Source: Sphingomonas bisphenolicum (GTDB lineage Bacteria > Pseudomonadota > Alphaproteobacteria > Sphingomonadales > Sphingomonadaceae). From it: DNA of 64,000 bases. The notes under the pieces were generated by a model. It was not told the origin of the DNA and searched no databases. It saw only the letters and a list, made by a program, of their open reading frames with translations. Both the position numbers and the translations under genes were made by a program. Shown one piece after another: positions 1-64,000 of this stretch. Positions within the stretch are counted from its first letter, which is position 1; every line of letters begins with the position of its first letter. Location: the NCBI RefSeq assembly GCF_024349785.1, contig NZ_AP018817.1:1643501-1707500 (forward strand), in the 5' to 3' direction.

Positions 1-523
1 CCACCGACAGGCGGACGGGGCCGTCGTTGAGCAAATCCCAGTCGACGCAGGCGTCCAGCGTGTCCTTCAATGGCGCGCTGTCGTAGAAGCTGATCGCACC
101 CGGCGTGCCTTCGGGCATCAGGGTGGCGGGCCAGAGGCGCGGACGGAACATGCCCGGCACGCCGAATCCGGCGACCACGCTCGCCGCGCCCAGATGCATC
201 GCTTCGCGAATATGGTCGATTTCCGGCAGGATCATGTTGGGCATCCCGCCCGACACGGTGTACCAGAATTTCTTGAGCCGGCTGAGCCGCCGATGCGGCA
301 GATTGCCCGCGATGATCGCCGCGTTGATCGCGCCGATCGATATGCCCGCGACCCAGCTGACGTCGACACCCAGTTCGTCCAGCCGTTCATAGACGCCGGA
401 CTGAAAGGATCCCAATGCCCCGCCGCCCTGCAGCAGCAACGCGACTTCGCGGGGGAGGGGGAGGGGTGTGCGGGCGCGACGAAGCGGTTTCGCCTCGGTG
501 CCCAAGGGTTCGGTATCAGCCAT
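1..523 (-). CDS. Patatin-like phospholipase, C-terminus outside the window
   Basis: I translated this by hand from an ATG whose complement is at 521-523. After a basic, proline-rich leader it shows the patatin oxyanion motif QGGGALGSFQSG, and then the nucleophile elbow GISIGAINAAI, which is GxSxG with the catalytic serine. The catalytic Asp lies beyond the window edge, so only about 174 residues are visible. Patatin-like proteins are serine-Asp dyad acyl hydrolases acting on phospholipids or other acyl esters. Nothing in the short visible context narrows the substrate. There is no obvious signal peptide. The neighbouring gene at 670 is divergent. Confidence 0.85.
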   Translation of the reverse strand, partial: MADTEPLGTEAKPLRRARTPLPLPREVALLLQGGGALGSFQSGVYERLDELGVDVSWVAGISIGAINAAIIAGNLPHRRLSRLKKFWYTVSGGMPNMILPEIDHIREAMHLGAASVVAGFGVPGMFRPRLWPATLMPEGTPGAISFYDSAPLKDTLDACVDWDLLNDGPVRLSV

Positions 524-669
524 GTCGCAGTGCAATATAGTCTTTGACGCCGCTATTCCAACTTAATGTCTCGTAACAAATCACGGCCCGCCGCAACCTT
601 CGCGTCGGCGGACTGTTCCCCGAACGCATTGAATCGCGTAGGCAACGATCAAGAGAAAGGGAGGGCGCC

Positions 670-1554
670 ATGCGGCTCGACGACGAACAGGAAAGCAGTC
701 ATTACGAGGTGCAGGACGGCCGTAGCGGCGGCGGCCTGGGCGGCGGTGGATTGGGTGGCGGACTGGGCATGTTGCTGCCGCTGATCGGCAGCCGTTTCGG
801 CTGCGGCGGGATCGTCGTGGTGCTGATCATCATGGTGGTGATGGGGATCAACCCGCTCAGCCTGATCGGCGGCGGCGGAGGAGGACAGCAGGTCCAGACC
901 GAGCGACCCGCGGCCGGCCAGCTCACCGATGTCCAGCGCACCTCGCTCAAGGTGCTGGGATCGACCGAACGCCGCTGGACCGACATCTTCAAGGCGGAAG
1001 GGCAGCAATATCCCCCGCCGACTTTGGTCTTCTACAGCCAGAACGGCCAGTCGGGCTGCGGCGCGGCGCAATCGGCCATGGGGCCTTTCTACTGCCCGGC
1101 GGACCAGCGCATCTATCTCGACACCGATTTCTTCAATGAGATGGAAACCCGCTTCAACGCGCCCGGCGATTTCCCGATCGGCTATATCATCGCGCATGAG
1201 GTCGGCCATCATATCCAGACCATCACCGGCGAGGCGGACAAGATCCGCAAGGCGCAGCAGCGCGCATCCGAGGCCGAAGGCAATGCGCTTCAGGTGAAGA
1301 TGGAATTGCAGGCCGACTGCTATGCCGGCGTATGGGCCGCGCGCGACACCAATTTGATGGAGGCGGGCGACCTGGAGGAAGGGATGCGTGCGGCCGAAGC
1401 GATCGGCGACGACACGCTCCAGAAATCGGCCGGCCGGCGGCCGGTGCCCGAAAGCTTCACCCATGGCACCAGCGCGCAGCGCATGGAATGGCTGCGCAAG
1501 GGGCTGTCGACCGGCGATCCTGCCCAGTGCGACACGTTCCAGGGTGCAATCTGA
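670..1554 (+). CDS. Neutral zinc metallopeptidase of the YpfJ family
   Basis: The protein has 294 residues. It starts with a Gly-rich cytoplasmic segment, followed by one membrane span at about residues 45-65 (a run of I/V/L after FGCGG). The C-terminal domain carries the zinc-binding signature AHEVGHH at about residues 177-183, with further family motifs (QADCYAGVW and HGTSAQR). Length and layout match the bacterial family usually named after E. coli YpfJ; its substrate is unknown. The ATG at 670 follows a GAAAGGGAG ribosome site. The catalytic domain is predicted to be periplasmic, anchored by the single span. Confidence 0.85.
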   Translation: MRLDDEQESSHYEVQDGRSGGGLGGGGLGGGLGMLLPLIGSRFGCGGIVVVLIIMVVMGINPLSLIGGGGGGQQVQTERPAAGQLTDVQRTSLKVLGSTERRWTDIFKAEGQQYPPPTLVFYSQNGQSGCGAAQSAMGPFYCPADQRIYLDTDFFNEMETRFNAPGDFPIGYIIAHEVGHHIQTITGEADKIRKAQQRASEAEGNALQVKMELQADCYAGVWAARDTNLMEAGDLEEGMRAAEAIGDDTLQKSAGRRPVPESFTHGTSAQRMEWLRKGLSTGDPAQCDTFQGAI

Positions 1555-1557
1555 CCC

Positions 1558-1905
1558 TTATTCCGCGTTTGGCGATCCGGCGGGGGCATCCTGCGGCGAA
1601 AAGCCGGGGGCCATGCCACCGCTGATCGGCGGCGCGGACGTGTCGGGCAGACCGGCGCCGGGGGCCAGCGCAGGCTGGTCCGCCCCGGCCATGGGCTGGC
1701 CGAAGGACGAGGCGGCATCGACCGTCGGCGCGCCGGGCGTCACGACCGGCGCAACCGGTACGGGCACGGGCGGCGGTGGCACGTCGGCTATGATGGCGGA
1801 CTGGCCCTGCGGTGCGGGTTCGTGCTTGGGCAAAAGGGCTTGGGTGGCCATCACGATCAGGGGGGCGGCCAGCAGCGTAGCGATGGCGAAATTGCGATAG
1901 AGCAT
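1558..1905 (-). CDS. Hypothetical proline-rich membrane-anchored or exported protein
   Basis: From the internal ATG at 1905 the product has 115 residues. It begins with a short basic start (MLYRN) and a hydrophobic segment at about residues 6-24, which reads as a signal anchor or signal peptide. The rest is low complexity, rich in Pro, Ala, Gly and Val, with no recognisable fold. An earlier ATG at 1977 is possible but would put 24 polar residues before the hydrophobic segment. It converges on the metallopeptidase gene, with 3 bases between the stop codons. I do not recognise a family. Confidence 0.5.
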   Translation of the reverse strand: MLYRNFAIATLLAAPLIVMATQALLPKHEPAPQGQSAIIADVPPPPVPVPVAPVVTPGAPTVDAASSFGQPMAGADQPALAPGAGLPDTSAPPISGGMAPGFSPQDAPAGSPNAE

Positions 1906-1996
1906 GGACGTGCGACTTTTCTGGAATGACAAGCGCCGACTTCTATCCAAAATGGGTAAATAAAGCCCTGCCATCATTTGGCGAAGGCGTGGCCGG

Positions 1997-2188
1997 TCAG
2001 TGCCGGTCCAGCTTCGCCAGCAGCGCCATCATGTCGTCGGGCACCCCGTCACGGCCGGGCGCATAGGTCGCGCGCAGGGCATTGCCGACGCCTTCATATG
2101 GTTCCGGCACATCGACGGTCACGATTCGACCGCTGCCGCTTTCGCGCCCCGCTGCCGATCGGCCTGAAGATTTGTGCTGGATGTCCAT
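1997..2188 (-). CDS. Small NepR-like protein (possible anti-sigma factor of the general stress response)
   Basis: The reading frame gives 63 residues from the ATG at 2188. The C-terminal half contains GVGNALRATYAP and then VPDDMMALLAKLDRH. This resembles NepR, the small anti-sigma factor of alphaproteobacteria, which has an (I/V)G..LR..Y helix followed by a (I/V)P..(M/F)..LL..LD helix. NepR sequesters EcfG sigma factors and is released by PhyR. Neither PhyR nor EcfG is encoded nearby, and no strong ribosome site precedes the start, so the assignment is tentative. It is divergent from glnE. Confidence 0.5.
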   Translation of the reverse strand: MDIQHKSSGRSAAGRESGSGRIVTVDVPEPYEGVGNALRATYAPGRDGVPDDMMALLAKLDRH

Positions 2189-2273
2189 AAGGACTGAACG
2201 GCTTTGTAACCCAAAAGTTTCTGGCATTCGTCGCAAGCCCAAGCGATAGCGCCCGAAGATAAGGGAGAGCAAT

Positions 2274-4961
2274 GTGACCGACTGGCTGCAAACCGAAACC
2301 CGCATCAGGGGCCATTCGCCCTTTCTGGCGCGCGCGCTGGACCGTTTCCCGGCCGTGACCGAGCGGCTGGCGGCCGGCGACCATGACGGCGCGCTCGCCG
2401 CGGCGCAAGCGGCGGGCAGCCCGGAAGACGGTGTCGCCCGGTCGCTTCGCCGCCGTCGCGGGGCGATCGCGCTGGCGGTGGCCGCCGCCGACCTGGCGGG
2501 CGCCTGGGACATGGATCGCGTCACCCGCACCCTGTCCGACTTTGCCGACCAGGCGCTGGAAGAAGCGCTCGCGGCCGCGATGCAGGAACGCTATCCAGAC
2601 GCCGACCATCGCGGCTTCGTCGTCCTCGCGCTGGGCAAGCATGGCAGCCGGGAGCTGAACTATTCGTCGGATATAGATCCGATCCTGCTCTACGATCCCG
2701 CCACCCTGCCGCATGGCGAGCGGGAGGATGTCGCCGACGCGGCTGTCCGCATCGGCCGCCGCATGAGCGAACTGCTCACCGCCCGCGACGGCGACGGCTA
2801 TGTCTTCCGCGTCGATCTGCGCCTGCGGCCTTCGCCCGAAGCGACGCCGATCGCACTGCCGGTGGAGGCGGCGATCGGCTATTATGAATCGACCGCGATG
2901 GGCTGGGAACAGGCCGCCTTCATCCGCGCGCGCCCCGCCGCCGGCGATATCCCGCTCGGCGATTATTTCATGCGCCAGATTCGCCCCTTCGTCTGGCGGC
3001 GCAGCCTGGATTTCGGCGCGATCGACGCGATCGTCGACATCAGCCGCCGCATTCGCGACCATTATGCGCAGGGGCAGGCGTTCGGGCCGGGCTATGACCT
3101 CAAGCGCGGACGCGGCGGCATTCGCGAAGTCGAATTCTTCGCCCAGGTCCATCAGCTCATCCATGGTGGTCGCGACCCGTCGCTGCGATCGGGCAATACC
3201 CGCGAGGCGCTGGCCGCGCTGGCCGCGGCGAATGTGATCGAGACCGACGTCGCCGCGCGGCTGGACGAGGCCTATATCCTGTTCCGCACGATCGAGCATC
3301 GGCTCCAGATGGTGGAGGACCGCCAGACCCACGAACTGCCCAAGGCGGCGGCCAGCCTCGACAATGTCGCGCAACTGCACGGCCTCCCCGACGCGACGGC
3401 GCTGCTCGACCTGTTGCGCCCGCATGTCGAATGGGTCGGCCGCAACTATGACCGGCTCAGTCCCGAAAAGGATGATGCCGCGCTGTCCCAGGACGAGGAG
3501 CGGCTGAAGGCGCAACTGGTCGAGATCGGCTTTGCCGACGCGGAAACCCCGCTCGCCCGCATCACGCGCTGGCGCGGCGGCACGATCCGGGCGCTGCGCA
3601 GCGCGCCCTCGCGCGAGGCGCTCGAAGCGCTGCTGCCCGGCCTGATGCGCACATTGGCCAAGGCGCCCGACCCCAGTCGCGCGCTCAATCGCCTCGACGA
3701 CATGATCGGCCGGCTGCCGAGCGCGATCAACTTCTTCAAGCTGCTCGCCGCACGTCCCGCGCTGGTCGAACTGCTGGCCGAGATATTGAGCCACGCCCCG
3801 ACCCTGGCTGACGCGCTGGGGCGCCGCGCCGAACTGATCGACGGCCTCATCGACGCCTCCGCCTTCGATCCGCCGCCGTCCGTGCCGCAACTGGCCCGGC
3901 AACTGGGCGCATTGGAACCGGGCGAGGATTATCAGGCATTGCTCGACCGGGTGCGCCAGCGTGTGGGCGACCGACGCTTCGCGCTGGGTGCGCAGATCAT
4001 TCGTGGCGGCGATCCGCTGGAGGCGGGCAGGGGCTATGGCCGCGTCGCCGAAGCCGCGATCGAGGCGCTGGCCGCCGCCACCGTGGCCGAATTCGAAACC
4101 GCCCATGGCAAGGTGCCGGGCGGCGACATGCTTATCCTGGCGTTGGGCCGCATGGGCGGCGAGGTACTGACCCATGCCTCGGACCTCGACCTCGTCTATC
4201 TTTTTACCGGCGATTTCTCGACCGAATCGGATGGGCCGCGACCGCTGGGCGCGACCCAATATTTCAACCGCCTTGGCCAGCGCATCACCAACGCACTGTC
4301 GGTCCATACCGCGTCCGGCCCGCTCTACGAGGTCGATACGCGGCTGCGCCCGTCCGGCGCGCAGGGATTGCTGGCGGTCAGCCTCGACAGTTTCGCCAAA
4401 TATCAGCGGGAAGAAGCCTGGACGTGGGAGCATCTGGCGCTCACCCGCGCCCGGCCGGTGTTCGGTTCGCCGCAGGCGCGGGCCGCGCTTGACGAGATCC
4501 TGGCAGAAACGCTCCGGCGCCCGCGCGATTTCGACGATCTCGCGCGCCAGGCGGTGAAGATGCGCGCGGACATCGCCCGGCATAAGCCGCCGGCCAGCGA
4601 TCTGGACGTCAAGCTGGTGCCAGGCGGCCTCGTGGACCTGGAATTCCTGATCCATGTGAACCAGTTCCGCCACGGCATGGCCTTCGACCCCGATCTGGGC
4701 CAGGCGCTCGCCGAACTGGTCGCGGCCGGCCACCTGCCCGAGGAGTTGATCGCGGCGCATGACCTCATCACCCGCTATCTGGTGGTGTCGCGGCTGGTGT
4801 CGCCCAAATCCACCGAGCCGGCGGAGGCCACCCGGTCGCTGGTCGCGCGGGCCTGTGGCGCGGCCGATTGGGACGGGCTGCTTGCAAGCTACGCCAAGGC
4901 GCGGCAATGCGTGGGCGAAGCCTGGGCCGCGCTCGCCGCGCCCTATCAGGAGAAAGCATGA
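2274..4961 (+). CDS. glnE: Bifunctional glutamine synthetase adenylyltransferase/deadenylylase
   Basis: This 895-residue protein has two nucleotidyltransferase halves. The first active-site motif is GKHGSRELNYSSDIDP at about residues 122-137. The second is GRMGGEVLTHASDLDLVYLF, centred near residue 630. Each is followed by the family's helical domain. GlnE attaches AMP to glutamine synthetase when nitrogen is plentiful and removes it when nitrogen is short, under PII control. The GTG at 2274 is preferred because AAGGGAGAG precedes it at 2261. The stop overlaps the start of bcp (ATGA), so the two are translationally coupled. Confidence 0.95.
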   Translation: MTDWLQTETRIRGHSPFLARALDRFPAVTERLAAGDHDGALAAAQAAGSPEDGVARSLRRRRGAIALAVAAADLAGAWDMDRVTRTLSDFADQALEEALAAAMQERYPDADHRGFVVLALGKHGSRELNYSSDIDPILLYDPATLPHGEREDVADAAVRIGRRMSELLTARDGDGYVFRVDLRLRPSPEATPIALPVEAAIGYYESTAMGWEQAAFIRARPAAGDIPLGDYFMRQIRPFVWRRSLDFGAIDAIVDISRRIRDHYAQGQAFGPGYDLKRGRGGIREVEFFAQVHQLIHGGRDPSLRSGNTREALAALAAANVIETDVAARLDEAYILFRTIEHRLQMVEDRQTHELPKAAASLDNVAQLHGLPDATALLDLLRPHVEWVGRNYDRLSPEKDDAALSQDEERLKAQLVEIGFADAETPLARITRWRGGTIRALRSAPSREALEALLPGLMRTLAKAPDPSRALNRLDDMIGRLPSAINFFKLLAARPALVELLAEILSHAPTLADALGRRAELIDGLIDASAFDPPPSVPQLARQLGALEPGEDYQALLDRVRQRVGDRRFALGAQIIRGGDPLEAGRGYGRVAEAAIEALAAATVAEFETAHGKVPGGDMLILALGRMGGEVLTHASDLDLVYLFTGDFSTESDGPRPLGATQYFNRLGQRITNALSVHTASGPLYEVDTRLRPSGAQGLLAVSLDSFAKYQREEAWTWEHLALTRARPVFGSPQARAALDEILAETLRRPRDFDDLARQAVKMRADIARHKPPASDLDVKLVPGGLVDLEFLIHVNQFRHGMAFDPDLGQALAELVAAGHLPEELIAAHDLITRYLVVSRLVSPKSTEPAEATRSLVARACGAADWDGLLASYAKARQCVGEAWAALAAPYQEKA

Positions 4962-5422
4962 TGCTGGAGCAGGGTATGTCCGTCCCCGCCGTGACGCTGA
5001 CCGACGCCGACGGCGTGGATTTCACGCTGGACGCCTATCAGGGCAAGCCGCTGGTCGTCTATTTCTATCCCAAGGCGGACACGCCCGGCTGCACCAACGA
5101 GGCGAAGGATTTCACCGCGCTGGCCGATGATTTCGCCGCTGCTGGCGTGCCGATCGTGGGCATTTCCAAGGACAAGGCGGGCAAGCTCAAGAAATTCGCC
5201 GACAAATATGGCCTGCGCGTCATCCTCGCCTCCGGCGAATCGGGGGCGGCGTGCGAGGCGTTCGGCACCTGGGTCGAAAAATCGCTCTATGGTCGCAAAT
5301 ATATGGGGATCGAGCGCGCCACCTTTCTGGTCGGCGCGGAAGGCGCGATCCTGCGGGTCTGGCCCAAGGTGAAGGTCAAGGGCCACGCCGCAGAGGTGCT
5401 GGAGGCGGTGCAGGCGCTTTGA
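4958..5422 (+). CDS. bcp: Thioredoxin-dependent thiol peroxidase (BCP/PrxQ peroxiredoxin)
   Basis: The protein has 154 residues with the thioredoxin-like peroxiredoxin fold. The peroxidatic cysteine sits in YPKADTPGCTNEA, at about residue 47. The family often has a resolving Cys five residues later; that position is not a Cys here, and the only other candidate is the Cys in GAACEAF further on. It reduces hydrogen and organic peroxides in the cytoplasm. Two ATG codons are adjacent (4958 and 4961); AGGAG at 4948 supports the first. It overlaps glnE at its start, and its TGA overlaps a TTG start of the next gene. Confidence 0.92.
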   Translation: MMLEQGMSVPAVTLTDADGVDFTLDAYQGKPLVVYFYPKADTPGCTNEAKDFTALADDFAAAGVPIVGISKDKAGKLKKFADKYGLRVILASGESGAACEAFGTWVEKSLYGRKYMGIERATFLVGAEGAILRVWPKVKVKGHAAEVLEAVQAL

Positions 5423-6228
5423 CCCTGCCGGCAGCCGTAACCAGCGTGGGCGCGGGTTGCGCCCATGTCCTGCTGACCCCCGATCCGCGCGCCAAGCTGA
5501 TGGCCGCGCGCGCGGTCGCGCGGGCCTGGCGACAGGGGCGGCTGGCGCATCGGTTCGACGTCGTCCTGCCGGATCGTCCGGCGCGGCCCGCCACGCCTAT
5601 ATTGCTGCCGCCCGGCCAGATGCCCCGACGCGGCAAGATCGGCTCGGATCGGGCGCGGATCGCCATGCTCCATGCGATCGCCCATATCGAATGCGTCGCG
5701 ATCGATCTCGCCTTCGACCTGATCGGCCGGTTCGGTGGGCAATTCCCCGCGGCCTTCACCGATGAATGGATGCAGGTCGGCGCGGAGGAGGCGATGCATT
5801 TCGCTTTGCTCGAACGCCGGCTGCGCCAGATGGGCAGCCATTATGGCGCGCTCGCCGCCCATGACGGCCTGTGGCAGGCGGCGGAGGAAACGGCGGGCGA
5901 TGCGCTCGCCCGGCTCGCCATCGTGCCGATGGTGCTGGAGGCGCGGGCGCTGGACATCACGCCGGCCACGATCGAACGGTTCGAGGCGGTGGGTGACGTA
6001 GCATCCGGCCGTATGCTGCGACGCATCATGGCCGACGAAATTCGCCATGTCGCGGCAGGGACGAAATGGTTCGTCGCGGCGACGAACCGATTGGGCGTAG
6101 ATGCCGCCAATCATTACCAAATGCTTGTGAAACGCCACTTTAGGGGCAGCGTTAAGCCTCCGTTCAACGACTCGGCGCGTCGGCAGGCCGGTCTGACGGA
6201 AGAATTCTACGTCGCGCTTGCAACATGA
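5419..6228 (+). CDS. DUF455 ferritin-like domain protein
   Basis: The family is recognised from its helical ferritin-like core. It has an IAHIECVAIDLAFDL helix (HIE), then GAEEAMHF (EExxH), and later RRIMADEIRHVAAGTKW (ExxH). These Glu/His pairs are the likely di-metal ligands. The protein has 269 residues from the TTG at 5419, whose TTGA overlaps the bcp stop; an upstream start would lie inside bcp. Function is unknown. Some relatives are described as rRNA-modification or stress proteins, but nothing here decides that. It is likely co-transcribed with glnE and bcp. Confidence 0.8.
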   Translation: MTLPAAVTSVGAGCAHVLLTPDPRAKLMAARAVARAWRQGRLAHRFDVVLPDRPARPATPILLPPGQMPRRGKIGSDRARIAMLHAIAHIECVAIDLAFDLIGRFGGQFPAAFTDEWMQVGAEEAMHFALLERRLRQMGSHYGALAAHDGLWQAAEETAGDALARLAIVPMVLEARALDITPATIERFEAVGDVASGRMLRRIMADEIRHVAAGTKWFVAATNRLGVDAANHYQMLVKRHFRGSVKPPFNDSARRQAGLTEEFYVALAT

Positions 6229-6336
6229 GCCGCGATTTGCAGTCTGCATCCGGCGGGGGCGATCCAGGTCGCCAATAAGTTAAACACGGGAAGCGCCGAG
6301 GGGCATCAAGCCTCCGGTGACATAGTCGGGGTCTGC

Positions 6337-7062
6337 ATGTCGGTTCTTCACATGGTAAATGCTCGCGGGTCGCGTTTGTTCCAGACGAGCAAGGTTAAGA
6401 CGATTTTAGCCAGCATCGGGATTGTCGGCGCGCTTTGCGCGACCGCCCCGGTCCACGCCACCGAAAGCGACGATCCCTATGGCGATGCGTCGGAAATCAA
6501 CACCAGCCCGCTTGGGCCATCCGACGTCGGCTTCTCCAACCTCTTCTCCAGCCTGCAGCGCCTGGACGGCAATGCCAAGACCGCGGCCTATATCCCCTCG
6601 GGCCGCCCGGTCGAAAAGCTGACCCTGACCTCGAACTTCGGCGTCCGTTCCGATCCGTTCAACCGCGCCGCCCGGATGCACAAGGGCATCGACATTCCCG
6701 GCCCGATCGGCACCCCGATCCACGCGACCGCCGACGGCATCATCAGCCGCGCCGGCTGGGCCAGCGGCTATGGCAACCTCGTCCAGATCTCGCACGGAAG
6801 CGGCATGGAAACGCGCTACGGCCACATGTCGAAGCTGCTGGTCGCCGAAAACAGCTATGTGAAGCGCGGTCAGATCATCGGCCTGATGGGTTCGACCGGC
6901 CGCTCGACCGGCAGCCACCTCCATTATGAAGTCCGTGTCGATGGCGCCGCGATCAACCCGCTGCCCTTCGTCGCCGGCCCCGACTATCTGGTCGCGATGA
7001 ACACCAAGCCGCCGCTGGCCATGGGCGGCCCGACCAAGGCGGAAGAAAAAGCCGCCGACTAA
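6337..7062 (+). CDS. M23 family metallopeptidase (LytM-type peptidoglycan endopeptidase)
   Basis: The 241-residue protein has a basic start and a hydrophobic export signal at about residues 24-42, ending near VHA. The C-terminal M23 domain shows FGVRSDPFNRAARMHKGID (first zinc His and Asp), RYGHMS and GSHLHYEVR (the HxH motif). All the zinc ligands and the catalytic His are therefore present. These enzymes cleave peptide cross-links in peptidoglycan, or regulate such cleavage. The ribosome site is weak, and the ATG at 6352 is an alternative start. A hairpin terminator follows the gene. Confidence 0.88.
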   Translation: MSVLHMVNARGSRLFQTSKVKTILASIGIVGALCATAPVHATESDDPYGDASEINTSPLGPSDVGFSNLFSSLQRLDGNAKTAAYIPSGRPVEKLTLTSNFGVRSDPFNRAARMHKGIDIPGPIGTPIHATADGIISRAGWASGYGNLVQISHGSGMETRYGHMSKLLVAENSYVKRGQIIGLMGSTGRSTGSHLHYEVRVDGAAINPLPFVAGPDYLVAMNTKPPLAMGGPTKAEEKAAD

Positions 7063-7085
7063 GGCCGGTTTCCCGGAAATTCGCC

Positions 7086-7120
7086 AAAGGCCCGGCACCC
7101 TATGGCTTGTCGGGCCTTTT
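7086..7120 (+). terminator. Rho-independent terminator after the M23 peptidase gene
   Basis: The stem AAAGGCCCG pairs with CGGGCCTTT across a 16-base loop and ends in a T run. It lies 24 bases after the stop codon of the M23 gene and just before erpA. Confidence 0.75.
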
Positions 7121-7141
7121 GCTTGCCCCTATCTAGGCAGC

Positions 7142-7468
7142 ATGGCCGACATTGATCTCACTCCTTCCGCTGCCGCGCGTGTCGCTGCGATCGCCGCCAA
7201 GCAGGGCAAGCCTGCGATCCTGCGGCTGGCCGTGGAGGGTGGCGGCTGTTCCGGCTTCCAATATCGCTTCGGCTTGGCCGATGGCGTGGAAGCGGACGAT
7301 CTGTCGGTCGAGCGCGATGGCGTGACCCTGGTGGTCGATGATGTCAGTCTGGATCTGGTGCGCGGTTCGGCGGTCGATTTCGTCTCCGACCTCGGCGGCG
7401 CCGCCTTCAAGGTGACCAATCCCAACGCGACCGCCGGCTGCGGTTGCGGGACCAGCTTCTCGGTCTGA
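7142..7468 (+). CDS. erpA: A-type iron-sulfur carrier (ErpA/IscA family)
   Basis: The 108-residue protein has the three conserved cysteines of A-type carriers: one in GGGCSGFQY at about residue 36 and two in the C-terminal CGCG. It accepts Fe-S clusters from the assembly machinery and hands them to apoproteins in the cytoplasm. The N-terminus MADIDLTPSAAARV is typical. I use the ErpA name by similarity; IscA-type members cannot be fully separated by eye. It stands alone between a terminator and a long palindrome. Confidence 0.85.
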   Translation: MADIDLTPSAAARVAAIAAKQGKPAILRLAVEGGGCSGFQYRFGLADGVEADDLSVERDGVTLVVDDVSLDLVRGSAVDFVSDLGGAAFKVTNPNATAGCGCGTSFSV

Positions 7469-7488
7469 ATCCTTCCGTTTGAAAATCC

Positions 7489-7558
7489 GCGTGCTCCTGC
7501 GTAGGCAGGAGCCCAGACCGAACCTTGGAACTGGGCTCCTGCCTGCGCAGGAGCACGC
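7489..7558. repeat. Long intergenic palindrome (27-base arms)
   Basis: The arms at 7489-7515 and 7532-7558 are inverted repeats of 27 bases with one mismatch, separated by 16 bases. They contain the words CTCCTGCG and GCAGGAGC. The element lies between erpA and the exonuclease gene. It looks like a dispersed palindromic repeat of the kind common in sphingomonad intergenic DNA, and it could also act as a terminator, though it has no T run. Confidence 0.75.
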
Positions 7559-7581
7559 ATAGATTGAACGGATTGCCAGCC

Positions 7582-8358
7582 ATGCGCATCGCCACCTTCA
7601 ACATCAATGGCATCAAGGCGCGGCTGCCGCGCCTGCTGGAATGGCTGGACGAAACCCAGCCCGACATCGCCTGCCTGCAGGAAATCAAGACCAGCGACGA
7701 AACCTTCCCGGTCAAGGATATCGAGGCGGCTGGCTATGGCGTGATCTGGCACGGGCAAAAGGGGTTCAACGGCGTCGCCATCCTCGCGCGTGGCGAAACC
7801 CCTGTGGAGGTGCGCCGCGGCCTCGCGGGCGAGCCGGAGGATGAGCATAGCCGCTATCTGGAAGCCGATGTGAAGGGCGTGCGCGTCGCGTCCATCTACC
7901 TGCCCAACGGCAATCCGCAGCCCGGTCCGAAATTCGATTACAAGCTGCGCTGGATGAAGCGCCTGCGCGACCGCGCGACCGAAATATGGGCGGAGGAAAT
8001 CCCCGCCATCCTGGCTGGCGACTATAATGTCATCCCGCGCGACGTAGACACTTTTTCGGTCAAGGCGATGCAGGACGATGCGTTGATGCAACCCGAAAGC
8101 CGCGAGGCCTATCGCCGCCTGCTGGGCGACGGCTGGACCGACGCGCTTCTCGCCCGCCATCCCACTGGCGGCGTGTGGACCTTCTGGGACTATCAGGCGA
8201 ACAGCTGGCCGCGCGACGCCGGTTTCCGCATCGACCATCTGCTGCTCAGCCCAGCCGCCGCCGACCGCCTGGTCGATGCGCAGGTCGACAAGGCATTTCG
8301 CGGCCGGGAAAAGGCCAGCGACCATGCGCCGACCTGGGTGGCGCTGCGTCCGGAATAA
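7582..8358 (+). CDS. xthA: Exodeoxyribonuclease III
   Basis: This is a 258-residue endonuclease/exonuclease/phosphatase-fold protein of ExoIII length. It begins MRIATFNINGIKARL, then shows the metal-binding Glu in CLQEIKTSD, the catalytic LAGDYNVIP, and the C-terminal FRIDHLLLS and SDHAPTW motifs. It removes abasic sites and blocked 3' ends in base-excision repair. The ATG at 7582 is chosen because the family starts exactly there; a longer reading frame upstream runs back into the palindrome. Confidence 0.92.
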   Translation: MRIATFNINGIKARLPRLLEWLDETQPDIACLQEIKTSDETFPVKDIEAAGYGVIWHGQKGFNGVAILARGETPVEVRRGLAGEPEDEHSRYLEADVKGVRVASIYLPNGNPQPGPKFDYKLRWMKRLRDRATEIWAEEIPAILAGDYNVIPRDVDTFSVKAMQDDALMQPESREAYRRLLGDGWTDALLARHPTGGVWTFWDYQANSWPRDAGFRIDHLLLSPAAADRLVDAQVDKAFRGREKASDHAPTWVALRPE

Positions 8359-8397
8359 TTATCCGGGTAATATTGACTAAATTTATTCCGGGTAATA
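8358..8397. promoter_or_regulatory. Two tandem operator-like near-palindromes upstream of the DUF2239 gene
   Basis: TTATCCGGGTAATA at 8359-8372 and TTATTCCGGGTAATA at 8383-8397 are a direct repeat about 24 bases apart. Each is close to the palindrome ATTACCCGGGTAAT. The AT-rich flanks stand out in this GC-rich DNA and are suited to a promoter. Two equally spaced copies suggest a dimeric repressor or activator of the downstream gene; the regulator is not encoded nearby. Confidence 0.6.
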
Positions 8398-8422
8398 ATG
8401 GCCATGTCGAAGGAGATTCGAC

Positions 8423-8953
8423 ATGGAACGGACATTGACGGCTTTTGCAGGCGATCTGTGGATCGCTACCGGCGACGACGGGGAAGTGCGCGAGGCACTG
8501 CGCGCCATGGGCGACGACGCCCAGGCCGTCCTGCTGTTCGACGACGCCACCGGTCGTCAGGTCGATATCGACCTGCGCGGTCCCGCGGTCGACGCGCCAC
8601 GGGGCAGGGGCCGCCCGAAGCTGGGCGTACAATCCCGCGAAATCACCTTGCTCCCCCGCCATTGGGACTGGCTCGCGACCCAGCCCGGCGGCGCCTCCGC
8701 AACGGTGCGCCGACTGGTCGAAGCGGCGCGCAAGGCCGATACCGAACAGCCCAGCCCCCGCGCGGCGATGGACGCCGCCTATCATTTCATGACCGCGATG
8801 GCGGGCGACCGGCCCGGCTATGAAGCCGCGATCCGGGCGCTGTTCGCGAAGGACGCACAACTGTTCAACTCGTTGTCGCAGGACTGGCCGTCAGGCATCC
8901 GCGACCACGCCCGCGCGTTGGCAGGACCGGCCTTTGCGCAGCAGGTCTGCTAA
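8423..8953 (+). CDS. DUF2239 family protein
   Basis: The 176-residue protein matches the DUF2239 layout. An N-terminal segment (LTAFAGDLWIATG) is followed by LLFDDATGRQVDIDLRG, and a central RGRGRPKLGVQSREITLLPRHWDWL block is the hallmark of the family. The C-terminal half is helical. Function is unknown. No signal peptide or membrane span is visible. It has a strong AAGGAGA ribosome site at 8409 and is preceded by the two operator-like repeats, so it is probably controlled on its own. Confidence 0.85.
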   Translation: MERTLTAFAGDLWIATGDDGEVREALRAMGDDAQAVLLFDDATGRQVDIDLRGPAVDAPRGRGRPKLGVQSREITLLPRHWDWLATQPGGASATVRRLVEAARKADTEQPSPRAAMDAAYHFMTAMAGDRPGYEAAIRALFAKDAQLFNSLSQDWPSGIRDHARALAGPAFAQQVC

Positions 8954-8979
8954 CGACCAGAATCGGACATATAAGCATC

Positions 8980-9068
8980 GTCACCCTGAACTTGTTTCAG
9001 ACTCCATTCCTCTGGATAGAGCAATGGTTTATTCGGCTCGATGGATGCTGAAACAAGTTCAGCATGAC
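8980..9068. repeat. Intergenic inverted repeat around AACTTGTTTCAG
   Basis: The arm at 8980-9000 (containing CTGAACTTGTTTCAG) recurs inverted at 9048-9068 (CTGAAACAAGTTCAG), with 47 bases between. It lies between two convergent genes. The form is that of a mobile REP-like dispersed repeat, and it may also terminate transcription from both sides. Confidence 0.7.
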
Positions 9069-9116
9069 GCCGTGGGGAATGTCGCCTTCCCACCCAAAGC
9101 AGTCGCAACTCAGCCC

Positions 9117-10085
9117 TTAAGCCGCCAGCCGCAAAAACGGCACCGGCTGGGTCGATCGCAGCACGATCGGCTTGCCTTCCGACGCTTCGAACAATTCGCC
9201 GTCCAGGATCACGCTGCTGCGGTCGCCCTCGATCCGGATGGTGTCGCCCTGTTCCAGATGGATGCCGTGCATCTTGTGCTTACCCACCCGCTTGAACAGG
9301 CTGGCCCATACCAACCGCAGCAGGGCGGGCAGGTTCTGGTCCACCGCCATCAGCTTCATATTGCCGCGCCGGCTGTCGCCCGGATCGACGCCCAGCAGCA
9401 GCCGTTCCAGCGTGGTCACGATCAGCACGGCGAAGCGCCCGACCAGCTGGCCATCCCGGATCAGCGATATGCTGACCGGCCGGCTCGACGGTGGCAGGAA
9501 CTTGGCGCGGATGCCGAACAGCAGCGAAAACACCACCGCAACGGCGGTGATGACATGGCTCAGGCCATTGGACAGGCCCAGCGGATAGATCTGGTTGCGG
9601 CAATAGAGCATGTAATCGGCCAGCCCTGCGCCGCCCAGAAACATGCCCAGCACCGGGCGGCTGCCGACCGCGCCGTCGGACAGGGCGATCAGTTCGCGCG
9701 CGACGACATGGTCGTCCACGCCTGCCTTGGCGATCTGCACGATCCGCTCCAGCGCCTTGATCGGGTCGCCATGAATGCCAAGGTCCAGCGCGATCAGGTT
9801 GGTCTTGCCATTGGGCAGCACCGCGATCGGCGGCACCCGGCCCTTGAAATGCTCGCCCTGGTAAAGCTCGGTCAGCGAGGCCTGCACCGTGCCGTCGCCG
9901 CCATTGATGACGATGACGACCGGATCGACGCGGGCGATCGTCTGGAACGCCCGGCCGATCTGGTCGACCTGTTCCACTTCATAATGGAAGATGTCGGGGT
10001 TGCTGGCGCAATAGCTGCGCACCAGCGGAAGGGTCTGCCGGTTGCCCGTGGACTTCGGATTGGACAGGAGCGCGACGCAGACCAT
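9117..10085 (-). CDS. Diacylglycerol/lipid kinase family protein
   Basis: The 322-residue protein shows the DAGK catalytic-domain marks: LLSNPKSTGN at residues 6-15, the nucleotide-binding INGGDGTVQ, and VLPNGKTNLIA, where the family usually has PxGTxN. The C-terminal half includes a hydrophobic stretch near residues 180-195 and the DGEL motif that closes the fold. Such enzymes phosphorylate diacylglycerol, sphingosine or similar lipids at the inner membrane. A sphingoid or ceramide substrate would suit a sphingomonad, but the sequence alone does not show it. It lies just downstream of the DUF2141 gene on the same strand. Confidence 0.8.
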   Translation of the reverse strand: MVCVALLSNPKSTGNRQTLPLVRSYCASNPDIFHYEVEQVDQIGRAFQTIARVDPVVIVINGGDGTVQASLTELYQGEHFKGRVPPIAVLPNGKTNLIALDLGIHGDPIKALERIVQIAKAGVDDHVVARELIALSDGAVGSRPVLGMFLGGAGLADYMLYCRNQIYPLGLSNGLSHVITAVAVVFSLLFGIRAKFLPPSSRPVSISLIRDGQLVGRFAVLIVTTLERLLLGVDPGDSRRGNMKLMAVDQNLPALLRLVWASLFKRVGKHKMHGIHLEQGDTIRIEGDRSSVILDGELFEASEGKPIVLRSTQPVPFLRLAA

Positions 10086-10094
10086 GGCTTTGGA

Positions 10095-10589
10095 TCACAT
10101 ATATTTGAGGTTGATCGTGATTTTCGTCACGCCTGGCCCGGCATGAAAGGCCGCCTTCTCCACACCCGGCTTGCCCAGGTTGAAGATGCTGATCGCCGGA
10201 TTGTTGGAAAATCCGCCGCCGTCCCGCGAAATATCGGTCTTGCCATTGCCGTCGCGATCGTGCCGCACGGCGATGCCATATTCGCCTGCCCTGGGCACCG
10301 GCACGCAGAATCGCATTGTGCCATTGGACGGCCTGACCGCCGTGTCGATGCGATTGATCCATTCGCCCTTGGCCAACCACGCCGCCTTGGTGGCGGGATA
10401 GGACTGGACGCGCACCTTGCCGGTGGCGGCGGCGAAACCGCGGACGTCGACCAGCACGGCCGGTCCCTTGGCGCTGCTCTCGCACCGCCCCAGATCGTTA
10501 GCGATTTCCTCGCCATGGGCCATGGCCGGTATCGCCGCGACCAGCGCTGCGACCGACATCAGACCCATTGCAACTTTTACCATGACCAT
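10095..10589 (-). CDS. DUF2141 domain periplasmic protein
   Basis: The 164-residue protein begins with a Sec signal peptide (MVMVKVAMGLMSVAAL, cleaved near AMA-H). The DUF2141 core follows, with VLVDVRGFAAATGKVRVQSYP near its start and GEYGIAVRHDRDGNGKTD, whose Asp/Asn-rich loop resembles a calcium site. Function is unknown. AGGAG precedes the two ATG codons at 10589 and 10583. The gene is followed 9 bases later by the lipid-kinase-like gene, so the two probably form an operon. Confidence 0.75.
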   Translation of the reverse strand: MVMVKVAMGLMSVAALVAAIPAMAHGEEIANDLGRCESSAKGPAVLVDVRGFAAATGKVRVQSYPATKAAWLAKGEWINRIDTAVRPSNGTMRFCVPVPRAGEYGIAVRHDRDGNGKTDISRDGGGFSNNPAISIFNLGKPGVEKAAFHAGPGVTKITINLKYM

Positions 10590-10719
10590 CAGACTCCTGG
10601 AAGCTATAGCCGCCGATATGCATCGGACGGCGAGCCCCTGTTCGCCCCGCATTTTTACCTGACTCGCATATGGGCGGGGTTTGCGGCCAAAACATGGTGA
10701 TGGGACGACGACTTAGAGA

Positions 10720-11928
10720 ATGCTGACCGCCACCGACCGTTATCTCGCCCGCCTGATCGCGGTGCCCATGCTCGGCACGCTCGTGATCGCCGCGATGCTG
10801 CTTGTCCTCGACAAGATGCTCAGCCTGTTCGATTTCGTCGCAGCGGAAGGGGGGCCGGTCAGCGTCGTGTGGCGGATGCTCGCCAATATGCTGCCCGAAT
10901 ATCTGTCGCTCGGCATCCCGATCGGGCTGATGCTCGGCATCCTGCTCGCCTTCCGCAAGCTCGCCCTGTCGTCGGAACTGGACGTGATGCGCGCGGTCGG
11001 CCTGTCCTACGGCCGGCTGCTGCGCGTGCCCTATATGTATGCGATCGCGCTGGCTCTGCTCAATTTCGGCATCGTCGGTTTCGTCCAGCCCTTGTCGCGC
11101 CACGCCTATGAAGCGCTGCGATTCGAATTGCGCTCCGGCGCGCTCGGCGCCTCGATCAAGGTCGGCGAATTCACCAATCTGGGCAAGCGCATGACGCTGC
11201 GGATCGAACGCAGCCTGGACGAAGGCCGCAACCTGCAGGGCATCTTCGTGCGGGCGGTCAGCCGCGACGGCCAGTCGGTCGCGGTCACGGCGGCGCAGGG
11301 CACCTTCCTCGCCACCGATGATCCCGACGTCATCATCTTCCGCCTGCGCAACGGCGTGCTGGTGAACGACGCGCCCAAATATAAGACGCCGCGCATCCTC
11401 TCCTTCTCCAGCCACGACCTGCCGATCGACCTGCCGCAGATCGAGAATTTTCGTGGCCGCGACGTCGATCGGGAAAAGACGATTCCCGAACTGATGGTGA
11501 TCGGCCGCAGCCCGGCCACGCCCGACAAGCTGAAGGCCGAAGTGCGCGCCAATTTCCATTTCCGCATGGTCGAGGTGGTGTTCATGTTCCTGCTGCCGCT
11601 CGCGGCGCTGGCCTTCGCCATTCCGCCCAAGCGATCGACCTCCGCGCTGGGCGTCTTCCTTTCGATCGTGTTCATCGTGACCTATCACAAGGTGAACCAA
11701 TATGGCGAAAGCATCGGCGCGCTGGGCAAGGTGGACCCGATCATCGCGTTGTGGGGGCCGTTCATATTGGCGTCCGGGTTGGTGCTGTGGATGTATCATG
11801 TGATCGCCAATCGACCCGGCGGGCAGCCGATCGGCGCCCTCGAAGTTGCCTTCTCCAAGCTCGGCAAGCAGATCCTCCGGCTGCTGCGCTTCGGCCGACG
11901 CCGACCCGCCGCGGAAGGAGCGGCCTGA
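10720..11928 (+). CDS. lptF: LPS export ABC transporter permease LptF
   Basis: The 402-residue protein has the LptF/LptG layout: two N-terminal membrane spans, MRAVGLSYGRLL as the coupling segment at about residues 90-101, a periplasmic jellyroll in the middle, and spans at about residues 285-365. With LptG and LptB it extracts LPS from the inner membrane. In sphingomonads, which often lack LPS, the cargo may be another outer-membrane glycolipid; that is general knowledge and not shown here. lptG follows 3 bases later. Confidence 0.9.
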   Translation: MLTATDRYLARLIAVPMLGTLVIAAMLLVLDKMLSLFDFVAAEGGPVSVVWRMLANMLPEYLSLGIPIGLMLGILLAFRKLALSSELDVMRAVGLSYGRLLRVPYMYAIALALLNFGIVGFVQPLSRHAYEALRFELRSGALGASIKVGEFTNLGKRMTLRIERSLDEGRNLQGIFVRAVSRDGQSVAVTAAQGTFLATDDPDVIIFRLRNGVLVNDAPKYKTPRILSFSSHDLPIDLPQIENFRGRDVDREKTIPELMVIGRSPATPDKLKAEVRANFHFRMVEVVFMFLLPLAALAFAIPPKRSTSALGVFLSIVFIVTYHKVNQYGESIGALGKVDPIIALWGPFILASGLVLWMYHVIANRPGGQPIGALEVAFSKLGKQILRLLRFGRRRPAAEGAA

Positions 11929-11931
11929 CCC

Positions 11932-13032
11932 ATGCAGTTCAATTTCTTCCCGTCGCGCCAGATCAGCTGGTATATGGCGCGCCTGTTCCTGACCCGGACC
12001 TTCGCCGTGCTGGCGCTGCTGGTCGTCGTTCTCCAGACGCTCGACCTGCTCGGCAATTCGGGCGACGTGCTGGCCTATCCCGGCAATGGCGACCCGGAAT
12101 TGTGGCATTATGTGGGACTGCGCGCGCCGCAGATCGTCGCGCGGTTCCTGCCCTTTTCGGTGCTGCTCGGCACGCTGGTCATGCTGGCGACGCTCAACCA
12201 GAATAGCGAGATCATCTCGATGAAGGCGGCGGGCCTGTCCGCGCACCAGATATTGGCGCCGCTGATCGTGACGGCGCTGGGCGTGTCCGCCATCAGCTTC
12301 GTCTTCAACGAACGGATCGTCGCTCGCTCGACCGCGGCGCTCAGCGCCTGGCAGGCGGTGGATTACGGTCCGATCCCGCGCGACAGCGGGGTCAAGAGCA
12401 ATCCCTGGGTGCGCGACGGCAACAATCTGGTCAACGCGGCGATCGTGGCAGGGCGCGGGACCGAGGTGCAGTTGCGCAAGGTCCAGATCTACAATCGCAT
12501 CAACAACAGCCTGACGACCATCGTCCAGGCGCCCAAGGGCCATTATGACGCCGCCAGCAAGAGCTGGCTGCTGGAAGGCGCGCGCCAGTTCGACGTGGCG
12601 CGCGGTACTGTCCGCAATGTCGGCACCGTCCGTTTCGGCCGCGACATCCGCCCGGACCAATTCACCCTGGCGAAGGTCGATCCCGACGCGCTGACCTTCC
12701 GCGAACTGGAAGCGGCGATATCGGACTTGCATGACGCCGGCCGACCGACCGCGGAGCTGGAGGGCAGCCTGTGGCACAAGCTGTCGGGGCCGCTGTCTGC
12801 GCTGCTGATGCCGATCCTGGGGTCGGTCGCCGCCTTCGGTCTCGCCCGGTCGGGCCAGTTGTTCATGCGCGCGGTGCTGGGGATGGCGCTGGGCTTCGCC
12901 TATTTCGTCGCCGACAATTTCTCGCTCGCGATGGGGAGTCTCGGCGCCTATCCGCCGGTGCTGGCCGCCTGGGCGCCCTTCTTCCTGTTCCTGCTGGTCG
13001 GCGAAACCGTGTTGTTCAGGACCGAAGAGTGA
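11932..13032 (+). CDS. lptG: LPS export ABC transporter permease LptG
   Basis: The 366-residue partner of lptF has the same layout. There are two N-terminal spans, the coupling region NSEIISMKAAGLSAHQIL at about residues 92-109, a periplasmic jellyroll and several C-terminal spans. It forms the second half of the inner-membrane Lpt permease. The gap of 3 bases to lptF shows an operon. A strong hairpin terminator follows at 13066. Confidence 0.9.
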   Translation: MQFNFFPSRQISWYMARLFLTRTFAVLALLVVVLQTLDLLGNSGDVLAYPGNGDPELWHYVGLRAPQIVARFLPFSVLLGTLVMLATLNQNSEIISMKAAGLSAHQILAPLIVTALGVSAISFVFNERIVARSTAALSAWQAVDYGPIPRDSGVKSNPWVRDGNNLVNAAIVAGRGTEVQLRKVQIYNRINNSLTTIVQAPKGHYDAASKSWLLEGARQFDVARGTVRNVGTVRFGRDIRPDQFTLAKVDPDALTFRELEAAISDLHDAGRPTAELEGSLWHKLSGPLSALLMPILGSVAAFGLARSGQLFMRAVLGMALGFAYFVADNFSLAMGSLGAYPPVLAAWAPFFLFLLVGETVLFRTEE

Positions 13033-13065
13033 TGGCCGCGAGGCGGGAACCGGCGGCCAGATAAA

Positions 13066-13101
13066 AAGGCCCCGGCGACCAAGGGGTGTCGCGCGGGGCC
13101 T
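13066..13101. terminator. Terminator between lptG and the desaturase gene
   Basis: AGGCCCCG pairs with CGGGGCCT, with AAAAA immediately before the left arm. That A run gives a T run on the minus strand, so the hairpin should stop the convergent desaturase transcript as well as lptG. Confidence 0.65.
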
Positions 13102-13213
13102 CCAGAGGGGGCGTTCCGATCCTCATAGGGGGAGGGGAAAGAGACCGGAACGACCCCGATATAGGCCGCGCCAAATCAGGTTTCAACAGGCAACGGAAAT
13201 TAATCGATCCGCC

Positions 13214-14281
13214 TCAGCGCGCCACCATCGTGCTGCGCGCGATCTTGCCGACCAGCGGCAGCATCCCCGGATAATTGCCGCGATGATAGGGCGATTCCCC
13301 GTCCAGCGTGGCGATCAGCCGGGCATGGGCCTTGCCCAGCGCATGATAGGGGACGCTGGGCAACAGATGGTGTAGCGCATGATAGCGCAGGCCCACCGGT
13401 GCCCAGAGCGCGGGCAGCGTGCCGGGCGGGGGCACGTTGACCGAATCGAGATATTGCGCCGTCACCGTCATCGGCTCGCCCTCATTCTCCCACAGATGCG
13501 CGACCAGTGTGCGCAACTGGTTGATGACGGTCATGGCCGAATGGATCGCCATATAGACGAGCAACGGCTTCCAGCCGAAGGCGAAGACGCTGCCGACCAG
13601 CGCCAGCGCGAACAGGGATGCGCCCGCTTCCTGCCACATCCACATGCGGGCGAAATCGCCTTCGGGCGCACGGCGACGATAGGATGGATTGATCGACAGG
13701 GTCGACAGTTCCGCCACCACCTTGGCGCGCAGCGGCGGGATCAGCAGCGACAGCGGCGTCAGCACGCCGAAGCGCAGGATCAGGCCCACCGGCGCCAGCG
13801 AGGCGACGAGGATGAACAGCGGCAGCGACCAGGGCTTCATGAGCGCCAGCGGCAGATATTCCGGGTCTTCGGCAGTGCCATAGCGGGTGCGGGCATGATG
13901 CTGGGTATGAACCCCTTCATACATGAAGGAGGGGATCATCAGCGGAATGCCGACGATCAGGTTCCAGCCCAGGCGAAAGCCGGGCAGCGCGCCCTTGCGG
14001 ATGTGGGTCAGCTCATGGATGAAGCTGGCCGCGCGGTAGAGCGCCAGCATGGCAACGAACGCGCAGGCGATCGCCACGGCCACATTCTCCGCCAGAATCG
14101 CGCCGGCCAGCGCGCCCCAGCCCAGCAGCGCGGACGCCAGCAGGTCGGGCCAGTAGATGCGTGGATTGGCGACCGCATAGTCGCGCGTCAGTTCGGCCGC
14201 GGCACGCAGCATCGCGCTGTCGTCGGGGATCGCGGCGCGCGCGCGCTGGGCGGCGGCCAATATGGGATCATGCACAGTCAT
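13214..14281 (-). CDS. Membrane fatty-acid desaturase family protein
   Basis: The 355-residue protein has the three histidine boxes of the integral-membrane desaturase/hydroxylase family: HELTH near residue 98, HTQHH near residue 135, and HALHH near residue 300. Hydrophobic pairs of spans lie between them. The boxes bind a di-iron centre that uses O2 to introduce a double bond or hydroxyl group into an acyl chain. The ATG at 14281 has AGGA ten bases upstream; a longer start at 14317 is possible. It is likely monocistronic, with a terminator at its 3' end. Confidence 0.82.
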   Translation of the reverse strand: MTVHDPILAAAQRARAAIPDDSAMLRAAAELTRDYAVANPRIYWPDLLASALLGWGALAGAILAENVAVAIACAFVAMLALYRAASFIHELTHIRKGALPGFRLGWNLIVGIPLMIPSFMYEGVHTQHHARTRYGTAEDPEYLPLALMKPWSLPLFILVASLAPVGLILRFGVLTPLSLLIPPLRAKVVAELSTLSINPSYRRRAPEGDFARMWMWQEAGASLFALALVGSVFAFGWKPLLVYMAIHSAMTVINQLRTLVAHLWENEGEPMTVTAQYLDSVNVPPPGTLPALWAPVGLRYHALHHLLPSVPYHALGKAHARLIATLDGESPYHRGNYPGMLPLVGKIARSTMVAR

Positions 14282-14433
14282 GCGGGCGGTCCTAGCCTCC
14301 AAATGCGCTGAGATCATGGCAGCACCATGACATATTCACCATGTTGTCGCCCCGCCCGGCGCACCTGATTGACATTCCGGCAACAAGGGGCGAACTGCAC
14401 ATCCATCCCGTAATTTCCTCGAAGGCGGCATAA

Positions 14434-15591
14434 GTGGCGCAATCTGATCTGGTCATCACCCCCGTTTCCGGCAAGGCCGATTTGAAGGCCTTTATCGACC
14501 TGCCCTGGCGCCTCTATGCCAACGATCCCGCCTGGGTGCCGCCGTTGAAGGCGGAGGTGAAGGAACTGCTGACGCCGGGTAAGAACCCCTTTTTCGGCCA
14601 TGCCGAGGCGCAATATTTCCTCGCCCGCCGCGGCGGGACGGTGGTTGGCCGCATTTCCGCCCATATCGATCATCTCGCGCTGGAACAGCCGGTCGAACAG
14701 GGGATGGGGCCGGGCACCGGCAATTTCGGCCTGTTCGAAGCGGAGGACGCGGAGACCGGCAAGGCATTGATCGCGACGGCGGAGGATTGGCTGCGCGCAA
14801 AGGGCATGACCCGCGTGCTGGGGCCGATATCGTTGTCGATCTGGGAAGAGCCGGGCCTGTTGATCGCGGGGCACGACCATCCGCCTACGGTGATGATGGG
14901 GCATAACAGCCCGGCCTATCAGGCGATGATCGAGGGAACGGGCTACGTCCCGGTCAAGCAGCTCAAAACCTATGAACTGGACATCACGCGCGATTTTCCA
15001 CCGCTGATCCAGCGCATCATCAAGTCGGGAGAGAATAACGACCGCATCCGCATCCGCCGGGTCGACAAGTCGAAATTCGATGCCGAGGCCGCGACCATCC
15101 TGGCGATCCTGAACGACGCCTGGGGCAATAATTGGGGCTTCGTGCCGATCACCGACGCGGAAATCGCGCATACCGGCAAGAAATTAAAGCCGATCGTGTT
15201 CGAAGACCTTATCATGGTCGCCGAACTGGACGGCGAGCCGGTCGCGTTCATGATGACGCTGCCGGACCTCAACGAAGCGACCAAGTCGCTCAATGGCGCG
15301 CTTTTCCCCTTCGGCTGGATCAAACTGCTGCGCTGGCTGCGCAAGCCTCAGGCGCGCACCATGCGGGTGCCGCTGATGGGCGTGGTGCAGCGCCTGCAAA
15401 GCTCGCGCATGGCGGGCCAGCTCGCCTTCATGATGATCGAAACCATCCGTCGTCAGGCGATCGCCGATTATGGATCGACGCGGGGCGAGATCGGCTGGGT
15501 GCTGGACGACAATCAGGGCATGAACGGCATCGCCGAGGCGATCAACAGCACCGTTAACAAAATCTATCAGATTTACGAAAAGCCCCTGTAA
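14434..15591 (+). CDS. GNAT-like N-acetyltransferase family protein
   Basis: The 385-residue protein belongs to a conserved family annotated as acyl-CoA N-acyltransferase. The N-terminal WRLYANDPAWVPPL is a marker, followed by NPFFGHAEAQYFLARR and VVGRISAHID, which resemble the GNAT acetyl-CoA fold. It has no signal peptide. The substrate is unknown. The start is a GTG at 14434. The gene stands alone between the divergent desaturase gene and csbD. Confidence 0.65.
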   Translation: MAQSDLVITPVSGKADLKAFIDLPWRLYANDPAWVPPLKAEVKELLTPGKNPFFGHAEAQYFLARRGGTVVGRISAHIDHLALEQPVEQGMGPGTGNFGLFEAEDAETGKALIATAEDWLRAKGMTRVLGPISLSIWEEPGLLIAGHDHPPTVMMGHNSPAYQAMIEGTGYVPVKQLKTYELDITRDFPPLIQRIIKSGENNDRIRIRRVDKSKFDAEAATILAILNDAWGNNWGFVPITDAEIAHTGKKLKPIVFEDLIMVAELDGEPVAFMMTLPDLNEATKSLNGALFPFGWIKLLRWLRKPQARTMRVPLMGVVQRLQSSRMAGQLAFMMIETIRRQAIADYGSTRGEIGWVLDDNQGMNGIAEAINSTVNKIYQIYEKPL

Positions 15592-15618
15592 AAGCTTCGT
15601 TTCGCCTGCGTATCGTCG

Positions 15619-15643
15619 GCAACCCTTTGTGCGGTGCATCGTT
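15619..15643 (+). promoter_or_regulatory. Candidate EcfG-type general stress promoter for csbD
   Basis: GCAAC at 15619-15623 and CGTT at 15640-15643 are separated by exactly 16 bases. The EcfG consensus in alphaproteobacteria is GGAAC-N16/17-CGTT, so there is one mismatch. The site lies about 33 bases before the csbD start, and CsbD proteins are usual members of the general stress regulon. Confidence 0.45.
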
Positions 15644-15675
15644 GAAACTTGCAACCACCCTGAAGGAGTAATGAC

Positions 15676-15858
15676 ATGGGCGAAGCAACCGACAAGCTGA
15701 AGGCCGCAGGCAACAAGGCGGCTGGTGCCGTCAAGGAAGGCATCGGCAAGGCGACCGACAATGAACGGCTGGAAGCCGAAGGCAAGGCGCAGAAGGCCAA
15801 GGGCACCGTCCAGGACGTGTCCGGTTCGGTCAAGGGTGCGCTCGGCGACAAGATCTGA
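15676..15858 (+). CDS. CsbD family small stress protein
   Basis: The 60-residue, Lys/Ala/Gly-rich hydrophilic protein has the CsbD repeat pattern: KAAGNKAAGAVKEGIGKATD near the start and EGKAQKAKGTVQDVSGSVKG later. CsbD-like proteins accumulate in the general stress response; their molecular role is not settled. The gene has an AAGGAG ribosome site at 15662, an EcfG-like promoter upstream and a terminator downstream, so it is a self-contained unit. Confidence 0.88.
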   Translation: MGEATDKLKAAGNKAAGAVKEGIGKATDNERLEAEGKAQKAKGTVQDVSGSVKGALGDKI

Positions 15859-15880
15859 TCTGATCCCTGGCCGTGAAAAA

Positions 15881-15915
15881 AAGGCCTCGCTCCGGAAGGA
15901 GCGGGGCCTTTTGCC
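15881..15915. terminator. Terminator between csbD and the alanine/glycine symporter gene
   Basis: AAGGCCTCGCTCC pairs with GGAGCGGGGCCTT with one mismatch, around a GGAA loop. An A run before it and T residues after it make it usable on both strands between the convergent genes. Confidence 0.75.
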
Positions 15916-15961
15916 GTTCAGAAGATGCGCGGCTGAAACCAGGGCTGAATGTTGATGGTCC

Positions 15962-17329
15962 TTAGGCCTCTTTCGCCAGATAGGCCCGGACGTCCCGCCG
16001 CAATTCCCCGGCGCACAGATACAGCGCAATGACGTTGGGGATGGCCATCAGGAAAAAGCTGCTGTCGACGATGCCGACCACGCGGCCCAGGTCGATCGCG
16101 GCGGCGGGGGGCAGGGCGACGACATAGAGGATCTTGTACGTCCATTGCGCCCGCGGCCCGTTGCCGAACAGATAGCCCCAGGCCTGCAAGCCATAAAAGC
16201 CCCAGGCGACCAGTGTCGAATAGGCGAACAGAAAGACGACGACCGCCAGCAGCCAGGGGAACCAGGGCGACACCTGGGCGAAGGCGGCCGATGTGATCGC
16301 GATCCCTTCCAGCCCCGTATTCCACGTTCCCGCGACCACCAGCGCCAGGCCGCCCAGCGCACACACGATCATCGTACCGAGCAGCGGCTCCAGCAGCGCG
16401 ACCAGCCCTTCCGATACCGGATGCTGGGTCCGCGCCAGGCTGTGCGCCATGACGGCGGACCCCACGCCCGCCTCGCTGGCGAAGACAGCGCGCCGCATCC
16501 CCGCGACGAAAGCGCCGACCGCGCCGCCGGTCGCGGCCTGTCCGCTCCATGCGCCATTCCAGATCAGCGCCAGCGCGGCGGGTATCTCGCCAAGATGCAG
16601 GATCAGGATCGCCACGACGCCCAGCAGATAGACGCTGACCTTGAGCGGGGTCAGCCGCTTGGCCACCTCGCCCAGCCAGGCCGCGCCGCCCAGCGTCACC
16701 AGCGCCACCGCGCCGGCCAGGAACACGCCATAGGCCCAGCCGTTGGTCAGGCCGGTGACGACCTTCACCTGCGCGAAGCTCTGGTTGACCTGCACCATCG
16801 GGATCGCTCCGAACAGCGCGAAAAAGGCGTAGGCGCCGCCCAGCACGAGCCCGACCTTGGGCCAGCCGCGCGCCGCGCCCACGGCTTTGAGCACATACAT
16901 CGGCCCGCCATGGACATGGCCCTGCGCGTCGAACACGCGATATTTGAGGCCCAGCGTGACCTCCGCCATTTTCACCGTCATCGCGAACCAGCCGATGATG
17001 AACATCCACAAGATCGCGCCGGGCCCGCCCATGGTCAGCGCCACCGCGACGCCGGCGATATTGCCGAGGCCGATCGTACCCGACAGCGCGGTGGAGAGCG
17101 CTGCCCACTGGCTGACATCGCCCTTCGCCTCGCCTTCCTGCGGCTGCGTGCGCAGGATATGGATCGCGCGCCCGACCTGACGGATGTTGGGAAAGCCCAG
17201 CCAGAGCGTGAAGAACAGCATCGGCAGCGCCAGATAGAGCACGATCAGTTCGATCTGCGCGCCAAAGAGCGGCACCTTGAAAAAGACGGCGGCGGACAGG
17301 CCGTCGACAAAGGCGTTGAAATTTTCCAT
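15962..17329 (-). CDS. Alanine/glycine:sodium symporter family (AGCS) amino-acid carrier
   Basis: The 455-residue integral membrane protein carries the AGCS signatures: [17 protein letters not shown] near residues 85-101, [15 protein letters not shown], and the C-terminal [21 protein letters not shown]. The family imports alanine or glycine with sodium. The ATG at 17329 ([11 protein letters not shown]) is preferred over longer upstream starts because family members begin shortly before the first span, and GGGGG precedes it. It is divergent from glmM. Confidence 0.88.
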
Positions 17330-17429
17330 CACCCCCGGATGCCGCCGGATGCATGGAAAGTCGATTAAAGATTGCTCATGCGATCGCGGCGGGTTGATCG
17401 GGCGGCCCCGATGGGTGCAAGGAAGTGGC

Positions 17430-18770
17430 ATGAGCAGGCAATATTTCGGCACCGACGGCATCCGCGGCCGCACCAACCAATGGCCGATGACGGCGGAACT
17501 GGCGATGAAGGTCGGCATGGCCGCCGGCACCCATTTCCTGCGCGGCAGCCATCGCCATCGCGTGGTGATCGGCAAGGATACCCGCCTGTCGGGCTATATG
17601 GTCGAAAATGCGCTGGTCGCGGGCTTCACCGCCGTGGGGATGGACGTGGTCCAGTTCGGGCCGATCCCGACGCCGGCGGTCGCGCTGCTCGCCCATTCGA
17701 TGCGCGCGGACCTGGGCGTCATGATCTCGGCCAGCCACAATCCCTATTTCGACAATGGGATCAAATTGTTCGGGCCGGACGGCTATAAGCTGTCGGACGA
17801 GGATGAGCTGAAGATCGAGGCGCTGATCGGGCAGGATATCCCGCTTGCCGCATCCAAGGATATCGGGCGCGCCCGCCGGGTCGAGGATGCGCGCGGCCGC
17901 TATATCCATGCGGTCAAGTCCAGCTTTCCCGCCGACCTGCGCCTCGACGGGCTCAAGATCGTGGTCGATTGCGCCAATGGTGCCGCCTATCAGGTCGCGC
18001 CGTCGGCCCTGTGGGAACTGGGCGCGACGGTCGTGGCGATCGGTGTGACGCCCAACGGCACCAACATCAACGACGGCTGCGGATCGACCGCGCCTTTGCT
18101 GTTGCAGGAAACCGTGGTGTCGTCCGGCGCCGACGTCGGTATCGCGCTGGACGGCGACGCCGATCGGCTGATCGTCGTGGACGAACAGGGCCAGATCGTC
18201 GACGGCGACCAGATCATGGCGCTGATCGCCGCCAATTTCATGGCCGAGGGCACATTGCGCGGCGGTGGGCTGGTCGCCACGGTCATGTCGAATCTTGGCC
18301 TCGAACGCTTCCTGGCGGCCAGGGGCATCGCGCTGGAGCGCACCAAGGTCGGCGACCGCTATGTGCTGGAACGGATGCGCGAGGGCGGCTTCAATCTGGG
18401 CGGCGAACAGTCCGGTCACATGATCCTGTCCGATTACGCCACCACCGGCGACGGCACGGTCGCGGCGTTGCAGGTGCTGGCGGCCTTGGTGCGTTCGGGC
18501 AAGCCCGCCAGCGAGACGCTGCACCAGTTCGATCCCGTGCCGCAACTGCTCAAGAATGTCCGCTTCTCCGGTGGCAAGCCGCTGGAGCATGACGAGGTCA
18601 AGCGCGTGATCGCGCAGGCGGAAGCGGAACTGGACGGCACCGGCCGCCTCGTCATCCGCCCGTCCGGCACCGAACCGGTGATCCGCGTGATGGCGGAAGG
18701 CGACAAGGCGGATCAGGTCAAGGATGTGGTGGAGCGCATCTGCGCGGCGGTCGAGAAGGCGGCGGCGTGA
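17430..18770 (+). CDS. glmM: Phosphoglucosamine mutase
   Basis: This 446-residue protein of the alpha-phosphohexomutase family begins [12 protein letters not shown]. The phosphoserine active-site loop is [17 protein letters not shown], at about residues 97-113; the metal-binding loop is DGDADR; and the sugar-binding loop is [19 protein letters not shown] near the end binds phosphate. It converts glucosamine-6-phosphate to glucosamine-1-phosphate for UDP-GlcNAc synthesis. The ATG at 17430 has AAGGAAG upstream. Its stop overlaps the next gene. Confidence 0.95.
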
Positions 18771-18994
18771 TGCTTGAGATGCGCCCCGATTGCGAACGCT
18801 GCGGCACGGACCTGCCCGCCGACGAACCCGGTGCGTTCATCTGTTCGTTCGAATGCACCTTTTGCGCCCCCTGCGCCGAGGCGCTGGACGATCGCTGCCC
18901 CAATTGCGGCGGCGAACTGATGGACCGGCCCAGCCGCGTGGGCAAGGCGCTGGCGAACAATCCCGCCTCGACGGAGCGGCACTTCAAGGGATGA
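18770..18994 (+). CDS. DUF1272 zinc-ribbon protein
   Basis: The 74-residue protein has eight cysteines arranged in pairs: CERC, ICSFEC, FCAPC and CPNC. This matches the DUF1272 family, which probably binds two zinc ions. Function is unknown. Its start overlaps the glmM stop; a GTG at 18767 would add one residue. Its end overlaps thiD by four bases, so it is in the same transcript. Confidence 0.82.
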   Translation: MLEMRPDCERCGTDLPADEPGAFICSFECTFCAPCAEALDDRCPNCGGELMDRPSRVGKALANNPASTERHFKG

Positions 18995-19878
18995 AGCCTG
19001 GGCGCATCCTCATCATCGCCGGTTCCGACAGCGGGGGCGGCGCGGGTATCCAGGCGGACATCAAGACCGTGACGATGCTGGGCGGCCACGCCATGACTGC
19101 AATCACCGCGCTCACGGCGCAGAACACGCTGGGCGTGCAGGGTGTCCATCCGGTGCCGACCGCCATGGTGCTGGCGCAGATCGAAAGCTGCATCAGCGAC
19201 ATCGGCGTGGATGCGGTGAAAATCGGCATGATCGGCAGCGCGCAAACGGCGGCGGCCGTGGCGGCGCTACTCGCGCAACTTGATGGCGTTCCGATCGTCT
19301 TCGATCCGGTCATGGTCGCGACCAGCGGATCGCTGCTGGCGGACGAGGCGACCGTCGTCGCATTCGATTCGCTAATGCAGGTGGCGAGCGTCATCACCCC
19401 CAATGTGCCGGAGTTGGAAGCGCTGACCGGCATGGCGATCGGCGATATCGGCGGGCTGGAGGCGGCCGGACAGGCGCTGCGCGATCGCACCGGCGCGGTC
19501 ATCTTCGCCAAGGGTGGGCATCTGCCGCAGCAGGCCGACGACGATCGCCCGTTGATCCACGATCTGCTGATCGATGAGGATATGGTCGCGGACTATGCGG
19601 TCGCGCGGATCGAAACCCGCAACAGCCATGGCACCGGCTGCACTTTGGCCAGCGCCATCGCGACCGGCTTGGGCGGTGGCCTGTCGCTGGCCGACGCGGC
19701 CGACCGGGCGGAAGCCTTCGTCGCGGCGGTTCTGGCCGCTGCGCCGGGGCTGGGGCAGGGCCATGGTCCGATGGGCCATGCGCTGGGTCTGACGCCCTTC
19801 TACCATCTGTTGGCGGCGGTCGACCCGACCGGCTGGGACGCAGCGGCCTTGGCTGCGCGCTATTCCGACCATGCCTGA
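18991..19878 (+). CDS. thiD: Hydroxymethylpyrimidine/phosphomethylpyrimidine kinase
   Basis: The 295-residue ribokinase-fold protein starts with [21 protein letters not shown], the pyrimidine-binding motif of ThiD. It later shows [10 protein letters not shown] and the anion-hole/catalytic [14 protein letters not shown]. It phosphorylates HMP and HMP-phosphate in thiamine biosynthesis. No other thi gene is nearby. It overlaps the DUF1272 gene upstream and rnhB downstream. Confidence 0.92.
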
Positions 19879-20470
19879 TTTTTGCCACGAGATGCGCTAT
19901 CATCCAGGCCTGGTCGCCGGCGTGGACGAAGCGGGGCGTGGTCCGCTGGCGGGACCGGTGGTCGCCGCCGCCGTCATCCTCCGCGCGGAGGATTGCCCCG
20001 ACGGCCTCAACGATAGCAAGCAATTGACGGCCAAACGCCGGGCAGCGCTGGAGGTCGAGATCAAGGCGCGCGCACTCTGCTGGGGCGTCGGTGTCGCCAG
20101 CGTGGAAGAGATCGACCAGATCAACATTCTCTGGGCGACGATGCTGGCCATGACCCGCGCGGTGGAAGCGTTGAGCCATGATTGCGCGCATGTGCTGGTG
20201 GACGGCAATCGCTGCCCGACATGGCGCTGGGCCTCGACCGCGATCGTGGAGGGCGACGCCAAATGCCTGTCGATCGCGGCCGCCTCGATCATCGCCAAGG
20301 AAAGCCGCGACCGGATGATGGTGGAGGCCGCCGCGCAGCATCCCCATTATGGCTGGGACACGAACAAGGGCTATGGCAGCGCCCGGCATCTCGCCGCCTT
20401 GCGCGAACATGGGCCGACCCCGCTGCACCGCCGCAGCTTCGCGCCGGTCGCGCAATTGATATTGCTTTAA
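19871..20470 (+). CDS. rnhB: Ribonuclease HII
   Basis: The 199-residue protein shows the RNase HII core: [20 protein letters not shown] at about residues 16-35 with the catalytic Asp-Glu, LVDGNRCP, and the later [13 protein letters not shown] with Lys and Asp. It nicks DNA at misincorporated ribonucleotides and removes RNA from hybrids. It overlaps thiD by eight bases, and its stop overlaps that of the convergent permease gene. Confidence 0.93.
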
Positions 20471-21882
20471 GCCGGCTGCACCGTCGGCGCGCCCATCAGC
20501 AGCCGCTGCGCCATCACCATCCCGCCGCCCAGCGCCAGCCAGCCGAGCATCAGCCAGATTTCGACCGGCATCCCGTCGCTGACGCCGAACGGCGTGGCGA
20601 TGGCGGCGCTCGCCACCACGGCGGCGCCGATGCTGATCGCGACCAGCAGCGGACTGCCCCCTGCCAGCACGAAAGCGGGCGGAGTCGCGCCCTTGTCGCG
20701 GCTGCGCAGCCGCATCAGCGCGAGCATCGCGACCGCGGCGATGGCGGTGGTGCACATCGTCCCCATGGAGATGATCGGGCCGATCGCCCCGCGCCCTGCC
20801 AGCACGCCAAGGCAGGTCCACAGCCCCACCAGCAGCGCGGCCCGCCGCGGCGCGCCGGTGCGCGCGTCGATATGGGCGAGGCTGGCGGGCAGGAACCCCG
20901 CCCGCGCCTGCGCCAGGATGACGCGCGTCGCGGACAGGTGCATCGCGTTCCACGTCTTGAGCAGGGACGCCATGGCGACCAGGATGATCCCCTTGGTGGC
21001 CAGCCCTCCCGCCAGCGCATGGTCGAAGGCGGCAGCGACCGGCAGCGCGCCCGACGTCAGGTCGCGCCATGGCGCCAGCGATGCCGACGCCAGGATGATG
21101 AGGCTGTAGAACAAAGCCGCGACCGCCACCGCCGCCATCATGGCGCGGGCGACCGTGTGGAAACTGGTGCCGGGCGCGCGTTCCTCCACCGCCGACGCGG
21201 CGGTCTGGAACCCCGACAGCCACATGCCCGCAACGCCCAGCATCACGAACATGCCGCCGGCGAAGCTGCGATCCTGCGCCGATTCGAACAGCGGGTGCCA
21301 ATTCCCCGTATCGCCCTGCGCGAAGCCTAGCAGCACCAGCACGGCCGACGCGGTGAGGAAGGCGAAGGTCACGATCTTCTGGAAGCCCACCGCGATCGTC
21401 GCGCCCGATGCGTTGAGGATGGTCATCACCACCGCGCCCGCCAGTCCGACGATCAGCTCCATCGCCGTGATCGGCCGGCCGAGCAGCGTATAGAGCGGGG
21501 CCTGCCCGCTCAGCGACGGCGCCAGATTTTCCAGGAACCAGGACAGGGCCAGCCCCTCGAACGCAGCGATACCGACGAAATAGAGCGTCAGATACCATCC
21601 GGTGACGAAGCCGGGCCATGGTCCGAACGCCTTTTCGACGAAGACGAACTCCGCCCCTGCGCGCGGCACGCGAGCGACCAGTTCGGCATAGGCGGCCGCG
21701 ACCGGCACCATCAGCAGGGTCATGCCCAGAAAGGCCAGCACCGCGCCGCCCGGTCCCGCGGGCGCGACCCATTCACCCATCAGCACCATCCAGGCGGACC
21801 CGACGATCGTGCCGAAGGCGAGCGCGAAATAGCCCGGTCCGGTGACGCCGCGCTTCAGCGCTGGCTCCGCCGCAACATTCAT
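20467..21882 (-). CDS. APC superfamily amino-acid/polyamine permease
   Basis: The 471-residue protein has about 12 membrane spans. The APC signature [19 protein letters not shown] lies at the first span, and the family's helix 3-4 loop at about residues 72-95 (VPRAGAEF). Its start overlaps the stop of the ureohydrolase gene at 21879 by four bases (ATGA), so the two are co-transcribed. The cargo is therefore probably the substrate or product of that ureohydrolase, such as arginine, a guanidino acid or agmatine. That is inference from context; the sequence itself does not set specificity. Confidence 0.85.
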
Positions 21883-22922
21883 CGGCGCAACTGCACCAGG
21901 CAGAGCAACTGGAACAGCATCTGGGCAGCGGCCTGCGCCGTCACCGTGGTCGGATCATATTCGGGCGCGACCTCCACCACGTCGCCCCCGATGATGTCGA
22001 TCCCCGCCAGCCCGCGCAGCAGGTGCAGCGCCTCGCGCGTCGACAACCCGCCGATTTCGGGTGTCCCGGTGCCCGGCGCATAGACCGGGTCCAGCCCGTC
22101 GACGTCGAAGGTCACATAGGTCGGCCCGTCGCCCACGACCTCCAGCGCTTTCGCGACGACGGCGTCCATGCCCATCGCCGCGCAGTCCTCGGCATGGATC
22201 ACGGTCATGCCGCTGGCGTAGGAAAATTCCCACAGATATTCCGTCCCGCCCCGGATGCCGATCTGGATCGATCGCCTTGGGTCCAGCACGCCTGCCAGCA
22301 CGGCTTCGCGAAAGGGCGCGCCATGGTGGAATTTGGAACCTTCATAAATGCCGCCGGTGTCGCAATGGGCATCGAAATGAACCATGCCCATCGGCCCTTT
22401 GGCGGCGGCCAGCCCCTTCATGATCGACCCGGTGATGCTATGGTCGCCGCCGACCGATAGCGGGATTGCGCGGGTGGCGCCGATCATCGCGTAACATGCT
22501 TCGATGTCCGCATGGCAGAGCGCCAGGTCGTAGCGGCTCTGCATCGCGACATCGCCCACGTCCGCAACCGTCAGCGCGTTCATCGGCGCGACGCGCAACT
22601 GATGTTCATAGGGACCGATCCGGTCGATCGCCCGCACCGCCCGCGGGCCATAGCGCGCGCCCGGCCGGTTGGTGACGCCCAGGTCCATCGGCACGCCGAC
22701 CAGCGCGACGTCCAGCCGGTCGAGCGTCTCCGGCGCCAGCCCACCGGCGATATAGGGCGCGTCCAGCAGCGTGGAGGGCTGGGCGAAGGGCCAGCGGCGC
22801 TTGTCGCCGTTCTTGAACTGCAGCCCGGCCACCTCGCGGAAATGGGGGTCGTGAATGTCTGCCCCGCCACCCCCGGCATAGAGGCGGCGGAGTGCATCAA
22901 GGTCGATCGGATCATGGGCCAT
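21879..22922 (-). CDS. Cytoplasmic ureohydrolase (agmatinase/guanidinobutyrase-like)
   Basis: The 347-residue protein has all six metal ligands of the arginase/agmatinase superfamily: H161 in VGGDHS, D184/H186/D188 in FDAHCD, and D273/D275 in FDVDGLDP. HG at residues 200-201 is the substrate-pocket motif. It hydrolyses a guanidino compound to urea plus an amine. There is no signal peptide, unlike the four other family members in this window. It heads an operon with the APC permease and is divergent from a pyrroline-2-carboxylate reductase gene. Together these suggest 2-oxo-5-guanidinovalerate or guanidinobutyrate as substrate (inference). The ATG at 22922 lies within a few bases of the predicted transcription start. 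Confidence 0.88.
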   Translation of the reverse strand: MAHDPIDLDALRRLYAGGGGADIHDPHFREVAGLQFKNGDKRRWPFAQPSTLLDAPYIAGGLAPETLDRLDVALVGVPMDLGVTNRPGARYGPRAVRAIDRIGPYEHQLRVAPMNALTVADVGDVAMQSRYDLALCHADIEACYAMIGATRAIPLSVGGDHSITGSIMKGLAAAKGPMGMVHFDAHCDTGGIYEGSKFHHGAPFREAVLAGVLDPRRSIQIGIRGGTEYLWEFSYASGMTVIHAEDCAAMGMDAVVAKALEVVGDGPTYVTFDVDGLDPVYAPGTGTPEIGGLSTREALHLLRGLAGIDIIGGDVVEVAPEYDPTTVTAQAAAQMLFQLLCLVQLRR

Positions 22923-22929
22923 GACCGTC

Positions 22930-22973
22930 AGTCTGGACGGCGGCCAAGGGGCGGCAATGGGGTGAAGGACGTA
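22930..22973 (-). promoter_or_regulatory. Regulon promoter of the first ureohydrolase-permease operon
   Basis: Read towards the gene, the element is TACGTCCTTCACCCC (22959-22973), followed by a weak -10-like CAGACT that ends at 22930. The element and the eight bases after it match the copy at 35063-35077 almost exactly. The start codon lies 36 bases after the element, leaving almost no leader. Confidence 0.6.
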
Positions 22974-23029
22974 TGGCCTGCCGCGTTCCGGCCGTTGCGC
23001 TGCGCGGCAAAGCGGGGGAGGGTGGCGCC

Positions 23030-24085
23030 ATGACCCCTATGGATTTCGACGCGCTGGTGGCGCTGCTGGCCCGCATCTTTCTCGCCAATGGCACGTCACC
23101 GGGCGTGGCGGATATCCTTGCCCGCAATTGCGCCGGGGCGGAGCGCGACGGGGCGATGAGCCACGGCCTGTTCCGGATGCCGGGTTATGTCGCGACGTTG
23201 CGCAGCGGATGGGTCGACGGGCGAGCGCAGCCGGTGGTCGAGGATGGCGGCGCGTCCTTCCTGCGCGTCGATGCCGCCAACGGTTTTGCCCAGCCCGCGC
23301 TGGCGGCCGCCACGCCGATGGCCATGGCAAAGGCGCGTGCGACCGGAGCCTGCGTCGTCGCGATCCGGCGATCGCATCATTTCGCGGCGCTCTGGCCCGA
23401 TGTCGAACCCTTTGCGGAGGCGGGGCTGGTTGCGATCGCCATGGTGGACAGCATGGCCGTCGTGGTCCCGCCCGGCGCGAAAAAGCCCGTCTATGGCACC
23501 AATCCGCTCGCCTTCGCCGCGCCGCGCGCGGGCGGGAAGATCGTCGTGTTCGACCAGGCGGTGAGCCTGCTGGCCCATGGCGACGTACAGATCGCCGCGC
23601 GGGAAAGGCACGCCCTGCCCGAAGGTGCAGGCGTCGATGCGGCGGGCCGGCCGACCCGCGATCCCCGCGCGGTGCTGGACGGTGGCGCGCTGCTGCCCTT
23701 TGGCGGGCATAAAGGGGCAGCGATCGCGATGATGATCGAGATCATGGCCGCCGCTCTGACCGGCGGGCTCTATGCGCATGAGGTCGACTGGTCGGGGCAT
23801 CCCGGCGCGCAGACGCCCTGCACCGGGGAGTGTGTGATATTGATCGACCCGGCGCGCGGCGGATCGGCGGCGGGGTTTGCGGCGCGGGTCGAGCAACTGG
23901 TCGAAGCGTTGCGGGCGGCGGGGCAGGAGCGGATGCCCGGCGACCGTCGTTTCGCCGCGCGGGAGAAAGCGTTGCGGGAGGGGGTGGCGGTGAGTGCTGA
24001 GATGCTGGCGCGGCTGGGGGGACTTGTTGCGAACGGAACGTCGCCTTCCCCTCTCCCGACTTCGCCTGACGCGCTGCGCGATTAA
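23030..24085 (+). CDS. Delta1-pyrroline/piperideine-2-carboxylate reductase-like (Ldh_2 family)
   Basis: The 351-residue protein belongs to the malate/L-lactate dehydrogenase-like Ldh_2 family. SHGLFRMPGYVATLRSGW and IRRSHHFAALWPDVEPFAE are the features I associate with the DpkA-type reductases, and KPVYGTNPLAFAAPR and FGGHKGAAIAMMIEI are NADPH-site motifs. DpkA reduces cyclic imino acids to proline or pipecolate. It is divergent from a ureohydrolase. If that enzyme removes urea from 2-oxo-5-guanidinovalerate, the product would cyclise to pyrroline-2-carboxylate and this enzyme would make proline (inference). The ATG at 23030 follows GGGGGAGG. Confidence 0.75.
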   Translation: MTPMDFDALVALLARIFLANGTSPGVADILARNCAGAERDGAMSHGLFRMPGYVATLRSGWVDGRAQPVVEDGGASFLRVDAANGFAQPALAAATPMAMAKARATGACVVAIRRSHHFAALWPDVEPFAEAGLVAIAMVDSMAVVVPPGAKKPVYGTNPLAFAAPRAGGKIVVFDQAVSLLAHGDVQIAARERHALPEGAGVDAAGRPTRDPRAVLDGGALLPFGGHKGAAIAMMIEIMAAALTGGLYAHEVDWSGHPGAQTPCTGECVILIDPARGGSAAGFAARVEQLVEALRAAGQERMPGDRRFAAREKALREGVAVSAEMLARLGGLVANGTSPSPLPTSPDALRD

Positions 24086-24099
24086 GGCTGCATATCCTT

Positions 24100-24116
24100 C
24101 TCTCCCTGGGGGAGAG
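24100..24116. terminator. Possible weak bidirectional terminator
   Basis: CTCTCCC pairs with GGGAGAG over a three-base loop, in the gap between the convergent reductase and response-regulator genes. It has no clear T run, so it may only be a palindromic repeat. Confidence 0.3.
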
Positions 24117-24123
24117 GGGGGGC

Positions 24124-25044
24124 TCAATGCGCGATCACCCGCACCGCGAAGGCGGCCGCCGCGGCCCGCGTTTCCACGCCCAGCTTCTCGAAAATCTGCT
24201 CCAGATGCTTGTTCACGGTGCGCGGGCTGATGACCAATATCTCGCTGATGACCCGGTTGGGCTTGCCGTAGCTGATCCATAGCAACACTTCGGCCTCGCG
24301 CTGGGTCAGGGCAAAATGGCTTTGGAGCCGGCCGATGTCGGCCTGCGGGTCGATATGGTTGAGGCGGATCAATATCTCGTCGCGGCGCGGCCGCCCGACG
24401 ATGATGAGTTCGACCGTATCGCCCTGGCCGCTGTCCGCCTTCGCCGTCGCGCCGGGGGCGAGATCGTCGGCCAGCAGCCGTCCGACGGCGTTGCGCAGCA
24501 GCGCAGGCGGCGCGGCGTCGCCGCGCGACCAGCCCGGCGCCAGCGCCTCCATCAATTTCTCCGCACCCGGCGTGCTCCAGCTCAGCCGCCCGTCGGTTGC
24601 GACCGCGATCAGGTTCCGCCCGGTGGCGTCGAGCGCGAACTGCCCGCCCTGGGTCTGGCGCGCATTGGCCATATGGACGCGCACGCGGGCCAACAGCTCC
24701 TCGACCACGATCGGTTTGCGCACATAATCGACGCCGCCCGCCTCCAGCGCATGGACGACATGCTCGCTTTCGGTGAGGCCGGTCATGAAGATGATCGGAA
24801 TCGGCGCGCCCGCGGGCATCTGCTTGATCGCGCGCGTCGTCTCGAACCCGTCCAGCCCCGGCATCACCGCGTCCATCAGGATAAGGTCGGGGGCGACATG
24901 GTCCAGCAGTTCGATCGCCGCGTCGCCGCTGGTGGCGATCAGCACGGAGATATTGGCCGCCTCCAGCGTGTCGGTCAGGAAGCGCAGCGATTCGGGTGTG
25001 TCGTCCACGACGAGGACGGTATCGGTGTGGGAAGGCGTGGTCAT
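24124..25044 (-). CDS. Response regulator: receiver domain, middle region, LuxR/NarL-type HTH
   Basis: The 306-residue protein starts with a receiver domain with acidic DD at residues 14-15 and the phospho-acceptor D58 in LILMDAVMPG. A middle segment at about residues 125-235 looks like a degenerate PAS-type sensor. The C-terminal LuxR HTH (about 245-300) contains LTQREAEVLLWISYGKPN and SPRTVNKHLEQIFEKLGV. It overlaps the sensor kinase gene by four bases (ATGA) and is the last gene of the urease operon. I propose that it binds the TACGTCA elements in front of the guanidino/amine/urea genes; NarL-type regulators recognise TAC-containing heptamers. A direct test is lacking. Confidence 0.88.
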   Translation of the reverse strand: MTTPSHTDTVLVVDDTPESLRFLTDTLEAANISVLIATSGDAAIELLDHVAPDLILMDAVMPGLDGFETTRAIKQMPAGAPIPIIFMTGLTESEHVVHALEAGGVDYVRKPIVVEELLARVRVHMANARQTQGGQFALDATGRNLIAVATDGRLSWSTPGAEKLMEALAPGWSRGDAAPPALLRNAVGRLLADDLAPGATAKADSGQGDTVELIIVGRPRRDEILIRLNHIDPQADIGRLQSHFALTQREAEVLLWISYGKPNRVISEILVISPRTVNKHLEQIFEKLGVETRAAAAAFAVRVIAH

Positions 25045-28000
25045 CGGGCGGCCCTTATGGTTCTGATCAGCCCCTTGAGGTCGAAACGGTCGAGATGGGC
25101 GAGGAGGCGTCGGGTCAGCGGCGCGGCGTCGGGCACGGTTTCCTCCAGCGTGCGGATGCTGGATTCGATGCCGCGGACATGGCCGATGATCGCCTTCTGC
25201 TCGATATCGGCCAGGATCGGCGCGGCTTCCTGCGGCAGCGGCGGCAGCGCTTCGTCCCCGATGGCGGGGACGGGTGCCGGCAGCGCGTCGCCGGTCCAGC
25301 GGATGCGCAACTGGTCCGCGATCGCATCGAGCAACGCGTCGAGATCGACCGGCTTCATCAGGAACATGTCATGCGCCGCGCGGCCATCGCCACCGCGATG
25401 GAACTCATGCGCATTGGCCGACACCATGACGATGCGGACCGCGCCGCCCAGCGTCTCGCGCAGCGCCCGGCACACGTCCCAACCCGATTCGCCGGGCATG
25501 GAGATGTCGAGCAGGACGATGTCGGGCTGTTCGCGTGCGGCGATCTCCATGCCGGTGCGTCCGTTCAGCGCCTCGAACACGATGAAGTCGAGCGGCTCCA
25601 GCAGCCCGCGCAGCACCGCCACCTGGACGGCGTCATCGTCGATCAGCAGCACTTTGCGCCGGTCGCCTTCATAGCCTCTGATCGTTTCGACCGGCTGGCT
25701 GTCGGCCACGCCCGCGACATGGCCCAGCATCAGCCGCACCGTGAATTGCGTGCCCTGCTCCGCGGTGCTGACCACGGACAGGTCGCCGCCCAATATCTGC
25801 ACCAGCGCCTGGGTGATGGCGAGGCCGAGGCCGATGCCCTTCTGCTTTTGCGCGTCGGGATTGGAGCCGCGCTCGAACGGATCGAAGATGCGTTTGAGGT
25901 CATCGGCGGCGATGCCGATGCCGGTGTCGACGATGTCGAACGTCGCCATCTGGCTGCGATACTGGACGCGGAAGGTGACGGCGCCGGACCGGGTGAACTT
26001 GATCGCGTTGGACAGCAGGTTGATGAGGATCTGGCGCAGCCGCTTCTGGTCGGTCCGCACGAAATCGGGCAGCTTCTCGGGCCGTTCGTAGAGGAAGTCG
26101 ATCCCCTTGGCCTGCGCCTGCGGCCGGAACATATTGGCGATCTGGTCGACGAAGGGAGACAGGCGCACCGTTTCGCTGCTGATGCGCAGTACGCCGCTTT
26201 CGACCTGGCTGATGTCCATCAGCCCTTCGACCAGATTGGTCAGATGCTCGGCGCTGCGGCGAATGACCTTGGCCGCTTCGATCGGGGCGATCTCGTGACC
26301 GCGCTCCATAAGCTGGGCATAGCCGTAGATGCTGTTGAGCGGGGATCGGATTTCATGGCTGACGCTGACCAGATAGCGGCTCTTGGCGGCGTTGGCGGCT
26401 TCGGCCGCCTCCTTGGCGCGTTGCAGTTCCGCGCCGGTCACGTCATGGGCGATCACCTCTTCCATCAGTTTCTGCACATGATGCTCGCTTTCCTGCATCG
26501 CCGACCGGCGGCTCTGGTGTGCCAGCACGATCATCCAGGCGATGACCCCGCCGAACAGCGAAAAAAGCAGGAACAGGCCCAGCATCAGGCTGGATGTCTG
26601 CGCGGCGATGGATGGCGCACCCCGCGCCACTTGCCAGCCGATGCCGCCCAGCACCGCGCCGTTCGCCAGGGTGATGATGCTCATGACGGCGATGAAATGG
26701 CCGACGGGCGTATGCACATGTTTGGCGATGGCGCGGGGCAGCAGCCGTTCCAGCCAGCGCGCGGCCTGCTGCGTCGCCCGGCTGTCGGTCTTGCACCGGT
26801 CGTGGCAGCGCGCCTCCAGCGTGCAGCAGAGCGAGCAGATCGGCGCAGCATACATCGGGCAATGCGCCATGTCGGCATGCTGGAACGCGTTTTCGCAGAT
26901 GATGCAGGTCTTTATATCGCTGCCTGCGGGCCAGTGGGACCGGCGGGCGATATAATAGCGGCCATGGGTGACAAGCGCGATGATCGGGGCGGTGGTGAAA
27001 GCGACCGCCATGCCGATCACCGGGGCGAAGGCGCGGGCTATGTCGCCCATCAGGCCGAAATGGGCGAGAGCGGATACCGCGATGGACAGCAGCATCGCGC
27101 CAATGCCCACCGGATTGATGTCGAACAGATGCGCCCGCTTGAACTCGATTCCCGCAGGCGACAGGCGCAGCGGCTTGGAGATCATCAGGTCCGCGGCCAG
27201 CGCCCCGATCCAGCCCGCCGCGACCGTGGCGTAGAGGATCAATATCGCCTCGATCGCGTCGAAAATGCCGACTTCCATCAGCAGCAAAGCGAGCAGCACG
27301 TTGAAGATCAGCCATACGACGCGGCCGGGATGGCTGTGCGTCAGGCGGGCGAAGAAATTCGACCAGGCGATCGATCCGGCATAGGCGTTGGTGACGTTGA
27401 TCTTCAATTGGCAGATGATGACGAACAGGCCGGTCAGGATCAGCGACAGGCCGGCATGGCCCGACATGGCGGTATAGATCGCCTGGAACATCGCGGTCGG
27501 GCTGGACGCCTCGCTCTGCAAGGCGGCGCTCTTGACCAGGAAATGCGCCAGCCATGACCCGAGCAGCAGCTTCATGCCGCCGATCAGGGTCCATCCCGGT
27601 CCGCCCGCCAGCATCGCCGCCCACCATTTCCCCCGGCCGATCGTCGCCTTGTCCGGCAGGAAGCGCAGATAGTCCGCCTGCTCCCCGATTTGCGGCAGAA
27701 GGGAGAGGAGGGTGGACAGCGCGAAGCCGAAATAGAGCAGGCTGACGCTGCCGTCCCTGGCGCCCAGTTGCCCGGTGAAATGGCTCCATTCGGCCAGCGC
27801 GGCCGGGCCGGACCAGAGGATATAGGCGATCGGCGCGACTTGTAGCGTGATCCAGACCCATTGGGTCGCGTTCTGGAACCGGGTGATGGCGCTCATGCCG
27901 TAGAGTGCGATCGGGATGACCACCAGCGCGCTCGCCAGATAGGCGAGGCTCATCGGCATCCCGGTCATCGCCCGCAGCGCGACCGCCATGATCGTCGCTT

Positions 28001-28396
28001 CGACCGAAAAGAGCAGGAAGGTGAAGCTGGCGTAGATCAGCGAGGTGAGGGTGGACCCCAAATAGCCAAAGCCGGCGCCGCGCGTCAGCAGGTCGATGTC
28101 CAGACCGTGCTTGGCGGCGTGATAGGCGATCGGCAGGCCGATGACGAACATCAAAGCGACCGCGGCGGCGATCGCGGCGACGCTGTTGGCGAAGCCGTAG
28201 GTCAGGGTGATCGACGCGCCGATCGCTTCGCAGGCGAGGAAGGCGGTCGCGCCGATCGCGGTGCCCGCCACCTGTCCCGCCGTCCAGCGCCGTGCGCTGT
28301 CGGCGGTGTAGCGCAGGGCATAATCCTCCAATGTCTGGCTCGCGACCCATTTATTGTAGAGCCGCTTTTCGCGCAGGACATAGGCGGCGCGGTCCA

Positions 28397-28397
<1 letters not shown>
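25041..28397 (-). CDS. Hybrid histidine kinase fused to an NCS1-type permease domain
   Basis: This 1118-residue protein has three parts. Residues 1 to about 480 are an NCS1 purine/cytosine-permease-like domain of about 12 spans, with ATAFLACEAIGASITLTYGFANS in its first part. A soluble segment with a cysteine cluster (C498 and C501 in CIIC, then further Cys to about 534) is followed by two more spans. The kinase has the H-box at H681 (SHEIRSPLNSIYGY), NLLSNAIKFT, and GIGLGLA. A C-terminal receiver carries D964 in VLLDISMPG. The permease part probably senses or imports a small nitrogenous solute, as proposed for transporter-kinase fusions such as CbrA. It overlaps ureG by one base and the regulator by four. 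Confidence 0.9.
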
Positions 28398-29034
<637 letters not shown>

Positions 29035-29038
<4 letters not shown>

Positions 29039-29715
29039 GAGCGGAAGAGCCTTGTGTAGAGGGTTTCATGGGCGAGGCTGGCGAGTTCAAGGTCGGGCGC
29101 GGCGGTGCCGAGATCGTCGAGCGACGTAATCATCGCTTTGGCGGCGATGGCCGGAATGGCGTGGGAGAGGGCGGCCAGCGCCAACTGCCCGTCGGTCTGG
29201 CCGAGCGGCACGAGGCGCACCCCGGCCGATACCAGATTGGCGGCGGTGGCATGAAGCCAGCCGTGCAGCGCGGGTTCCAGCGGGATGGCATGGGCGGCGC
29301 AGGCCAGCGCCATCACGACCGTATGCGCCATCGGACGCCCTTCCCAGCGCGCCGCAAAGGCGTCGAGCGTCGGATGGGGCCAGGCCTTGCGCGTGACCGA
29401 CAGGAAGGAGCCACCCTGCTGTCGGCTTTCCAGCGCCGTTTCGCTGCTGCCCCGGAACGCGCCCGCCAGTTCGGCGATGGCATCGAACGCTGCGGCGTCG
29501 CCTGCCGTTTCATAAGCATGGACGAACAGCACCGCATCCACCCAGCCGCCGCCGCGCGCCAGCACCGCCTCGACATAGGCGGCGACATCGGTCGCGGTGC
29601 GGACGCGGCCGTCCTCGACCGCGGTTTCCAGGCCATGGCTATAGGTGAAGCTGCCCACCGGATAGGCAGGCGAGGTCCAGGCCAGAAGGCGGTGGAGGGC
29701 GGCGTCAGCCAGCAT
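29035..29715 (-). CDS. ureF: Urease accessory protein UreF
   Basis: The 226-residue helical protein shows the UreF marks [16 protein letters not shown] at about residues 14-29 and [20 protein letters not shown] near residue 115. UreF bridges UreD and UreG in the nickel-loading complex. The internal ATG at 29715 ([11 protein letters not shown]) is chosen; the longer frame would only read backwards into the histidine codons of ureE and gives a Met/Ile/Thr-rich stretch. It overlaps the 3' end of ureE by 11 bases. Confidence 0.93.
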
Positions 29716-30202
29716 GGTGGTGGTGATCGTGGCCATGGTCATGATCGTGCGCATGACCATGATGATGGCCGCCACCCGAATAGGCGCCGCCTTCGGGGGT
29801 GAAGGGCGCCTCGATCTGCGTCACCGTCGCGCCCAGCCCTTCGAGCATGGCGTTGATGACATGGTCGTCGCGCAGGCGGATGGCGTGGGGATGGAGTTCG
29901 GCGGGCAGGTGCCGGTTGCCGATATGCCAGGCGAGCCGCATCATCGTCGACGCGCTGTCGGCGGTGACCTCGACCAGCGCTTCGGGGGCGGCAAGAATTT
30001 CAACCAGCCGCCCGTCCGACAGTTGCAGCGCGTCGCCATGCCCCAGCACCGTGGCGCGGGCCAGGTCGAGCAGGAACATGGTGCCATGGTCGGCGGTGTA
30101 GACCCAGCGCCGACGGTGCCGCGCGTCATGATCCAGCATGATATGGTCGGCGGCTGGACCCGACCAGTGGCCGTGGGGGATGACGTCATGGGCGGTCAGC
30201 AT
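29705..30202 (-). CDS. ureE: Urease accessory nickel metallochaperone UreE
   Basis: The 165-residue protein has the UreE fold, with WHIGNRHLPAELHPHAIRLRDDHV carrying the conserved nickel-site His, and GLGATV. Its end is very His-rich: about 13 His and 4 Asp in the last 25 residues, a nickel store as in some UreE proteins. It passes nickel to UreG. It lies 13 bases downstream of ureC. Confidence 0.93.
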   Translation of the reverse strand: MLTAHDVIPHGHWSGPAADHIMLDHDARHRRRWVYTADHGTMFLLDLARATVLGHGDALQLSDGRLVEILAAPEALVEVTADSASTMMRLAWHIGNRHLPAELHPHAIRLRDDHVINAMLEGLGATVTQIEAPFTPEGGAYSGGGHHHGHAHDHDHGHDHHHHAG

Positions 30203-30215
30203 GATCGGGCCTTCA

Positions 30216-31928
<1,713 letters not shown>

Positions 31929-31929
31929 G

Positions 31930-32235
31930 TCAGAGCTTCCCCATCACATCGCCGCGGAAGCCGATGACGATCCGGTCGCCGGCATAGGGGATGAGCTGCA
32001 CGTCGCGCGTCTGGCCAGGCTCGAAGCGGACGGCGGTGCCCGACGGTATGTCGAGCCGATAGCCGCGCGCCGCTGCCCGATCGAAGACCAGCGCCGGGTT
32101 GGTTTCGGCGAAATGATAATGGCTGCCGACCTGGATCGGCCGGTCGCCGCTATTGGCGATAGTGAGGGTGACGGGGACACGCCTCTCGTTGAGCAATATG
32201 TCGCCGCTGGCGGGGATGATCTCGCCGGGGATCAC
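31930..32235 (-). CDS. ureB: Urease subunit beta
   Basis: The 101-residue protein has the typical start MIPGEI and the ureB marks [15 protein letters not shown] and [14 protein letters not shown]. It is a separate subunit here, not fused to ureA as in Helicobacter. It overlaps ureA by four bases and ends one base before ureC. Confidence 0.95.
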
Positions 32236-32534
32236 CGGATCGGCCGATGCACGGTGACCAGCTTCGTGCCGTCGGGGAAGGTCGCCTCGACCTGTATGTC
32301 GTGGATCATCTCGGCTATGCCCTCCATCACCTGATCGCGGGTCAGCACATGGCCGCCGCTCGCCATCAATGCGGCGACCGACTGGCCGTCGCGTGCGCCC
32401 TCCACCACATGGTCGGTGATGAGCGCGATCGCTTCGGGATGATTGAGCTTCACCCCGCGCGCCAGCCGGCCCCGCGCGACCATCGCGGCCATCGCGACCA
32501 GCAGCTTGTCCTTTTCCCGCCCCGTGAGATTCAT
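32232..32534 (-). CDS. ureA: Urease subunit gamma
   Basis: The 100-residue protein is a standard urease gamma subunit. It shows [33 protein letters not shown] and a C-terminal [13 protein letters not shown]. It follows ureD by 4 bases and overlaps ureB by four. Confidence 0.95.
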
Positions 32535-32538
32535 GGCC

Positions 32539-33387
32539 CTAGCAGTAACAGATGGTTGGCATGGTTGGCGACAATCCGAAAATGGCGGCGCGCAATATGC
32601 CCGCCGCGCGCATCACATCCTTGCGCAGCGCCTGCGGATCGGCGGCGGTCAGGCGCAGGATCAGCAGGCCGTCGAAACTGGTCGCGCCCGCACCCGGCCC
32701 CTCGAACAGGCTGCGCGCCAGGTCGAGATAGTCGCCCGCATCCGCTCCGGCATAGACCAAAGTGGCGATCGCGGTCGCATCGCCGAAGCCGAAAGGCGCG
32801 CGGCCCTGGTTCGCGAAATCGCCTTCGACATGGAGCGTGTCGGCCCAGACCAGCCGCCCGTCGCGCCGGATGCGCCAGGCGTCGTGGATCAGGCCGCTGG
32901 TGTAGCTTTCCCCCATCGCGCCGCGCCCCAGCACCAGCGTCTCCATCGCCAGCATCCGCGCGTCGGGCGCAAGGTTCGCGTCGAGCGTGCGCCGCATCCG
33001 GCTGCGGTCGAACAATATCGCCTCCTGCGCCAGCCATTCGCAGGTCGCGCCCGCGCCGATGGTGATGCGGGTGTCAATGCGGGTCGGTTCGTCCTCGTCC
33101 AGCGCGCGGTACAGCTTTTCGGCTGCCTGCGGCACGATCGTCGCCGCCGCGCCGGGATCGACGATGACGTCGAGCGCCAGCCGGTCGCCGCCGGTCAGCC
33201 CGCCGCTGGTCGTGACGGTGACGGCCAGGGGAAAATCGCCCTCGCGCCCATCGGGGAACAGCAGCCGCGCCGGCGCCACCTGCATCATGTCGCGGACGCC
33301 GCGCGGGGAAAAGGCGACCATGGCGCGCCCGTCCACCCGCTGGTGCCGGGACTTGGGCGGCACGGTGATGGCGCTTTGCACGGTCAT
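32539..33387 (-). CDS. ureD: Urease accessory protein UreD
   Basis: The 282-residue protein begins [11 protein letters not shown] and shows the UreD marks [24 protein letters not shown] and [16 protein letters not shown]. UreD is the scaffold on which UreF and UreG load nickel into urease. It is the first gene of the ureDABCEFG-kinase-regulator operon. Neither ATG (33387 or 33396) has a ribosome site. I choose 33387 because the predicted -10 hexamer (33398-33403) would place the transcript start about there, giving a leaderless or nearly leaderless message. The same start spacing from the element (36 bases) is seen at the first ureohydrolase. Confidence 0.88.
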
Positions 33388-33397
33388 ATAAGACATG

Positions 33398-33438
33398 TGG
33401 TTAGCGCAGGCAGGTCGCGACATGGGGCATATGACGTA
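33398..33438 (-). promoter_or_regulatory. Regulon promoter of the urease-sensor operon
   Basis: Read towards ureD, TACGTCATATGCCCC (33424-33438) is followed 35 bases from its start by the -10-like TAACCA at 33398-33403. The operon it serves also encodes the kinase and regulator, which implies autoregulation if that regulator is the binder. Confidence 0.65.
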
Positions 33439-33501
33439 TGTAACGAAAAGGGTGGCCCGCGTCCGCCAGCTACCCCTCCGCATTCCTTCGCAATAACCCG
33501 A

Positions 33502-34995
33502 TCAGTTCGTCGGCCGACGACCGCCCCGCGCGAAACCGGGATCGACCTTCTCCGCCTTGCCGTCCTTGGCCGCCTTGTCGCCATAATAGGGCTGGCCATG
33601 TTCGGTGGTCAGGTCGGACAGATAGCCCGCCTGCCTGATCCCCTTCTTGCGCATCGCCACCCCGGTCAGGCAGGCGTGCATGATGAAATTGGCGTTCAAG
33701 GCGCTGCGATAGGTCGGGTCCAGCACTGGGGCGAGTTCCACGATCTCGAAACCGATCAGATCATTTTCGGCGCACAGGCGGCGCACGATCGGGATCGCCT
33801 CCCGCATCGTCAGCCCGCCGGGGACCGGGGTGCCGGTGCCGGGGATGAAGGCGGGGTCGAGCACGTCCACGTCGAAGGAGACGTAGAGCTTCTTGCCGCT
33901 CTCCCGCGCTTCCTTGAGCGCGCGTTCCATCGTCGCGGCCCATCCATTCTTCTCGACCTCCGGCATCGCATGGTAGCGCACGCCATTGTCGCGCATCCAT
34001 TCGAAGCCTTCCTTCTCCGGCCATGGCCCGCGCAGGCCCACCTGGATATAATTCTTGCCCAGCACATGGCCTTCCTTGACCGCGCGATAGACCGGGGCGC
34101 CATGGGTGATGAAATGGACACCGCCCTTGCCCGCATCATAGTGGGAATCAAAATGGACGACGCCGAAACTGCCCTTGCCATGGACGTCGGCGATTCCCGC
34201 GACGTCGCTATATTCCAGGCTATGGTCGCCGCCGACGATGAAGGGGATGGCACCGGTGCGCGCGATTTCCGCTACCCGCTCGCGCACATGGGCGACGGTG
34301 CGCTCGGTCGACATATTGTCGACGGCGATGTCGCCATAATCGACGATCTTCAATTCCTTGGACGGATCGACCATCGTGTACATGTCGATGCCGCCCGCGC
34401 CATATTGGGTGCGCATCGCGGACGGCCCGCCCTTGGCCCCGCGATAGCCCGATCCCATGTCCAGCGGGGCGCCGACGATCGCGACGTCGACCTTGCCCGC
34501 GACCAGATCCTCCGGGAAGATCGCGACCGGCGCGCCGGCGAAGGTCGCGATGCCGCCGCCATAAACGCCGCCGCCGCGACCATGGGCGTAATAGCTGAGT
34601 TCAAACGGCCCCGGTTCGCGCTTGGGGTCCAGGCCGCTGGGCCGGCGCAGTTTCCAGCCGTTGAAATTTTCATTGTCAGTATCGAGCGGGATAGCCGCCA
34701 TGTCGGTCTTGGCGTTGAACTTCGATGCTGCCACCGCGTCCATCATCGCCTCGATATAGGCGCTGATTTCTTCCGGCGTCTTGGTCGCCAGCCGCTCGAA
34801 CAATTTGTCGTAGGAGCCGGCGAACATCTCGGCCGGGTCGGAAGTCAGGAAATCGCGCTTTTCCTTGGACAGTGTCTTGATCTTGGCTTCCAGCGCGGCG
34901 GGCAAGGTGGGCTTGTCATTCTGGGCGACGACCGCCGCCGACGAAATCACCGTGGCGGCGAGCAAAGCGCCCAGCAGCGCATGTTTCGGCCTCAT
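33502..34995 (-). CDS. Exported long-form ureohydrolase (second copy)
   Basis: The 497-residue protein starts with a clear Sec signal peptide: basic MRPKH, a hydrophobic core, and cleavage near VVAQ. A roughly 150-residue N-terminal extension absent from ordinary agmatinases follows. The catalytic domain has all six ligands: H258 in GGDHS, D283/H285/D287 in FDSHYD, and D375/D377 in FDVDVLDP. The HG pocket motif is ITHGAP. A periplasmic enzyme releasing urea from a guanidino compound is implied. The ATG at 34995 is chosen for the signal peptide and AAGGGGG upstream. It lies immediately upstream of the urease operon, with its own regulon promoter. Confidence 0.85.
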   Translation of the reverse strand: MRPKHALLGALLAATVISSAAVVAQNDKPTLPAALEAKIKTLSKEKRDFLTSDPAEMFAGSYDKLFERLATKTPEEISAYIEAMMDAVAASKFNAKTDMAAIPLDTDNENFNGWKLRRPSGLDPKREPGPFELSYYAHGRGGGVYGGGIATFAGAPVAIFPEDLVAGKVDVAIVGAPLDMGSGYRGAKGGPSAMRTQYGAGGIDMYTMVDPSKELKIVDYGDIAVDNMSTERTVAHVRERVAEIARTGAIPFIVGGDHSLEYSDVAGIADVHGKGSFGVVHFDSHYDAGKGGVHFITHGAPVYRAVKEGHVLGKNYIQVGLRGPWPEKEGFEWMRDNGVRYHAMPEVEKNGWAATMERALKEARESGKKLYVSFDVDVLDPAFIPGTGTPVPGGLTMREAIPIVRRLCAENDLIGFEIVELAPVLDPTYRSALNANFIMHACLTGVAMRKKGIRQAGYLSDLTTEHGQPYYGDKAAKDGKAEKVDPGFARGGRRPTN

Positions 34996-35033
34996 CGCAT
35001 TACCCCCTTTGACACCCTTGACCTTTGTCACGG

Positions 35034-35077
35034 AAGCTAGGGGCGGGCGGCGGAGCGGCAATGGGGTGAACGACGTA
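35034..35077 (-). promoter_or_regulatory. Regulon promoter of the second ureohydrolase gene
   Basis: Read towards the gene, TACGTCGTTCACCCC (35063-35077) is followed by the -10-like TAGCTT at 35034-35039. The element plus the next eight bases matches the copy at 22959 with a single difference. Confidence 0.65.
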
Positions 35078-35103
35078 GCATTGCGCGCTTACCCCAATAT
35101 GAC

Positions 35104-35159
35104 GGCCCGGACCCACAAGGAGTCCGGGCCGGAGCAAGCCGCTATGGGAGAGGCTTTTT
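35104..35159 (+). other. Two hairpins in the divergent gap before the mauD-like gene
   Basis: The gap between the second ureohydrolase gene and the mauD-like gene (34996-35325) holds two regulon promoters and, between them, two hairpins. The first is a perfect 9-base stem GGCCCGGAC/GTCCGGGCC (35104-35130). The second is a short AAGCC/GGCTT stem ending in five T residues (35136-35159). Together they look like a terminator insulating the two promoters. A regulatory RNA is possible, but I recognise no known riboswitch. Confidence 0.4.
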
Positions 35160-35248
35160 GCGTGCTTGCTGCGAGGCGGCCTGCACCGCCCAAAGGGTTC
35201 CTGCGAACGACCCTGCGTCCGGCATAGCGGGACGCCCGGCCGAGGCCC

Positions 35249-35293
35249 TACGTCAAACGCCCTATCGAGCGGCGCGGATCGCCGGGTTAGCGC
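35249..35293 (+). promoter_or_regulatory. Regulon promoter of the mauD-like/Mo-hydroxylase operon
   Basis: TACGTCAAACGCCCT at 35249-35263 is followed by the -10-like TAGCGC at 35288-35293, with the TA 39 bases from the element start. The predicted transcript start precedes the mauD-like GTG by about 28 bases. Confidence 0.6.
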
Positions 35294-35325
35294 CATGCTC
35301 CAATGTCTGTGAGCATGACCGCCTG

Positions 35326-35907
35326 GTGCTGATCGCGTCTCTCTTCCTTCTCTGGATCATCGTCATCCTGCTGGTCGTGGCGGTGGTCGCGCTGGCGCGC
35401 CAGGTGCGGCTGTTGCAGGATCGCGCCATGCCGATCGCGCAGCGCGCCGGCCTGCCCGGTCCCGGCGGCGCGGCCCCGGTGGTCAGCGCGCCGACCCTGG
35501 CCGGGGACATGCTGACGATCGGCGGGCCGAGCGCGGACGGGCGCGCGCTGCTGCTGCTGTTCATCCGCCCCGATTGCCCCGCCAGCCGCGCCGCGATCCG
35601 CGACGCGCTGGCGCTGACCGATCGCAAGCGGCTGCGTCTGCTTTTCCTGGGGGAAGGACGGGCGGAAGACTATGGCGACATGCTGCGCCAGCATCATATC
35701 CGCGACACCGACGTCATCATGAGCGCCGAGGTGATGCGCGATTTTCGGTCCGGCGACCGACCGTCCGCCGCGCTGATCGACGCGCGCGGGCGGCTGCTGG
35801 CGCGCGGCATGGTGGAGGCGCGCGACCAGCTCGACGCGTTGCTGGTCCATGTCCAGCCGCGCCCGATCGCGCGCGACAGCGGGGATGTCGTTCCGCTGCT
35901 GTCATGA
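35326..35907 (+). CDS. MauD-like membrane-anchored thioredoxin-fold protein
   Basis: The 193-residue protein has an N-terminal span (about residues 5-22), then the ALARQVRLLQDR linker and a thioredoxin-like domain. This layout is that of MauD, the methylamine-utilisation protein needed to mature methylamine dehydrogenase. The redox motif is RPDCPASRAA, so only one cysteine of the expected CPxC remains and it is the only Cys in the protein. Disulfide exchange is therefore doubtful. No other mau gene is present, so it may help an amine- or aldehyde-oxidising enzyme here. The GTG at 35326 is the most likely start; no ATG is in frame near the span. Confidence 0.65.
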   Translation: MLIASLFLLWIIVILLVVAVVALARQVRLLQDRAMPIAQRAGLPGPGGAAPVVSAPTLAGDMLTIGGPSADGRALLLLFIRPDCPASRAAIRDALALTDRKRLRLLFLGEGRAEDYGDMLRQHHIRDTDVIMSAEVMRDFRSGDRPSAALIDARGRLLARGMVEARDQLDALLVHVQPRPIARDSGDVVPLLS

Positions 35908-35967
35908 CGACTGGACAGACGCGTGCAGATGCGCCTCTATTGGCGGCAAAAGAGACGGGGTAGACAT

Positions 35968-36438
35968 ATGGCGATCAGCTTCACGGTCAATGGTCAGAAA
36001 CGACAGGTCGATGGCGACGCCGCCAAGCCCCTGCTCTGGGTGCTGCGCGAGGATCTCGACATGGTCGGCACCAAGTTCGGCTGCGGCGCGGGGCTGTGCG
36101 GCGCCTGCACGGTGCATGTCGGCGGTGACGCGGTGCGATCCTGCCAGACGCCGCTTGGCGATGTCGCCGGCAAGGCGATCACCACGATCGAAGGCGTGCA
36201 GACGAGCGATCCCGGCAAGCGCATCGCCGCCGCCTGGGTGAAGCATGACGTGCCGCAATGCGGCTATTGCCAGGCCGGGCAGATCATGAGCGCCACCGCT
36301 TTGCTCGCGACGACGCCAAACCCCAGCGATGAAGAGATCGATGCGGCGATGATGGGCAACCTCTGCCGCTGCTCCACCTATGTGCGCATCCGCGCCGCGA
36401 TCAAGGACGCCGCCGGCATCCAGGACGTGCAGGCATGA
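35968..36438 (+). CDS. 2Fe-2S subunit of a molybdenum hydroxylase (IorA/CoxS-like)
   Basis: The 156-residue protein has the two [2Fe-2S] motifs of xanthine-oxidase-family small subunits: CGAGLCGAC near residues 41-49 in the plant-ferredoxin half, and CGYCQAGQ and CRC in the helical half. It passes electrons from the molybdenum centre to an acceptor, probably a c-type cytochrome. It has no signal peptide, so it would be exported by hitch-hiking with the Tat-targeted large subunit. It overlaps the large subunit gene by four bases. Confidence 0.92.
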
Positions 36439-38618
36439 GCGCCGCCATCCTTTCGCGCCGGGGCTTCATTTCCGCCTCGCTGCTGGCGGGCGGCGGCCTG
36501 TTGTTTGACCTGAATGTGCCGCTGGCGCGGGCGGCCGACGGGACACCGGTGATCCTGACCGCCTTCATCCGCATCCTGCCAGACAATCGCGTCGTCATCG
36601 GCGCGAAAAATGCGGAGATCGGGCAGGGCGCCAAGACGATGCTGCCGATGATGATCGCCGAGGAACTGGGCGTCGACTGGAGCCAGGTCACGATCGAGCA
36701 GACCCATGCCGACGCCAAGGTCTTCGGCGGCCAGAGCGCGGGCGGCAGCCGCACGACGCCGCGCGAATGGCTGCCCACGCGGCAGGCGGGCGCAGCGGCG
36801 CGGGCGATGCTGGTCGCGGCGGCCGCGCAGGGCTGGGGCGTGGCGCCGGAAACGCTGAAGACGTCCGCCGGCACGGTCAGCGATCCCCAATCCGGCAAGT
36901 CGGCGACCTATGCCTCGCTCGCGGCGGCGGCGGCGAAACTGCCCGCGCCTGATCCGGCGACGCTCAAGCTGACGGAACCCGCCGATTTCCGCATCATCGG
37001 CCAGTCGGTTGTCGGCGTCGATACACCCGCCATCGTCGCGGGCAAGCCGCTGTTCGGCATCGATTTCAAGCTGCCGGGCATGCTTTATGCCGTATTGGAA
37101 ACCTGCCCGGCCTTCGGCGGCGCCATTAAGTCCGCCAATCTGGACGAAGTGAAAGCGCTGCCCGGCATTGCCCATGTGCTGACGATCAAGGGCGACGGCA
37201 CGCCGGAATCCGGCTTTGAGGGTATCGCCATCCTCTCGAAAAGCTGGTGGAGCGCCAACCAGGCGCGCGACGCGCTCAAGATCGACTGGGATGTCAGCGC
37301 GGTCAGCGGGTTTTCGACCGAAAGCTATGCGAGCCAGGCGGCGGCCAAGCGCAAGGGCAAGGCGGATGCCGACATCGCCCGCACCGGCGATATCGATGCC
37401 GCCTTCGCCAGCGCGGCAAAGACGGTCTCCGCCGATTACGACTATCCCTTCCTCGCCCACGGCACGCTGGAGCCGCAAAATTGCACTGCCCTGTTCAAGG
37501 ACGGCGCGGTTGAAATCTGGGCGCCGACGCAGAACCCGGAAAATGGGCGCGGGCTGGTGGCCAAGGCGCTGAACCTGCCGCCCGACAAGATTCGCATCAA
37601 CTTCACCCGCATCGGCGGCGGCTTCGGTCGGCGGCTGATGAACGACTATATGGTACAGGCGGCGTCGATCGCCGCGCAGGTGCCGGGCGTGCCGGTCAAG
37701 CTGCTGTGGAACAGGCAGCAGGATATCCAGCGCGATTTCTATCGCCCCGCCGGCTGGCACGGTTTCCGCGCCGCGCTCGACAAGGGCGGCAGGCTGACCG
37801 CCTTCCACGATCATTTCGTCACCTTCGGCAAGGACGGCAAGCCGGTGCGATCGGCGGAAATGCCCGCCAGCGAACTGCCCGCCGGTTTGATCGACAATGT
37901 CCTGCTGGAACAGAGTTTCCTTTCCACCAACATGCCGACCGGCTGGCTGCGCGCGCCCGGCTCCAACGCGCTGGCCTTCGTCACCCAGGCCTTTCTCGAC
38001 GAGGTCGCGCAGGCGGCGGGCAAGGATCTGCCGACCCTCATGCTGGAGCTGCTACGCGATCCAAAGGAACTGCCGCGCGGCCCCAACCAGCCGCCCTTCG
38101 TTACCGCCCGCGCGCAAGGCGTGATCGAAAAGGCGCTCGCCATGGGCGGCTGGGCGACGCGCGAGGCGCTGCCCAAGGGCACGGGCAAGGGCTTCGCCTT
38201 CTATTACAGCCATATGGGCTATTTCGCCGAAGTGCTGGAAGTGGCGATCGTCGATGGGATGCCCAAGGTGAAGACCGTCTGGGTCGCGGGCGATGTCGGC
38301 AGCCAGATCATCAACCCGATCAACGCGCTGCATCAGGCGCAAGGGTCTGTGATCGAGGGGCTGGGTCAGGCGCTGGCCGGTCAGCAGATCACCCAGGTCG
38401 CTGGCGCAGTGGAGCAGGCCAATTACGATACCCACCCCTATCTGCGCATCGCCGATGCGCCGCGGATCGTGGTGGAGTTCGTGAAGACCGATTATCCGCC
38501 CACCGGCCTGGGCGAACCCGCGCTGCCGCCGGTCATCCCCGCCCTGGTCAACGCCATCCATGCCGCGACCGGCAAGCGCATCCGCACCCTGCCGGTCACG
38601 GCGGAGATGCTGGCTTAG
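36435..38618 (+). CDS. Molybdopterin-binding large subunit, Tat-exported (isoquinoline/aldehyde oxidoreductase-like)
   Basis: The 727-residue protein begins with a Tat signal ([15 protein letters not shown]). It has the family motifs of IorB-type molybdenum hydroxylases: [31 protein letters not shown], and the C-terminal [14 protein letters not shown], whose Glu is the catalytic base. Family members oxidise aldehydes or hydroxylate N-heterocycles. Beside an amine dehydrogenase this points to oxidation of the aldehyde, or of a cyclic imine such as pyrroline formed from 4-aminobutanal (inference). It follows the 2Fe-2S gene with a 4-base overlap. Confidence 0.88.
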
Positions 38619-38698
38619 CAGGGGGCATGATAGCTTTTAAACATGCCGGCGAATGCTGGCATCCCGCCTCCTTGTTCGTGGCGCAGGCAGGCAGTGCG

Positions 38699-38718
38699 AT
38701 CCCGGCCTTCGCCGGGAT
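38699..38718. repeat. Short perfect palindrome of a common intergenic repeat
   Basis: ATCCCGGC at 38699-38706 pairs with GCCGGGAT at 38711-38718 around CTTC. It lies after the Mo-hydroxylase genes and probably acts as a terminator-like or dispersed REP element. Confidence 0.55.
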
Positions 38719-38751
38719 GACGGCAGGGGGCCAGGAGGCGTGGTCCGACCC

Positions 38752-38799
38752 ATGCGTCATTTGACGTAGAGGGGCGCGGTGGCAGGATCGTCATAAGCT
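38752..38799 (+). promoter_or_regulatory. Regulon promoter of the first PPIase-HupE-sulfotransferase unit
   Basis: ATGCGTCATTTGACGTA at 38752-38768 is a near-perfect dyad (TGCGTCA and TGACGTA around TT). It is the exact reverse complement of the site at 59644-59660. A -10-like TAAGCT follows at 38794-38799. It restarts transcription between the Mo-hydroxylase and PPIase genes. Confidence 0.6.
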
Positions 38800-38838
38800 G
38801 GGCGAAGAACGTCCGCCCCGCCGGGCGGCTGTGAAAGG

Positions 38839-39654
38839 ATGTCCGCGCTGATGCGCCGTTTGACTGCCCCGCTGCGCGCTTTGGCGGCGCGCGATCCCTT
38901 CCTCGTCTTCCTGGCCGTGTCGGGCGGGATCTTCCTGCTCTATTGGGCCGTCAGCGCCCGGCACCAGACGATCGACGTGCCGCTGTCCGTCCAGAAAAGC
39001 CTGTCCGACGATTATGAGATGATGGCGGGCAGAAAACCCGATGCGCAGGCGAAGGCCAAGCTGATCCACGATTATGTCGCCGACGAACTGCTGTTCCGCA
39101 ACGCGGTGGAGCGGGGGATGCACATGACCGACAAGACCACCAAGCAGCGGCTGATCGACCGGGTCCGCTTCATGATCGCAGGCGCCCCGGCCGATCCGAG
39201 CGAGGACCAGTTGATGGGCTATTATGCCGCGCATCGCGATCTCTATCGCGCCGAACCGCGCATGTCGCTCGACCATGTCTTCTTCGAGCGCAAGCCCGCC
39301 GATGCCGCCGCCCTGCTCGCGAAGCTGCAAGCGGGCGGCTCGGTCAAGGGTGACGATTTCTGGATGGGCCACGACCTCCCCAATTACGGCGAATCGATGG
39401 TGCGCGGGATGTTCGGCCAGCCCTTCACCGACGCGCTGAAAAAGGCGCCGACCGGCCAATGGATCGGCCCGCTGCCATCGACCCGCGGCTGGCATTTCGC
39501 GCGGGTGCGCGATCGCGGCCCGTCCGCGATGCTGCCCTATACCGATGTGCGCGATCAGGTCAGCCAGGACTATCTGGCCGCGCAAACCGGCGCGCTGGTC
39601 GAACAGGAAGTGCGCAAGCTCGAAAGCGGCTATCGCATCCAGGTGGAGCAATGA
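38839..39654 (+). CDS. Membrane-anchored parvulin-like peptidyl-prolyl isomerase (first copy)
   Basis: The 271-residue protein has one N-terminal span (about residues 22-40) and a periplasmic domain of SurA/PrsA style. That domain contains MAGRKPDAQAKAKLIHDYVADELL, AGAPADPSEDQLMGYYA and the parvulin-type GQWIGPLPSTRGWHFARV. It would help fold exported enzymes of this locus. It is paralogous to the product of 58744-59607, and each copy is followed by a HupE gene. The ATG at 38839 has GAAAGGA upstream. Its stop overlaps the HupE start. Confidence 0.78.
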   Translation: MSALMRRLTAPLRALAARDPFLVFLAVSGGIFLLYWAVSARHQTIDVPLSVQKSLSDDYEMMAGRKPDAQAKAKLIHDYVADELLFRNAVERGMHMTDKTTKQRLIDRVRFMIAGAPADPSEDQLMGYYAAHRDLYRAEPRMSLDHVFFERKPADAAALLAKLQAGGSVKGDDFWMGHDLPNYGESMVRGMFGQPFTDALKKAPTGQWIGPLPSTRGWHFARVRDRGPSAMLPYTDVRDQVSQDYLAAQTGALVEQEVRKLESGYRIQVEQ

Positions 39655-40655
39655 TGGTGCGCCGCCTGTTGCTGATCCTGACGCTGCTCTTGGGCTTTGC
39701 CGCCCCGGCGCAGGCGGACGTGTTCCGCGTCGGCGACTTCACCATCCAGCAGGGCGCCGACCCCGGCAGTTTCGAATTGAGCGCCTCGGTCCCCTCGGTC
39801 CTGGCCAGCGACCGGCCGCTCGGCCTGCCCGAAGGGTGCCGCGAAACGAGCCGGGATAAGCTGACCGAAACGGTGATGACCCGCTATGCGATCGGCATCG
39901 CCTGCGACCGGGCGCTGGCGGCCGACGATGCGATCGTCACCCCCTGGGCGGTCGATGGCGGTACCTTCCTGTCCACCGCCACCGGCGCGCGGGTGCAGCA
40001 GGCGCTCCAGCCCGATGGCGACAGCCTGTCCCTGCCGATCGGCGAAACGGCGGCGCGCAGCCGTGCCCTGCCCGAAATCGCGGTCGAATATACGGGACAG
40101 GGCATCGTTCATATATTGGGCGGCTGGGATCATCTGGCCTTCGTCCTGTGCCTCTGCCTGCTGGCGCGCGGGCGCTTCCTGCTGGGGCTGGTGACGACCT
40201 TCACCCTCGGCCATTCGCTCAGCCTGGCGCTCGCCTTCTTCGACATCGTCACCGTGCCGGTGCCGCCGGTAGAGGCGGTGATCGCGCTTTCCATCGCCTT
40301 CATGGCGCGCGAAGCGATCCGCGCGAAGGCGGAGGACGGGACCGATCCGGCCAAGCGTCGCCGGCAACTGGCGGTGGTGGCGGGTTTTGGCCTGCTCCAT
40401 GGGCTGGGCTTCGCGACGGTGCTGCGCGAACTGGGCGTCGCGCCGCAGGAACGGCTCTCGGGCCTGCTCTTCTTCAACGGCGGGGTCGAACTGGGGCAGT
40501 TGATCTTCGTCGCCTGCGTGCTCGGCGCCCTGAAGCTGGCGGCGATCTTCGACCGCGACCAGTGGGTGCGGCAGGCCGCGCTCTATGGCGCGGGGATTAT
40601 CGGCTGTTTCTGGGCGATCGAGCGGGTGGCCGGCTTCACCCTGGGGATGGCATGA
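39651..40655 (+). CDS. HupE/UreJ-like membrane protein (first copy)
   Basis: The 334-residue protein has a signal peptide (MMVRRLLLILTLL, cleaved near AQA), a periplasmic beta-rich domain of about 120 residues with two Cys, then a HupE/UreJ domain of about six spans. That domain contains HILGGWDHLAFVLCLCLLARG, TLGHSLSLALAFF and GLLHGLGFA, whose His and Asp may bind nickel. HupE/UreJ proteins are linked to nickel supply for hydrogenase or urease. Here the customers could be urease and nickel- or manganese-dependent ureohydrolases (inference). It overlaps both neighbouring genes by four bases. Confidence 0.8.
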   Translation: MMVRRLLLILTLLLGFAAPAQADVFRVGDFTIQQGADPGSFELSASVPSVLASDRPLGLPEGCRETSRDKLTETVMTRYAIGIACDRALAADDAIVTPWAVDGGTFLSTATGARVQQALQPDGDSLSLPIGETAARSRALPEIAVEYTGQGIVHILGGWDHLAFVLCLCLLARGRFLLGLVTTFTLGHSLSLALAFFDIVTVPVPPVEAVIALSIAFMAREAIRAKAEDGTDPAKRRRQLAVVAGFGLLHGLGFATVLRELGVAPQERLSGLLFFNGGVELGQLIFVACVLGALKLAAIFDRDQWVRQAALYGAGIIGCFWAIERVAGFTLGMA

Positions 40656-42217
40656 GCCTGGAGGCGCTGGCGCGCGCGGCGCTGGCGCGGGGCGACCTGC
40701 CCGCCGCGGCGCAGGCGGCGCAGCGGCTCGCCATGGCGCAGCCCGAACGTCCCGCCGGTTTCTTCCTGCTGGGCATGGCCGCCGCCGAAGCGGGGCAGGT
40801 GGCCCAGGCGCTGCCGATGCTGGAACAGGCGGTGGCGCGCGGCGGGCAGGCCGAACATCTCGCCCAATATGCGCGCCTGCTGATCCTGCTGCGCCGCGAT
40901 GGAGAGGCGGGCCGGGCAGCGCGCGCGGCGCTGGCGGCCGGGCCGGAAGACGCCCTGACGCATGACACGATCGGCTGCGTGCTGGCGCGGCTGGGCGATC
41001 ATGCGGCGTCGGTCGGGCCGTTCGAGGGGGCGGTCGCGGCCGAACCGGATAATCTGAGCTATCGCTACAATCTCGCTGCCGCCTGCGGCTTCACCGGTCG
41101 GGTCGATGCGGCGCGGGATCATTATGAAGCGATATTGCGCGCCGATCCCGGCGATGCGCGGGTCCATTATGCGCTGGCCATATTGTCGCGGCAGACGGCC
41201 GAGGCGAACCATGTCTCCCGCCTGGAAACCATACTCGCCGCTGCGACAAAGCCCGAAGACAGGCTGCGTATCCGCTATGCGCTGGCCAAGAGCCATGAAG
41301 ATATGGGCAACGCCGCCCAAGCCTTCGCCCATCTGTCCGCCGCCAATGGCGCGCACAAGCAGGCCATCGGCTATGATGGCGCGGCCGATGCGGCGATCTT
41401 CGATGCGATCGAACGGCTGTTCGCGGACGGCGCGCCGCAGGGCTGGGGGGCAGGGCTGGAGGAACCTGCACCGATCTTCGTCACCGGCATGCCGCGCACC
41501 GGCACGACCCTGGTCGACCGCATCCTTTCCTCCCATCCGCAGGTCGGGTCGGCGGGCGAGTTGCAGGCGATGCCGCTGGCGGTGAAGCAACTTGCCGGCA
41601 CGCGATCCCGCCTGGTGATCGACCCGGACACCATTGCCGCCAGCGCCGCGTCCGATCCGCGGGCGCTGGGACAGGCCTATATGGCGCGCGCAGGCCATCA
41701 CCGGGCCGATGGCAAGCGGCGCTTCATCGACAAGCTGCCGGCCAATTTCCTGTATATCGGGCACATGTTGCACGCGCTGCCGCAGGCGAAAATTATCTGC
41801 CTGCGCCGCCAGCCGATGGATACGGTGTGGAGCAACTACAAGAATCTCTTCGCCAGCCAGTCGGCCTATTATGCCTATAGCTACGACCTGATGGACATTG
41901 CGCGCTATTATGCGCGGTTCGACCGGCTGCTGGCGCTGTGGGACCGGCTTTTCCCCGGCCGGGTGCTGCAACTGTCCTATGAAGCGCTGGTCGCCGATCA
42001 GGAGGGCGAGACGCGCCGCCTGCTGGCGCATGTCGGGCTGGCGTGGGACGCGGCCTGCCTGTCCTTCCACGAAAACCAGGCCGCCGTCGCGACGCCGAGC
42101 GCGGCGCAGGTTCGCCGCCCGCTCAATGCCGATGCGGTGGCGCGCTGGAAACGGCATGAAGGGGCGCTCGCCCCGGTTCGCGACTGGCTGGCGGGGCAGG
42201 GAATCGCGATCGACTGA
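40652..42217 (+). CDS. TPR-repeat sulfotransferase family protein
   Basis: The 521-residue protein has four or five TPR-like helical repeats in its first 270 residues, then a sulfotransferase domain. PIFVTGMPRTGTTLVDRIL (the PAPS 5'-phosphosulfate loop) is near residue 275, and ICLRRQPMDTVWSNYKNLF (the 3'-phosphate loop) near residue 385. Proteins of this type are common near TonB receptors in sphingomonads and caulobacters; their acceptor is unknown. The gene overlaps HupE and ends the operon. A role in this pathway is not evident. Confidence 0.82.
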   Translation: MSLEALARAALARGDLPAAAQAAQRLAMAQPERPAGFFLLGMAAAEAGQVAQALPMLEQAVARGGQAEHLAQYARLLILLRRDGEAGRAARAALAAGPEDALTHDTIGCVLARLGDHAASVGPFEGAVAAEPDNLSYRYNLAAACGFTGRVDAARDHYEAILRADPGDARVHYALAILSRQTAEANHVSRLETILAAATKPEDRLRIRYALAKSHEDMGNAAQAFAHLSAANGAHKQAIGYDGAADAAIFDAIERLFADGAPQGWGAGLEEPAPIFVTGMPRTGTTLVDRILSSHPQVGSAGELQAMPLAVKQLAGTRSRLVIDPDTIAASAASDPRALGQAYMARAGHHRADGKRRFIDKLPANFLYIGHMLHALPQAKIICLRRQPMDTVWSNYKNLFASQSAYYAYSYDLMDIARYYARFDRLLALWDRLFPGRVLQLSYEALVADQEGETRRLLAHVGLAWDAACLSFHENQAAVATPSAAQVRRPLNADAVARWKRHEGALAPVRDWLAGQGIAID

Positions 42218-42415
42218 CCTTTCCTACACCGGAACTGTCATGATAAAGCCTTGATATCAAAGGCTCTTATCCATCGGAAAATCATTCGCAATAGCGCATA
42301 TGCATGAAGTTCGGGAAGTTCCAGGCAGCGTGCGCGCCATTTATGCTGCCAATTCAGCCCCTTGGCGTCAGGCGCCCTTTGGACGTCGCACAGGGGACGG
42401 CGGGCCGGAACGGGC

Positions 42416-42452
42416 AAAAAAGGCGCCTTCCGCTGGGGAAGACGCCCTTTTT
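42416..42452. terminator. Bidirectional terminator between the sulfotransferase and TonB-receptor genes
   Basis: AAAAAAGGCG is complementary to the CGCCCTTTTT at its far end, with a 15-base middle. The A run and T run let it work on both strands between convergent genes. The rest of the gap (42218-42415) shows nothing I recognise. Confidence 0.7.
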
Positions 42453-42471
42453 ACGTCATGCAGGTGCCGGA

Positions 42472-44913
42472 TCAGAACTTGACGCGGCCCTCGACGCCCA
42501 TGGTGCGCGGCTGCGCGACCGACTGGGCATAGCCGCGATAGATGATGCCGTCATTGACCTGGCCATAGCGGGTCAGGTCGTTCGACACGCCGGTCAGGGC
42601 ATATTTGTCGAAGATGTTGTTCGCGAACAGGCTGATTTCCCAGACGTCCGTGCTGTATGTCGCCGATGCGCGATGCATCACATAGGACGGCAGGCGCTCG
42701 CCACCGCCGCGCGCGCCCGGACGGGTCAGGATGCCGCCGGTATAGGTCGCGGTCCAGCTCAGGCGCAGGTCGTTGTCGCCCATCGGCATGGTGTAGACCG
42801 CCGACGCAGCACCCGAATTTTTCGCCGATCCGGGCAGGCGATCGCCGGAGAACAGGTCGGCGCTGCCGGTCGCGGTCGACAACAGGCCTGGCACGTCCTC
42901 CGTCAGCTTCGCATCCAGATAGGAATAGTTGCCGCGGACGGTGAACTGGTCGGTGATGCGGGCGTTGAAGGTGAAATCGACGCCCTGGGACTTGGCCTTG
43001 CCGCCATTGGCGGTGATGCCGATCGCGCCGTTTACCGTCTGGCTGGCCAGCTGGATGCCGTCCCATTTGATCTGGAAGACGGAGATGCTGGTGGACAGGC
43101 GCCGGTCGAACAACTGGGCGCGCATCCCCAGTTCCAGATTCTTCACCTTGTCCGGTCCGAATGTCAGTTCGTTCGGCAGGGCGCACAGATTCTGGCCGGC
43201 GGGCAGGGGCTGGATACAGGGTACGACGCGGTTCACGCCGCCGATGCGATAGCCCTTGCTGTAGGTGGCATAGGCCATCAGGTCTGGCGTGAAGTTGAAC
43301 GACGTGTTGAACTTCCACACGAAACCGTCGTCCCCCGCCTGTCCGCTCCGAACCCGCGACGGATCGATGGTCAGGCTGGGATAGGGCATCCGTCGGCGCC
43401 CCGAACGGGTCATAGGCGTATCGGAACCGCCGGTGATCGACGTATCGTAGCGGAAATAGCGGCCCCCGGCGGTGATCTGCCATTGCGGGATCGGCTTGAA
43501 GCTCAATTCGCCGAACACGGCCTGCTCCTCCGTCTTCGACCGGGTGAAGGAGACATATTCCGCGCCATCCGGGCGGACGAGGCCATCGTAGAAGCCGCCG
43601 TAAATTGCGCTGCCGGTCGGCGAGGCGGCGAATTCTGCAAAGCCCGGCAGTCGTTCCACGCTGTCGGACCGGAACTTCATGCTGTTGTAAAAGCCGCCCA
43701 CGACCCAGCTAAACGGGCCGCCATGGGTCGAAACCAGCCGGATTTCCTGGTTGAACTGCTTGCGGGTGTTGATACCCGTCGTATAGCCGGCAAAGGCCGG
43801 GAACAGCTCATAATCATAGTCTAGATCGAGCAGCAGGTCGGTCACGTCGCCGACGGTATTGTTCTTCGTCTTGGTGAAGGCCGATGCCCAGACAGCCTGC
43901 GCAACATCGCCCAGTTGCGCTTCCATCTCCAGGCTGATCAGCTGCGACCGGCGGGTCGACGGTTCGGCATAGCGTCCCGCCGCTTCATATTTGCCTTCGC
44001 CCACGACACCGGCGGTGGTCGCCTGCCGGCCGGCCGTCCGCGTCTTCTGATAGGCATAGGTCAGATAGGCGTTGAAATCGGGGACGGAAATGCCGAGCTG
44101 GTTGCGGGTCGTGAACGTCTTTTCGAAGTTCAGATCCTTGCGGCCGGCGAAATTGGCGTCCTGTTGCGCCTGGGTGCCGAGCGGATTGTCCACGCCGCCC
44201 GGCTGGGCGATCGACACGCCGGGCTGCGCCACCAGGAACGGATAGTCGATGAAGCCGGGATCGTAATAATAGCCGGTCGCCGTGCGGAACGCTAACACGT
44301 CCTTGATGATCGGAATGTTCAGCGTGGCGTCGCCGACATATCCGACGCCCTTGCTGTGGGCGACGTCATAGGCGCGACCATGGACTTCGCCGCTGAAACG
44401 GGTCGGATCGGGCCGGTTGGGAATGTAGCGGATCGCGCCCGCCAGCGTGCCCAGGCCATAGAGAGTGCCCTGCGGACCCAGCAGGGTTTCCACGCGCTCG
44501 ATATCGATGAACTTGAAGTCCAGGTAGAGCGGGATTTCACCCAGATAGGTACCGATCGCATTGTCGTAGTTGGCGCCGGACGCGCCACTGTCATCGGCGG
44601 AAAGGCCGCGCATGACGATGGTGGCCGCGCCGCGCGGGCCGGTGTCGGTGACGGTGATGCCGGGCGTGAACGCGCCCAGGTCGCGGACGTCGTCCAGCCG
44701 TTCGCTGGCCAGTTCGGCAGCCCCGATGGCCGAAATATTGATCGGCGTTTCCATCAGCGTGGTGCTGCGGCGGGTGCCGGTGACGACGATCATGTCGCCT
44801 TCCGCTTCGGCCGCCGCCGCGGCGGTCTGGGCCATGGCGGGCATGGCCGCGACGACGCCGGATATGATCGTCGCGGACAATAGTCCCAGCTTGAGCTTTG
44901 CGCGATACGACAT
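42472..44913 (-). CDS. TonB-dependent outer-membrane receptor
   Basis: The 813-residue protein has a Sec signal (MSYRAKLKLGLLSATI, cleaved near AMA-Q), a TonB box (DMIVVTGTRR), a plug domain (PINISAIGAAEL, GLGTLAGAIRYIPNRP) and a beta-barrel ending in F, as usual for these porins. It imports a scarce or bulky solute through the outer membrane. Its promoter is a mirror image of the one driving the ureohydrolase trio, so the ligand is probably a guanidino compound or a metal needed by these enzymes. The ATG at 44913 has AGAAGGGG upstream. Confidence 0.92.
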   Translation of the reverse strand: MSYRAKLKLGLLSATIISGVVAAMPAMAQTAAAAAEAEGDMIVVTGTRRSTTLMETPINISAIGAAELASERLDDVRDLGAFTPGITVTDTGPRGAATIVMRGLSADDSGASGANYDNAIGTYLGEIPLYLDFKFIDIERVETLLGPQGTLYGLGTLAGAIRYIPNRPDPTRFSGEVHGRAYDVAHSKGVGYVGDATLNIPIIKDVLAFRTATGYYYDPGFIDYPFLVAQPGVSIAQPGGVDNPLGTQAQQDANFAGRKDLNFEKTFTTRNQLGISVPDFNAYLTYAYQKTRTAGRQATTAGVVGEGKYEAAGRYAEPSTRRSQLISLEMEAQLGDVAQAVWASAFTKTKNNTVGDVTDLLLDLDYDYELFPAFAGYTTGINTRKQFNQEIRLVSTHGGPFSWVVGGFYNSMKFRSDSVERLPGFAEFAASPTGSAIYGGFYDGLVRPDGAEYVSFTRSKTEEQAVFGELSFKPIPQWQITAGGRYFRYDTSITGGSDTPMTRSGRRRMPYPSLTIDPSRVRSGQAGDDGFVWKFNTSFNFTPDLMAYATYSKGYRIGGVNRVVPCIQPLPAGQNLCALPNELTFGPDKVKNLELGMRAQLFDRRLSTSISVFQIKWDGIQLASQTVNGAIGITANGGKAKSQGVDFTFNARITDQFTVRGNYSYLDAKLTEDVPGLLSTATGSADLFSGDRLPGSAKNSGAASAVYTMPMGDNDLRLSWTATYTGGILTRPGARGGGERLPSYVMHRASATYSTDVWEISLFANNIFDKYALTGVSNDLTRYGQVNDGIIYRGYAQSVAQPRTMGVEGRVKF

Positions 44914-45042
44914 GGTGTTCCCCTTCTTTTGCAATTTTTCCCCGGTCGTAATCCTCTGCCTGGATCGGCCATGATGCGTCGGTGATGCAGCAATGGCGCG
45001 GCGGGCGGCGTGATCCGCCACCTCCTTTTCTGGCATGGGGGA

Positions 45043-45087
45043 AGGCTATGGAGCGCGCAGGCACTCAGACATGGGGCATTTGACGTA
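45043..45087 (-). promoter_or_regulatory. Regulon promoter of the TonB-receptor gene
   Basis: Read towards the receptor, TACGTCAAATGCCCC (45073-45087) is followed by the -10-like TAGCCT at 45043-45048. It forms one arm of a perfect 17-base inverted repeat with the site at 45120. Confidence 0.7.
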
Positions 45088-45119
45088 GCTTATCCGTCTC
45101 TCCCGCCATGGACCGGTCC

Positions 45120-45165
45120 TACGTCAAATGCCCCATTGGGATGCGGTGCGTCGCCCGCCTACCCA
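45120..45165 (+). promoter_or_regulatory. Regulon promoter of the ureohydrolase trio
   Basis: TACGTCAAATGCCCC at 45120-45134 is an exact inverted copy of the site at 45073. A -10-like TACCCA lies at 45160-45165. The divergent gap 44914-45234 holds these two promoters and otherwise shows nothing I recognise. Confidence 0.65.
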
Positions 45166-45234
45166 TGGCGCGATCAGCAGGATTTCCTGCCCTTTCCTGA
45201 CGCCTATGCCCGCTTGTGGGGCTGGAGAACATGC

Positions 45235-46719
45235 ATGCCGTCAATGACCGCCATCACCGGATGGAGCATGGCCGGGATCGCGGCGATCGGTGCTGCGGTC
45301 GCTGGCGACCTGCCTTATCATGCGCCCGACCGGAACGCGGGCACTCCCGCGATGCAGACGCCGCTGGAAGACGATATGGGCCGGCCCAAGCCGCTGGAAT
45401 TGCCCAAGGATGTCGAGGCGAAGCTGGGCGGCATCGAAAAAGCGAAGGTCGATTTCCTCAAGAGCGGAGTCACTGGCCGCTACGTCGAGAAGGACGCGCT
45501 GTTCGACCGCATCCGCAAGGGCGACGCACAGGAGATCAGCGCCTATATCGCCGCGATGCAGGCGCTGCACGCGCAGGTCGAATATAAGGCCGGGCGCGAC
45601 GCCGCATCGATCCCGTTGGATACGCGATCGCCCTGGTTCAACGCCTGGAAGGCGAAACGGTCGGGCGCGCTCGACCCCAGGCGGGCGGCCGGCCCGATCG
45701 AGCTGACCCGCTATGTCGGCGGTTGGGGCGGCGGCTTCGCCACCTTTGCAGGCGCGCCGGTGGCGATGACGCCGGAAGATCTGAAGGCGGGCAAGGTCGA
45801 TGTCGCGATCGTCGGCGCGCCGCTCGACATGGGGTCGGGCTGGCGCAATGCGATCGACGGGCCGCGCGCCATGCGCATGACCGGCGGCGCGGCGGGCAAC
45901 GATATGTATTCGATGATCAACCCCAACGCCGCGCTCAAGATCGTCGACTATGGCGACATCGCCATCGACCAGAACAGCACGGAGCGCAGCGTCGACCATG
46001 TCCGCGAGATGGTGGGCGAGATCGCGAAGACCGGCGCTATCCCGATCGTCATCGGCGGCGACCATAGTCTGGAATATCCCAATGTCGCCGCGGCCGCCGA
46101 CGTCCATGGGAAGGGCAATGTCAGCGTCATCCACTTCGACAGCCATTATGATATCGGACGCGGTCGCGTGCACCTGCTCGACCATGGCCAGCCAGTCTAT
46201 CGTGTCATCAGCGAGGGCCATGTGCGCGGCAGCGACTATATCCAGGTGGGATTGCGCGCGCGCGGTCCCGACCTCGAAACCTTCGGCTGGATGCGCAACA
46301 AGGGGATGCGTTATCACACGATGGTCGAAGTCGAGAAATGGGGCTGGGACAAGGTGATGGCCCGCGCGCTCAAGGAAGCGCGCGAGAACACCAAGAAGCT
46401 CTGGATCAGCTTCGATGTCGACGTTCTGGACCCCGCCTTCATGCCCGGCACCGGCACGCCCGTTCCCGGCGGCCTCACGATGCGCGAAGCACAGCCGATC
46501 ATGCGCAACCTGTGCGCCCAGAACGACATCGCCGGCATCGATATCGTCGAAGTCGCCCCCTATCTCGACACCAGCTACAAGACCGCGCTCAACAGCAATT
46601 TCCTGCTGAACGCCTGCCTGGCCGGCATCGCCATGCGCAAGAAGGGCCTCAAGCCCGGCTATCTCAACCCTGTCTCGGTCGATCATGGCCTGGACACCTA
46701 TTATGGGAAGAAGAATTGA
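45235..46719 (+). CDS. Long-form ureohydrolase (third copy)
   Basis: The 494-residue protein has all six metal ligands: H277 in GGDHS, D302/H304/D306 in FDSHYD, and D394/D396 in FDVDVLDP, plus the DHGQP pocket motif. The N-terminal extension matches those of the other long copies. Its first 25 residues (MPSMTAITGWSMAGIA...) are hydrophobic but carry no Lys or Arg, so they do not look like a normal Sec or Tat signal. An internal ATG at 45376 after GGAAG would give a leaderless protein. The same leader recurs in the fifth copy. GGAG precedes 45235. It overlaps the next gene by one base. Confidence 0.83.
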   Translation: MPSMTAITGWSMAGIAAIGAAVAGDLPYHAPDRNAGTPAMQTPLEDDMGRPKPLELPKDVEAKLGGIEKAKVDFLKSGVTGRYVEKDALFDRIRKGDAQEISAYIAAMQALHAQVEYKAGRDAASIPLDTRSPWFNAWKAKRSGALDPRRAAGPIELTRYVGGWGGGFATFAGAPVAMTPEDLKAGKVDVAIVGAPLDMGSGWRNAIDGPRAMRMTGGAAGNDMYSMINPNAALKIVDYGDIAIDQNSTERSVDHVREMVGEIAKTGAIPIVIGGDHSLEYPNVAAAADVHGKGNVSVIHFDSHYDIGRGRVHLLDHGQPVYRVISEGHVRGSDYIQVGLRARGPDLETFGWMRNKGMRYHTMVEVEKWGWDKVMARALKEARENTKKLWISFDVDVLDPAFMPGTGTPVPGGLTMREAQPIMRNLCAQNDIAGIDIVEVAPYLDTSYKTALNSNFLLNACLAGIAMRKKGLKPGYLNPVSVDHGLDTYYGKKN

Positions 46720-48068
46720 TGGCTCGCTCCACCCTGCCGGCACGGTGCGCGGCCGCCTGCCTGACCCTCGCAACGCTGTCCGCCCCCGCCTTCGCGCAGG
46801 GCGATGCGCTCGCCAGCCTCTCGCCCGAAAAGAAGGCGTTCCTGTCAGATCCGGCTACACTGGAGCGGTTCGGCCTGACGCCGGAGAAATTGCAGGTCAC
46901 GATGGCTGGCCGCCCGGCCGCCGATGTCGATGCCTATGCCGCCGCGCTGATGGCGGTGGTGGAGGACAGTAAATATAAGGCAGGCCGCGACCCTGCGGAA
47001 ATCGCGCTTAACCCGCAGGCGCGCGGCTGGAACGCCAGCACCGTCGTCCGCCCCAAGATGTTCGACAAGCTGGCGCGTGATGACGGGCCGTTCAGCCTGA
47101 AACGCTATATGTTCCAGAAGGGCGGCATTCCGACCTTCGCCGATGCGCCGGTCGCGATTCGCAAGGAGGATCTGGTCGCGGGCAAGGTGGAGGTCGCCTT
47201 CGTCGGCGTGCCGCTCGATTTCTCCTCGGGCTGGCGCGACGCCAAGCATGCGCCGATGGCCTTGCGCGGCATGGATGGGCTTGTCGGCGCGGATGCCGAT
47301 GGCGGGGTCGATCCGGGCCTCGTCCTCTCGATCGCCGACTATGGCGACCTGACGCCCGACTATATGGCGCCTGATCGCGGCCTCGACCATATCCGCGCGA
47401 TGATCGCCGAAATGGCGAGCGTGGGCGTGGTGCCGTTCATCGTCGGCGGTGACCATACGATCATGTTCCCCGATGTCGCTGCGATGGTCGACATCTATGG
47501 CGCGGGCAAGGTCGCGCTGGTTCAGTTCGACGCCCATGCGGACGCTGAACTGAACGGAGATCATCTGATTTCCGATAACCAGACGCTGACCCGCCTGCTG
47601 GAGCAGAATCTGCTCCGCGGTAGCGACGTGACGCTGGTCGGCCTGCATGGCCGCGATGCTGGCCCGGCGACGCAGAAGCGATTGACCGACGCAGGCGCTA
47701 AGATCGTGCCGACGGCGGCGATCCAGGAACGGGGTTGGCAGGCCGTCACGACCGATCTGGTTGCGGGCCTGAAGAAGGGGCCGGAAAATGTCTTCGTCTC
47801 CTTCGACATGAGCGTGCTCGATCCGGGTGATGCGCCCGCGTCCGGTCGCCCGGTGCCCGGAGGCATCACCATGCGCGAAGCCATTCCGATGGTCCGCCAG
47901 ATCTGCGCCCAGACCAAGGTGGTGGGCTTCGACCTGCTCGACGCAGCGCCGATCCTGGACCCGACCTATGTCAGCCGGATGAGCGCCAATTACATATTGC
48001 ACGCCTGCCTCAGCGGCATCGCGATGCGCAAGACGGGCGTGACGCCGGTCCAGACCGCCAAGCGCTGA
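46719..48068 (+). CDS. Exported degenerate ureohydrolase, one metal ligand missing (fourth copy)
   Basis: The 449-residue protein has a clear Sec signal (MARSTLPARCAAACLTLA, cleaved near AFAQ). It keeps H246 (GGDHT) and D271/H273/D275 (FDAHAD). The third motif reads FDMSVLDP, so the second bridging Asp is S365. The HG pocket motif is also gone, and PGTGTP has become PASGRP. Normal arginase-type two-metal catalysis is unlikely. The open frame, conserved remainder and tight position between two intact copies argue for a structural or regulatory partner rather than a pseudogene. Metformin hydrolase is a known heteromeric ureohydrolase with one catalytic and one inactive subunit. Confidence 0.82.
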   Translation: MARSTLPARCAAACLTLATLSAPAFAQGDALASLSPEKKAFLSDPATLERFGLTPEKLQVTMAGRPAADVDAYAAALMAVVEDSKYKAGRDPAEIALNPQARGWNASTVVRPKMFDKLARDDGPFSLKRYMFQKGGIPTFADAPVAIRKEDLVAGKVEVAFVGVPLDFSSGWRDAKHAPMALRGMDGLVGADADGGVDPGLVLSIADYGDLTPDYMAPDRGLDHIRAMIAEMASVGVVPFIVGGDHTIMFPDVAAMVDIYGAGKVALVQFDAHADAELNGDHLISDNQTLTRLLEQNLLRGSDVTLVGLHGRDAGPATQKRLTDAGAKIVPTAAIQERGWQAVTTDLVAGLKKGPENVFVSFDMSVLDPGDAPASGRPVPGGITMREAIPMVRQICAQTKVVGFDLLDAAPILDPTYVSRMSANYILHACLSGIAMRKTGVTPVQTAKR

Positions 48069-48084
48069 ACCGGGGAGAACCGAC

Positions 48085-49557
48085 ATGCCATCGATCAATG
48101 CGATAAGCGGATGGGGCATGGCGGCGGCCGCGGCGGCCTCCGCCGTGGTGGCGGGCAATGGCTTCGACACGCCCAACCCGCCGCCGCCTCTGCCGCAGGA
48201 AGATATCATGGGCGAACCCAAGCCCATCGAGATTCCCGCCGATGTCATGGCGAAGCTTTCTGGCATTGCACCGGAGAAAGTGGCCCTCATCAAGCAGGGG
48301 CGCACCGGCCGTTATGTAGAAAAGGATGCATTGTTCGACCGCATCCGCACTATGCCGGCGGCCGAACTGACCGCCTATATCGACGCGATCGCCGCCCTCC
48401 ACGCGCAGGTCGAATATCAGGAAGGGCGCGACGCCAAGACGATCCCGCTCGACACCCGGTCGGCCTGGTTCAACGCCTGGAAGGCCAAGCGCCCGCTGGT
48501 GATGGACCCCAAGCGCGACGCTGGCCCCATGGACCTTGGCCGTTACGTCGGCGGGCGGCGTGGCGGTTTTGCGACTTTTGCGGGTGCGCCCGTCGCGATG
48601 ACGCCGGAAGATTTGAAGGCGGGCAAGGTCGATGTCGCGATCGTCGGCGCGCCGCTCGATATGGGATCGGGCTGGCGCAACGCGATCGACGGGCCGCGCG
48701 CGCTGCGCATGACCGGCGGCGCGGGCGGCAACGACATGTATGCGATGATCAACCCTGGCTCCGTGCTGGAGATTGTCGACTATGGCGACATCGCCATCGA
48801 CCAGAACAGCACCGAACGGTCGGTCGCCCATGTGCGCGAGATGGTGCGCGAAATCGCCCGCACCGGCGCGATCCCGATCGTCATCGGCGGCGACCATAGT
48901 CTGGAATATCCCAATGTCGCGGCGGCGGCGGACGTCCATGGCAAGGGCAATGTCAGCGTCGTCCATTTCGACAGCCATTATGATGTCGGGCGCAACGGCG
49001 TTCACTGGATCACCCACGGATCGCCCGTCTATCGCGTTTTGCACGAAGGCCATGTCCGGCCGCAGGATTATATCCAGGTCGGCCTGCGTGCGCGCGGCCC
49101 GGATCTCGAGACCTTCGGCTGGATGCGCAACAAGGGGATGCGCTACCACACCATGGTAGAGGTGGAGAAACATGGCTGGGACAAGGTGATGGACCGCGCC
49201 ATCGCCGAAGCGCGCCAGAATGCCAAGAAACTGTGGATCAGCTTCGACGTCGATGTGCTGGACCCGGCCTTCATGCCGGGCACGGGAACGCCGGTTCCTG
49301 GCGGCCTCACCATGCGGGAGGCGCAGCCGATCATGCGGCGGCTCTGCGCCGAAAACGATATCGCCGGCATCGATATCGTCGAAGTCGCCCCTTATCTCGA
49401 CACCAGCTACAAGACCGCGCTCAACAGCAATTATCTGTTGAACGCCTGCTTGACTGGCATCGCGATGCGCAAGAAAGGCCTGCCGCCGCGCTACTGGAGC
49501 CCTGTGTCGTCCGAACATGGGCAGGACGATTATTACGGTCCGAAAAAGAAATCATGA
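48085..49557 (+). CDS. Long-form ureohydrolase (fifth copy)
   Basis: The 490-residue protein is a close paralogue of the third copy over its whole length. Ligands are H271 (GGDHS), D296/H298/D300 (FDSHYD) and D388/D390 (FDVDVLDP), with THGSP as the pocket motif. The N-terminal leader again reads MPSINAISGWGMAAAAAA without a basic residue. The start at 48085 has GGGGAG upstream; an internal ATG at 48210 has AGGAAG upstream. It follows the degenerate copy by 16 bases and is the last gene of the trio. Confidence 0.83.
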   Translation: MPSINAISGWGMAAAAAASAVVAGNGFDTPNPPPPLPQEDIMGEPKPIEIPADVMAKLSGIAPEKVALIKQGRTGRYVEKDALFDRIRTMPAAELTAYIDAIAALHAQVEYQEGRDAKTIPLDTRSAWFNAWKAKRPLVMDPKRDAGPMDLGRYVGGRRGGFATFAGAPVAMTPEDLKAGKVDVAIVGAPLDMGSGWRNAIDGPRALRMTGGAGGNDMYAMINPGSVLEIVDYGDIAIDQNSTERSVAHVREMVREIARTGAIPIVIGGDHSLEYPNVAAAADVHGKGNVSVVHFDSHYDVGRNGVHWITHGSPVYRVLHEGHVRPQDYIQVGLRARGPDLETFGWMRNKGMRYHTMVEVEKHGWDKVMDRAIAEARQNAKKLWISFDVDVLDPAFMPGTGTPVPGGLTMREAQPIMRRLCAENDIAGIDIVEVAPYLDTSYKTALNSNYLLNACLTGIAMRKKGLPPRYWSPVSSEHGQDDYYGPKKKS

Positions 49558-49596
49558 CACTCGTCAAGATTCCCATGGCGGATTGCGCAACCGCCA

Positions 49597-49640
49597 TACG
49601 TCATTTGGGCAATGGCGTCGCACGAGCGCCTGCCTAGGCT
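49597..49640 (+). promoter_or_regulatory. Regulon promoter of the qhp operon
   Basis: TACGTCATTTGGGCA at 49597-49611 keeps the TACGTCA half but differs in the outer half. The -10-like TAGGCT at 49635-49640 has its TA 38 bases from the element start, and the qhpA GTG follows 48 bases later. Confidence 0.55.
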
Positions 49641-49688
49641 TTCGACATGCGCCAAGGCAAAGGCCGGGCGCCAAGGGGGACATATAGG

Positions 49689-51416
49689 GTGAAGCGGCTT
49701 CCCGTCACGAAATTGGGCCTGTTGGCGCTCTTCTCCGCGTCGGTCGTGTTCGCGCAGGCGGATGGCGGACCCGATGGCGCGACCATGAAGGAAACGGAGG
49801 CGGGCATCCCCGTCACCGATCCGCTCGTCACCGAAAAATGCAGCGCCTGCCACACCGCCGACGCCAAGGGCAATTTATCCCGCATCAGTTGGGTCCGCAC
49901 CACGCCGGAGGGCTGGGCGCAGGCGATCAAGCGGATGGTGCGCCTCAATGGCCTGGCGATCACGCCGGAGGAAAGCCGGACGATCGTAAAGTCGCTCTCC
50001 GCTTCGCACGGCCTTGCGCCCGAGGAGGCCCGCCCGGTCATGTATCTGCCGGAGAAGAGGATCATTGACGAGAGCATCATCCCTAACGACACCATGCGCG
50101 GCGCCTGCGCCAGTTGCCACAGCTATGCGCAGCCCATGTCCTGGCGCCGGTCGAAACTGGAATGGAAGACGCTGCAGGATCTGCATGTCGCCCTCTATTC
50201 GCAGGCCGACGCCCAATATCGTCGCCCGGCCGAAGATGCCGAACAGCCTGCCGGTCGCGATCCCAAGGACAAGCTGACGCGCGGCGACTATGCATTGACC
50301 TACATGCCCAAAGTGGCGGGGCTGCACACGCCCGAATGGGCCGCCTGGAGCGCGCGCCAGCGCAATCCGCGCCTCGCCGGCGAATGGCTGGTCGTCGCAT
50401 CGGTGCCGGGCAAGGGCCGCTATGTCGGCGAACTTAGCGTCTCACCGGGCAAGGCTGCGGATGAGTTTACCACCCGTTCCACCCTTCGCTCCCTCAGCGA
50501 CGGCGGCACGATCAGCCGCACCGGCACCGGCATCGTCTATGCGGGCTATAGCTGGCGCGGGTCGTCCACCGGCGCAGGCACTACCAAGCCGGATGACCTT
50601 GGCAGCGCCGCGCGTGAAGCCATGTGGTTCGCGCCCGACCAGCAAAGCGCGCAGGGCCGCTGGTTTTGGGGCGACTATCAGGAATTCGGCTATGATGTGA
50701 AGCTGGTCCGCGCGACTGCCGCACCCGCGATCCTGGCGGTGACGCCGGGGCCGGTAAAGGCGGGGGCGAAGGGCGTGCAGCTACGCATATTGGGCAACAA
50801 TCTTCCGGCCTCACCCAGCGCCGCCGACATCGATCTGGGCGCAGGCATCACCGTGACGAAGATCGTTTCGGCCAGCCCGAAGGAGTTGGTCGTCACCGCC
50901 GATGTCGCACCCGCCGCCTCGTCCGGCCAGCGCGACGTCGCCATCGCCGGCGCGGTGCTGGAGCAGGCCTTCCCGGTCTTCCACAAGATCGACTATATCA
51001 AGGCGACGCCCGAAACCGCGCTGTCGCGGCTGGGCGGCGTCAAATTCCCCAAGGGCTATCAACAGTTCGAGGCGATCGGCTACGAAAACGGCCTCGACGG
51101 CAAGCCCAATACGCCCGACGACATCGCGGTGGGTCCGGTCGCGGCCGACTGGACGATGCAGGAATTCATGTCGGTCTATTATGACGACGACACCAAATAT
51201 GTCGGCGCATTGAGCCCCACCGCCTTCTTTACGCCCGCCGAGGAGGGGCCGAACCCGGCCCGTCGCTTCGGCCGCAACAATTATGGCGAAGTCTGGGTCG
51301 TCGCGACCGCCAAGACGGAGAAGGACAAGTTCGGCAAGCCGCTGAGCGCCCGATCCTACATGGTCGTGACCGTGCCCGCCTATCAGAAATGGGATCAGCC
51401 GGAGGTGTCGCGATGA
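49689..51416 (+). CDS. qhpA: Quinohemoprotein amine dehydrogenase alpha subunit (di-heme)
   Basis: The 575-residue protein has a Sec signal (MKRLPVTKLGLLALFS, cleaved near VFAQ). Its two c-type heme sites are C51-xx-C54-H55 (CSACH) and C140-xx-C143-H144 (CASCH). The rest is the beta-domain region of QHNDH alpha. It takes electrons from the CTQ cofactor in the gamma subunit and passes them to a periplasmic cytochrome or cupredoxin. The GTG at 49689 is chosen because AAGGGGGA precedes it and the signal peptide starts there. It overlaps qhpD by four bases. Confidence 0.93.
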   Translation: MKRLPVTKLGLLALFSASVVFAQADGGPDGATMKETEAGIPVTDPLVTEKCSACHTADAKGNLSRISWVRTTPEGWAQAIKRMVRLNGLAITPEESRTIVKSLSASHGLAPEEARPVMYLPEKRIIDESIIPNDTMRGACASCHSYAQPMSWRRSKLEWKTLQDLHVALYSQADAQYRRPAEDAEQPAGRDPKDKLTRGDYALTYMPKVAGLHTPEWAAWSARQRNPRLAGEWLVVASVPGKGRYVGELSVSPGKAADEFTTRSTLRSLSDGGTISRTGTGIVYAGYSWRGSSTGAGTTKPDDLGSAAREAMWFAPDQQSAQGRWFWGDYQEFGYDVKLVRATAAPAILAVTPGPVKAGAKGVQLRILGNNLPASPSAADIDLGAGITVTKIVSASPKELVVTADVAPAASSGQRDVAIAGAVLEQAFPVFHKIDYIKATPETALSRLGGVKFPKGYQQFEAIGYENGLDGKPNTPDDIAVGPVAADWTMQEFMSVYYDDDTKYVGALSPTAFFTPAEEGPNPARRFGRNNYGEVWVVATAKTEKDKFGKPLSARSYMVVTVPAYQKWDQPEVSR

Positions 51417-52861
51417 CCGTCATGCAGGCACCCGCCTACCGCCGGGCCGAATATCATGGGTTCGAAGCGGGTGGCGGCCACTTCATCTATCTGGTGAGCG
51501 CGGGCGCGATCTTCGAGATCGACGCGGATGTCCGCACGGTGCTGACCCGTCTCGACGGGCAGGAACTGACCCATGCCGCGCTGGTCCGCGAACTGGCGAG
51601 CGATGGCCGCGATACGGCCGAAGCCGAAGCGCTGGTCCGCGAACTGCGCGTCGCCCGACTGATCCAGCTTGGCGCCGCGGCCCCGGTCATGCCGCAGGCG
51701 CCACCGGCCGATTTTCCGCTTCAGGCGCTGGTGCTGAACGTCACCAACCAGTGCAACCTCGCCTGCACCTATTGTTACGAATTCGGCGCGGACAAGATCG
51801 CGACGCCCGCGGGCAAGCCCAAATATATGACGCTGGACACGGCCAGGGCCTCGGTCGACCTGCTGATCGCCGAAGCCGTGGGCCGCAAGGCGGTGCATAT
51901 CACCTTCTTCGGCGGCGAAACGCTGATGAACTTCAAGCTGCTGCGCGACGTGGTGGACTATGCGAACGCGGCGACGGCGGCGGCGGGGAAGGCGATCACC
52001 TACAGCCTCACCACCAACGCCACGCTGCTGACGCCGGAGATCGTGACATTCCTCTCCGATAATCGCATCGGCGTCACCGTGTCGATGGACGGCCCGCCCG
52101 AGATGCAGGACAAGCATCGCGTCTACAAAAATGGCAAGGGCAGCTATGCGGTGATCGAACCGCGCCTGCGCACGCTGATCGCGCACCACAAGACCCGCGC
52201 CATCACCGCGCGCGTGACGCTGACCGAAGGCGTCACCGACGTCGTGCGCATCTTCCGTCATCTGAAGGACGATCTGGGCTTCCACGAAGTCGGCTTCGCG
52301 CCGGTGACGACCGGGGAGGAGCGGGCCTATTCGCTGGATGACAATGGCATGGACAGCGTGCTGGCGCAGTTCAGCCTGCTCGCCGACGAATGGCTGGAAT
52401 ATGCCCTGCGCGGAGAATCCCACGGCTTCACCAATGTCAGCGAGACGATCAGCGAGCTGATTTCCGGGGTCAACAAGTCGCATCCCTGTGGCGCGGGTCT
52501 GGGTCTGATGGGGGTCAGTCCGTCGGGCGACCTGTCCCCCTGCCATCGCTTCACCGACGCCGACACGCACACGATGGGCCATGTCTCCAGTGGTATCGAC
52601 CGGGCCAAGCAGGGCGAGTTCCTGAAAAAGGGCCATGTCGAGGCGAAATATGACTGCCAGAGCTGCTGGGCACGGCCGCTCTGCGCGGGCGGATGCCATC
52701 ATGAGGCGTTTGTGCGCTATGGCGACACCGGCCACGCCAACCTCCATTATTGCGACTGGATACGGCAATGGACCGACACCTGCCTGCGCATCTACGGCGT
52801 GCTGGCGGTGCAGAATCCCGGCTTCCTCGAACGCTTCGCTGAACGAAAGGGCCTGTCATGA
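51413..52861 (+). CDS. qhpD: Radical SAM/SPASM enzyme that cross-links the gamma subunit
   Basis: The 482-residue protein has the radical SAM motif C114-xxx-C118-xx-C121 (CNLACTYC) and a Cys-rich C-terminal SPASM domain (CGAG, SPCH, CQSCW, LCAGGC and YCDW). The N-terminal 90 residues look like a peptide-recognition domain. QhpD forms the Cys-to-Asp/Glu thioether bonds in the gamma subunit in the cytoplasm before export. It overlaps both qhpA and qhpC by four bases. Confidence 0.94.
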   Translation: MTVMQAPAYRRAEYHGFEAGGGHFIYLVSAGAIFEIDADVRTVLTRLDGQELTHAALVRELASDGRDTAEAEALVRELRVARLIQLGAAAPVMPQAPPADFPLQALVLNVTNQCNLACTYCYEFGADKIATPAGKPKYMTLDTARASVDLLIAEAVGRKAVHITFFGGETLMNFKLLRDVVDYANAATAAAGKAITYSLTTNATLLTPEIVTFLSDNRIGVTVSMDGPPEMQDKHRVYKNGKGSYAVIEPRLRTLIAHHKTRAITARVTLTEGVTDVVRIFRHLKDDLGFHEVGFAPVTTGEERAYSLDDNGMDSVLAQFSLLADEWLEYALRGESHGFTNVSETISELISGVNKSHPCGAGLGLMGVSPSGDLSPCHRFTDADTHTMGHVSSGIDRAKQGEFLKKGHVEAKYDCQSCWARPLCAGGCHHEAFVRYGDTGHANLHYCDWIRQWTDTCLRIYGVLAVQNPGFLERFAERKGLS

Positions 52862-53220
52862 AGCATCTTCGTGCCATCAATAAAAAGGCGCGCGCGATCG
52901 GCGAAGCGGTGGCGCAGGTCGAGGCGGCGTCCGCCGGAACGCCTACCGATATGGATGAGGATGTCGTCGCCCTCCAGCAGCAGCCGCGGCCCCACGTGCC
53001 GATGGGCTGCACCCTGTCTTTTTCGCCCGGTTGGGAAGTCGATGCGGGCGGCGGCACGGCGGGACTGTGCCAGCCGGTCGAGCGCGACATATACGACTGC
53101 TACGTCACCTGCTTCTGGCCCGTCCAGGTGCCCGACCATGTGAATTATTCGCCCGACTGGGCCAGCAACTGCGCCACCGCCACCAAGGACTGGCGCAGTC
53201 TCGATCTCGTTTTTCCATGA
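52858..53220 (+). CDS. qhpC: Quinohemoprotein amine dehydrogenase gamma subunit precursor (CTQ-bearing)
   Basis: The 120-residue precursor has a polar leader of about 40-45 residues and a mature part in which every modified residue of the Paracoccus gamma subunit aligns with identical spacing. C51-E60, C71-D77 and C85-D93 are the thioether pairs, and C81 with W87 would form cysteine tryptophylquinone. In Paracoccus numbering these are C7-E16, C27-D33, C41-D49, C37 and W43. It is the catalytic subunit that oxidises primary amines. The leader would be removed by QhpE, and the folded peptide exported by QhpF. Confidence 0.95.
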   Translation: MKHLRAINKKARAIGEAVAQVEAASAGTPTDMDEDVVALQQQPRPHVPMGCTLSFSPGWEVDAGGGTAGLCQPVERDIYDCYVTCFWPVQVPDHVNYSPDWASNCATATKDWRSLDLVFP

Positions 53221-54320
53221 GGCGCGCCATGTCGATCTATCGCACCATCGTCGCAGCGGGGTTTGCCGCACTGGCCGCGCTCCCGGCGTCCGCCTCCACC
53301 CTCTTCATGGGGTCCTATCCCGACCAGCTGCTGATCTTCGACGAAGGCAAGGCGGCGGTGACGGGCAAGATCAAGCTCGACACCGGCCTGCCGACATCGA
53401 TGCTGCTGTCGGACGACGGCAAGCGCATCTATGTCACCACCATCACCACCAGCGGGATCGAGGTGATCGACACCGCCACGCGCAAGGTGATCAACAAGTT
53501 CAGCCTGAACGACGGCGTCACCCGCTACCGCTTCTGGGGCGGCGCGGCGGACCCGACTGGCCGCTATTTCTATACGGTCATCAGCCGCTTCGACAAGGAA
53601 GTGGACCGCTACAAGGTTAGCAAGCCGATGTACGGCGTGATCGACCTGAAACTGCAGAAGGTCGTCCGCACGGCTGAAATCGACAAGGAAGACGAGAAGG
53701 CCGGCGGCGGATACCGCGCCGCCTATAAAGTGTCGCAGGACGGCAAATATCTTTATGTCTTCGGCGACAAGGTGCTGATCCTGAACCTCGCCGACCTCAA
53801 GGTGATCGACCGCATCGATCTGGCCAAGCCCGAAGGGACGGGGCTTGAGAATGTCGGTTTCGGCGGCGCGATCGACACGATCCGCACGCCCGGCCAGTTC
53901 GTGTCGCTGTTCAACGCGGCGGACCCCTATATCCATAACAAGATGTTCGGCCTCGCCCGCTTCGACCTCAACAGCCGCCAGTTCGACTTCACCCCGATCG
54001 GCCCCGCGCCGGACAATATGGCCGGCCTGCAAATGACGCCCGACGGCAGCCAGGCCTATACCGTCGTGACCAACGGGAAGCTGGGCAACAAGCGCTGCGA
54101 ATTCTGGCATATGGACATGAAGGCCAATACAGTCGTGGACAAGGCGGAGTTTCCCTGCCGCTCCCGCTTCCGCTTCGGCATGTCGATGGATGGCACCAAG
54201 CTCTACATCTACGGCGCCAGCTATGATGTCGAAGTCTATGATGCCAAGACGCTGAAGCTCGAAGCAACCTGGGATCTGGGGAATGACACCACCGGCGCAG
54301 GCATGGTCGCGGTGGAATGA
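53217..54320 (+). CDS. qhpB: Quinohemoprotein amine dehydrogenase beta subunit
   Basis: The 367-residue protein has a Sec signal (about residues 1-26, cleaved near ASA) and WD/YVTN-like beta-propeller repeats such as DDGKRIYVTTITTSGIEVID and QDGKYLYVFGDKVLILN. The beta propeller packs against the gamma subunit near the active site. The ATG at 53217 overlaps the qhpC stop; a second ATG at 53229 has GAGG upstream, and both keep the signal peptide. It follows qhpC as in Paracoccus. Confidence 0.9.
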   Translation: MRRAMSIYRTIVAAGFAALAALPASASTLFMGSYPDQLLIFDEGKAAVTGKIKLDTGLPTSMLLSDDGKRIYVTTITTSGIEVIDTATRKVINKFSLNDGVTRYRFWGGAADPTGRYFYTVISRFDKEVDRYKVSKPMYGVIDLKLQKVVRTAEIDKEDEKAGGGYRAAYKVSQDGKYLYVFGDKVLILNLADLKVIDRIDLAKPEGTGLENVGFGGAIDTIRTPGQFVSLFNAADPYIHNKMFGLARFDLNSRQFDFTPIGPAPDNMAGLQMTPDGSQAYTVVTNGKLGNKRCEFWHMDMKANTVVDKAEFPCRSRFRFGMSMDGTKLYIYGASYDVEVYDAKTLKLEATWDLGNDTTGAGMVAVE

Positions 54321-54436
54321 AGACCTTCGGGCCTATTGGCAAATTCCTGGTTCATCTCGACTTTGGTCGAAAAAGAAGCGTTACTTTTTGTCGGCATATG
54401 GACTTGATCCGCAACGAACGGCAGGGCGGCAGATGA
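54317..54436 (+). CDS. Possible 39-residue peptide coupled to qhpB and qhpG
   Basis: This open frame starts at an ATG overlapping the qhpB TGA and ends with a TGA overlapping the qhpG ATG. It therefore fills exactly the gap between them with ATGA junctions at both ends. The peptide is basic (MKTFGPIGKFLVHLDFGRK and onward), with no recognised motif and a weak ribosome site. It may simply be a spacer that happens to be open, or a device that couples translation of qhpG to qhpB. Confidence 0.3.
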   Translation: MKTFGPIGKFLVHLDFGRKRSVTFCRHMDLIRNERQGGR

Positions 54437-55416
54437 AGAGCATCGCCATCCGGGGCAGCGGCATCGCCGCCACAGGATGCGCGCATATATTGGCTGGCGC
54501 GGGCTTTCGGGTCGCAATCGAAGAACGCCGCCGCCTGTCCGTGCCGACGATCATGCTGAGCGATCCGGCCCTGCGCCTGATCCGCGGCGTGTTCGATCGG
54601 CCGGACCTGTTTGCCGACCAACCGCGCGTGACGCGACGGCTGGTCGCTTGGGGCGGAGCAGCGGTGATGGTGCCCCATGGCGCGGCGCTGGCATCGGAGG
54701 ATCAGGTCCAGACGGCGCTGCCATCCATCCCGTCATCCCAAGCCGGCCCTGCCGATTTCACCATCCATGCCGCGCCACTGGGGAATATGCGCATTTTCGG
54801 CGAACGCAACGCCGTTGCGGCCAGGGTGAAATTGCGCGATCCCACCTGTGTCGAAGAGGCGCGGATCGAGGCCGTGGCGGCGGGCTGGCTCTATCTGGTG
54901 CCGGCGGAACCGGGCTTTGGCTGGCTGCTGGGCGTGGGCGATTCGGTCGACAGGCTATTGGGTCAGAGTGCGCTGATCGCGCCGGTCGTGGACGCCCTGG
55001 GAGCGATTTCCATGCCCTTTCCCGCTGCGCCGCGCCTGCAATGGCCGCTTCATGGCGATGACTGGCTGGCCTGCGGCACGGCAGCTCTGAGCTTCGACCC
55101 GATCTGCGGCGACGGCACGGCGCAGTCGGTGCGGGAAGCGATATTGGCGGCAGCGGTCGTCACGGCGATCGCCGAAGGTGGGGATCGCGCCGCGCTGCTT
55201 ACCCATTATCGATCGATGCTGATCGCGGCGATGCGTCGGCATCTGCTGCTCTGCGCCCAATTTTACGGCAATGGCGGGCAGGGTGACTGGTGGCGCGCGC
55301 AGCATGAGGCGCTGATGGCGGGGCATCATATGTGCACCGGCCTGCTGGCCCGGCTGCCCGAGCCGCGCTTCCTGCTCGACGGCTTCCGGCTGGTGTCCCG
55401 GCCGGCCGCGGCATGA
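54433..55416 (+). CDS. qhpG: FAD-dependent monooxygenase-like protein QhpG
   Basis: The 327-residue protein starts with a flavin-binding Rossmann motif, IRGSGIAATGCAHILAGAGFRVAIEE. It shows FDPICGDGTAQSVREAI, the FAD-contacting GD motif of tryptophan-halogenase/monooxygenase folds. In Paracoccus QhpG hydroxylates the gamma-subunit tryptophan on the way to CTQ. It lies upstream of qhpF here, whereas Paracoccus has it last. It overlaps qhpF by four bases. Confidence 0.85.
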   Translation: MKSIAIRGSGIAATGCAHILAGAGFRVAIEERRRLSVPTIMLSDPALRLIRGVFDRPDLFADQPRVTRRLVAWGGAAVMVPHGAALASEDQVQTALPSIPSSQAGPADFTIHAAPLGNMRIFGERNAVAARVKLRDPTCVEEARIEAVAAGWLYLVPAEPGFGWLLGVGDSVDRLLGQSALIAPVVDALGAISMPFPAAPRLQWPLHGDDWLACGTAALSFDPICGDGTAQSVREAILAAAVVTAIAEGGDRAALLTHYRSMLIAAMRRHLLLCAQFYGNGGQGDWWRAQHEALMAGHHMCTGLLARLPEPRFLLDGFRLVSRPAAA

Positions 55417-57116
55417 GCGCTCCGACCCCGCCTCCGGTTGCCGATTGGGGCACCTACAAGCGGCTGATGCCCTTCCTGCGTCCCTATCGCGGCGCGTTGC
55501 TGGTCGTACTGGCGATCAGCCTCGTCTCGACCATGCTGGGCCTAGCGCAGCCCTATCTCTCCAAGCTGATGATCGATCAGGCGCTGCTCAAGCGCGACAT
55601 GACCGCGCTGGTGGACATCGCGGCGATCATGATCGCCGTCACCATCGCGGGCTTCGCGGTCAACATCCTCGCCAGCTATCGCTATGTCGCGCTGTCGGCG
55701 GCGATGCTCTACGATATTCGCGCGGCGCTGCTGCGCCATCTCCAGACGCTGTCGCCGCGCTTCTATGGCAGCTTCCGCCTGGGCGATCTCGTGTCGCGCA
55801 TGAACAGCGACGTCAGCGATGTGCAGCGTATCGCGTCGGACACATTGCTGTCGGTGGTCAGCAACCTGCTCTTCTTCGTCGGCTGCGTCGCGATGATGCT
55901 GTGGCTCGACTGGCGGCTCTTCCTGGTGAGCGTCGTGCTGGTCCCGGCCAGCCTGGCGACCTTCAGCTACTATCAGCGCCGCCTGACCGCGCTGACCCGC
56001 GACATGCGGGAACGGGGGGCGGATCTGGGCAGCCTGCTGGTCGATACGGTGATGGGGATGCGCGTCGTCGCCTCGCTCCGCGCGGGCGAGCATGAGGTGG
56101 GCCGATTCAAGACCAAGAACGACGCCTTCGTCGCGTCGATGCTGCGGATGCAGGTCGCGTCCTTCATGACCGGCGCGCTGCCCGGCACGCTGATGACGGC
56201 GGCGACATCGGCGGTGATCCTCTATGGTGGCTGGCGGATCATTCATGACGGCATGAGCATCGGCACACTCGTCGCCTTCATGACCTATCATATGCGACTG
56301 CTCTCGCCGATCCAGACGCTGATGGGGCTGACGTCCGGGCTGGCGTCGGCGCGGGTGTCGCTGGGGCGCATCTTCGAACTGTTCGATACCAAGCCTGAAG
56401 TCGTAGAGCGCAACGAGGCGCTGCCCATGGCGCGGGCAGGTGAGATGCGCTTCGAACAGGTCGCGATGCGCTATGATCGCGATGCGGTGTTGCGCGATGT
56501 CGACCTGACGATCCCGGCGGGGAGCCTTTGCGCCATCCTTGGCCCCAGTGGCGTGGGCAAATCGACCATGGCCGACCTGATGGTGCGCTATCTCGATCCG
56601 GACAGCGGGCGGATCACGATCGATGGCCGCGACCTGCGCGACTTTCGGCTCGACGATCTGCGGCGGGAAATCCTCCTCGTCGATCAGGCGCCCTATCTGT
56701 TCAACGACACGATCGCGGCCAATATCGGCTTCGCCATGGCCCATGTGTCGCAGGAGGCGATCGCGGCAGCGGGCCATGCCGCCGGGCTGGACGCCTTCGT
56801 CGCGACATTGCCGGAAGGCTATGCAACGCGGGCGGGCGAACGCGGCATGGCGCTGTCGGCCGGTGAGCGGCAACGGGTCGTGCTCGCCCGCGCGCTGCTG
56901 CGCCGACCCAGCATCCTGATTCTGGACGAGCCGACATCGGCGCTGGACGGGGACACCGAGCAGCTTGTGGCGGGACGCCTGCGCGATGCGCTGCCCCATG
57001 CCACGATCATCGTCATCACCCATAAGCCCGCACTGGCGCGGATGGCCGACGCCATCATTACGCTGGAGCAGGGGCGGGCGCTGCTGACGGCGCGCGCAGA
57101 GCCTGTCGATGCCTGA
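55413..57116 (+). CDS. qhpF: ABC exporter of the modified gamma subunit, QhpF
   Basis: The 567-residue half-transporter has six spans in its first 300 residues and an ATPase domain with Walker A GPSGVGKST, signature LSAGERQRVVLARAL, Walker B ILILDEPTSAL and the H-loop TH. Its position with qhpD, qhpG and qhpE identifies it as the exporter that moves the cross-linked gamma subunit to the periplasm. It overlaps qhpE by eight bases. Confidence 0.9.
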   Translation: MSAPTPPPVADWGTYKRLMPFLRPYRGALLVVLAISLVSTMLGLAQPYLSKLMIDQALLKRDMTALVDIAAIMIAVTIAGFAVNILASYRYVALSAAMLYDIRAALLRHLQTLSPRFYGSFRLGDLVSRMNSDVSDVQRIASDTLLSVVSNLLFFVGCVAMMLWLDWRLFLVSVVLVPASLATFSYYQRRLTALTRDMRERGADLGSLLVDTVMGMRVVASLRAGEHEVGRFKTKNDAFVASMLRMQVASFMTGALPGTLMTAATSAVILYGGWRIIHDGMSIGTLVAFMTYHMRLLSPIQTLMGLTSGLASARVSLGRIFELFDTKPEVVERNEALPMARAGEMRFEQVAMRYDRDAVLRDVDLTIPAGSLCAILGPSGVGKSTMADLMVRYLDPDSGRITIDGRDLRDFRLDDLRREILLVDQAPYLFNDTIAANIGFAMAHVSQEAIAAAGHAAGLDAFVATLPEGYATRAGERGMALSAGERQRVVLARALLRRPSILILDEPTSALDGDTEQLVAGRLRDALPHATIIVITHKPALARMADAIITLEQGRALLTARAEPVDA

Positions 57117-57825
57117 TCCGATCCGCCCTGATCCCATCCGCATCGCCGTCATCGACAGCGGTGTCCATCCCGATCACCCGCATATCGACGCAGCCCGGCT
57201 GTTGCCCGGCGTTGCGATAGCGGGCGACGGCGCGATCAGCGAGTGCGACACCATCGACGCTCTTGGCCATGGCACTGCGGTCACCGCCGCCATCCAGGGG
57301 CAGTCGTCCGACGCGCTATGCCTGCCGATCCAGGTATTCCACAATGCGTTGCGCACCACCGCGCGCGCCTTGGTGGCCGCGATCGATCGGGCCGTGGCGG
57401 CGGAGGTCGACATTATCAACCTCAGCCTCGGTACGGTGAACCCGGCGCATCGCGACCTGTTCGCGGCGGTCGCCGATAGGGCGCTGGCGGCGGGCGTGCT
57501 GATCGTGGCCGCGCGAGAGACGGAAGGGACGCCTTGCTATCCCGGCGGCCTGGCTCAAGTGCTGGGCGTATCGCTGGACTGGGACTGCCCGCGCGAAGAC
57601 TATGCCATACGGGACGGAATCGTCTTCGCCTCCGGCCATCCCCGGCCGATCCCCGGCGTGCCGCCAAGGCGCAACCTCCATGGCGTCTCCTTCGCTGTCG
57701 CCAATATGAGCGGCATCGTGGCGCGGGGCGGGCGATTGGCGATCGCCCGCCATCTCGATCAGGCGACGCCGAACGCCGCGATCCGCTCGACCATCCAGAA
57801 GCAGCCGATCGCGCCCACGGCATAG
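57109..57825 (+). CDS. qhpE: Subtilisin-like leader peptidase QhpE
   Basis: The 238-residue subtilase core has the catalytic triad D16 (VIDSGVHPDH), H54 (GHGTAV) and S194 (HGVSFAVANMSG). It has no signal peptide, in line with QhpE acting in the cytoplasm, where it removes the leader of the modified gamma subunit. It completes the qhp set. Its last 67 bases overlap the 3' end of the convergent HupE gene. Confidence 0.88.
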   Translation: MPDPIRPDPIRIAVIDSGVHPDHPHIDAARLLPGVAIAGDGAISECDTIDALGHGTAVTAAIQGQSSDALCLPIQVFHNALRTTARALVAAIDRAVAAEVDIINLSLGTVNPAHRDLFAAVADRALAAGVLIVAARETEGTPCYPGGLAQVLGVSLDWDCPREDYAIRDGIVFASGHPRPIPGVPPRRNLHGVSFAVANMSGIVARGGRLAIARHLDQATPNAAIRSTIQKQPIAPTA

Positions 57826-58757
57826 AGCGCCGCGACCCGGACCGGCGTCGCCAGCGACAGCGCGCGCAGCCCCGCCAGCGTCGCCAGGATCGCGCCGACG
57901 AAGACCAACTGTCCCGCCTCCACGCCGATGTTGAAGAAGACCAGCGCCGGCAGCTTCTCACCCGCCTGCACGCCCAGTTCGCCCAGCGCCGTCGCGAAGC
58001 CCAGACCATGGAGCAGGCCGAACAATGATACGACGATCGCCTGCCGCCGGAAGGCGAACGCCCGTTCCCCCTTGCCGATCAGCAGCGCCTCACGCGCCAT
58101 GAAGGCGATGGACAGGGCGATGGCGGCTTCCACCGGCGGCACCGGCGCACGCACCAGTTCGAAGAAGGCGATGGCGAGCGAGATGGAATGGCCCGCGGTA
58201 AAGGCGCTCACCAGCCAGAGCAGGTCGCGCCCGCGCGCCAGCAACGCCAGGCACAGGACGAAGGCGAGGTGATCCCAGCCCAGCCAGATATGCCAGACGC
58301 CCTGCGCCAGAAATTCCGGGGCGATCTGGGTGATCGGCCGCGCCGTTGCAGCGGTTTCGCCGACCGGCACGGAAATGCCGTGCGCGTCGCCGGTCAGGCT
58401 GCGATCGACCTGGGCGCCCATGACATTGGTGACGAAGCGGCCGCCATCGGCCTTCCACGGCGTCTGGATCATGTCAGTGGCGGCAAAGGGCCGGTCGCAG
58501 GCGAATTCAAAGGCATATTGCGCTCGCCCGCCGCCGGTCTGGCGGCTCATGCCGGTCTGGCGGCAGCCGTCGGGCAGGATGATGGGCGCAGGCTGGCCTA
58601 CTGCCTCCGGCACGGCGGCGGTGAATTCGTACGTGTTCGGGTCTTCGCCGCGCGTCAGGGCGAAGTCGGCGGACAGGAAGATATCGGCCATCGCCGTACC
58701 TGGCGCCAGCGCCGCCAGCGCAAGCATCAGCAGGGCGAACAGCTTATTCTTCGACAT
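57759..58757 (-). CDS. HupE/UreJ-like membrane protein (second copy)
   Basis: The 332-residue paralogue of the protein at 39651-40655 has the same layout: signal peptide, a periplasmic beta-rich domain (LTRGEDPNTYEFTAAVPEAV, two Cys), then about six spans with HIWLGWDHLAFVL, TAGHSISLAIAFFE and GLLHGLGFA. A nickel-related role is possible from the family. It overlaps the paired PPIase gene by 14 bases and converges with qhpE. Confidence 0.8.
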   Translation of the reverse strand: MSKNKLFALLMLALAALAPGTAMADIFLSADFALTRGEDPNTYEFTAAVPEAVGQPAPIILPDGCRQTGMSRQTGGGRAQYAFEFACDRPFAATDMIQTPWKADGGRFVTNVMGAQVDRSLTGDAHGISVPVGETAATARPITQIAPEFLAQGVWHIWLGWDHLAFVLCLALLARGRDLLWLVSAFTAGHSISLAIAFFELVRAPVPPVEAAIALSIAFMAREALLIGKGERAFAFRRQAIVVSLFGLLHGLGFATALGELGVQAGEKLPALVFFNIGVEAGQLVFVGAILATLAGLRALSLATPVRVAALYAVGAIGCFWMVERIAAFGVA

Positions 58758-59607
58758 CGAACTTCTCCTTCAGGCCCGCCAGCGCTTGGCTGATGGCGGC
58801 ATTGCTGTGGGTGATCATATAATCCTGCCGCACCTGATCCTTGATCGCGGGGAAGGGGATCATGGCGGATGCGATGCGCTCGCTCTTCTTCACGAAATGC
58901 CAGCCGCGCGGGGATGGGATCGGCCCGATCCAGCGGCCCTCCGGCGCGGTCTTGAGCGTGTCGACGAAGGGTTGGCCGAAAATGCCCCGCACCATGGAAT
59001 CGCCGTAGCGGGGGAAGTCGCGGCCCAGCCAGAAATCCTCGCCCCCGATCGTCTCGCCCGCGTTGAGCCGGGCCAGCAGGACGCCCGCGTCGGCGGGCTT
59101 TTGCTGGCGGAAAATCTGGGTAAAACTGGTGCGCGGTTCGGCGCGGTAGAGGTTCAGATGGGTCGCATAATGATCGACCAGTTCCTCCTCGCTCGGTTCG
59201 GGCGGGGCGCCCGCGATCAGGTAGCGGACCTTGTCGACCAGCCGTTTGCGCGTCTCGCCGTCGGTCAGGTGCATGTTACGGTCGATCGCCTCGCGGAACA
59301 GCAGCTCCTCGGCCAGATATTCGGCCTTCAGCCGGGCGCGATCCTGCGCCGTCGCCTTGCGCCCGGTCAGCGTCGCCAGGTCCGCGACCTGCGCCTGCTC
59401 GATCTCTGGCGTAAAGATGACGGGCGGCTTTTCGAAGTGCTGGACGACCTGATAACCGCCGAACAGCGCAACGCCGGCGAGTAGAAAGGCGAAGAGCGGA
59501 TCGCGCGCTGCGCGGCTGGCTACGGGCATCGGATTGCGCCACGGTCGCGGCGATGCCGCCACCTGCCGCGCCGCCGAAAGATCCATGGATTCCGTCCCGT
59601 TCGCCAT
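58744..59607 (-). CDS. Membrane-anchored parvulin-like peptidyl-prolyl isomerase (second copy)
   Basis: The 287-residue protein has one span at about residues 35-52 and a periplasmic domain parallel to the first copy: LTGRKATAQDRARLKAEYLAEELL, AGAPPEPSEEELVDHYATHLNLYRAEPR and GRWIGPIPSPRGWHFV. The ATG at 59607 is chosen because the longer frame would run through the regulon promoter. It heads the PPIase-HupE pair, divergent from urtA. Confidence 0.78.
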   Translation of the reverse strand: MANGTESMDLSAARQVAASPRPWRNPMPVASRAARDPLFAFLLAGVALFGGYQVVQHFEKPPVIFTPEIEQAQVADLATLTGRKATAQDRARLKAEYLAEELLFREAIDRNMHLTDGETRKRLVDKVRYLIAGAPPEPSEEELVDHYATHLNLYRAEPRTSFTQIFRQQKPADAGVLLARLNAGETIGGEDFWLGRDFPRYGDSMVRGIFGQPFVDTLKTAPEGRWIGPIPSPRGWHFVKKSERIASAMIPFPAIKDQVRQDYMITHSNAAISQALAGLKEKFDVEE

Positions 59608-59614
59608 GCCCGCA

Positions 59615-59660
59615 ATATTAGGGGGAAGCGGTGCGCCACAGCCTACGTCAAATGACGCAT
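59615..59660 (-). promoter_or_regulatory. Regulon promoter of the second PPIase-HupE unit
   Basis: On the minus strand the dyad at 59644-59660 reads ATGCGTCATTTGACGTA, and a -10-like TAATAT follows at 59615-59620. The arrangement is the same as at the first PPIase gene. Confidence 0.6.
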
Positions 59661-59688
59661 ACGGGCGTTTGCCGCCTTTCCATAGCCT
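59644..59688 (+). promoter_or_regulatory. Regulon promoter of the urt operon
   Basis: The same dyad read on the plus strand, TACGTCAAATGACGCAT, is followed by TAGCCT at 59683-59688. That is the same hexamer at the same distance as in the TonB-receptor promoter. One element thus seems to serve two divergent promoters. Confidence 0.65.
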
Positions 59689-59745
59689 TTGGGAGACCGA
59701 TTTGCTGCAGCGCCGCACATGGGCTGCCAGGGAGACTTTCTCATC

Positions 59746-60960
59746 ATGATCCGATCCAAGCTGCTCGTGCTTGCCACTTCCGTCTGCGCGTTGGCGCTGG
59801 CTTCCTGTTCGGGCGGCGGCGGCAATACCGGCGCGCCTGCGGGCGATACTGTCTCGGTCGGTGTCCTCCAGTCGTTGACGGGCACGATGGCGATCAGCGA
59901 GATTACGGTGAAAAATGCCGAGATGCTGGCGATCGAGGAGATCAACGCGGCTGGCGGCGTGATGGGCAAGAAGATCAACGCCCTGGTCGAGGACGGCGCA
60001 TCCGACCCGTCCACTTTCGCGCAGAAAGCGTCCAAGCTGATCGAAAGCGACGGCGTATCCACCGTGTTCGGCGGCTGGACCTCGGCGAGCCGGAAGGCAA
60101 TGCTGCCGGTGTTCGAACGGACGAAGAACCTGCTCTGGTATCCGGTCCAGTTCGAGGGCAATGAATGTTCACCCAATATCATGTATTCCGGCGCGCAGCC
60201 CAACCAGCAGGCGCTGCCCGCACTCGAATGGGCCGTTGCGCAGGGGCATAAGAGCTTCTTCCTCGTCGGCTCCGACTATGTCTATCCCCGCACCGCCAAC
60301 CTGATCCTGAAAAAACATATCGAAAAGCAGGGCATGAAGGTGCTGGGCGAAGCCTATGTGCCGTTGGGCGGCACGGACTTTTCAGGCGTGATCGCCAAGA
60401 TCGCGCAGGCCAAGCCCGCGATCATTATCAATACCTTGAACGGCGACAGCAATGTCGCTTTCTTCAAGCAGTTGCAGGCGGCCGGTATCAGCACGAAGAC
60501 GATGCCGGTCATGTCCTTCTCGATCGGCGAGCAGGAAGCGCAGGCGATGGGGGCGAGCCTGGTCGAGGGCAGCTATGCCGCCTGGAATTATTTCCAGAGC
60601 CTGCCCGGCGACGCCAACGCCAAGTTCATCGCCGCCTATAAGGCGAAATTCGGCAAGGATGCCGCGATCACCGACCCGATGGTCCATGGCTATCTCGACG
60701 TCTATGCGTGGAAGGCGGCGGTGGAGAAGGCCAAGAGCTTCGATCCCGATGCGGTGCGCAAGGCGGCGGCGACGCTCGGCGGCTTCGACTCGCCAATGGG
60801 CAAGGTCAGCTTCGCGGCCAACCAGAGCCTGGTGCAGAAGGCCTATATCGGCAAGCTGAAGGCCGACGGCCAGTTCGAGATCATCGCGGACAGCGGCAAG
60901 GATATCGCGCCGGAACCCTATGACGGGCTCGCCTTCCCCGGCAAGACCTGCAAGCTTTGA
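59746..60960 (+). CDS. urtA: Urea ABC transporter substrate-binding lipoprotein
   Basis: The 404-residue protein has a lipoprotein signal ending LALAS-C, then a periplasmic binding fold of the branched-chain amino acid/urea family. UrtA marks include VGVLQSLTGTMAISE, FGGWTSASRKAMLPVFE, LLWYPVQFEGNECSPN and the late AAWNYFQSL. It captures urea in the periplasm. This fits the view that the exported ureohydrolases release urea there. AGGGAGA precedes the ATG at 59746. Confidence 0.92.
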   Translation: MIRSKLLVLATSVCALALASCSGGGGNTGAPAGDTVSVGVLQSLTGTMAISEITVKNAEMLAIEEINAAGGVMGKKINALVEDGASDPSTFAQKASKLIESDGVSTVFGGWTSASRKAMLPVFERTKNLLWYPVQFEGNECSPNIMYSGAQPNQQALPALEWAVAQGHKSFFLVGSDYVYPRTANLILKKHIEKQGMKVLGEAYVPLGGTDFSGVIAKIAQAKPAIIINTLNGDSNVAFFKQLQAAGISTKTMPVMSFSIGEQEAQAMGASLVEGSYAAWNYFQSLPGDANAKFIAAYKAKFGKDAAITDPMVHGYLDVYAWKAAVEKAKSFDPDAVRKAAATLGGFDSPMGKVSFAANQSLVQKAYIGKLKADGQFEIIADSGKDIAPEPYDGLAFPGKTCKL

Positions 60961-60975
60961 GGCACGTCCCACCTT

Positions 60976-61074
60976 CCGTTCGCCCTGAGCGAAGTCGAAG
61001 GGCTTTGCTGCGCGGATGCGAAGCCCATTTCGCTTTGCTCGATGGACGGCTTCGACTTCGCTCGGCCCGAACGG
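60976..61074. repeat. Inverted repeat between urtA and urtB
   Basis: CCGTTCG...GAGCGAAGTCGAAG at 60976-61000 recurs inverted at 61050-61074 with few mismatches. It is the common intergenic palindrome built on CCTGAGCGAAGTCGAAG. It may lower urtBCDE expression relative to urtA by partial termination or by protecting the urtA transcript end. Confidence 0.7.
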
Positions 61075-61084
61075 ATGTTGGATA

Positions 61085-61972
61085 ATGGACGCGCTTTTCC
61101 TCAACCAGCTGTTCAACGGCGCCTCTTTGGCATCGCTGTACCTGCTCGCCGCGCTGGGCCTTGCGCTCTCCTTCGGCCTGATGCGCGTGATCAACATGGC
61201 GCATGGGGAAATGCTCATGTTGGGCGGCTATCTCGCCTGGATGACGCTGCTCGCCGTGCCGGGCGCGCTGGGCATCATCCTCGCCATTCCGGTCGCCTTC
61301 ATCGGCGCGGCGGCGATGGGCGGCCTTATCCAGTCCACCCTGATCCGCCGCCTGTCCGCGCGGCCGCTCGACACGCTGCTCGCGACCTGGGGCGTCAGTT
61401 TGATCCTGCAACAGGGCGCGCGCGACCTGTTCGGTGCGGTCGGCGTGGAGGTGCGCGCGCCCGAATGGCTGACCGGCAATTTTGTCCTGGCGGGCGTAAC
61501 CTTGCCGTCCGCGCGCCTCTTCATCATCCTGATCGCAGCCCTCGTGCTGGGCGGCCTGGCGCTGCTCCTGCTCAAGACCCGGATCGGCCTGCTGGTTCGC
61601 GCGGTTAATCAGGACCGGATGATGGCTTCGGCCTCCGGCATCGACGTCAGGCGCGTCGATTTCACCGTCTTCTGCCTTGGCTCCGGCGTTGCGGGGCTGG
61701 CCGGCGTCATGCTGGCATTGCTCGGCCCGGTCACGCCCAATGTCGGGCAAAGCTATATCATCCCCGCCTTCCTCGTCGTGGTGATGGGGGGCCTCGGTAG
61801 CATCGTAGGCACGACCGCATCGGCGATCATTCTCGGCCTGTTCGCTGCGCTGGCGCAGATCTTCGTCGATGTCAGCGTCGCGCAGATGCTGTTGCTCGTC
61901 TTCGTCATCCTCTTCATCCAGGTCCGCCCGCAAGGGGTGATCGCCGTAAAGACCCGCCAGCTCGATGCCTGA
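61085..61972 (+). CDS. urtB: Urea ABC transporter permease UrtB
   Basis: The 295-residue LivH-type permease has about eight spans, with FGLMRVINMAHGEMLMLGGY near residues 34-53, RPLDTLLATWGVSLILQQGARDLFG and VVMGGLGSIVGTT. It is one half of the membrane channel. The start ATG at 61085 lies after the intergenic repeat. It overlaps urtC by eight bases. Confidence 0.92.
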   Translation: MDALFLNQLFNGASLASLYLLAALGLALSFGLMRVINMAHGEMLMLGGYLAWMTLLAVPGALGIILAIPVAFIGAAAMGGLIQSTLIRRLSARPLDTLLATWGVSLILQQGARDLFGAVGVEVRAPEWLTGNFVLAGVTLPSARLFIILIAALVLGGLALLLLKTRIGLLVRAVNQDRMMASASGIDVRRVDFTVFCLGSGVAGLAGVMLALLGPVTPNVGQSYIIPAFLVVVMGGLGSIVGTTASAIILGLFAALAQIFVDVSVAQMLLLVFVILFIQVRPQGVIAVKTRQLDA

Positions 61973-62993
61973 CCTGTCCCGCCTCGACCCCTTGAAACCG
62001 ATCCTGCCCTGGCTGCTGCTGGCGCTCGGCCTGGTCGCGCCTTTCGCGCTGTCGGGCTATGATCTCAACCTGCTCGCCCGCTTCATGGCGATGGGCATAT
62101 TGGCGCTCGGCCTCGTCCTCATCTGGGGTCATGGCGGGATATTGAGTTTGGGGCAGGGGGTGTTCTTTGGCCTGGGTGGCTACGCCATCGCCCTGCACAT
62201 GAAGCTGGCGGATCTGCCGTCGGGCGAAATTCCCGATTTCATGGTCTGGAGCGGCCGGGACGGCTTGCCCTTCTGGTGGACGCCCTTTGCCAGCCCCGCC
62301 TTCACCATCGCCGCGATCCTGATCGTGCCGGCGCTCGTGGGTGCGCTCTTTTCCTGGGCCGTTTTCCACCGGCGGGTCGGCGGCACCTATTTCGCGCTCA
62401 TCACCCAGGCGCTGGCGCTCGCCTTCGCCACCCTCATCATCAGCCGTCAGGATGTGACCGGCGGGTTCAACGGCCTGACGGACTTCTACTCGGTGTTTGG
62501 CTTCGGCCTGTCCAGTCCGGGCACCGGATCGGGCCTTTATTGGGTGACGCTGGCGGTTCTGTGCGTCGCCTTCGTGGCGCTCCGCTGGTTGCTGTCTTCG
62601 CGCTTCGGCATATTGCTGCGCGCCGCGCGCGATGGCGAAAACCGGGTGCGCTTCCTCGGCTACAGCCCCACGCCGTTCAAGGTTGTCGCCTTCGCCATCG
62701 CGGCGATGCTGGCGGGGGTCGGCGGCGCGCTCTTCACGCTCCATGCCGGGGTCGTGTCGCCCGCCTTGATCGGCGTCGTCCCATCGATCGAAATGGTCGT
62801 GTGGGTCGCGATCGGCGGCCGCTACAGCCTGGCGGGCGCGATCGTTGGCGCGCTGCTCGTCAACCTGGCGCGCGATGCCGTGTCCAGCGCTTTCCCGGAA
62901 CTCTGGCTCTATCTGATGGGTGCGCTCTTCATTTTTGTCGTCACCCTGCTGCCGCGCGGCCTTGCCGGTCTGGTCAAGGGGAAGGCGGCATGA
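61965..62993 (+). CDS. urtC: Urea ABC transporter permease UrtC
   Basis: The 342-residue LivM-type permease has about ten spans. WGHGGILSLGQGVFFGLGGYAIALHMK is the family signature, and FVALRWLLSSRFGILLRAARDGENRVRFLGY is the coupling region. It pairs with UrtB. It overlaps urtB by eight bases and urtD by four. Confidence 0.92.
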   Translation: MPDLSRLDPLKPILPWLLLALGLVAPFALSGYDLNLLARFMAMGILALGLVLIWGHGGILSLGQGVFFGLGGYAIALHMKLADLPSGEIPDFMVWSGRDGLPFWWTPFASPAFTIAAILIVPALVGALFSWAVFHRRVGGTYFALITQALALAFATLIISRQDVTGGFNGLTDFYSVFGFGLSSPGTGSGLYWVTLAVLCVAFVALRWLLSSRFGILLRAARDGENRVRFLGYSPTPFKVVAFAIAAMLAGVGGALFTLHAGVVSPALIGVVPSIEMVVWVAIGGRYSLAGAIVGALLVNLARDAVSSAFPELWLYLMGALFIFVVTLLPRGLAGLVKGKAA

Positions 62994-63748
62994 GCGGGTC
63001 CGCCGTCTCCGACCTGCTGCTCAGCGTCGATGGCGTCACCATCGACTATAGCGGCTTCAAAGCGCTCGACAATTTCAGCATGACGCTCAATCGCGGCGAA
63101 ACTCGGGTGGTGATCGGTCCGAATGGTGCAGGCAAGTCGACTTTGTGCGACACGATCATAGGCCGCGTCCGCCCCAGCAGCGGCCGAATCCTGTTCAAGG
63201 GCGAGGAAATACAGCACCTGCCCGAACAGCAGATCGTGTCGCGCGGCGTCTGCCGCAAATTCCAGGCCCCCGGCGTGCTGCCGACGCTCAGCGTGCGCGA
63301 CAATCTGGCGCTCGCCGCCCGCAACGATCGACGCTGGTGGAAGAGCTTCGGCACCGGTATCCCGGCGGAAGAGAAGCTGGCAGTCGAGGAAGCGCTGGAA
63401 AGCGTAGGCCTCGCCCATCGCGCCGAGGTGGAGGCGGGCACGCTGGCCCATGGCGAGAAGCAATGGCTGGAAATCGCGATGGTGATGGCGACCGGGGCGG
63501 AACTGCTGCTGCTGGACGAGCCGACCGCCGGCATGGGGCCGGCCGAAACCAGCCGCACTGCCGAACTCATCCACGGACTGGGGGGGAGCCGCACCGTGCT
63601 GGTGATCGATCATGACATGAGCTTCGTCGAACAGCTCGCGGCTCCCGTCACCGTCATGCATCAGGGCCGGTTCCTGAAGCAGGGGAGCATCGCCGATGTC
63701 CGCGCCGACCCGGAGGTCGCCGCCGTCTATCTGGGGCACAGCGCATGA
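62990..63748 (+). CDS. urtD: Urea ABC transporter ATPase UrtD
   Basis: The 252-residue ATPase has Walker A GPNGAGKST, a Q-loop segment RKFQAPGVLPTLSVRDNL and the Walker B LLLLDEPTAGM. The ABC signature position reads TLAHGEKQWLEIAM, the LSHGxxQWLEI variant seen in UrtD and LivG-like proteins. The ATG at 62990 overlaps the urtC stop. It overlaps urtE by four bases. Confidence 0.92.
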   Translation: MSGSAVSDLLLSVDGVTIDYSGFKALDNFSMTLNRGETRVVIGPNGAGKSTLCDTIIGRVRPSSGRILFKGEEIQHLPEQQIVSRGVCRKFQAPGVLPTLSVRDNLALAARNDRRWWKSFGTGIPAEEKLAVEEALESVGLAHRAEVEAGTLAHGEKQWLEIAMVMATGAELLLLDEPTAGMGPAETSRTAELIHGLGGSRTVLVIDHDMSFVEQLAAPVTVMHQGRFLKQGSIADVRADPEVAAVYLGHSA

Positions 63749-64000
63749 GCGCGCCGCTGATCGAAATCGCTGCCCTGTCGAGCGCCTATGGCCAGAGCCA
63801 GGTGTTGTGGGACGTCGACCTGACTCTCGATCGAGGGCAGGTGATGGCTTTGATCGGTCGCAACGGCGTCGGCAAGACGACGCTGCTGCATGCGATCATG
63901 GGCACGCGCCCGTTGGCGGGGGGTACGATCCGTTTCGACGGGCAGGACATCACGAAGCTGCCCGCGCACAAACGCTCGCGCGCCGGCATCGGTTTCGTGC
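63745..64000 (+). CDS. urtE: Urea ABC transporter ATPase UrtE, C-terminus outside the window
   Basis: The first 85 codons are visible. They start MSAPLIEIAALSSAYGQSQ, with Walker A GRNGVGKTT at about residues 37-45. This is the second ATPase of the urea transporter, in the usual order after urtD. The remaining domain lies beyond the window edge. Confidence 0.88.
   Translation, partial: MSAPLIEIAALSSAYGQSQVLWDVDLTLDRGQVMALIGRNGVGKTTLLHAIMGTRPLAGGTIRFDGQDITKLPAHKRSRAGIGFV

Follow-up and report, generated by a model that had tools for sequence, protein, structure and literature searches.

Class II activators of the NarL/FixJ family combine a receiver with a LuxR/GerE domain and bind inverted repeats of about 16 bp at or over the −35 region; NarL sites have a 7-2-7 geometry. 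The regulator considered here shares the domain pair and the site geometry, but its proposed site is TACGTCA-N2-TGACGTA, it is a protein of 306 residues and it would control urea, guanidino and amine genes. CbrA-type kinases, like the kinase encoded next to it, fuse a transporter-like membrane domain to a histidine kinase. The CbrA sensor domain is of the SLC5/SSS type, whereas the kinase here has a predicted sensor fold closest to the NCS1 proteins CodB and Mhp1, an invariant Cys-rich linker and a receiver at its C-terminus. Urease genes are known to be controlled by UreR (AraC type), NikR and NtrC, none of which is a LuxR-type response regulator; the protein encoded at 24124–25044 (minus strand) matches only Response_reg (94.8 bits) and GerE (59.1 bits) in Pfam, with residues ∼ 123–245 between the two domains left unassigned. 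Urea is a major source of nitrogen in soils and waters and, to our knowledge, the way it is sensed in most Pseudomonadota is poorly described beyond the urease regulators of a few species.

A LuxR-type regulator adjoining a hybrid kinase is also found in the Pseudomonas ped cluster, where the pair AgmR/ErbR (PedR1) and ErcS'/NahK (PedS1) activates several quinoprotein alcohol oxidation operons (PMC12997753, PMC13390443). That system serves alcohol oxidation; the main text of PMC13390443 does not contain the terms 'motif' or 'binding site', nor that of PMC12997753 the word 'urea'. In Ectopseudomonas guguanensis G3, a urtABCDE operon is reported together with a two-component LuxR-family regulator, and the legend of Fig. 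6 of that paper names a hybrid kinase (PMC13296017); the accessible text of this account names neither a site nor target genes and describes no sensor fold and no mechanism. Adjacent ureohydrolase genes with HupE/UreJ-type genes nearby are likewise described, in the accessible text, for the Ni-dependent metformin and guanidine hydrolases (PMC11399263, PMC11271267). Here, one of three neighbouring ureohydrolases is degenerate by motif.

The element described below fronts ten units that use urea, guanidino compounds and amines in this Sphingobium-like bacterium and recurs near the same type of sensor/regulator pair in dozens of other Pseudomonadota, which makes it a likely docking site for a regulator. 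We consider it likely that this regulator is the LuxR-type protein 24124–25044, which would be phosphorylated by a predicted urea-sensing kinase (25041–28397) and would activate ten sigma-70-type promoters from about −42.

The element and the units behind it

The original prediction placed a 15-bp element at nine positions of the window (the whole stretch of 64,000 nucleotides that was analysed). All nine positions carry it and the GACGTA/TACGTC half is kept in each, as had been claimed; its length needs correction, as the element is an inverted repeat of 16 bp (7-2-7), and in 8 of 10 promoters a T comes next. Its form is TACGTCA-N2-TGMCSCA in Sphingomonads and TACGTCA-N2-TGACGYA elsewhere. 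With up to three mismatches, GGGGCATTTGACGTA is matched eight times in the window versus a mean of 1.18 and a maximum of 4 in shuffled sequence; these matches include six of the nine sites, and the other three, at 22959, 35063 and 49597, differ from GGGGCATTTGACGTA by more than three bases. A profile (R1) made from 33 promoters, all from other genera, ranks the ten window promoters at the top (22.3 to 9.0 bits), with weak scores at 22959 (9.0), 35063 (9.4) and 49597 (10.4). The best unrelated stretch of the window reaches 7.2 bits; only in this restricted sense is the earlier statement upheld that no housekeeping gene has the element upstream, gene annotation having covered ∼ 21.9–61 kb.

Ureohydrolase 1 (21879–22922, minus strand) belongs to the arginase family (Pfam Arginase 286.8 bits; agmatinase model TIGR01230 186.1 bits versus a cut-off of 174.3). 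Its weak site TACGTCCTTCACCCCA (22958–22973, minus) reads TACGTCCTTCGCCCC in the L032 orthologue and its proposed −10 word CAGACT (22930–22935, minus) is doubtful. The regulator gene, the kinase gene (25041–28397, minus) and the urease genes (28397–33483, minus), with ureD, ureC, ureF and a UreG-like gene recognised among them, lie upstream. Since the UreG-like gene abuts the kinase gene, kinase and regulator are probably co-transcribed with it. The urease operon site TACGTCATATGCCCCA (33423–33438, minus; 22.3 bits) heads the genome search, and TAACCA (33398–33403, minus), the proposed −10 word of ureD, is altered in several orthologues; the mechanical ureD reading frame begins upstream of the element, so the true start should lie further downstream. 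Ureohydrolase 2 (33502–35061, minus), also of the arginase family by Pfam and with a mechanical start too far upstream, has a site that is weak in this genome, TACGTCGTTCACCCCA (35062–35077, minus), with TAGCTT (35034–35039, minus) as its −10; the L036 and L115 orthologues have TACGTCAATCGCCCC, in L115 together with TAGCCT. The sites at 22959 and 35063 are alike beyond the site itself, with GGCAATGGGGTGAA common to both, so that one may have arisen from the other by copying.

In the opposite direction, TACGTCAAACGCCCTA (35249–35264, plus; 19.8 bits) and TAGCGC (35288–35293, plus) precede a unit that starts at a gene originally labelled MauD, a label for which we found no Pfam match to 35158–35907 or 35305–35907, and runs into Mo-hydroxylase genes; a domain scan identified a 2Fe-2S and a molybdopterin-binding subunit (35923–38618, plus). 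The near-palindromic site TGCGTCATTTGACGTA (38753–38768, plus; 11.6 bits on the plus and 19.1 bits on the minus strand) and TAAGCT (38794–38799, plus) serve PPIase-HupE unit 1, which encodes a PPIase, a HupE/UreJ-type protein and a TPR-sulfotransferase (38839–42217, plus). Two copies of TACGTCAAATGCCCCA lie back to back. One (45072–45087, minus; 21.1 bits), with TAGCCT (45043–45048, minus), faces a TonB-dependent receptor (42472–45036, minus), and the other (45120–45135, plus; 19.0 bits), with TACCCA (45160–45165, plus), a trio of ureohydrolases (45010–49557, plus), whose first mechanical reading frame begins upstream of the element; a motif scan did not find SxDxDxxDP in the second member of the trio. 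The qhp site TACGTCATTTGGGCAA (49597–49612, plus; 10.4 bits), supported by its conservation with the regulator, and TAGGCT (49635–49640, plus) precede the quinohemoprotein amine dehydrogenase region (49647–57825, plus), with alpha and gamma subunits, a radical SAM protein, an ABC transporter, a subtilase and a QhpG-like protein that scores far under the cut-off of its model. Finally, a palindromic site (59644–59659; 21.6 bits plus, 11.6 bits minus), which reads TACGTCAAATGACGCA towards urtA, lies between urtA, with TAGCCT (59683–59688, plus), and PPIase-HupE unit 2 (HupE/UreJ-type protein and PPIase; 57759–59718, minus; mechanical start upstream of the element), with TAATAT (59615–59620, minus). 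Near-palindromic copies such as this can point towards two genes at once. UrtA (59689–60960, plus) is the binding protein of a urea ABC transporter (TIGR03407, 528 bits versus a cut-off of 492.75).

Specificity and promoter architecture

In the 5.2 Mb genome, GGGGCATTTGACGTA with up to two mismatches has 10 matches, seven of them inside the 64 kb window, and the reversed-pattern control has seven genome-wide. Exact TACGTCAWWTGMCSC is found five times, always in the window, versus none for the reversed control in this genome; at two mismatches the signal is diluted (68 versus 42 matches). Searching the genome with R1 at E ≤ 10, with 150 of 2507 first-look candidates scored, gave nine matches, seven of which, the top six included, lie in the window. 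Within the same set of scored candidates the strongest matches (18.9–22.3 bits) are all in this island and the next two, outside it, fall inside mechanical reading frames. The genome check proposed earlier is thus passed for the most part, with the top-scoring matches confined to the island. Weaker ones occur elsewhere: off-island stretches of 14.2, 12.6 and 10.0 bits equal or exceed the sites of qhp and of ureohydrolases 1 and 2, and membership of these three therefore rests on position and orthologues, not on score. The 10.0-bit match (C2:378678) is an intergenic near-palindrome upstream of a TonB receptor and has no TA at the −10 offset described below. That the ten sites are a promoter cassette of recent spread, or resemble one another by chance with no common regulator, would fit the GGCAATGGGGTGAA stretch shared by 22959 and 35063; we regard it as very improbable, because the flanks of the remaining sites differ from one another, the sites are concentrated in the window genome-wide and recur in other orders, and a profile built from other genera largely contradicts it.

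The −10 words are present at the positions originally given for them, of which CAGACT (ureohydrolase 1) and TAACCA (ureD) are poor. Across genomes, a −10 word starting with TA lies 38–41 bases past the start of TACGTC in 44 of 84 de-duplicated sites (38 of 77 when those of the window are left out) and is absent there from the other 40; 2000 shuffles gave a mean of 12.0 and a maximum of 26. This fixed offset places the element near −42. A search for a good −35 box, defined as five or six matches to TTGACA at a spacing of 16–18 bp, found none in the 45 promoters with such a −10; likeness to TTGACA averages 2.76 of 6 positions versus 2.32 in shuffles, and the promoters of ureohydrolase 1, ureohydrolase 2 and the trio reach 4 of 6. 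Offset and missing hexamers support the original placement of the element near −42 in lieu of a good −35 box. Judged from sequence, the promoters look like class II, activator-dependent sigma-70 promoters in site position, −10 spacing and lack of a good −35, with ureD and ureohydrolase 1 as weak members.

The proposed regulator and its predicted sensor kinase

Among 298 family genomes, 31 encode the response regulator. Eleven of the family genomes have exact sites, nine of them together with the regulator (P = 2.1e-8; 1.7e-7 with the own genome excluded), whereas the reversed pattern occurs in six, none with the regulator; as the genomes share ancestry, these and the following co-occurrence P-values overstate independence. 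Sixteen of the 19 family sites are within 36 kb of the regulator gene. The exact site is absent from 22 of the 31 regulator-containing genomes, and two genomes (G048 and G291) have the site with no regulator detected at 1e-60. The best 80 regulator loci contain 58 element matches in 46 loci, versus one match to the reversed pattern. The presence of the site also varies with residue x of the recognition-helix motif TVxKHLE: it accompanies N in 53 of 76 loci (the other 23 have no site in their sequence pieces), Q in 7 of 20, T in none of nine and D in none of one.

Of 18 genomes that encode the regulator, 15 have an intact qhp site, versus 1 of the 14 that lack it (P = 3.9e-5, and the same with the own genome excluded, 14 of 17). 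In the 14 genomes that lack the regulator the site is eroded, and two of them have the word TAGGCT; the single genome with an intact site, G753, retains the site with neither regulator nor kinase. Conversely, G680 and G705 encode regulators 71% and 61% identical, yet have no qhp site. Erosion of the site and its −10 word speaks against repression, in which the regulator would block the promoter from the element until the signal lifts the block. An element that spans about −50 to −35 does overlap the region bound by RNA polymerase, but the lack of a good −35 hexamer in all 45 promoters resembles activator-dependent promoters, and we rate repression as improbable.

The kinase is predicted, from its domains, a structural model compared by Foldseek and the names of some homologues, to consist of an NCS1 permease-like sensor, a Cys-rich linker, HisKA, HATPase and a receiver. 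The sensor model, of moderate confidence (mean pLDDT 71.7), is best matched by the NCS1 fold, first by CodB (7qoa; TM 0.74 of target at 17% identity and E 5e-8) and then by Mhp1; a Pfam NCS1 match is not among the matches listed for the kinase at E ≤ 1. An SLC5/SSS sensor of the CbrA type was rejected, since CodB and Mhp1 fill the first five Foldseek ranks and a sialic-acid symporter and DUR3 rank seventh and lower.

The sensor domain occurs in 52 of 398 sampled phylum genomes. Eighteen phylum genomes have the palindrome, 13 of them with the kinase (P = 4.0e-9; 2.2e-8 with the own genome excluded; shared ancestry applies here as well) and five with no kinase match, versus four genomes, one with the kinase, for the reversed pattern; the palindrome is missing from 39 of the 52 kinase-containing genomes. 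Twelve of the 19 palindrome sites in other genomes are on the contig of the kinase, 10 of them 125–422 bp from the kinase match. In 6 of 18 urtA–kinase intergenic regions no convincing palindrome was found, and L151 is borderline. The spelling TACGTCAAAYGMCSC showed no link to the kinase outside the family: nine other phylum genomes contain this spelling, of which G542 alone encodes the kinase, on a different contig, and the reversed pattern matched 33 phylum genomes.

G048 and G291, the qhp site of G753 and the five palindrome genomes with no kinase match would suit a different binder, either another protein of the LuxR type or a regulator of nitrogen use in general, with the kinase–regulator pair a passenger in the islands. 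This seems unlikely: linkage is repeated across the phylum with varied neighbours and at close range to the kinase in 10 genomes, all 10 loci with T or D in the helix lack sites, and we know of no nitrogen-regulator consensus that the element matches. Co-occurrence, together with linkage to regulator and kinase elsewhere, instead supports the original assignment of 24124–25044 as the probable regulator of the element.

Likely signal and proposed circuit

Twenty distant kinase loci were fetched; all encode a urtD-like protein and a homologue of the response regulator, 18 encode UrtA, and all eight UrtA proteins tested score above the urea-specific TIGR03407 cut-off. In the flanks of the best 80 regulator loci, 47 have urease (17), urea carboxylase and/or allophanate hydrolase (27, many with UAAP2-type proteins) or urtA alone (3), and 33 have none of these. 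Association with genes of urea uptake or breakdown is complete in the first set and partial in the second; urea is the most likely signal. The same regulator and site might instead respond to guanidine or another guanidino compound, to a polyamine or to a shortage of nitrogen, which we treat as a real but clearly lesser possibility. In its favour, the sites stand before five ureohydrolases of the arginase family and an amine dehydrogenase, NCS1 proteins transport nucleobases, and the 27 loci with urea carboxylase and/or allophanate hydrolase carry a gene set that in some of its members may, according to the accessible text of one report, serve guanidine (PMC13296017). The urtD-like gene in all 20 kinase loci and the UrtA scores argue against these alternatives, as does the window itself, in which Rfam, applied at gathering scores, detected no guanidine riboswitch and only 5_ureB_sRNA, antisense inside ureC.

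With urea as the preferred signal, we propose that urea or a close analogue may bind the transporter-like sensor domain, the least certain step; that the kinase would pass phosphate to the regulator; and that the phosphorylated regulator would bind the element directly and activate in class II fashion, standing in for a good −35 box. The switch would in this strain extend beyond urea uptake and urease to the five ureohydrolases, the Mo-hydroxylase unit, the TonB receptor, the two PPIase-HupE units and the quinohemoprotein amine dehydrogenase. The ureohydrolases would make urea, and positive feedback is expected because kinase and regulator end the urease operon, which has its own site. The original reading of the ten units as one candidate guanidino/amine/urea regulon is supported, and the element is more general than the window could show.

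On balance, and with some reserve, we favour an ancient urea signalling system spread through the Pseudomonadota, in which a nucleobase-transporter fold became the sensor of a hybrid kinase, with a LuxR-type regulator and one operator, TACGTCA-N2-TGACGTA, at urea-transporter genes. In Sphingobium it would have been turned into a switch of ten promoters that serves the scavenging of guanidino compounds and amines, with ureohydrolases making the inducer that feeds both urease and the switch. With an operator, a likely regulator and a transporter-like sensor in hand, urea sensing becomes directly testable in many genomes. The operator also serves as a finder, pointing to the TonB receptor, the Mo-hydroxylase, the PPIase-HupE pairs, the TPR-sulfotransferase and the unassigned ureohydrolases as likely participants in urea, guanidino or amine nitrogen use. 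In Sphingomonads, the neighbour of the kinase–regulator pair is often urease or urea carboxylase.

The inverted repeat and its distribution in the genome

All nine positions at which the original prediction had placed the element were confirmed in the window, and its GACGTA/TACGTC half, said to be intact everywhere, is kept at each of them. Read towards the gene, the sites follow TACGTCA-N2-TGMCSCA and form an inverted repeat spaced 7-2-7. Two of the copies, those at 38754 and 59644, come close to perfect palindromes (TGCGTCA-TT-TGACGTA); the second of these sits between two divergent units. All five exact genome matches to TACGTCAWWTGMCSC lie inside the 64 kb window. When at most two mismatches to the best copy of the prediction are allowed, seven of the ten matches in the 5.2 Mb genome fall inside the window (the reversed pattern, our control, gave seven matches). 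The loose consensus with two mismatches returned mostly background (68 matches versus 42 for the control).

A profile covering element, spacer and −10 word (R1) was built from elements found near homologues of the response regulator (24124–25044, − strand) in other genera (the best 80 of a longer list). The search gave 114 sites (those near a piece end were dropped), of which 84 were kept once near-identical downstream sequences had been removed. R1 rests on 33 of the 45 promoters having a −10 word; six window promoters and six of close relatives (L036, L115 and L116) were left out. Against the own genome (E ≤ 10) R1 gave nine hits, seven of them in the window, and the six best all fall there; since 150 of the 2507 first-look candidates were scored, weaker sites may be missed. 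On the window alone, the ten predicted promoters occupy the top ranks (22.3 to 9.0 bits) and the best unrelated stretch reaches 7.2 bits. On the pattern counts in window and genome, together with the R1 search, a chance origin of the motif was rejected.

The genome-wide profile search proposed with the prediction thus supports it through the six best hits, but the three weakest sites are matched off-island. These belong to ureohydrolase 1 (9.0 bits), ureohydrolase 2 (9.4 bits) and qhp (10.4 bits) and are not outstanding genome-wide: eleven off-island pieces, chosen for holding near-matches or adjoining the window, contain stretches of up to 14.2, 12.6 and 10.0 bits when rescored with R1. The off-island matches and the capped searches touch these three members, not the core of the reading. 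Orthologues lend two of them support, with TACGTCCTTCGCCCC upstream of ureohydrolase 1 in L032 and TACGTCAATCGCCCC upstream of ureohydrolase 2 in L036 and L115; qhp gains support from the comparison within the genus described further on. As possible off-island members, the two R1 hits outside the window, C2:550996 and C1:1021168, were set aside, both lying within mechanical ORFs. The near-palindrome TACGTCATTTGACATA at C2:378678 (L125:6679–6694, 10.0 bits) is intergenic, upstream of a TonB receptor gene and with an MFS transporter gene on its other side, in a neighbourhood that also holds an enolase-type enzyme. It lacks TA at an offset of 38–41, and is possibly a chance match or an eleventh, off-island member.

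Promoter anatomy

In 44 of the 84 de-duplicated sites (38/77 with the window's own sites excluded) a TA begins at an offset of 38–41, counted from the start of TACGTC, against a mean of 12.0 and a maximum of 26 in 2000 shuffles. The commonest −10 words are TAGCCT (nine sites) and TAGCGT (six). The −10 words proposed from the window therefore stand in part: the TA excess agrees with them and TAGCCT, which had been picked twice, is the commonest, but TAACCA and CAGACT are poor. CAGACT is the word of ureohydrolase 1, and the TAACCA of ureD is altered in ureD orthologues. Relative to such a −10 box, the element spans about −50 to −35. The lack of a −35 box, also predicted, is supported: none of the 45 promoters with a TA-starting −10 word has five or six matches to TTGACA at 16–18 bp. 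On average the best match reaches 2.76 of 6 (2.32 in shuffles); the promoters of ureohydrolase 1, ureohydrolase 2 and the ureohydrolase trio reach four of six. For ureD, ureohydrolase 2, the first trio gene and PPIase 2 the mechanical start is next to the element or upstream of it, which puts the true start further downstream.

This anatomy fits a class II activator. We propose that the phosphorylated LuxR-type regulator would occupy the element in place of the −35 box and would so act as class II activator of the ten promoters. The kinase and regulator genes come directly after a UreG-like gene, without a gap, and the urease site would therefore drive them too.

Covariation of site and regulator

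The candidate binder, the regulator at 24124–25044, has a receiver and a GerE domain. Homologues (E ≤ 1e-60) are found in 31 of 298 family genomes. Exact sites occur in 11 family genomes, and nine of these also carry the regulator (p = 2.1e-8, or 1.7e-7 with the own genome excluded; seven candidates were scored per genome), values that overstate the evidence because the genomes are related. Of 19 family sites, 16 lie within 36 kb of the regulator gene; the reversed pattern matched six genomes, none with the regulator. In the best 80 regulator loci we found 58 site matches in 46 loci versus one reversed-pattern match.

The recognition helix of the window regulator reads TVNKHLE. A site is present in 53 of 76 loci with N at the variable position, in 7 of 20 with Q, in none of nine with T (the residue in L153 and L156) and not in the single locus with D. 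For N versus all other residues p = 2.2e-5 (109 loci, three of them without a helix reading), a value weakened by relatedness; the 109 loci hold 96 sites versus six reversed-pattern matches. Judged from these sequences, helix residue and site change together across loci. Regulators with TVQKHLERIY in L062, L053, L064 and L066 lie near a variant site, TACGTCAWWTGCCGC. The next gene downstream in L062 is cytochrome b561-like, with a glycogen phosphorylase-type gene further on; the targets of this sub-branch may therefore differ.

The qhp promoter offers a comparison within the genus, where 37 of 94 genomes have qhpA. We scored 32 of the 37 promoters, own included (all except G731, G723, G237, G742 and G729), and the regulator search covered 35 of the 36 other genomes with qhpA, leaving out the fragment G729. 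Where the regulator is present, 15 of 18 genomes have an intact site (9/9 fixed bases), versus 1 of 14 where it is absent (p = 3.9e-5, and again 3.9e-5 at 14 of 17 with the own genome excluded). Among the exceptions, G739 has a site with one change, and G680 and G705, whose regulators are 71% and 61% identical, have no site. In G753 (L160) the site is intact and neither regulator nor kinase was found; its best match to the third trio gene (trio3), beside qhp, is shortened, which would fit recent loss, possibly in a decaying island.

The sensor kinase, its palindrome and gene neighbourhoods

Of the 12 hydrophobic segments in the hybrid kinase (25041–28397, − strand), ten fall within residues 1–490. 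This region has no match in Pfam, and the sensor domain sequence none among solved structures (PDB). Some relatives (8000 candidates scored) are named purine-cytosine permease-like. A model of residues 1–640 (mean pLDDT 71.7) has the NCS1 transporters CodB and Mhp1 as its best matches (TM 0.74 of CodB), consistent with a predicted NCS1-like sensor. A Cys-rich linker (residues 498–536, window 26790–26906) separates the permease-like domain from the kinase core; its eight cysteines (C498 to C535) do not vary across the window kinase and 19 homologues. This linker possibly senses metal or redox state.

The sensor domain was found in 52 of 398 sampled phylum genomes. In 20 kinase loci, hand-picked from the 52 for spread over families, a urtD-like gene is always accompanied by a homologue of the regulator, and urtA is present in 18. 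The sphingomonad spelling of the site proved unlinked to the kinase at that distance and was replaced by the palindrome TACGTCA-N2-TGACGYA, which occurs in 18 of 398 genomes, 13 of them with the kinase (p = 4.0e-9; 2.2e-8 with the own excluded), although the pattern was picked after viewing the 20 loci and their genomes are included in this count. That choice leaves the family and qhp tests unaffected. The reversed palindrome pattern matched four genomes, one with the kinase. Twelve of the 19 non-own palindromes are on the kinase contig, ten of these 125–422 bp from the kinase match; the remaining seven are in kinase-less genomes or, once, on another contig. Of 18 regions between urtA and the kinase, 11 hold a palindrome that outscores almost all of 300 shuffles (p ≤ 0.003); the one in L151 is a borderline case, and six regions are unconvincing (the L146 and L154 pieces lack urtA). 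Two of the six, L153 and L156, have TACGCA...GCGTA followed by TAGCCT.

From this genomic company (urt, urease, urea carboxylase) we infer that urea may be the signal; guanidine or another guanidino compound is a possible alternative. In one genome paper (PMC13296017) a urtABCDE operon is reported next to a hybrid kinase and a regulator of the LuxR type. The titles and abstract openings listed from the open-licence literature describe neither operator nor regulon. Each ingredient belongs to a known kind (two-component systems, NarL-type sites, transporter-like sensor kinases); the combination, its range and the Sphingobium expansion appear new.

Among the best 80 regulator loci, urease is present in 17, urea carboxylase and/or allophanate hydrolase in 27 and urtA alone in three; the flanks of the other 33 contain none of these. 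In L112, L113 and L114 urease and urtA diverge, with sites in between. G057 (L115, L116) has much of the window's gene plan, with sites upstream of ureD, ureohydrolase 2, the mauD-like gene and the TonB receptor, as well as in the stretch that separates PPIase-HupE from urtA. Short kinases adjoin the same regulator type in urea-carboxylase loci of Sphingomonas (L093, L105 and others); that of L105 (474 aa) has no membrane domain and, in Pfam, no sensor domain. A TPR-sulfotransferase gene (window 40148–42217; L090, L092–L110, L116, L118) accompanies the regulator and TonB receptor and, in some loci, the PPIase-HupE genes too; its role in urea use is not obvious.

The second trio ureohydrolase (46338–48068, + strand) has GGDHT and FDAHAD and, in a motif scan, lacks SxDxDxxDP (the other four ureohydrolases have all three motifs). 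It may serve as a partner subunit without catalytic activity. Four ureohydrolases (33502–35061, 45010–49557) carry an N-terminal stretch of roughly 180–285 residues before the arginase domain, as measured on mechanical ORFs whose true starts are somewhat further downstream. An Rfam scan found no riboswitch in the window. An Rfam match to 5_ureB_sRNA (88.2 bits, 31489–31773, + strand) lies antisense inside the urease alpha gene and may merely mirror coding conservation.
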